DNA from: a virus
Virus record (IMG/VR): IMGVR_UViG_3300042460_001486
Location: 1 to 22,516 of that record
DNA: 22,516 bases
Reading direction: 5' to 3' (one strand)
Part shown: positions 1-22,516 of the stretch, piece by piece
Layout of the letters: each line of letters begins with the position of its first letter
How positions within the stretch are numbered: position 1 is the stretch's first letter
The notes under the pieces: model-generated
What the model saw: only the letters and a program-made list of their open reading frames with translations
Databases searched by the model: none
Told to the model about the DNA's origin: nothing
Made by a program: the position numbers and the translations under genes

Positions 1-373
1 AAACTTTGGTGAAGATTTACAGATTCTTTCTGACTTTATTGAGGCACCAGCAATGTTCTTAAACTATTATATGAGAAGAGATGACATTACTGATTATTCA
101 ATCTTTGATGTTGAGTATGAACCTAAGTTCAAAACAACTCCTTGTGATAAAACAACATTTGATTTCAATATTAACATTAATAATAACTATGATATGGAAT
201 TGTCTATTCATAAAATAGACAGAGTTGATGAAGAGGAATTAGATACTTATAAGTTTCAATTCAAATTTATGGATGAGATTGAAACATTTGAAACAGATAC
301 AATCAAAAACGTTCACTTTTTCATTGGAGATCATATTGCTAAAATCTTAGATAGAAAATTAAAGAATAAGTAA
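1..373 (+). CDS. Unknown phage protein, 3' part only (5' end outside window)
   Basis: The reading frame is open from the window's left edge (first full codon at base 2) to TAA at 371-373, so this is the C-terminal ~123 residues of a longer gene. The ATG at 53 is only an internal methionine and there is no leader before it. The visible part is soluble, acidic and rich in Asp/Glu/Asn/Phe. A Cys-Asp-Lys-Thr-Thr-Phe stretch and an Asn-rich strand precede a Glu-rich region, and the end is basic (Arg-Lys-Leu-Lys-Asn-Lys). I recognise no family. The stop codon overlaps the next start (TAATG), so the two genes are probably translationally coupled and co-transcribed. A beta-rich structural or assembly protein is possible but unsupported. 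Confidence 0.75.
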   Translation, partial: NFGEDLQILSDFIEAPAMFLNYYMRRDDITDYSIFDVEYEPKFKTTPCDKTTFDFNININNNYDMELSIHKIDRVDEEELDTYKFQFKFMDEIETFETDTIKNVHFFIGDHIAKILDRKLKNK

Positions 374-1032
374 TGAGATATCTTGAGAATTTTGTTAATT
401 ATCTAAATGAATCCGCTGAAGACATTACTGATTTATCTAAAGAAGAATTAGATGAATTACTTATTCCTATTACAGATTTAGGCGTTCAATATACATTTTC
501 ATCACCAAGAGTTATTACTGATGGTGAATTTTCCGGATATAAATCAATGAATATAGTTTTTAGAAACTATTTTCAATTAGGTCCATCTGGTGGATATACC
601 GACCAAATTATTGATGAGAAATTTTGGGATTTCTTAGATGAGTTAATAGCTCTTAAAAATCGTTTAGAAAGTGCTAAAGTTTCTATCGGTACTAACTGGA
701 GACATCACATAGTTGTTACTTTTATACAAAAAGCTAAAGTTGAGGGTGATTTATTTACAATACAAAAGTTGTATAATGATATGAATCTAAGAACCAACGC
801 CTCAAAGAGTGATTTTACAAATAATATGACTAAGAATTTAGATAAAGAAAATTTAAAAATCACTGTTAGATGTAATGGTGGTTTTGGATCCTCTGATTAT
901 ACAGATAGAAAGTGGAATGGTCTTTTTAGAGGTATAGATTTTTCTAATTTTAATCTAGAAAAAGAAATTACTGAAGATAGATTTGGTGGTAAATCAGCTG
1001 TTGTTACAATTACACTTAAAAGCAAATCATAA
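373..1032 (+). CDS. Unknown 219-aa protein with capsid-targeting-like N terminus
   Basis: The start is fixed by the one-base overlap with the upstream stop (TAATG). The N terminus reads MRYLENFVNYLNE-SAED. This Lys/Arg-aromatic leader ends in Leu-Asn-Glu before Ser and resembles the T4 capsid-targeting sequence cut by the prohead protease after (I/L)-x-E. If cut there, the leader would be 13 residues and the mature protein about 206. The rest is soluble: an acidic helical stretch (residues ~14-35), then mixed alpha/beta sequence with a conserved-looking Phe-Trp-Asp-Phe-Leu (~79-83). The C-terminal half carries Gly-Gly-Phe-Gly and Arg-Phe-Gly-Gly-Lys. No enzyme motif is recognisable. Packaging into the capsid is an inference from the leader only; it could equally be a minor virion or early protein. 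Confidence 0.8.
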   Translation: MRYLENFVNYLNESAEDITDLSKEELDELLIPITDLGVQYTFSSPRVITDGEFSGYKSMNIVFRNYFQLGPSGGYTDQIIDEKFWDFLDELIALKNRLESAKVSIGTNWRHHIVVTFIQKAKVEGDLFTIQKLYNDMNLRTNASKSDFTNNMTKNLDKENLKITVRCNGGFGSSDYTDRKWNGLFRGIDFSNFNLEKEITEDRFGGKSAVVTITLKSKS

Positions 1033-1033
1033 T

Positions 1034-1044
1034 TTAATATATAA
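1034..1044 (+). promoter_or_regulatory. Putative late-type promoter box TTAATATATAA for the fibre-like gene
   Basis: TTAATATATAA lies 22 nt before the ATG at 1067. It sits inside a 15-mer (1031-1045) that recurs exactly at 14919-14933, also just upstream of a start codon. It resembles the T4 late -10 element TATAAATA. The function is inferred from position and recurrence. Confidence 0.45.
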
Positions 1045-1066
1045 GTTATAAAAATAAATAAGTCAA

Positions 1067-2560
1067 ATGTCTCATATATTATTAAAGAAAGTACAAGATA
1101 ACTTGATATCTGCTCCAGCTTCAAACTACGTTAAATTTTTCAGCAACGATAGTGATGGTGGTCTTTTGTATTATATGAATAGTTCAGGTGTTGCTACACC
1201 TATTGGTTCTTATAATCCAATTATAGATACTACATATTCAAATTTGTATTCTTTATATAGTTCTGATGGTTTTGCTACTGGTTCTTATTATTATATAAAT
1301 GACTTTCAAACTATTTATGAGCAACCTGATTTTTATTTTGATGATAAACCTAAAACAGTTTTAAGTCTTACATCCAGTACATCTTATCCAATTGTTGTTT
1401 TAGCTACTTCAAAAAATACCTTAGCAGTTGATGCTTATCAACCTGATTATCCAAAAGATAAAATTAAATATGATTTTACTTGGAACGAAACAGAGTTTGG
1501 TAATCCGGCTAAAGGTAGAATCACTGAAAGAATTGATGTTGATGGTAATAGAACAGACTATGATCATAGAACTATAAAATTCAAAAGATATCAAAACTAT
1601 GAAAGAGATTTACAACTGAATGGTTTCATCAATAATTGGGATTGTATAAGTGGAACGGTTAGTGGTACTGCTACGACTTTTATGTCGGAGCTTTCTATTG
1701 GAGATATTATAATTTTAGATTCACATAGTGTTTGGGGTGGTGATAAAAGTTATACTATTGGTTTAAAAGTTAAAACTAAAGTTAATGATACTACAATTAC
1801 TGTAGAAGTTGATAGTTTATATACTGGTGGTGTTCCTTCTACTGTCTTATTAAATAATGGTTCTCAAATAGCACCAACGAATTATACATTTGGTGTACCA
1901 ACAACACCTCTTTTGACTTTCCACTCAACAATTCCTACCGGTGATTTTACTAGTTATAAAGAAGTTTATTTTGGTCAATTTGATGATAATGATTTTGATG
2001 ATCTTTATACGTTTCAAGTAGGTGGTACTAGTGTGAATAATTATATAGGAAATTATTCTCAAAAGTATTTAAGTGGTTCTTATAATAATACTTTGATATT
2101 ATCAAATAATGTTTTTACTAATCCTTATTCTAGTTATAATAAATTGGAGGGCGCTTGCTATAATAATCATTTTGAACAACCTGCTAAAAACAATATAATA
2201 TATGCTGGTAGTGATTTCTTTAATGGTAATAATTTTAATAATAATATAATAAATGGTCCTTTTAATAATAATATAATAAATTGTTCTTTTAATAATAATA
2301 TAATAGGTAATATGCTTTATAATTCATTTTATGGTGAATTTTATCATAATTTTACTGATATGAGTAGTATTTTTCGAAATAACTCTATAAAATGTGAAGT
2401 TAGTAATTTAAATTTAATGGTAGGATATTTTACCGGTGGTTTACCTACACATATTTATGGAACGTATAGTTGTGATATAATTTTAACTTCGGGATTGGAT
2501 GTTAAATTATCTTATTATAACGGATCTAATGCTTTGACTGTTGTTGATATTACCGCTTAA
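1067..2560 (+). CDS. Tail-fibre-like structural protein with Asn-rich beta-helix repeats
   Basis: This 497-residue protein probably belongs to the virion surface or tail. The first ~45 residues fit a layout common at the start of phage tail and fibre proteins: a short polar leader, Ala-Pro-Ala-Ser-Asn-Tyr-Val-Lys-Phe-Phe, Asp-Gly-Gly-Leu-Leu-Tyr-Tyr, then a Ser-Gly-Val-Ala-Thr-Pro-Ile-Gly turn. The middle is Thr/Ser/Gly/Tyr-rich beta sequence. Residues ~340-440 form an Asn-ladder region typical of right-handed beta helices, including three tandem FNNNIIN-type nonapeptides (~390-416). The C terminus is again beta-rich. There is no catalytic motif, signal peptide or membrane span. The gene follows a promoter-like box, and its stop overlaps the end of a convergent gene. 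Receptor binding is likely for this kind of protein but not shown. It could also be a baseplate appendage. Confidence 0.7.
   Translation: MSHILLKKVQDNLISAPASNYVKFFSNDSDGGLLYYMNSSGVATPIGSYNPIIDTTYSNLYSLYSSDGFATGSYYYINDFQTIYEQPDFYFDDKPKTVLSLTSSTSYPIVVLATSKNTLAVDAYQPDYPKDKIKYDFTWNETEFGNPAKGRITERIDVDGNRTDYDHRTIKFKRYQNYERDLQLNGFINNWDCISGTVSGTATTFMSELSIGDIIILDSHSVWGGDKSYTIGLKVKTKVNDTTITVEVDSLYTGGVPSTVLLNNGSQIAPTNYTFGVPTTPLLTFHSTIPTGDFTSYKEVYFGQFDDNDFDDLYTFQVGGTSVNNYIGNYSQKYLSGSYNNTLILSNNVFTNPYSSYNKLEGACYNNHFEQPAKNNIIYAGSDFFNGNNFNNNIINGPFNNNIINCSFNNNIIGNMLYNSFYGEFYHNFTDMSSIFRNNSIKCEVSNLNLMVGYFTGGLPTHIYGTYSCDIILTSGLDVKLSYYNGSNALTVVDITA
2234..2314 (+). repeat. Three tandem 27-bp repeats (FNNNIIN coils)
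   Basis: Three copies of TTTAATAATAATATAATA followed by a variable end start at 2234, 2261 and 2288, a 27-bp period. Each encodes nine residues, FNNNII plus three variable residues, consistent with stacked rungs of a beta helix. The DNA is almost identical between copies, which suggests recent duplication or ongoing slippage. Confidence 0.8.
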
Positions 2561-2832
2561 TCATTCATAAAAGAAATAACTAAGTCTAAGTTTTCTCTAT
2601 TAAATCCATCTGGTAAAGGTTTTCCACCTTGTTTTAGATAATCACTATATATATTATTGTATTCGTCTATTGTATAGAATCCATTATCAATTTCTGATAG
2701 AATCACATTTGTATCGTGAAAAGAAACAGTTTTATTTTGTAACCTTGTTTCACCATATGCTGGTCCAATTGGACCAACTAATTCAGTACCTGATACTTCT
2801 TCGTTAATAAACTGTTTGAATGATTTAATCAT
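2557..2832 (-). CDS. Unknown 91-aa protein with a strong capsid-targeting-like N terminus
   Basis: The N terminus MIKSFKQFINE-E is the closest in the window to the T4 internal-protein leader MKTYQEFIAE: basic residue, aromatic, Gln-Phe, then Ile-x-Glu. Cleavage after residue 11 would leave about 80 residues. The remainder is small and acidic, with a Gly/Pro-rich turn (Val-Gly-Pro-Ile-Gly-Pro-Ala-Tyr-Gly, ~19-27), and ends Phe-Met-Asn-Asp. There are no cysteines and no recognisable domain. The start overlaps the end of the upstream minus-strand gene by 8 bp, so the two are coupled. The 3' end overlaps the convergent fibre-like gene by 4 bp with no terminator between them. Packaging as an internal protein is inferred from the leader. 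Confidence 0.75.
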   Translation of the reverse strand: MIKSFKQFINEEVSGTELVGPIGPAYGETRLQNKTVSFHDTNVILSEIDNGFYTIDEYNNIYSDYLKQGGKPLPDGFNRENLDLVISFMND

Positions 2833-3286
2833 TTTTTGATTCTATTTTTTCAAAATATTCATCTTGTTCTTCTAATGAATATTCATCTTTCTTAATGTTA
2901 TATATTAAATTATAAAGGAACTTATCATGTAATTTATGATGTTCATCATGAATCATAGTTATTTTACAGGTTTCTTCCTCAAAATTGTTTTCAATTTTAA
3001 CTATTTCCATTCCAAACTTACCATTTCTATCGTGTAGATTACAAATAACTTTGATACCATTTTCAAGTAATTCTAAAATCTTACTAAAAGTAGTGTTTTT
3101 AGATAAATATAAGAAGTCTTTTAAGTCTTCTTTTTTAGTAGTTGATTGATATAATTCTAAAAAGTTAATCTCTCTCTTAGTTAGAGTCTTTCTTTTATTG
3201 ATTTTATCCTTTATCTTATTTAATTCCATATCCTTAATAGATTCTTTAAATAAATAGTACTTAATCATTCTTTCAATTTTTCTCAT
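2825..3286 (-). CDS. Unknown 153-aa charged protein, possibly starting at an internal Met
   Basis: This is a Lys/Glu-rich, mainly helical protein. Residues ~20-45 form a basic segment (Asp-Lys-Ile-Asn-Lys-Arg-Lys-Thr-Leu-Thr-Lys-Arg-Glu), followed by a more globular centre (Ile-Cys-Asn-Leu-His-Asp-Arg-Asn-Gly-Lys-Phe-Gly). A His/Asp/Glu-rich stretch (Met-Ile-His-Asp-Glu-His-His-Lys-Leu-His-Asp) could bind metal but matches no family I know. The ATG at 3286 gives MRKIERM. The second Met (base 3268) would give MIKYYLFKE-S, similar to the leader of the neighbouring gene (MIKSFKQFINE-E), so the true start may be there. The gene is divergent from the tape-measure-like gene and coupled to the 91-aa gene downstream. 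Confidence 0.72.
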   Translation of the reverse strand: MRKIERMIKYYLFKESIKDMELNKIKDKINKRKTLTKREINFLELYQSTTKKEDLKDFLYLSKNTTFSKILELLENGIKVICNLHDRNGKFGMEIVKIENNFEEETCKITMIHDEHHKLHDKFLYNLIYNIKKDEYSLEEQDEYFEKIESKND

Positions 3287-3308
3287 ACAAATATAATACT
3301 TTATTAAT

Positions 3309-3319
3309 TTATATATTAA
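3309..3319 (-). promoter_or_regulatory. Putative promoter box TTAATATATAA for the minus-strand pair
   Basis: On the minus strand TTAATATATAA lies 22 nt before the ATG at 3286, the same 11-mer and nearly the same spacing as at 1034 and 14922. The divergent gap 3287-3367 therefore seems to carry one box per direction. Confidence 0.42.
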
Positions 3320-3333
3320 GAAGTATTTGTTTA

Positions 3334-3344
3334 TTTTATATATA
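3334..3344 (+). promoter_or_regulatory. Putative promoter box TTTTATATATA for the tape-measure unit
   Basis: This TATATATA-type box lies 23 nt before the ATG at 3368 in the divergent gap. It is less exact than the TTAATATATAA copies but at the same distance. Confidence 0.35.
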
Positions 3345-3367
3345 CATTGTAAAATTTATATTATTTA

Positions 3368-6300
3368 ATGGATAAGAAGTTACTAGATAGTTTAAGTAAT
3401 TTGTCTTTAGCACTAGAAGACATTGCTGCCGCTCTTAAAGATAAGAGTGAGGCACAGTCTGCTACCGCAAAAGCCATGAAGGGTGGAGACTTTGTTAAAG
3501 AAATCAAAGAAATTAATGTAGGTGTTAAAGCCTTACAAAAAGATACTAAACAAATCTTAGCTAATCAACAAACCATTATGGGTATGGCTAAGAGTAAAGG
3601 TGGTAAAAAAGAAAATGTCGCTGAAGGTTTAGGTAAAGATAAAACGGCTCAAAAGAATTTCAAAGAAGGTCTCGGTGTTATCTTACTTATTGCTGTTGCT
3701 GTATTGGCAATTGGTGTTGCTTTTCTTTTAATTGGTAAAGTTAATTTCTTATCAGTTATTGCCTTGTCTATAGCTCTGCCCTTACTGGCTATAGGATTTG
3801 CTAAAGTACATAAGTCATTAAAAGAAGTAGGTTTTGATGCTAAAAAAGATGCTAAAAACTTTATAATAGCCATAACTGCTATTTCTGTTGGTATAACCGC
3901 CGCTTCTTGGATATTATCAATGATTACTCCTTTATCGTTTAGTAAGTTCTTCACAGCTACATTTATTGCTTTGACTTTTGCTATGCTTGCGCCTTCAATT
4001 TTCAAGTTTTTAATGGCATTTAAAAAAATGTCGTGGTCTGATTTGATAAAATCTGTTGTAGGTTTTATTATTATCTTACCTGCTATTGCCTTGGGTATAG
4101 CATTTGCTTCTTGGGCTTTTCAATTGATTAAGCCAATAGGATTTTCTCAGTTCTTAACAGCTGTTGGTATAGGTATCGTATTCGCTATTATATCATTTGG
4201 TATTAGAAAATTATTAAAATCATTTAAGGGTATCGGTGTTAAAGATTTAATGGAAGCTGTTATTTTCTTACCTTTAATATTACCGGCTATTGCCTTAGGT
4301 ATTGCTGGTGCTTCATATGCTTTTCAATTGATTAAACCAATTGGATTTATCCAGTTTTTAACTGCGGTTGGTATTGCTATAGTTTTTGCTGTGATATCCT
4401 ATGGTATTAGAAAATTACTAAAATCTTTTGAAGGTTTGAATCCGGCTACTGTGGCAGTTGCGGCTATAATGCTTCCTATTTTGTTGGTAGCCGTTTCATA
4501 CGCTATTGCTTATTCATCAGTTGCTTTAGGTAAAATAAAACCAATTAGTTTTTCTCAATTCCTAACGGCTATTGGTGTTGCTGCGGTTTTTGTTGTTCTT
4601 TCTTTTGGTATTGCTAAAATAGTAAATGGTATTAGAAGAATGAACTACTCGGATTTACCTAAAATACCAGTATTTATGGTTCTGGTAGCAATAGCTATAA
4701 CCGCATCTTCTTATATTTTAGCAATGGCTAAGGTTATACCTGCGGCTACGTTATTAAAGATAGTACTATATGGTATTGCTTTGGCTATTGTTGCTGCCTC
4801 TATAGGTGGTGTTATGGCTTTATTTAAAAAAATGAAAGTTGGTATTAAAGATGCTCTTATGGGAACTCTTTTAATAGTTGTTATTGCTGTTGCTGTTATG
4901 GTATCATCTCATATTTTAGCATTAGGTAATTATAAAAACTATCCTGATTGGAAATGGGCACTTGGAGTTGGATTATCTTTAATCGCATTTACTCCGGCTA
5001 TTGTACTATTAGGAGCTATCGCCATGTCTGGATTTGGTGCTCTTGCTATATTAGCTGGTGCTGGAATGGTTCTTATAGTTGCGGCTACTATTACTGCTGC
5101 TTCTTATATACTTGCTGCTGGTAAGTATGGTAATTATCCACCTTTGTCTTGGTCGGCTTCTGTTGCTATTTCTATGGCGGCATTTACTGCTGGTATGGTT
5201 GTCCTAGGTGCTCTTATTATAGGTACATTTGGAATTGGTGGTCTTATGTTAGCCGCTGGATCCGAGGCTGTTTTAACAGTAGCTGAAACAATTGTACAAG
5301 CATCTCTTATTTTAGAAAAAGGTAAATATACTGGTGGTCCTACTTTAGCTTGGGCAGGTGGTATAGCTTTAGCTTTAGGTGCTTTTGCTCCTGTTTATGC
5401 TATGATGATGGCAAATTCAATACTTTCATTATTTGGAGGTGGTGGAGTTGGTCCAGATGATTTTGCTACAGCTATTAAAACAGTATCTCGTGGTATAGTT
5501 GATGCTGCTGGTTTCTTTGCTGAAAATAAAGCCGCCTTTATTAATGGTCCATCTAAAGAATGGTCTCAAGGAGTAGGTTTAGCAATTGGTGCTTTTGCTC
5601 CTGTTTATAAAATGTTGGAAGATTTCCCGTTCAGTGGTGGTCAAAAAATGAGCGCGGCTATTATAACTATTTCAAGAGGTATTATTGATTCTGCTAATAT
5701 ATTTGCCGCAAATAAAGCTACCTTTGATGAAGGTTATCCTTCTGAAAATTGGGGTAAAGGTGTAGGCGCGGCATTGAATGCTTTTGCTCCTGTCTTTAAG
5801 TCTCTTAGTGAAGATACAGGTTGGTTTACTTCAGGTGATGAGGTTATTGGTAATATGTTGAAAGGTATTAAATATATTACTGCTGCTTTAGTTTCTTCTG
5901 GTCTTGCTTTCTTTAAGGCTGGTGATATTTGGGGTTCTTATCCAAGTGAACAATGGGCCAGTGGTGTGAAATCAACTGTTGTTGGATTTATGGACATTTT
6001 CCAAGCAATAGAAGATAAGGGTCTTACAATAGCTAGATTTACAATAAATTCTATGGTTTTAAGAAGTGCTATATCTAATATATCTTCTTCGGCTAAAATG
6101 CTTTCTCAAAGTGAAAAATATTTTAAATTTAAGTTAGATCCTTCTTGGGTAATGAATTTGTCAAAAAATGTTTTGCCTTATGCCGCATTAACCAGTCAAC
6201 TTGATAAAATACTAGGCTCTGATGAAAAATCAACGCTAAAACAAGGAGGTTTCTTAGGGTTTGGTCAAACAACAACAACAACAACAGTTAGAAAAATGAA

Positions 6301-7231
6301 AGATGTTTCTATTATTAATAGAATCGTTAGTCAAATGGTTGATACTGCTAGAATATTATGGAGTAATCAAAAGTTTTTTAAAGAGTTTAAATTGGATTCT
6401 AATTGGGTTTATAATCTACACTGGAATTTACAAAATTATGCTAAATTAACTAGAATACTTGAAAAAATTCTTACTATTAACGAGGTTAAAACTATGAGTC
6501 TTGGTCCGTTTGGTAAGTATTCTATTGAAACTACTAGAGCCGCTGATGTTGGAATTATTAATAAAGTTGTAAATCAATTGGTTGTTACTGCTCGTATTCT
6601 TCATAAGAATAAAGGATTATTTGGATTTAAAATAGATCCAAATTATATGAAGAGTATAGCATCAAATGTTATGACATTTGCTGAATTAGCAAATAATCTT
6701 TCTAAAAAACAAAAAGGTCAATCCGTTCTTGATGAGATGTTAGGATTAGATCCTATTTCTAGAGTTGCTAAAGGTATGGTTAAGATTGCTAATGCTTATG
6801 ATACTTTGGCTAAAGCTGTTAAGAATTTTAGTGGAGCTATTAATGGTTTAAATGTTGGTAAATTACATGAATTTAGAGTATTGACTGGTAACTTAGCAAT
6901 GTTATCTGCTATGGATTCTACTATGTTTAGTAATATGTTAAAAGTATTAGAAAGTAGAAGTGGTGTATTTGCTAATATGTTACAAATACAAACTGCTGAA
7001 TTAGGCAAAAGACCAGCCGTAAAGGCAGGCGCTGGTGCTACCGGTGTTCAAAGTAAAAAAGCAGATGAATCATCATATCATAAAGATGCTAAAGGTGAAA
7101 CACAATTACAAAAACTAGATAAAGTTATTTTATTATTGAAAACAATTAAAGATGAGGCTCAGGGAATTAACTTATACTTACATAATCCAAAAGAAACAAA
7201 TGCTGACATGGGAAGTAAGGGTGATGGTTAA
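3368..7231 (+). CDS. Putative tail tape measure protein, membrane-segment-rich and internally repeated
   Basis: At 1287 residues this is the best tape-measure candidate in the window. These proteins set tail length, fill the tail lumen and often carry hydrophobic stretches that enter the host membrane at infection. Residues 1-100 are hydrophilic and helical, with coiled-coil character. From ~102 to ~640 there are many Ala/Ile/Val/Leu/Gly-rich segments of membrane length. The sequence is built from tandem units of ~64-70 residues, for example 238-287 and 305-354, which share KPIGF-x-QFLTAVGI and FGIRKLLKSF-type motifs. These grade into amphipathic units with a Tyr-Pro...Trp...Ala-Phe-Ala-Pro-Val signature (~520-880), then three ~83-residue units (~917-1110). 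The C terminus is hydrophilic. At about 1.5 angstrom per residue it would span a tail near 190 nm. Against this, the tube and sheath genes are not adjacent, so a large membrane-associated virion protein remains possible. Confidence 0.6.
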   Translation: MDKKLLDSLSNLSLALEDIAAALKDKSEAQSATAKAMKGGDFVKEIKEINVGVKALQKDTKQILANQQTIMGMAKSKGGKKENVAEGLGKDKTAQKNFKEGLGVILLIAVAVLAIGVAFLLIGKVNFLSVIALSIALPLLAIGFAKVHKSLKEVGFDAKKDAKNFIIAITAISVGITAASWILSMITPLSFSKFFTATFIALTFAMLAPSIFKFLMAFKKMSWSDLIKSVVGFIIILPAIALGIAFASWAFQLIKPIGFSQFLTAVGIGIVFAIISFGIRKLLKSFKGIGVKDLMEAVIFLPLILPAIALGIAGASYAFQLIKPIGFIQFLTAVGIAIVFAVISYGIRKLLKSFEGLNPATVAVAAIMLPILLVAVSYAIAYSSVALGKIKPISFSQFLTAIGVAAVFVVLSFGIAKIVNGIRRMNYSDLPKIPVFMVLVAIAITASSYILAMAKVIPAATLLKIVLYGIALAIVAASIGGVMALFKKMKVGIKDALMGTLLIVVIAVAVMVSSHILALGNYKNYPDWKWALGVGLSLIAFTPAIVLLGAIAMSGFGALAILAGAGMVLIVAATITAASYILAAGKYGNYPPLSWSASVAISMAAFTAGMVVLGALIIGTFGIGGLMLAAGSEAVLTVAETIVQASLILEKGKYTGGPTLAWAGGIALALGAFAPVYAMMMANSILSLFGGGGVGPDDFATAIKTVSRGIVDAAGFFAENKAAFINGPSKEWSQGVGLAIGAFAPVYKMLEDFPFSGGQKMSAAIITISRGIIDSANIFAANKATFDEGYPSENWGKGVGAALNAFAPVFKSLSEDTGWFTSGDEVIGNMLKGIKYITAALVSSGLAFFKAGDIWGSYPSEQWASGVKSTVVGFMDIFQAIEDKGLTIARFTINSMVLRSAISNISSSAKMLSQSEKYFKFKLDPSWVMNLSKNVLPYAALTSQLDKILGSDEKSTLKQGGFLGFGQTTTTTTVRKMKDVSIINRIVSQMVDTARILWSNQKFFKEFKLDSNWVYNLHWNLQNYAKLTRILEKILTINEVKTMSLGPFGKYSIETTRAADVGIINKVVNQLVVTARILHKNKGLFGFKIDPNYMKSIASNVMTFAELANNLSKKQKGQSVLDEMLGLDPISRVAKGMVKIANAYDTLAKAVKNFSGAINGLNVGKLHEFRVLTGNLAMLSAMDSTMFSNMLKVLESRSGVFANMLQIQTAELGKRPAVKAGAGATGVQSKKADESSYHKDAKGETQLQKLDKVILLLKTIKDEAQGINLYLHNPKETNADMGSKGDG
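4079..4429 (+). repeat. Near-identical 201-bp-period repeat units in the tape-measure-like gene
   Basis: Protein segments 238-287 and 305-354 are almost the same over 50 residues and are spaced exactly 67 codons (201 bp) apart. A third, more diverged copy starts near residue 369. The hydrophobic motif, the KPIGF motif and the basic FGIRKLLKSF end recur in the same order. Confidence 0.8.
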
Positions 7232-7260
7232 ACAAATTAATATTAAATAATATAATTAAT

Positions 7261-7707
7261 ATGGCAAATAAAATTTCTTTTTTTAAAAAAATAAAAATAT
7301 TTAGAGAATTTAGGAAAATTCTTAAATTAAATAAGATCGAACTAGAACAAGTTTTTGGTGCTAGAATTGATAATGCTTATAGAATATATAATGTTCTTAA
7401 TATACCTGCTGAAATGATAGGAGAACCTTATAATCTTAGAAAGTCTGATATTGATAAACTGGCTGAGACATCTATAAGAGAATATACCGTTAAGATTTCA
7501 GAGTATTTAGACTCAAAGGGATTAAAAGAAATGTATGATTTTTATGAGGTTAAAAAAGTTGATAAATATTCATATCTTGTTGTTTTAGGATTTTCACTAC
7601 CTAACGACACATTTAGAAGTAATAAGTATTATGATAATTTAAGATATAGAGTAATTCCAGTTGTTTCAGTTATATCTTTAATTTTATTACTTATTTTACT
7701 TTTTTAA
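7261..7707 (+). CDS. Unknown 148-aa protein with C-terminal membrane anchor
   Basis: The N-terminal ~40 residues are very basic (Lys/Arg/Phe/Ile-rich). The middle is soluble mixed sequence containing Asn-Leu-Arg-Lys-Ser-Asp-Ile-Asp-Lys-Leu. The last ~18 residues form a single hydrophobic span (Val-Ile-Pro-Val-Val-Ser-Val-Ile-Ser-Leu then Leu/Ile) that ends at the stop codon, so it looks tail-anchored with the body in the cytoplasm. There is no signal peptide, lipobox or lysis-protein motif. It follows the tape-measure-like gene by 29 nt with no terminator, so it is probably in the same transcript. A role in membrane association or lysis is possible, but only the topology is visible. Confidence 0.72.
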   Translation: MANKISFFKKIKIFREFRKILKLNKIELEQVFGARIDNAYRIYNVLNIPAEMIGEPYNLRKSDIDKLAETSIREYTVKISEYLDSKGLKEMYDFYEVKKVDKYSYLVVLGFSLPNDTFRSNKYYDNLRYRVIPVVSVISLILLLILLF

Positions 7708-7729
7708 GTAAACTTTCACCACTACAGAA

Positions 7730-7740
7730 CTTATAAATAA
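7730..7740 (+). promoter_or_regulatory. Putative late promoter box containing TATAAATA
   Basis: CTTATAAATAA contains an exact T4-type late -10 octamer, TATAAATA (7732-7739). It lies 20 nt before the ATG at 7761, in a 53-nt gap otherwise free of genes. Confidence 0.5.
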
Positions 7741-7760
7741 AAAATATAAATTCTAAAAAT

Positions 7761-8192
7761 ATGGATAAATTTTATGAGGTATCAGAAGACGCAATCGCAA
7801 GATTTTATGAAGTCTTTAACAAAAAGTCCTTCCCAGTGAGTATTAAATTCCAATTCGTAGGTTGCGAAAAACAAAAAGAACTTATCAAAGTAACAAAGAT
7901 TCCGGATCATTTTGCTTTTGTTCTTCAAAAAGAAATCTTAGTTTCTATTAATGATGACTTAGTTAGTGTTTTTGATGATGAATCGATTGTAATTTTAATG
8001 GAACAAGAAATTGATAAAATCAATATCAACATTGAAACTGGTAAAATCAAGTTTATTAAAACTGATTTAAATACTTTCTCAGCTATTGTTAATAAATATG
8101 GTGTTGAAAAAGTAGCAAGAGCTAATAAAGTTGAAGAGCTTTACCAAGAACAAAAGAAAGATGGTAAAGTAGAAGATGAATTTATCGCTTAA
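7761..8192 (+). CDS. Degenerate phage-metallopeptidase-like protein (possible pseudoenzyme)
   Basis: This is a 143-residue soluble acidic protein. The segment Leu-Met-Glu-Gln-Glu-Ile-Asp-Lys-Ile (~93-101) sits where phage putative metallopeptidases carry HExxH. It is followed, as in that family, by a Gly-Lys-Ile-Lys strand, an Asp-Leu-x-x-Phe helix and Val-Asn-Lys-Tyr-Gly. Here the expected zinc-binding histidines read Gln and Lys, and no His precedes Asp in the later motif; only the central Glu remains. If the comparison holds, the fold is kept but zinc catalysis is lost. The C-terminal ~25 residues are a charged tail (Glu-Glu-Leu-Tyr-Gln-Glu-Gln). The gene has its own promoter-like box and is followed after 27 nt by the 224-aa gene. 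The family link is from memory of the motif order and is tentative; a tail-assembly chaperone is an alternative given its position after the tape-measure-like gene. Confidence 0.7.
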   Translation: MDKFYEVSEDAIARFYEVFNKKSFPVSIKFQFVGCEKQKELIKVTKIPDHFAFVLQKEILVSINDDLVSVFDDESIVILMEQEIDKININIETGKIKFIKTDLNTFSAIVNKYGVEKVARANKVEELYQEQKKDGKVEDEFIA

Positions 8193-8219
8193 TAAAAAAT
8201 AAAATAAATAAAATTATAT

Positions 8220-8894
8220 ATGGAAAAGATTGAAACAAAAGTAGTAAAACCAGAAACATCATTTTTTGAAAATGAGATGGATAATTTAATCATAACAGCT
8301 CAAGAAGAGTCTTTATTGGATTCTAAAATTAAAGACATTGAGAGTTTTATGAAAAATAACTCAGGTAAAGGTAAATCTGAGGGAGAAAAAGATAGTCTTT
8401 ATTTAGAATCTCAAGGTTTGTGGAGTTCTTACTCAGCGGCTCTTAAAGAAGCTAAGTATAATTTTCAATTAAATAGACCTCAGCATAAGTTTTTAACAGA
8501 TTTAATTCTTACTAAAATGGAATATGATGTTAATACAGTATTCTTTGCTATTGAATTGACAAATATGTTAGGTTCTATGAAAGAAGCTAAATATACAAAT
8601 GATGATGATTTGATTGCTTTTGCTGTTAATGCTACAGAAATCACTTATATCTATCATTTGATTTCTAAACATAAAGTAAAAGGTCTTACTAAAGATGCTT
8701 ATACTTTCTCTAAAATTCTTTTAAGAATTGGTGGTATCAGTAAAATGTTTAATTATTATGAAGCAGCAAGTAAAAACCTTTCACAAGATATCCAAGATTG
8801 GGTTCTTACATTTGAGGATGGTGTTGTATCTGATAAGTTTGAAAATGTATCTGAGACAAATACTAAATCTAAAAAAGAAAAAGTAACTGAATAA
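8220..8894 (+). CDS. Unknown 224-aa helical protein, last gene of the tape-measure unit
   Basis: The protein is predominantly alpha-helical and acidic. It has a linker-like Asn-Ser-Gly-Lys-Gly-Lys-Ser-Glu-Gly-Glu-Lys (~46-56), a central stretch with two aromatic-rich helices (Tyr-Asp-Val-Asn-Thr-Val-Phe-Phe-Ala; Ile-Thr-Tyr-Ile-Tyr-His-Leu) and a Lys/Glu-rich unstructured end. No cysteine cluster, nucleotide-binding motif or membrane span is seen. It is A/T-led with no Shine-Dalgarno, 27 nt after the previous stop, and a strong terminator begins 16 nt after its own stop. Its position suggests a structural or assembly role, but I cannot name one. Confidence 0.78.
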   Translation: MEKIETKVVKPETSFFENEMDNLIITAQEESLLDSKIKDIESFMKNNSGKGKSEGEKDSLYLESQGLWSSYSAALKEAKYNFQLNRPQHKFLTDLILTKMEYDVNTVFFAIELTNMLGSMKEAKYTNDDDLIAFAVNATEITYIYHLISKHKVKGLTKDAYTFSKILLRIGGISKMFNYYEAASKNLSQDIQDWVLTFEDGVVSDKFENVSETNTKSKKEKVTE

Positions 8895-8910
8895 TAAATT
8901 AGTTAATTAA

Positions 8911-8941
8911 AAAAAACCTCTGTTTTCACAGAGGTTTTTTT
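8911..8941. terminator. Bidirectional intrinsic terminator between convergent genes
   Basis: A perfect 13-bp stem (8911-8923 with 8928-8940) has core CCTCTGT/ACAGAGG and a TTTC loop. A-tracts and T-tracts flank it, so it can terminate both the plus unit ending at 8894 and the minus gene ending at 8945. Confidence 0.9.
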
Positions 8942-8944
8942 ATT

Positions 8945-11900
8945 TTAATAAATTGGAGTTATTGGTTGAAATGGACCTATTAAATCAATATAAGTAGTTG
9001 GTTCCGTTAAATCTTTAAGACCTCTTATTTCATAATTCTTTTTATCTCTATAAATTAAACCATAACCATTGTCTGAGGTAACTTCAATCACAATAAATGG
9101 ATCTATATTAGAATCAATTGTAAAATTAAAAGGTAATATTGGATTTGAATTATTGCCTTTCGGTGAGTAAACTTCTAACGTATTTGAATCAATAGGAATG
9201 CTAGATGGTGGCATTGGATTTGAATTACCACCTATCTGTGGGTAAACTCTTGTATCATCTGGTTTATTAATTTTTCTAAACTCCTTAATAGTTTGTACTG
9301 GTTCATAATTTATTTCTTTCCATTCGGTTATTTTTAACCAATTGTCACTATCATTTATTGGTGGTATGATAGAACTAGCAGTAGATGACATAGTTCCTAA
9401 TCCACTATAAACAAAAACATCTCTGTTATATTCAACCGTGGTAGTTACTGAATATGAACCACCCGAAACCCAGCTTGTTAAGTTTTCATACTTTTTCGGA
9501 TTTTTAATTTTATTACCGTCAACTTGTGACTCGTATAATTTACCGTAGTATGAAATTTTATCACCAGTATTATAAGTTGTAAATGGTGCCCATTCTTTAT
9601 ATGTTTTATAAGTTCTTATTGTTATATCAAAATAATCAGGTAAATCAAGATTAGATCCATTAAATGGTTTAGGTGGTGTTAGTAATCCTGTTGGATTTTT
9701 ATCAGCACCAACACCATCTACTATTGAATAGAAATCAATTACACAGTTATATACGGTTGATCCACTATTAATAGGCATAAGATAAACTTCATTCAATTTG
9801 AATGAAATTGGTGTCATATTTTGTCTAATATTAATCATTTGAATATCATATGATGTGTGTGTTATTTCAGTTTGATTTTTGAAATAAGCTCTACCTGTTA
9901 TGTCTAATATCTTATGAGTTAAAGGTATAATATTTCTTTTTAACCAGTATTTAAGACCTTGTAATTTAATAATTACCTCATCAATTGAATAATTAATGAT
10001 ATTATTTCCATCTTTATCAGTTATGTTATATGTTAAGTTAAACATTCTAGTTTCTTCATAATCATCATTAGGGAAGTTATTTGTAATGAAGTCACTTTCA
10101 GTCCAACCCTCAACCGTATTATCAAATATATCAGGTATTTCCTGCTTAAATAATTTTAAGAATTTTTCAGACTCTGGATTTATATTTCTATAATACTCAT
10201 TTAATTGTAAATCGTTATAACCAAAAAAGTTAATAGCATTAATAATTGATTTATAAGCACCGATATAAGGATATATCAAGTGTTTCATCATTAACATTTC
10301 TTTTCTCTTCTTATTAAGATAAGTCCAATCAATACCACCTTCTAAAACATCATAGTCTTTGAAAATAAATACTTCATTTGGTGCTATTAATTTACCAACA
10401 TTGCCCAATTCTGTTTTGAATCGTATATCCTCAATCTCAGTTTGACCATAAGTTATGAATCTTCCAATTTCTCTATCAATTACGTTAATATCAAATTTAC
10501 AATACGTTGTATTTCCTGAAGTTGGATAATTCGAAATTAAAGTACTTTCAGTAAATAAATAATCATTTATTCCTAAGAAATCAACAATAAGAGTTTTATA
10601 AAATACACTCCTAATTTTAAAAACTGAACCATTATTATGTGAGATATACTGATTCTTTTTATTCATATTATCTTTTATGTAAACGGCTATTAGTTGTCCT
10701 TCTTTAAGACCTTTTTCTGTAAAGTATTCAGATGAGTTTGTATTTAATTTTATCAAACCTCTTTTATCTGGTCCATTTGGATCTAAAGTTTCTAAAGTTA
10801 TAAAAGTGTTATTAGTAGATGTTGAATTAATTGATAAAGAGACATCTTCTTTTTTATAAAGCTGTAATATCGATCTTATTGCTCCTTCATCATCAGCTCT
10901 AAATCCTAAGAATAATTCTAAAGGTTCTGGTGATGTTGATATATTTGTTTCGTCATCAATATAACTTAATGGGTAGTAAACCTCATCAAATATTGTTTGT
11001 TGATATTCCGGAGAATCTAATTTTGTTAAATCTTTATTAGGCTTTTTATTTAAAACAACCGTTGGTAAAGGTTTAGGTCCTGTGTATGAATAACTACCTG
11101 AATTAGTTAACTGAGTTCCTGAGAAGTCATAAATAAAGAATTCTGGTGATACATCAGAATACCATTTCCAATAGTATTCGACTCTTGCCTCTTGAGAAAA
11201 ATTCTCTCTTGGTTTTCTTAAATATTCTTTAGTTTTTAACCATAAACTATCATGTGGTACATAATCTGGATTTAATGTACCATATCTATTATCTTCTGAT
11301 ATAGGAACCGATGGTACTATTTCAGGTGTTATTGTGCTATTAAGTGTAACCTCAACCTCTATTATAGAATTTAATCCTGGTTGTATAGTCCAAATTGATT
11401 TTCTTTCAGGATTATAGATTATTCTATCAGTCATCGAAGTCATTGGATTGATATTAAGAGATGTTCCATCTACTGGGTTAATAACCACTATAGCACTAGA
11501 TCCTTTGGATGACATGTAAACACTTCCGTCATATTGATTTAATACTAAATAACCATAATTACCAAGATAAGTTGTAAATCCTACATTATTTGTAGTTAAA
11601 TCAATTCCTCTGAAAGCTGTTGATGAGTCAGATAAATCCATCTGACCAGTTAAATTATTAAATATAATGTCTGAGAATCCAGTTACTGATACGCCTGATA
11701 TAGAAACTGTTAATCCATTATCAATTTTCCAAAGATTTGATGTATCGTAAGCATAAACTGACTCATTTACTGGTTCATAAAATAAAGAACCCGTTAAACC
11801 TGATATGCCATAAGATGTTTGTATAGTTCTATTTGTATTTACTCTTATAACTTGACCTGATACTCCAAAAGTTTGAATATACATATCACCTTCAAATTCA

Positions 11901-14866
11901 TTGAATGCCATTTTTCCGGTTGATACAACACCTGACGGGAAGTTTGTTGTAGATCCTGATAAAGTAGTATAGTAATTGTTACTTGAGTTATAAATATCAA
12001 CTGTTGGTGAATTTATAAAAGAAATATACATGTCACCATTTGATGTGTTAAATTTAACATCATCAATAATCAATGATGTATTTGAGAATGTCATCGATTT
12101 AACTACTGTGTTTATTAAAGGGTCAATAGCGTAAATGATTTTATTAGAAACACAATATAAGTAGTTATTAACTGGATTAAATTCCATTTTTTTACTTTGT
12201 GTATTTCCTGGTAAAGGAATATTTGTTAAGTAATCTGTTAAGAACGCATCCATTACTACAACCTCATCTCCAAAAGCATAAATTGCGTTAGATAATTGAA
12301 CATAAGATATATCAACTAAATTATTAGTACCATTATATTGTTGTAGGTTATATGTATTTGTTGTGTAAACATTTGGATTATAGGCTAAACTAAACGCACT
12401 ACTAAATTGTTGTAAATTAAATGGACCGCCACTTGAACCTCCAGTTGGTCCAATAATTGGATCACAAGCAGTTTGTCCAAATCCAATTTCAAATGCTAGT
12501 GTTATAAAAGCTGATGAGTTACAAGTGGGGTCTTTAGTGCCCCAGAATGGTCCTTGGTAACTTAAATTCATAACTTCTGGATCTAAAAACTGAACATTAA
12601 ACTCTGTATTATTCCAAGTGTGAAATGTGTTATTTATGGAAAATGCCATTCCGGTTGCGAAACCAGCATCTTCAAATGAATAAGTACCTGAAGCAGAATC
12701 TGGTAGTCTAACTTCATTAGATGTTATAACTACACCATTATTTCCTTTAATTTTTTTAGTAATTATATAATCACTCATACCTGGTAAAGAACTCTTACCG
12801 GTTGTTATAGTATAATCTAGTCTTCTATCTAATTTTTTAACATCAAATTTTAATAAATTGTGTATATTAGTTACTAATATTCCATAATTTGCTAAGTATG
12901 ATCCATGTTCATCTACCCAAGCTTGTAATGTAGCTGGTATATTAGGATATTGTGAATAAGTTCCTGTTAAATATATTGTACTTTGGTCATAAGTATCACT
13001 ATTGATTTCTAATGATAAGTAACTACCCATATCATTGAATAAAACTTTTGAGTGTTCTATGTAATAATTAGCAGTTGTTCCAACTTTAACATCATTTACA
13101 TACATTTCAACATTTGGATATTCTGTGTGTAATTTTATTGAGTTGTAAAAAGGTGAAGTAAATGATCCAATATATTGTAAATCGGCTATTATTCCTAATT
13201 TTTGAAGATTGATATAATTTCTTGTTAACCAAGTTCTAAGAGTTCTATCAATAGTTCTTACCATGTCTGGTCCGATACCACTATAAACCCATGCTATTTC
13301 TTCTTCAAATACTTGTTTATTTACTATTAATTTAAAACCATATTCATCTAAGTCAGTAAATACTATATTAACTGAATGATTTGATGAGAAGTTATAATTT
13401 AATTCCTTTGTTAATGGTTCTGATACTTGAATTAGTCTTTCATATGTTTGTTTAATATTACCAATAGAATATGTTGGACCAACTGATCCTTGATAGTAAT
13501 TTACCTCTACATATTTACTTGGATACATCAAATCAGCCTTCAATTGACCTTTTTCGTAAAAAAGTTCAACATTGAATGATTTTAAGTCACTTGCGTATTT
13601 TTCAGCAGCAGATGCTAAAGTCACTTGCGAGCTTTGTGTATAGCCGTGTGAGAAATAAAGTTTATCAGTAGTTAGATAAACTTGACAACTTGATAAGAAT
13701 TCCGGAGTTATTTGTTGGTCAACTTTTACATGAGAAATTATATCTGTCCAATATGTTGGCTCATTTGTCGGTGTTATAAATTGTGTCGATTCTAAAGCAA
13801 AACTTTGAGTATAAGCTTGAATACACTCATATATTTTATTATTAAATAATACCTGAGATTTAACATCATAAAATGTTTGTTGACTATTTCCGTAAAATGT
13901 TGGAATACTAGCGACTGTAAAGAAATTTTGATTATTATTAGAGCCAATTACTTTAAATTCTCTACCTGACTTTAAAACTTGTGGTACTAGTCCACCAAAA
14001 ACTAATTTATTGATTTCAGGTGTAGACCAAGTTCCAGCAGTGTATTCAAATGATAATGAACCTTCATATATTTTAGGTAAATCAGTTTTTGAAGCAACTT
14101 CTATAATCAAATCTTGATTATTATCTATATTTGAAGTGTAGTATTCAAAAAATCTAGTATCTGTTATTTCTTTTTCTAAAACAGTGACCGTTTTATTATT
14201 AAACTCACTATTTATAATATTAAGTTTTTTTCTTTTGTATAATTTATCATAAAAACTTGGTTCATTCCAAGCTGATAAATTATCTTTATAAGAACCATCT
14301 ATGTAATTATAAACACCTATTGCGTTAATGGCTGATATAGATTTGCCTAAGTAAGTATCATTGTATATGTATTCATTATAATAGTTAACTTCAAATGTGG
14401 CGTTATCCACAGAGCTTATAATCATTATAGCTCCTTTTTTTACAGATACAACGGTATATGTTTGTAATGGATTAGTGAATTCTAAAAATGACGAATTGAA
14501 TCTAATAATAGTTCCAATTGGAAAAAATATATCAAACTTTTCACCATAAATCCATTTTGAATAAAAGTTAGGATCGTTGTTAATAGGTTCAATCTTTGTT
14601 ACGGATTGAGTAAAATATTTACCCTCGTAAAAGTCAAATCCAAATTCATTGAATAACTGAAATTTACTCAAATACATTTCACCTGGTTTTTCAAACTCAA
14701 AAGATGGAATCTTTTCTAATGTATAAATACCCGCAGTTTTAAACGTATCGTTTGAGTTCTCATGAAACATTATAGATCCTTCGAATCTATCATTTATATC
14801 ACTATAATTAAAATTTAAATTATCCCCTTCTTTATTGAAAAATAATAAGTTCTTATGATTTGACAT
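8945..14866 (-). CDS. Giant baseplate/tail-tip structural protein with beta-propeller and sugar-binding-like modules
   Basis: This 1973-residue protein is probably part of the baseplate or tail periphery. Residues 1-850 are long beta-rich sequence, with a Trp/Tyr-rich module at ~333-374 (Ile-Tyr-Glu-Cys, then Tyr-Trp-Thr-Asp). Residues ~852-1172 carry repeated units with hydrophobic strand, Phe-Asn-x-x-x-Gly/Asn, Met/Val-Tyr and Asp/Asn-Pro turns, as in YVTN/NHL-type beta-propellers. Around 1516-1562 and 1638-1668, a Tyr-Pro-Tyr-Ile-Gly helix, Phe-Phe-Gly-Tyr-Asn-Asp and Trp-Leu-Lys-Arg-Asn-Ile-Ile-Pro-Leu recall wedge or tail proteins such as P2 gpI and T4-like wedge subunits. Residues ~1759-1799 and ~1811-1846 resemble carbohydrate-binding modules (Trp-Ala-Pro-Phe-Thr-x-Tyr-x-x-Gly-Asp, Gly-Lys-Leu-Tyr-Glu-Ser). 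It is a single-gene minus-strand unit between its own promoter box and a terminator. No T4 counterpart of this size is obvious to me. Confidence 0.68.
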   Translation of the reverse strand: MSNHKNLLFFNKEGDNLNFNYSDINDRFEGSIMFHENSNDTFKTAGIYTLEKIPSFEFEKPGEMYLSKFQLFNEFGFDFYEGKYFTQSVTKIEPINNDPNFYSKWIYGEKFDIFFPIGTIIRFNSSFLEFTNPLQTYTVVSVKKGAIMIISSVDNATFEVNYYNEYIYNDTYLGKSISAINAIGVYNYIDGSYKDNLSAWNEPSFYDKLYKRKKLNIINSEFNNKTVTVLEKEITDTRFFEYYTSNIDNNQDLIIEVASKTDLPKIYEGSLSFEYTAGTWSTPEINKLVFGGLVPQVLKSGREFKVIGSNNNQNFFTVASIPTFYGNSQQTFYDVKSQVLFNNKIYECIQAYTQSFALESTQFITPTNEPTYWTDIISHVKVDQQITPEFLSSCQVYLTTDKLYFSHGYTQSSQVTLASAAEKYASDLKSFNVELFYEKGQLKADLMYPSKYVEVNYYQGSVGPTYSIGNIKQTYERLIQVSEPLTKELNYNFSSNHSVNIVFTDLDEYGFKLIVNKQVFEEEIAWVYSGIGPDMVRTIDRTLRTWLTRNYINLQKLGIIADLQYIGSFTSPFYNSIKLHTEYPNVEMYVNDVKVGTTANYYIEHSKVLFNDMGSYLSLEINSDTYDQSTIYLTGTYSQYPNIPATLQAWVDEHGSYLANYGILVTNIHNLLKFDVKKLDRRLDYTITTGKSSLPGMSDYIITKKIKGNNGVVITSNEVRLPDSASGTYSFEDAGFATGMAFSINNTFHTWNNTEFNVQFLDPEVMNLSYQGPFWGTKDPTCNSSAFITLAFEIGFGQTACDPIIGPTGGSSGGPFNLQQFSSAFSLAYNPNVYTTNTYNLQQYNGTNNLVDISYVQLSNAIYAFGDEVVVMDAFLTDYLTNIPLPGNTQSKKMEFNPVNNYLYCVSNKIIYAIDPLINTVVKSMTFSNTSLIIDDVKFNTSNGDMYISFINSPTVDIYNSSNNYYTTLSGSTTNFPSGVVSTGKMAFNEFEGDMYIQTFGVSGQVIRVNTNRTIQTSYGISGLTGSLFYEPVNESVYAYDTSNLWKIDNGLTVSISGVSVTGFSDIIFNNLTGQMDLSDSSTAFRGIDLTTNNVGFTTYLGNYGYLVLNQYDGSVYMSSKGSSAIVVINPVDGTSLNINPMTSMTDRIIYNPERKSIWTIQPGLNSIIEVEVTLNSTITPEIVPSVPISEDNRYGTLNPDYVPHDSLWLKTKEYLRKPRENFSQEARVEYYWKWYSDVSPEFFIYDFSGTQLTNSGSYSYTGPKPLPTVVLNKKPNKDLTKLDSPEYQQTIFDEVYYPLSYIDDETNISTSPEPLELFLGFRADDEGAIRSILQLYKKEDVSLSINSTSTNNTFITLETLDPNGPDKRGLIKLNTNSSEYFTEKGLKEGQLIAVYIKDNMNKKNQYISHNNGSVFKIRSVFYKTLIVDFLGINDYLFTESTLISNYPTSGNTTYCKFDINVIDREIGRFITYGQTEIEDIRFKTELGNVGKLIAPNEVFIFKDYDVLEGGIDWTYLNKKRKEMLMMKHLIYPYIGAYKSIINAINFFGYNDLQLNEYYRNINPESEKFLKLFKQEIPDIFDNTVEGWTESDFITNNFPNDDYEETRMFNLTYNITDKDGNNIINYSIDEVIIKLQGLKYWLKRNIIPLTHKILDITGRAYFKNQTEITHTSYDIQMINIRQNMTPISFKLNEVYLMPINSGSTVYNCVIDFYSIVDGVGADKNPTGLLTPPKPFNGSNLDLPDYFDITIRTYKTYKEWAPFTTYNTGDKISYYGKLYESQVDGNKIKNPKKYENLTSWVSGGSYSVTTTVEYNRDVFVYSGLGTMSSTASSIIPPINDSDNWLKITEWKEINYEPVQTIKEFRKINKPDDTRVYPQIGGNSNPMPPSSIPIDSNTLEVYSPKGNNSNPILPFNFTIDSNIDPFIVIEVTSDNGYGLIYRDKKNYEIRGLKDLTEPTTYIDLIGPFQPITPIY

Positions 14867-14886
14867 CTATTATTATAAACTTTTAC

Positions 14887-14897
14887 ATATATATTAA
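14887..14897 (-). promoter_or_regulatory. Putative promoter box TTAATATATAT for the 1973-aa gene
   Basis: On the minus strand TTAATATATAT lies 20 nt before the ATG at 14866, one mismatch from the box seen at 1034, 3309 and 14922. Confidence 0.42.
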
Positions 14898-14921
14898 TTT
14901 ATCTTTTCTTAGTAGGTGAAT

Positions 14922-14932
14922 TTAATATATAA
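14922..14932 (+). promoter_or_regulatory. Putative promoter box TTAATATATAA for the cargo-like unit
   Basis: TTAATATATAA lies 24 nt before the ATG at 14957, inside a 15-mer (14919-14933) identical to 1031-1045. Both copies precede plus-strand genes that begin a unit. Confidence 0.45.
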
Positions 14933-14956
14933 GAGTATCAAAATAAACTAATAATT

Positions 14957-15355
14957 ATGAAACACATTAAAAAATTTAATGAAACCAAAAAAGAAGACAA
15001 GATTGAAGACCAAGAAGTTCTTTTTAATGCTGAAGTTTTAGTAGATAAAGATGAGAAACCATCATTTACGACCGATGTCGAAGACCAAGAAAAAGTTAAA
15101 AAAGAATTTGATAAACTAAGAAAAGTTAAAAGCTTTGAAAACTTTACAATTGAAGTTGAGGTTGAGGTTAAACCTGAAGGTGAAGAAGAATCTGAAGAAG
15201 AATATAACACTCCACATTCTTTTGAACCTGAGCAAGAAGAAGAGGGTTGTGGTTGTCAAGACTGTGATTGTGGTTCTGAAGAAGAATCAAATCCAGAAAC
15301 TGATGTTAAAGTTATGAATATAGCTGACTTTATGAACTCAATTGCTGGTCAATAA
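14957..15355 (+). CDS. Acidic 132-aa protein with CTS-like leader and Cys cluster
   Basis: The leader MKHIKKFNE-T resembles a capsid-targeting sequence, with cleavage expected after residue 9. The body is extremely acidic (runs of Glu at ~75-97) like T4 prohead-core proteins such as gp67. Unlike them it carries a compact CGCQDCDCG cluster (Cys98, 100, 103, 105) that could bind a metal. An internal VKSFENFTIE segment (~57-66) looks like a second copy of the leader motif. The last ~15 residues are a hydrophobic-tipped tail (Asn-Ile-Ala-Asp-Phe-Met-Asn-Ser-Ile-Ala-Gly-Gln). It is the first gene of a four-gene unit and is followed after 15 nt by the next. Core scaffold, packaged cargo or metal-binding factor are all possible; only the composition and motifs are certain. 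Confidence 0.78.
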   Translation: MKHIKKFNETKKEDKIEDQEVLFNAEVLVDKDEKPSFTTDVEDQEKVKKEFDKLRKVKSFENFTIEVEVEVKPEGEEESEEEYNTPHSFEPEQEEEGCGCQDCDCGSEEESNPETDVKVMNIADFMNSIAGQ

Positions 15356-15370
15356 ATAAAAATATAATTT

Positions 15371-16132
15371 ATGAAAATTATTAAATTCACAGAATCTGTA
15401 AATATATCAGAATCTCTTAAATATCATTTAGAGAATAATAAACCTATTACTGAAAATATATTCAGACCGGGTTCTGATGCTTTCTATGAAGTAATCAAAG
15501 AAGCAAGAGAGTTATTTGATTTAGGTAGAGTTAATCTATGTGATGTTGATAAAGAATTATACGAATCAACTGATATTGGTAAGTTTGGAATGTACAATGG
15601 TGAACTAGTTCCTTTAGATTTACCAATGGAATTTGTTGTTGAGACAAATCAACCAGCATTTTCTATACATGATGTAACACCTGATTTCAAATATGATGTT
15701 ATGGGTAAAATGGTTACAAATATTAAACCATTAGCTTGGGTTAAAAACGGAGAAGCGGCTTGTACTTCTTTTGAAGGAGAATTTGATGGTCAACCTTGTA
15801 AGTGTAAATATGATGATGGTCAAGATGCTTATGTATTTGAGGCTAAATATCACAATAAAGAAGTTAAGTTAAACTACCCAATGCGTGGTGGTTCTAAGAA
15901 GTATCAAGTTTATGTTAAGAATCCTAAAACTGGTAAGGTTAAAAAGATAGCATTTGGTGATGTTCATGGTGGATTAACAGCTAAAGTTAGTAATCCTAAA
16001 GCTAGAAAGTCATTTGCGGCTAGACATAACTGTGATATGAAGAAAGATAAAACTAAAGCAGGATATTGGGCTTGTAGAATTAATAAATATGGACACCTTT
16101 GGGGTGGTAAAACTTATCCCGGATTCTGGTAA
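15371..16132 (+). CDS. Two-domain phage protein: YRPGS-type N domain and RHNCD/YWxCR C domain
   Basis: Residues ~15-90 match a module I recognise from hypothetical proteins of T4-like marine phages: Asn-Ile-Phe-Arg-Pro-Gly-Ser (29-35), a Glu-Ala-Arg-Glu-Leu helix, Thr-Asp-Ile-Gly-Lys-Phe, then Tyr-Asn-Gly-Glu-Leu-Val-Pro-Leu-Asp. Residues ~176-253 contain a second recurrent phage module: Tyr-Val-Lys-Asn-Pro-Lys-Thr-Gly-Lys-Val-Lys-Lys, Arg-Lys-Ser-Phe-x-Ala-Arg-His-Asn-Cys-Asp (212-222), then Tyr-Trp-x-Cys-Arg (232-236). The middle has a Cys-Lys-Cys-Lys pair (143-146). The leader MKIIKFTE-S (or Ile-Ser-Glu at 12-14) is CTS-like. Neither module has an assigned function that I know. The fusion, the leader and the neighbours suggest a virion-associated protein. 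The stop is two bases before the next ATG. Confidence 0.82.
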   Translation: MKIIKFTESVNISESLKYHLENNKPITENIFRPGSDAFYEVIKEARELFDLGRVNLCDVDKELYESTDIGKFGMYNGELVPLDLPMEFVVETNQPAFSIHDVTPDFKYDVMGKMVTNIKPLAWVKNGEAACTSFEGEFDGQPCKCKYDDGQDAYVFEAKYHNKEVKLNYPMRGGSKKYQVYVKNPKTGKVKKIAFGDVHGGLTAKVSNPKARKSFAARHNCDMKKDKTKAGYWACRINKYGHLWGGKTYPGFW

Positions 16133-16134
16133 TT

Positions 16135-16938
16135 ATGAAACACTTAAAAACATATAAAATATTTGAAAACTTATTTTTCACAATCAGTGACGAGAGAAGA
16201 AAAAAGTTAATTGATTTTATAAATAGTAGTTTAGACGGAACTGATATGGATTTTTCTTCTTGGATATATCAAAATATAATTAGAGGAAAAGAAGAACATA
16301 TAGAACTTAATAATTTTATTCAAAAATTATCCCCTAGTTGGAAAAAAATCCTTGATGAATACTTATCTAAGTATAAAAGTGGAGTAATGAAAATTGTACA
16401 GGATGATCAAAATGAGTGGTTTGGTGTAAATTATAACTCAAGTCTTAAACAAAAAGAAGTAATAGGTGACCAGGAGATAACAAAAAACTTTTATGTAACA
16501 TTTGAGAAAAGCGAAGATAACCTGAAAAGATGGTTCAATGGACTCGCAACTCTTATAAGTGACTTTTACAAAGCTTGTACAGAAGGTGAATTAAAAAACT
16601 CGGCAATTTCTTTCAAGTGTGGATATGATGCTAAACATTTTATTGAAGATAATGACCATCTAAAGTTTTATTGGTATAAAGATGATGACAAAAATAAAGT
16701 ATTAGAAGTATATAATAATTGGTTGAAGAAAACTGGTATACAAACTAAGAAAAGAGCTTATGATTTTGGAATAGATACCGCAAAAGGTAGAGATAAAAAT
16801 AGCTTTGGTCTAATGGTCGCAAATAAAGTGAATGATCAGTTTCAAAAACTTAAATCACAGTATGGGAAAAAGTTTACATCCGAACAATATGCGGATTACA
16901 TAATAGATATGTTAAACAAAACAAAGTTTAAAATATGA
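16135..16938 (+). CDS. Unknown 267-aa protein with CTS-like leader
   Basis: The leader MKHLKTYKIFE-N has the spacing of the T4 capsid-targeting sequence and an exact (I/L)-x-E end at residue 11. The body is soluble and mixed alpha/beta, with many Trp/Tyr/Phe residues. Around 180-190 is a His-Leu-Lys-Phe-Tyr-Trp-Tyr strand, followed by a Trp-Leu-Lys-Lys helix and an Asp-Phe-Gly-Ile-Asp-Thr-Ala-Lys-Gly-Arg segment. The pattern hints at an enzyme-like fold, but I cannot assign a family or catalytic residues. The start lies 2 nt after the previous stop and its stop overlaps the next start by 4 nt (ATGA), so translation is tightly coupled. It is the largest of the CTS-like proteins and a reasonable candidate for an injected effector (inference). 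Confidence 0.8.
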   Translation: MKHLKTYKIFENLFFTISDERRKKLIDFINSSLDGTDMDFSSWIYQNIIRGKEEHIELNNFIQKLSPSWKKILDEYLSKYKSGVMKIVQDDQNEWFGVNYNSSLKQKEVIGDQEITKNFYVTFEKSEDNLKRWFNGLATLISDFYKACTEGELKNSAISFKCGYDAKHFIEDNDHLKFYWYKDDDKNKVLEVYNNWLKKTGIQTKKRAYDFGIDTAKGRDKNSFGLMVANKVNDQFQKLKSQYGKKFTSEQYADYIIDMLNKTKFKI

Positions 16939-17201
16939 TACTTCCTTTCCAAGAAACTAAATTAAGTGATAATGAATTTATCAGAGTGTTCAGCCAAGAT
17001 ACCGATTCTGGCGAATATATGTGGCACCGTGATAGAGAAGATAGAATAATTGAATCTATTGGTGATACAGATTGGAAAATACAAATAGATAATGAGTTAC
17101 CTAAAGTAATAGATAAGGCATTTATACCAATGGGTGTTTATCATCGAGTTATAAAAGGTACAGGAGATTTGAAAATAAAGTTAATAAAAAACCCATCTTA
17201 A
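16935..17201 (+). CDS. Small cupin-like phage protein
   Basis: An 88-residue protein with the pattern of small phage cupins. Trp-His-Arg-Asp-Arg-Glu-Asp-Arg (30-37) supplies His31, Asp33 and Glu35 as possible metal ligands. Asp-Trp-Lys-Ile-Gln-Ile-Asp-Asn-Glu-Leu-Pro (46-56) follows. Phe-Ile-Pro-Met-Gly-Val-Tyr-His-Arg-Val (63-72) provides His70, and the final strand is Gly-Thr-Gly-Asp-Leu-Lys-Ile. The WHRD-x-EDR and YHR-x-IKG-x-GDL motifs recur in many T4-like phages. The ligand or reaction is unknown to me. The start overlaps the previous gene by 4 nt. The last codons and the stop lie inside the terminator hairpin. It lacks the CTS-like leader of its three upstream neighbours. Confidence 0.8.
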   Translation: MILPFQETKLSDNEFIRVFSQDTDSGEYMWHRDREDRIIESIGDTDWKIQIDNELPKVIDKAFIPMGVYHRVIKGTGDLKIKLIKNPS

Positions 17202-17218
17202 AGATGGGTTTTGTTTTT
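17188..17218. terminator. Terminator overlapping the cupin gene's stop codon
   Basis: The stem is AAAACCCATCT/AGATGGGTTTT (17188-17198 with 17202-17212), and the three-base loop (17199-17201) is the cupin gene's TAA. A T-rich tract follows; the upstream A-tract allows it also to serve the convergent minus gene ending at 17217. The stem core is the same as at 19470. Confidence 0.85.
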
Positions 17219-18341
17219 AGTCAGCTTTGACTTTATAATTTTCATTGTATATCTTAATGACTTCATCAAATTCATTTACAATTCCTGATTTGAACTTATC
17301 ATTATCATACTTTTGTTTCAAGATATACTCTTTAATATAATCTTCATATTCTAATTGAACAGATATTTCCATTCCATTCTCGTCTAGTTCAACTTCTAAT
17401 GATTCATTTACATCTTCACCATCAACTAACTCTTTGGTAATATCGTCAATATATTCTACAGAAGCAAAATTACCTTTCTCCAACATAACTTCTAACTTTC
17501 TACGAAGCTTTCTGTTATTAATTAACAGGTTATTTGAGATAGCTAAATCAATATAATCTTTAGTTCCTCTTAATTCATCTAATTTGTCAATATCTTCTTC
17601 ATTAGCAACTCTAAATTTTCTAAATATTGGAGAGTATGTGTTAGGTACAAAATCAATTTTATCACTACTTAGGTCGAGAATGGTGATACCTTTTTGGTCT
17701 CCCATATCATTTCTGTCCATTTGGTATGGAGAGCCTATAAACGAGAAATTTTCATTTGTTTGTCGAATGTGAATATGTCCACTAAAAACATGTTTGTATT
17801 TCTTAAACTCATCAACATCAATTTTATCAGCATTTCTATGTGCTACTGAATTTAAATGCATGCGGCAACCATTTAAGTCAGAGTGACAAAATAAATAATC
17901 ACCTTGGTTATTAGTGATTTCTTTAATCATATCTAATCTTTTTTCAGCCCAAGGCATTAGTACTAATTTCTGACCGTCCACTTCAATAGTAGTTGTATTA
18001 GTATAAACATTTACATTATTAACGTGGTTAAATAATCTAACCGAATTAATATCATTTGAACCTTTATTCCATAAGTCATGATTGCCTACAATAATATGTA
18101 GTGGAAGTATCTCAGACAACTCTAGGAGTATCTTCTCTGCTTTATATGAAGCAATGATAGGAATAGATGTTCTGTTGTCATATAAGTCACCACAGTGTAT
18201 TAAAATATCACCTGGTTTAGCATTTTCTCTGATGTAAGGAATAAAAGAGTTATAGAAATAATCTTCCATCATATCTAACCACTTATCTAAGTTATTAAGA
18301 TATACTCCAAAATGCCAATCTGTTGTAATAAAAACTTTCAT
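17217..18341 (-). CDS. 47: SbcD/Mre11-type nuclease subunit, T4 gp47-like
   Basis: This is a calcineurin-like metallophosphoesterase of 374 residues (T4 gp47 is about 340). The motifs appear in order: Asp8-x-His10 (TTDWHFG), Gly-Asp52-Leu-Tyr-Asp55-Asn-Arg, Gly-Asn87-His88-Asp89, His153 in FCHSD, and Gly-His189-Ile-His191. All the metal-binding positions of the family are present, so it should be active. In T4, gp47 pairs with the SbcC/Rad50-like ATPase gp46 to resect DNA ends for recombination-dependent replication. The C-terminal ~120 residues are acidic and probably form the partner-binding or capping region. No gp46 homologue is in the window, so it is either upstream or elsewhere. The 115-aa zinc-finger gene lies just upstream in the same direction. 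Confidence 0.9.
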   Translation of the reverse strand: MKVFITTDWHFGVYLNNLDKWLDMMEDYFYNSFIPYIRENAKPGDILIHCGDLYDNRTSIPIIASYKAEKILLELSEILPLHIIVGNHDLWNKGSNDINSVRLFNHVNNVNVYTNTTTIEVDGQKLVLMPWAEKRLDMIKEITNNQGDYLFCHSDLNGCRMHLNSVAHRNADKIDVDEFKKYKHVFSGHIHIRQTNENFSFIGSPYQMDRNDMGDQKGITILDLSSDKIDFVPNTYSPIFRKFRVANEEDIDKLDELRGTKDYIDLAISNNLLINNRKLRRKLEVMLEKGNFASVEYIDDITKELVDGEDVNESLEVELDENGMEISVQLEYEDYIKEYILKQKYDNDKFKSGIVNEFDEVIKIYNENYKVKAD

Positions 18342-18359
18342 TAAAAATTTCTTTTCTTT

Positions 18360-18369
18360 TTATATGAAA
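18360..18369 (-). promoter_or_regulatory. Weak promoter-like box TTTCATATAA for the nuclease gene
   Basis: On the minus strand CATATAA lies 18 nt before the ATG at 18341, close to the spacing of the other boxes but a poorer match. The nuclease gene may instead be transcribed from upstream of the 115-aa gene. Confidence 0.25.
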
Positions 18370-18717
18370 TTATTGTGATATTGTTTCTTTTCTTCTGGCT
18401 TCTCTGGCACATTTCTCACATCCACTACCAGCATATAAATGAGCATTTGGTGTTTGTTCAAACTCTTCGTGAACTGGACATATTATTTTAACTTTACTTC
18501 TACAGTTTTCATAAAGCACTAAGTCATAATTATATTTATTGTCATGTTTAATATTTGACTTTTCAACAAAATCTTTACTTTTTTTACTTCTTCTATTAAG
18601 AGCCTTTAATTCTTTTGATATAGCCTTTTCTTTAGATTTACAGTTTTTATTACAAAACTTTCTATCTGGTCTACCCCAAATAATCTCTTTATTACAATAT
18701 CTATAATTACAGTTCAT
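18370..18717 (-). CDS. Small zinc-finger protein with DUF723-like domain (homing-nuclease-associated type)
   Basis: A 115-residue basic protein. The N-terminal finger is Cys3-x4-Cys8...Cys22-x3-Cys26 (Phe-Cys-Asn-Lys-Asn-Cys). A Lys/Arg-rich linker follows. Residues ~50-104 match the domain seen in many phage and homing-endonuclease-linked proteins: Phe-Val-Glu-Lys, Ile-Lys-His, Lys-Tyr-Asn-Tyr-Asp, Val-Lys-Ile-Ile-Cys80-Pro-Val-His83, then Gly-Cys100-Glu-Lys-Cys103. That domain is usually a DNA-binding appendage joined to a nuclease. Here it stands alone with no GIY-YIG or HNH motif, so it may be a remnant or a stand-alone DNA-binding protein. It lies between the nuclease and tail-tube genes, typical of mobile single-gene insertions (morons). 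Confidence 0.75.
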   Translation of the reverse strand: MNCNYRYCNKEIIWGRPDRKFCNKNCKSKEKAISKELKALNRRSKKSKDFVEKSNIKHDNKYNYDLVLYENCRSKVKIICPVHEEFEQTPNAHLYAGSGCEKCAREARRKETISQ

Positions 18718-18796
18718 ATATTGTATTTATTAAAAAGTGGAAATGGCATTTTTTACAACATAATATTTTAAAATAGAGCTAAAGAGAGAACAAATA

Positions 18797-18807
18797 AAAA
18801 TATATAA
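18797..18807 (+). promoter_or_regulatory. Putative promoter box AAAATATATAA for the tail tube gene
   Basis: It lies 25 nt before the ATG at 18833, in a 115-nt divergent gap that is otherwise A/T-rich with no other recognisable element. It shares ATATATAA with the other boxes. Confidence 0.35.
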
Positions 18808-18832
18808 TTTATAAAAAATAATTAAAAAAAAT

Positions 18833-19453
18833 ATGCCATTACCACATTTTACTCAACTTTTGAACACAGGTTCACCAGGGGGTCCTGGTACGCTACCTGA
18901 TGAAGTAGTATATCTTAATTTATTTGAGATTACCTTTGTATTACCTGTTATTTTACAGGCTCAAGGTAGAAACCCAATTTTACTTCTTCAAAATGCGTTG
19001 AATATTGATATGAACTTAACACAATTTGACGTTGGTGTTAAAGAACAAAGATTCAAGTATTCAACTCGTCAGTTCTTGACAACTCCAACTAAAACCGCTG
19101 GTGAATTTAACATCAAGTTCAATGTTAACGTTAACCAACAAGGTTCTATGGAGACTTGGAATGCTTTGAAGGCTTGGTACGATTTAGTATTTAACTCACA
19201 AAATGGTTCACTTCACTATAAAAGTGATATTATTGGAACTGTTATTGTTAACCAACACGATAAAAAAGGTGTTGTTTTAAGACGTGTTACTTTCCAAAAC
19301 GTACAAATTAAACAATTAGCTGGTTACGCTTTAGACTGGTCATCAAACAACATTATTGAGTCATCTCAAGCTGACTTTATCTATGATTACTTTATTGATG
19401 AGTACATTGATAATAACTTTACTATCAATCCTCCAATTTTATCTGGATACTAA
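18833..19453 (+). CDS. 19: Tail tube protein, T4 gp19-like
   Basis: This 206-residue protein should form the inner tube of the contractile tail by stacking hexameric rings (T4 gp19 is 163 residues). It has the tube family's pattern: an N-terminal loop region rich in Pro/Gly (Gly-Ser-Pro-Gly-Gly-Pro-Gly), then Leu-Phe-Glu-Ile-Thr-Phe-Val-Leu-Pro strands. Next come Lys-Tyr-Ser-Thr-Arg, Phe-Asn-Ile-Lys-Phe-Asn-Val-Asn-Val, a helix with Trp-Asn-Ala-Leu-Lys-Ala-Trp-Tyr, and C-terminal strands with Phe-Gln-Asn-Val-Gln-Ile-Lys and Ala-Leu-Asp-Trp-Ser. Compared with T4 it has a longer N-terminal loop and a longer C-terminal extension. It is a monocistronic plus-strand unit with its own promoter-like box and a strong terminator, suited to the high copy number of this protein. 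Confidence 0.88.
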   Translation: MPLPHFTQLLNTGSPGGPGTLPDEVVYLNLFEITFVLPVILQAQGRNPILLLQNALNIDMNLTQFDVGVKEQRFKYSTRQFLTTPTKTAGEFNIKFNVNVNQQGSMETWNALKAWYDLVFNSQNGSLHYKSDIIGTVIVNQHDKKGVVLRRVTFQNVQIKQLAGYALDWSSNNIIESSQADFIYDYFIDEYIDNNFTINPPILSGY

Positions 19454-19469
19454 TAGAAATAATAAAATT

Positions 19470-19500
19470 AAAAACCCATCTTTTAAGATGGGTTTTTTTT
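19470..19500 (+). terminator. Terminator of the tail tube gene
   Basis: The stem AAAAACCCATCTT/AAGATGGGTTTTT (19470-19482 with 19485-19497) is followed by a T-tract. Its core is the same as the terminator at 17188. Confidence 0.92.
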
Positions 19501-19516
19501 ATGTCTAATAAACAAA

Positions 19517-19538
19517 AAACCCACCAATTGGTGGGTTT
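19517..19538 (-). terminator. Terminator of the minus-strand hub gene unit
   Basis: The stem AAACCCACC/GGTGGGTTT has an AATT loop. Read on the minus strand it is followed by a six-T tract, placing it 5 nt after the stop at 19543. It stands back-to-back with the tube-gene terminator. Confidence 0.88.
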
Positions 19539-19542
19539 AATT

Positions 19543-19797
19543 TTAATATTTCGGTATGCTATTTGACATATTAGAAGCATTTCTCATCATTGAATTAGCA
19601 TCAAAGTTTGGCATTCCTTTTTGCTGATCTTGTTCTTGTTTCTTTCTAGAGCTATCTTCCTCTTCAACAATCTCATTAACCAACTTAATGTTTTCTTCAA
19701 ACATCCAAAAGGGCCATTCATCCATAGCATATTCTTGTGTATGAAAGTGCTTTTGTAGTAATAACTTATTCTTTAATATATGCTTCAAAGGCATCAT
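19543..19797 (-). CDS. Small hub-linked protein overlapping the gp26/51-like gene; possible frameshift extension
   Basis: With the ATG at 19797 this is an 84-residue protein overlapping the upstream gene's 3' end by 32 nt. A GTG at 19860 would give 105 residues with a 95-nt overlap. The sequence has a basic N terminus, then Asp-Glu-Trp-Pro-Phe-Trp-Met-Phe-Glu-Glu-Asn-Ile-Lys-Leu, an acidic Glu-Glu-Glu-Asp stretch and a low-complexity Asn/Ser/Met-rich tail. A short Pro-Phe-Trp...Glu-Glu helix region downstream of a hub or assembly gene recalls tail-assembly chaperone extensions such as lambda GT. The frame is +1 relative to the upstream gene and open well before the ATG, so translation by a +1 or -2 shift is possible but unproven. 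A separate coupled start is the simpler reading. Confidence 0.65.
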   Translation of the reverse strand: MMPLKHILKNKLLLQKHFHTQEYAMDEWPFWMFEENIKLVNEIVEEEDSSRKKQEQDQQKGMPNFDANSMMRNASNMSNSIPKY

Positions 19798-20704
19798 GAA
19801 TAACGAAAATACCTGACGCTCCGTTGGGAAATTGCATGTCTGTGTGGACCTCCTCACCACACGAACATTTTTTCTTCAATTCTTTGATACCAAAAGTCAT
19901 TTTACCAACAGCCGCATTTAAGAATTGGAAAGAAATATCATCAATTTCTTCAAACTCTTTTAATTTAGATTTGATACCTTCATAAGTAACAGAAGTTCTA
20001 CCAGCTAACATAAAAGGAATAATTTTTAAGAAAGAAAGATTTGGAGTTCTTTTTTCATTATTTTCTTTTAAGATATAGTCAGTAAAAGCTTTTTGAAGAC
20101 CAATATTTGGCGGAGTTAATTCAAACTCTTTACCATTTACTGTTGTAAAGTGATAAGATCTTGTAGAGTTACTAAAGTATCTATCAAGTTTTTCATCGAT
20201 CTCGTGGAATGAAAAATGGTCTCTTTTCAATTCTAATTGTAATTCTTCTCCACAACCACATTTTGTAGTTACTGTTAATGAATTACCTTGTTGAAATGTT
20301 AATTCTCTAATTAAGAAAATTAAAAATAATCTATCTTGGTCTTTCACATCAAGATAAGAACCCATCTTACCATCTGAATATTTAATTCTAACACAAGATT
20401 GAAGAATGTCATTCATTTTTTCAACGATATCGTAAAAGTTTTGGTCATCAACCATTGAGTAAGATTGAATTTCTTTTACTTGAGCAGGTCTTACCATAAA
20501 TACGGTACCTGTTGGGTAAAAAGTACCACATGGAAGTTCTTTAATATCAAAGTTAAAATATTGAAGATCTGTAGTTCTTGTATTGTCAATTTTTGGTTGC
20601 TCTACAAATGGAATATCAGAGTTGTTTTGATTTTTAGAAGATTCTAAATTACCAATATGTTTCTTTAAGTATTCTTCTTCACTCATATTATTTTGTTCAG
20701 ACAT
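19766..20704 (-). CDS. Baseplate hub / tail assembly protein, T4 gp26/gp51 type
   Basis: A 312-residue protein matching the T4 gp26/gp51-type baseplate family. After a ~50-residue acidic disordered N terminus comes the family's Leu-Pro-x-Gly-x-Phe-Tyr motif (57-63, here LPCGTFY). It is followed by a helix pair (Asp-Ile-Val-Glu-Lys-Met-Asn-Asp-Ile-Leu), Asp-Arg-Leu-Phe-Leu-Ile-Phe-Leu-Ile-Arg-Glu-Leu-Thr, and a Cys149-Gly-Cys151-Gly cluster. A second Cys280-Ser-Cys282-Gly cluster lies near the C terminus, and the two probably share one zinc. In T4, gp26 and gp51 act in assembling the central hub of the baseplate. It has a promoter-like box 20 nt upstream and overlaps the next small ORF. Which of the two T4 proteins is the true counterpart cannot be settled from sequence alone. 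Confidence 0.8.
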   Translation of the reverse strand: MSEQNNMSEEEYLKKHIGNLESSKNQNNSDIPFVEQPKIDNTRTTDLQYFNFDIKELPCGTFYPTGTVFMVRPAQVKEIQSYSMVDDQNFYDIVEKMNDILQSCVRIKYSDGKMGSYLDVKDQDRLFLIFLIRELTFQQGNSLTVTTKCGCGEELQLELKRDHFSFHEIDEKLDRYFSNSTRSYHFTTVNGKEFELTPPNIGLQKAFTDYILKENNEKRTPNLSFLKIIPFMLAGRTSVTYEGIKSKLKEFEEIDDISFQFLNAAVGKMTFGIKELKKKCSCGEEVHTDMQFPNGASGIFVIHDAFEAYIKE

Positions 20705-20724
20705 ATAATGTTGTTATTTTTTAT

Positions 20725-20735
20725 TTATATATTCA
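20725..20735 (-). promoter_or_regulatory. Putative promoter box TGAATATATAA(ATA) for the hub gene
   Basis: On the minus strand TGAATATATAA lies 20 nt before the ATG at 20704 and runs into an exact TATAAATA (20722-20729), the T4 late -10 octamer. It follows the sheath-side terminator. Confidence 0.48.
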
Positions 20736-20775
20736 TAGAATAGTTACTCCTATGAATTTACCTTATGGTTATAAC

Positions 20776-20812
20776 AAAAAAAAAGAGAAAAGTTTTCACT
20801 TTTCTCTTTTTT
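20776..20812 (-). terminator. Terminator of the tail sheath gene
   Basis: A perfect 15-bp stem (20779-20793 with 20798-20812; core AGAGAAAAGT/ACTTTTCTCT) has a four-base loop. Read on the minus strand it ends in a run of nine T, 20 nt after the sheath stop codon. Confidence 0.9.
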
Positions 20813-20832
20813 ATTATAAAATTTATTAATTA

Positions 20833-22516
20833 TTATCCGTTGATGAATCCACCCGCAGAGATAGCACCAGTTCTCAAGATAGTAATATTGTTTACAATAA
20901 TACCCATACCCTTGATTGGTTCAACATATGTATCAAGAACACCAATTTGGTTATCAATGATTTCATTAGTGTTGTTTTCTTCATCCATTTTATTAAAGTA
21001 GTTGTATAAACCATTCTTACTTACATAAGTTTCACAGATAACGTCTGCTCTAAGTTTAATTTCTGCTCTAATATCAGGTGTATTAAATTTCCATTGGAAG
21101 TCTAATAACATTCTTGACAATTCTCTTTCAAGTTCGATAAGAACTTCTCTAACGTGTAAGTATGAAAGAGCTGAGTCGTAAAGTGTTTGACCTGTATTTT
21201 CAGTTTCAATTACGTTTCCTCTGTTTCTCTTGAACACAATTGGGTTCATTTGAGCTTGGTTAATCCACTCGATATCAGTATTAGTGAAATCCATTTCAGT
21301 TGAAACTATATTAGTAATTCTACCATTAGTAACACCTGCTGCGATTGTCCAAGGAGTCATTCCACTTATATTTGAAGTATGTTTTCTCATATAAGTTGTT
21401 CCTACCCATGCTGCTGGTGGAACTTCAATTGGTCTACCATTATCATTTACAGTTAAGTAAGGCATAAAGTAACCTACTGCTGTAGTACCTGCTCCGTCAC
21501 CGAATGAATAAAGGAACGCAGGAGAGCTTTCTGGGTCACCACCCTTAGCAACGTACTCAAGTTGTAAAACACCTTCAGCATTTACGAAAGTAGGAGATGA
21601 TGAGTTCTTAAATGATTTCATAGAAGGCATATTCAAGATTCCAAGAGCATCTAATCTTTCTCCACAGATATCAACTAATTGTTGTTTAGATCTTTCAGTT
21701 AAACCAAGACCAAATGAGTCAATTAAATATCTGAAGTCGATTGCTTCTTTATTAGTAATTGCTTTGAATAAAGGAGTTCCTTTAGCAACTAAGTTAAGTA
21801 TAGCATTTTGTCTAGTTTCAGTACCATCAGGTAAAGAAGCTTGTCTAATTCTAAATCCTTTAAGAGAGATAGCTTTATAAGTAGTAGCGTAGTTATCAAT
21901 AGGTGTGTATCTAGTTGTTTGATAATCACCACTATAGTTAGTTTTTTCAATTCTAGCATCACAAGTAACCTCTACTAATGTAGTATCACCAGCATATTGT
22001 TTTTTACTTAAAATTCTTGTAAGTTTTCTAGCAACTTCACCAGTTTGTAATACAACTGTTGGGTCAACATAAGCGGCTAAGAAGTCACCAACTTTAACCT
22101 CAGTGTATCTAGAACCAGTAATAAGAATCTTATTAGGAACTTGAACATATCCTGTAGGAATTTCAATTTCAACAGTTTGTTTGAAGTTTGATTTAGCTGA
22201 TTGTACATAGAATGTATTATTAGATACCGTATCAACTGCTTCAATAGATGTAAATCCTTCATCCATGAAATCAACTTCTAATGTTCCGTTATTATTTAAG
22301 TACATTTTTAAGTAATGTTTCTTTAAGAAATCATAAATAGTACTTACATTTAATACTTCTTCGTAAGCAACTTCTTCACTTACTTCATATGCCCAGTAGT
22401 AAGCTCCTACTGTACTTGTGTAACCAAGATTTGTAGCTAAAGTAGATGGGTTAGAAGCATTAGTAATTGTAAATGATCCAGTATTAATACTTGAATCAGG
22501 AACAATGAATTGATCA
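20833..22516 (-). CDS. 18: Tail sheath protein, T4 gp18-like, 5' end outside window
   Basis: The frame stays open from the stop at 20833 to the window's right edge; the Met at 22305 is internal, with about 70 further in-frame codons visible upstream. At least 560 residues are therefore present (T4 gp18 is 659). The C-terminal ~170 residues carry the sheath core: Asn-Pro-Ile-Val-Phe...Gly-Asn-Val-Ile-Glu-Thr, Thr-Gly-Gln-Thr-Leu, and a long helix (Leu-His-Val-Arg-Glu-Val-Leu-Ile-Glu-Leu-Glu). After these come Phe-Gln-Trp-Lys-Phe-Asn-Thr-Pro, Cys-Glu-Thr-Tyr-Val, then Val-Glu-Pro-Ile-Lys-Gly and strands ending Gly-Ala-Ile-Ser-Ala-Gly-Gly. This C-terminal core links subunits and contracts around the tube during DNA injection. 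The edge sequence (Gly-Ala-Tyr-Tyr-Trp-Ala-Tyr-Glu) belongs to an outer domain. It is terminated before the hub gene, so the two are separate units. Confidence 0.88.
   Translation of the reverse strand, partial: DQFIVPDSSINTGSFTITNASNPSTLATNLGYTSTVGAYYWAYEVSEEVAYEEVLNVSTIYDFLKKHYLKMYLNNNGTLEVDFMDEGFTSIEAVDTVSNNTFYVQSAKSNFKQTVEIEIPTGYVQVPNKILITGSRYTEVKVGDFLAAYVDPTVVLQTGEVARKLTRILSKKQYAGDTTLVEVTCDARIEKTNYSGDYQTTRYTPIDNYATTYKAISLKGFRIRQASLPDGTETRQNAILNLVAKGTPLFKAITNKEAIDFRYLIDSFGLGLTERSKQQLVDICGERLDALGILNMPSMKSFKNSSSPTFVNAEGVLQLEYVAKGGDPESSPAFLYSFGDGAGTTAVGYFMPYLTVNDNGRPIEVPPAAWVGTTYMRKHTSNISGMTPWTIAAGVTNGRITNIVSTEMDFTNTDIEWINQAQMNPIVFKRNRGNVIETENTGQTLYDSALSYLHVREVLIELERELSRMLLDFQWKFNTPDIRAEIKLRADVICETYVSKNGLYNYFNKMDEENNTNEIIDNQIGVLDTYVEPIKGMGIIVNNITILRTGAISAGGFING

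Follow-up and report, generated by a model that had tools for sequence, protein, structure and literature searches.

Why should several unrelated proteins encoded at one locus of a huge phage begin with the same kind of short peptide? The window analyzed here, the whole stretch of 22,516 nucleotides, belongs to a Mahaphage-type huge phage whose nearest genomes are LR745206 (634 kb) and LR756502 (642 kb), and an 82-kb contig contains all of it with 1 mismatch in 22,516. A preliminary description had pointed out six such leaders, likened them to the N-terminus of T4 internal protein III (IPIII), and read them as tags that target proteins into the capsid. In the T4 capsid targeting sequence (CTS), targeting residues lie at positions 4 and 7, and processing occurs at I-x-E (PMC9026906). 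We consider it likely that the leaders described below are T4-type CTS cut by a prohead protease, with docking, cutting, packaging, and injection all inferred.

All six leaders of the preliminary description (genes at 373, 2832, 3286, 14957, 15371, and 16135) were confirmed in position and reading frame. The first gene (373..1032, plus strand) encodes a 219-aa protein with an unknown body and the leader MRYLENFVNYLNE at 373-411, with S at the P1' position. No Pfam family and only a single weak PHROG match were found for it, and a homolog sharing 36% identity with it (LR745206, at 163438; E 1e-38) has the N-terminus MKHLTQFFDYIKE before S. On the minus strand, a 91-aa protein (2557..2832) starts with MIKSFKQFINE at 2800-2832, then E, and conforms to the T4 register (F-x-x-F-I-x-E); its orthologs have MIKKFYQFINE, MKIKKFNDFINE, and MAIKSFKSFNE (the last after an overlong naive start), with SGTELVG next in all. 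A 153-aa protein, also on the minus strand (2825..3286), carries MRKIERMIKYYLFKE at 3242-3286 with S at P1'. The shorter leader proposed earlier for this gene, MIKYYLFKE from the second Met, is present in the sequence, but translation more probably starts at the first Met, which puts the E at residue 15 (9 from the second Met), because orthologs place it at residue 14 (MKIKKILKYYLFGE and MGFKKLIKYYILGE, each before S).

The other three tagged genes are on the plus strand. An acidic, Cys-rich protein of 132 aa (14957..15355) has MKHIKKFNE at 14957-14983, then T. A leader of this kind was found in 41/43 homologous loci (many of which are overlapping contigs), with the variants MKHIKKFNE, MIQIKKFNE, MKHIKRFNE, MKIKRFE, and MKIKKFNE. 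The 253-aa product of 15371..16132 is a two-domain protein with phrog_7595 as its C-terminus and the leader MKIIKFTE...NISE at 15371-15412. Here the site had been placed at FTE (residues 6-8); the leader is indeed present, but the invariant site of the family is S13-E14 (ISE before S), and the MKIIKFTE part is missing in several orthologs. A second conserved xE/A boundary lies at E157-A158 (15839-15844), preceded by an insert of ~64 residues that most aligned orthologs lack. The structure model of this protein was set aside (pLDDT 52.7). The family spans two-domain forms up to longer fusions with xE boundaries, and in five fusions the (I/L/V)xE-small sites exceeded those of shuffled sequences (count reached by 3-73 of 1000 shuffles). 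The last tagged protein (16135..16938; 267 aa, unknown body) starts with MKHLKTYKIFE at 16135-16167, then N. Its P1' residue is N or S among close orthologs, and the leader type persists down to 30% overall identity (MRHIKSYKIFE in locus L081). One further gene, at 7261 (MANKISFFKKIKIFRE), matched our loose rule and was rejected as tagged because its 52-53%-identical homologs begin MNKKISIFKKIKLFRSF and MKRLSLFKRLSLYRLY, without E there.

To evaluate how far the leader extends beyond the window, we compared four complete Mahaphages: LR745206 (917 proteins), LR756502 (944), a 735-kb genome (985), and one with 893. Expected counts were obtained by applying the same rule at internal methionines. 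Both the strict rule and the T4-register rule, the latter derived from T4 MKTYQEFIAE and requiring [ILV]xE, were drafted after lists of N-termini had been inspected; the strict rule scans only the first 20 residues, and longer propeptides elsewhere are not excluded. Within the window, where 135 internal methionines served as the control, 6/20 genes fitted the loose rule (1.0 expected) and 4/20 the strict one (0.0 expected). The strict rule selected 123/917 proteins in LR745206 (3.6 expected) and 144/944 in LR756502 (3.5), about 13-15% of the genes in these two nearest genomes, together with 27/985 in the 735-kb genome (3.8), 46/893 in the fourth (3.0), and 10/83 in the 82-kb contig (0.2). With the T4-register rule, counts were 24/917 (1.2 expected), 23/944 (1.7), 48/985 (2.8; p 7e-42), and 22/893 (0.7), and a rule for positions 4 and 7 gave 95/917, 127/944, 35/985, and 48/893 (10.1, 8.1, 7.4, and 6.6 expected). 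Proteins meeting either the strict or the T4-register rule numbered 137, 157, 68, and 61 in the 917-, 944-, 985-, and 893-protein genomes, against 4.7, 5.2, 6.7, and 3.7 expected. An excess of the pattern was thus found in all four complete Mahaphages, and the shared-leader family proposed earlier holds at a far larger scale than was then given. Two strict-rule matches in LR756502, to PrkA (MNLLNLIKKNFE) and to radical-SAM (MNKIDLFGRE), are false positives.

Across the 267 strict tags of the two LR genomes, leaders were 8-14 residues long. The E is fixed by the rule and P3 is mostly I, F, L, or Y, while Ser occupies P1' in 98/267, compared with 7.4% after 6605 internal [ILFY]xE. Tag flavours are genome-specific (MK[HY]LKxY.. 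and MIKK[FY]xxF[IV]xE). The spacing of the T4 targeting and processing residues is retained, and the likeness to IPIII holds. These data show a leader that is in excess genome-wide, keeps a definite residue register, and precedes unrelated bodies.

Shared leaders could also arise if all tagged proteins were paralogs, one large family that has kept its N-terminus while the bodies diverged. Small families do exist (the largest tagged clusters have 6 members in LR745206 and 21 in LR756502), and tagged genes adjoin each other above chance, with 40 same-strand neighbours vs 11.8 and 53 vs 16.0 in the two LR genomes. Against this, the bodies behind strict tags fall into 107 clusters (LR745206) and 113 clusters (LR756502), their lengths lie between ~60 and 1284 aa, RNA ligase and nucleotidyltransferase families are represented among them, and orthologs show gain, loss, and swap of leaders. 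We rejected paralogy on the grounds that tagged bodies do not cluster, and regard it as all but ruled out.

The same verdict applies to the possibility that N-termini are shared for reasons of translation initiation or mRNA rather than for the peptide. In its favour, where tag position 3 is Tyr in LR745206, TAC is the codon in 12/29 cases, compared with 15% genome-wide. However, other tag codons vary much as the genome does (e.g., Lys AAA 37/49 vs 74% in LR745206), the spacing of hydrophobic residues and E is fixed, and no upstream 8-mer is common to most tagged genes. The T4 late promoter string was not enriched upstream of tagged genes either (8/123 vs 49/720; 6/144 vs 44/727), and a signal at the DNA level was rejected.

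Leaders also behave as modules. Across orthologous bodies, tags are added, missing, or swapped: bodies that include RNA ligase and tRNA nucleotidyltransferase are preceded by a leader in one genome and lack it in another, where the protein begins with the body itself, and a primase-like body that is 84% identical between two phages carries MIIKKYIKFINE in one and MKYLRTYE in the other. There are also several families with a constant E and a variable leader, in which bodies start directly after the E. Reciprocal best hits in a 636-kb phage were obtained for 12/123 tagged vs 158/794 untagged proteins. The VGDT domain had no match at 1e-5 outside the two LR genomes in the 'phages' collection and was found in other loci at 1e-4.

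If the leaders are CTS, a prohead protease should be encoded by the same phages, and such a gene was found. The 82-kb contig encodes a 707-aa protein that joins a gp21-type protease, in one polypeptide, to a scaffold with abundant (I/L)xE sites and ten 14-residue repeats in tandem. Its gene is followed by one for a gp23-like capsid protein, which has an (I/L)-N-E site. The protease is present in all four complete Mahaphages examined and in further relatives, and its motifs GEFDHP and VSSR correspond to GELNHP and VSSR of T4 gp21. A Foldseek search with the modelled protease domain of a homolog (mean pLDDT 64) ranked T4 gp21 (5jbl) 1-3 at E 1.7e-6 to 3.9e-6, with the next hit at 0.24. A protease-domain profile against PDB likewise gave 5jbl at E 0.019, followed by a ribosomal protein at 0.31; phmmer against PDB with the full protease and capsid protein returned no matches. 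PF03420 scores for non-Lak Mahaphage proteases fall under the Pfam cut-off, and PF03420 had no match in one 508-kb record, though a protease-like locus was retrieved from that record. The scaffold part contains 22-26 [IL]xE vs shuffle means of 11-13 in five genomes or contigs. In the capsid protein, one E is invariant in 40/40 sequences with I or L two residues earlier (P3) in 39/40; since three further E columns at its N-terminus are 95% conserved, conservation does not prove this cut site. The protease gene, the fold and catalytic motifs of its product, the xE-rich scaffold, and the capsid-protein site are thus shown, while cutting is inferred.

We also applied the rules to other phages. The strict and loose rules miss T4's own CTS (2 vs 2.2 and 15 vs 9.5 expected) because of an inner E in the T4 tag, and the T4-register rule was set up for this reason. 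It selected 3/253 T4 proteins vs 0.3 expected (IPII, IPIII, and one from a naive start that precedes the annotated 61.4). Lak-B8 has the protease but not this tag (strict 4/553 vs 1.4; T4-register 1 vs 1.0), with 53 loose-rule matches vs 26.9. The T4-register rule had no matches in HTVC008M or pT24, where a relaxed version gave 4 vs 1.5 and 13 vs 3.6 expected, respectively.

Each leader is a basic N-terminal peptide of 8-15 residues that places hydrophobic or aromatic residues where T4 has its targeting ones (either at 4 and 7 or as aromatic-x-x-aromatic-I-x-E) and terminates in (I/L/F)-x-E before mostly S, N, A, G, or E. Under the CTS reading, it would attach its protein to the scaffold core within the prohead at head assembly; the gp21-type protease fused to the scaffold would then release the body by cleaving behind the E and would clear away the scaffold, and the released body would stay in the head alongside the DNA and pass into the host upon infection. 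An alternative that we find very unlikely is an uncleaved localisation helix directed to a membrane or a phage-made compartment, with the terminal E as a helix cap. The leader is a basic, partly amphipathic peptide, the cargo includes enzymes that act inside the cell, and S/N/D, found after the tag E, are also frequent helix N-caps. This alternative is countered by the occurrence of the (I/L)-x-E site in the scaffold and capsid protein, by a spacing equal to that of T4's mapped targeting and processing residues, and by the families described above in which the E outlasts the leader.

It is also possible, but unlikely, that the tagged proteins are core or structural components of the prohead, mostly destroyed or retained rather than injected as effectors. 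T4 core proteins are likewise cut at LxE sites (PMC9026906), and most bodies are unknown. Nonetheless, the bodies differ from a conserved core: they are diverse, turn over fast by the reciprocal-best-hit counts given above, and include enzymes. Returning to the CTS reading, several observations weigh against it: >100 different tagged proteins in one genome are far more than in T4, there are intracellular-type enzymes among the tagged bodies, the T4 late promoter string is not enriched, Lak-B8 has the protease without the tag, PF03420 scores of the non-Lak proteases miss the cut-off and the 508-kb record had no PF03420 match, the protease model has a mean pLDDT of only 64, and conservation does not single out the capsid-protein cut site. 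The intracellular-type enzymes are few (RNA ligase, tRNA nucleotidyltransferase, and a primase-like protein), and they are compatible with pre-delivery without proving it. Recognisable enzymes do not carry the pattern equally often: Pfam families matched numbered 7 for 46 tagged LR745206 proteins and 67 for 46 random untagged ones (untagged sample limited to >=190 aa; counts include some overlapping families). The preliminary description would have been refuted by a genome without a prohead protease or by a pattern equally frequent in phage enzymes; its refuters that can be assessed from sequence all came out in favour of CTS. Its interpretation is supported by our sequence tests, and packaging, cleavage, and injection remain inferred (no virion data).

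As in T4, where IPI, IPII, IPIII, and Alt are cut by gp21, a short N-terminal leader sits on unrelated bodies in Mahaphages, accompanied by a gp21-type protease, a many-site scaffold, and a capsid-protein site. T4 has a handful of CTS proteins, whereas 61-157 per complete Mahaphage genome fit either of two rules, and Mahaphages differ further in their genome-specific tag flavours and in the fusion of the protease to a long scaffold. The phiKZ-type giant phage SPN3US resembles our proposal in having many head proteins with propeptides cut by a gp21-related protease (PMC5694885, PMC9026906), but the propeptides there include several longer than 100 residues and a single one of T4 length, compared with 8-15 residues in Mahaphage leaders; none of the 267 strict tags (first 20 residues scanned) is a phiKZ-type propeptide of ~100 residues or more. 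In phage P1, an N-terminal signal of DarB is enough for a foreign protein to be taken up into the capsid (PMC9024508); unlike in Mahaphages, this concerns one protein with a signal within 30 residues, and no shared tag family appears in the relevant sections (PMC9024508). Multi-domain proteins whose boundaries are xE sites are encoded by related phages. The polyvalent proteins known from phages and conjugative elements are also multi-domain and predicted to be injected early, with processing attributed to built-in metallopeptidases (PMC5512222), whereas the boundaries here fit the prohead-protease motif. To the best of our knowledge, such tags have not been reported in huge phages; we recognised no such report in the open-access literature searched, outside of which most subscription papers lie.

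What is new relative to known T4-type tags is their scale and modularity, with packaging, cleavage, and injection inferred. A bolder reading, which we favour only by a small margin and as a whole, is that Mahaphages deliver dozens to >100 proteins by a T4-type tag that acts as a portable module on existing genes, that RNA/tRNA repair enzymes and a primase are among the tagged proteins, and that related T4-like phages release polyprotein domains at the same protease sites. If tagged proteins are loaded together, no larger virion-delivered protein arsenal is known to us. The tag yields a direct proteomic prediction in the form of exact new N-termini, and short portable tags could become a tool to load proteins into very large capsids. 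It would also give a candidate list of host-takeover and anti-defence factors in uncultured Bacteroidota phages, the effector function of the tagged bodies being inferred. The genes of huge phages are often without known function, and a shared address label would place a large block of them in one head-carried, infection-delivered class. Probably, then, a large set of helper proteins travels into the host alongside the viral DNA, although injection is inferred; under the bolder reading, this delivery load would be one reason for the huge capsids and genomes of such phages.

The virus record, 22,516 bases in its entirety, is nearest among named DNA to LR745206.1 (634,780 bases) and LR756502.1 (642,428 bases). 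We take the LR records to be the large curated genomes of the Mahaphage clade, the four largest of which measure 634, 636, 642 and 735 kb and for which Bacteroidetes hosts are predicted (PMC7162821). An 82-kb virus record (G004) includes the window with 1 mismatch in 22,516 bases. The window carries genes for a tail sheath (phrog_34521), tail tube (phrog_45), SbcD and an HNH protein. Among its untagged genes are a putative phage metallopeptidase (7761-8192; PF18894, E 1.8e-8; homologs in 24 related loci) and, immediately after the tagged run, a small gene (16935-17201; homologs in 124 related loci, many overlapping) whose product had no match in a PHROG search.

The preliminary description had reported six short leaders ending in (I/L/F)-x-E on window proteins, and all six held, positions included. 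Genes in the complete relatives were called naively as longest ORFs, so their starts are naive too; each internal methionine, treated as a mock start, supplied the expected counts. Under a strict tag rule, 123/917 proteins of LR745206 and 144/944 of LR756502 were tagged (3.6 and 3.5 expected; means of 5.8 and 5.6 on shuffled N-termini), and under a loose rule 174 and 190 (44.7 and 45.8 expected). The strict rule was composed after inspecting hit lists and is hence tuned to these two genomes, but the control applies the identical rule. With no rule applied, the most frequent N-terminal pentapeptides were MKYLK (25), MKHLK (11), MKHIK (9) and MKYLR (8) in LR745206 (n=917) and MKHLK (30) and MKYLK (14) in LR756502 (n=944). 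Strict counts were 10/83 in G004 (0.2 expected), 27/985 in the 735-kb Mahaphage (3.8), 46/893 in the 636-kb Mahaphage (3.0) and 2/253 in T4 (2.2). Lak-B8 (520/551 kb covered) gave 4/553 strict (1.4 expected) and 53 loose (26.9). Among 2133 distinct proteins from 240 related viral loci, which partly overlap and retain near-identical copies, 162 fit (4.7 expected). Ser followed the E in 98/267 strict tags vs 7.4% of 6605 internal sites.

A T4-register rule (aromatic-x-x-aromatic-[ILV]-x-E), derived from MKTYQEFIAE only, matched 24/917 proteins in LR745206, 23/944 in LR756502, 48/985 in the 735-kb phage and 22/893 in the 636-kb phage (expected 1.2, 1.7, 2.8 and 0.7). Tags such as MIKKYIQFINE-A and MKKYIEFINE-E in the 735-kb phage (hyphen, predicted cut) resemble T4's in exact register. 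T4 itself gave 3/253 (0.3 expected): IPII, IPIII and a naively called start that precedes annotated 61.4; Lak-B8 gave 1/553 (1.0). In the same order of Mahaphages, a position 4/7 rule returned 95, 127, 35 and 48 (expected 10.1, 8.1, 7.4 and 6.6), and the strict and T4-register rules combined returned 137, 157, 68 and 61 (4.7, 5.2, 6.7 and 3.7). Combined counts elsewhere were 10 in G004 (0.9 expected), 5 in Lak-B8 (2.5), 5 in T4 (2.5), 5 in pT24 (1.0; relaxed register, 13 vs 3.6) and 2 in HTVC008M (0.8). The flavour of the tag varies with lineage, on the evidence of Lak-B8 and, weakly, pT24. Several Lak-B8 (MK250027) proteins (e.g., genes 232285, 317872 and 199564) share a different N-terminus, xxKK.LYE-SIM, possibly a longer leader since its conservation extends beyond the E.

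With regard to a prohead protease, the gp21 family model (PF03420) gave strong matches in three T4-like phages; those in LR745206 (W01, E 1.1e-4) and LR756502 (W02, E 1.8e-5) were weak and fell short of the cut-off. In a second set, 8/9 records matched at E<=1 and 3/9 above cut-off; a 508-kb record had no match, though a protease-like locus (L301) came from it. The gene is a protease-scaffold fusion (G004 57681-59804; LR756502 225272-227371; LR745206 198546-200669) of 699-807 aa, called with an overlong start in the 636-kb phage. Its N-terminal domain carries GEFDHP, VSSR and YDIVADPGF (the last slightly altered in some), and T4 gp21 carries GELNHP and VSSR, likewise in that order. Searching with a profile built from 34 homologs gave T4 gp21 (5jbl) at E 0.019. 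Searching structures with an AlphaFold2 model (pLDDT 64, pTM 0.63) placed three 5jbl chains on top (E 1.7e-6 to 3.9e-6), with no other below 0.24. Downstream, the scaffold-like part has tandem repeats and 22-26 [IL]xE sites vs shuffle means of 11-13; in G004, ten tandem 14-residue repeats of the YSEYIAENLDKNI type, with (I/L)AE-N/H, span residues 301-440. Herpesviruses have protease-scaffold fusions, which this layout recalls. Besides its fusion, the 735-kb phage has another gp21-family match at a separate locus (LR756501 11386-11787), which does not reach the cut-off.

The next gene encodes a gp23-like capsid protein. A single E is invariant across all 40 distinct N-termini (residue 43 in G004; SINE-N type, predicted cut after E); 39 of them have I/L at P3, and 39 have N at P2. 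Three further E columns reach 95%. Because T4 gp23 sheds a 65-residue propeptide, the invariant E is probably the propeptide site, although cutting is inferred.

In the tagged window protein at 15371, 30 aligned homologs have S13-E14 invariant and E157-A158 at least 90% conserved ahead of the phrog_7595 domain; most of them lack the ~64-residue insert that immediately precedes E157. Melnitz, HTVC008M and a number of viral contigs carry the same or neighbouring domains within fusions of 412-1409 aa. DUF5824, DUF5661, VGDT and phrog_7595 domains occur among five such fusions (L156 3837-6983; L137 1068-5297; L144 9059-10297; L003 6612-8564; L004 1211-3001), from T4-like phages and viral contigs, and (I/L/V)xE-small sites fall at what look like the domain borders. 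Four of the five have a cytidylyltransferase-like domain. Their xE-small counts exceed those of shuffles, 3-73 per 1000 of which reach them. It is possible that the five are capsid polyproteins, their cutting being inferred. The 15371-type sites and the xE-small excess suggest, more tentatively and by inference from sequence, that this family and the fusions may be protease-delimited cargo.

Among 429 reciprocal best pairs of LR745206 and LR756502, the strict tag was in both members of 29, one of 32 and neither of 368. An RNA ligase (PF09511, E 8e-21; phrog_562, E 1e-56) has the leader MKLFKYIEFINE, then N, in LR745206; the 636- and 735-kb phages encode orthologs that have none and start with the body. 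A tRNA nucleotidyltransferase (PF01743, E 1e-29) bears MILKKYKMFLE, then S; the 636-kb phage encodes an ortholog without a tag. A primase-like protein (phrog_849, E 7e-27 and 9e-26), its body 84% identical in two phages, has MIIKKYIKFINE vs MKYLRTYE. In 38 pairs tagged in both, mean identity was 0.60 over the leader vs 0.27 over the next 12 residues, the former inflated in part by the rule and by choosing the better of two alignments. The small PIKVGDT domain directly follows an E in 7/7 distinct contexts, some related. Tagged genes cluster along the genome, and distant orthologs are rarer for them: reciprocal best hits were found for 12/123 tagged vs 158/794 untagged genes in the 636-kb phage and 13/123 vs 155/794 in the 735-kb phage. 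A VDVQ-motif protein (LR745206 182970; LR756502 207650; LR756501 455943), which we take by motif to be isochorismatase/nicotinamidase-like, differs in tag flavour among the three phages; the LR756502 copy had no match in a PHROG search.

As for the bodies, the 46 tagged LR745206 proteins of at least 190 aa matched 7 Pfam families, several under Pfam's curated cut-off; 46 random untagged proteins from that genome, also at least 190 aa long but not size-matched, matched 67. In LR756502, 45 of 47 such tagged proteins were searched (two spanning a fetch boundary were excluded) and 14 families matched, with PHROGs contributing endolysin and HNH families. PrkA and radical SAM proteins of LR756502 were rejected as false positives of the rule. 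No description of such tags in huge phages was found in the literature searched. Loading, cutting and injection of tagged proteins are inferred, not shown. The primase-like protein and repair enzymes would be the least expected head cargo, if loaded as inferred; early-transferred proteins described elsewhere include virion-packaged RNAP and Toprim primases passed during conjugation (PMC5512222).
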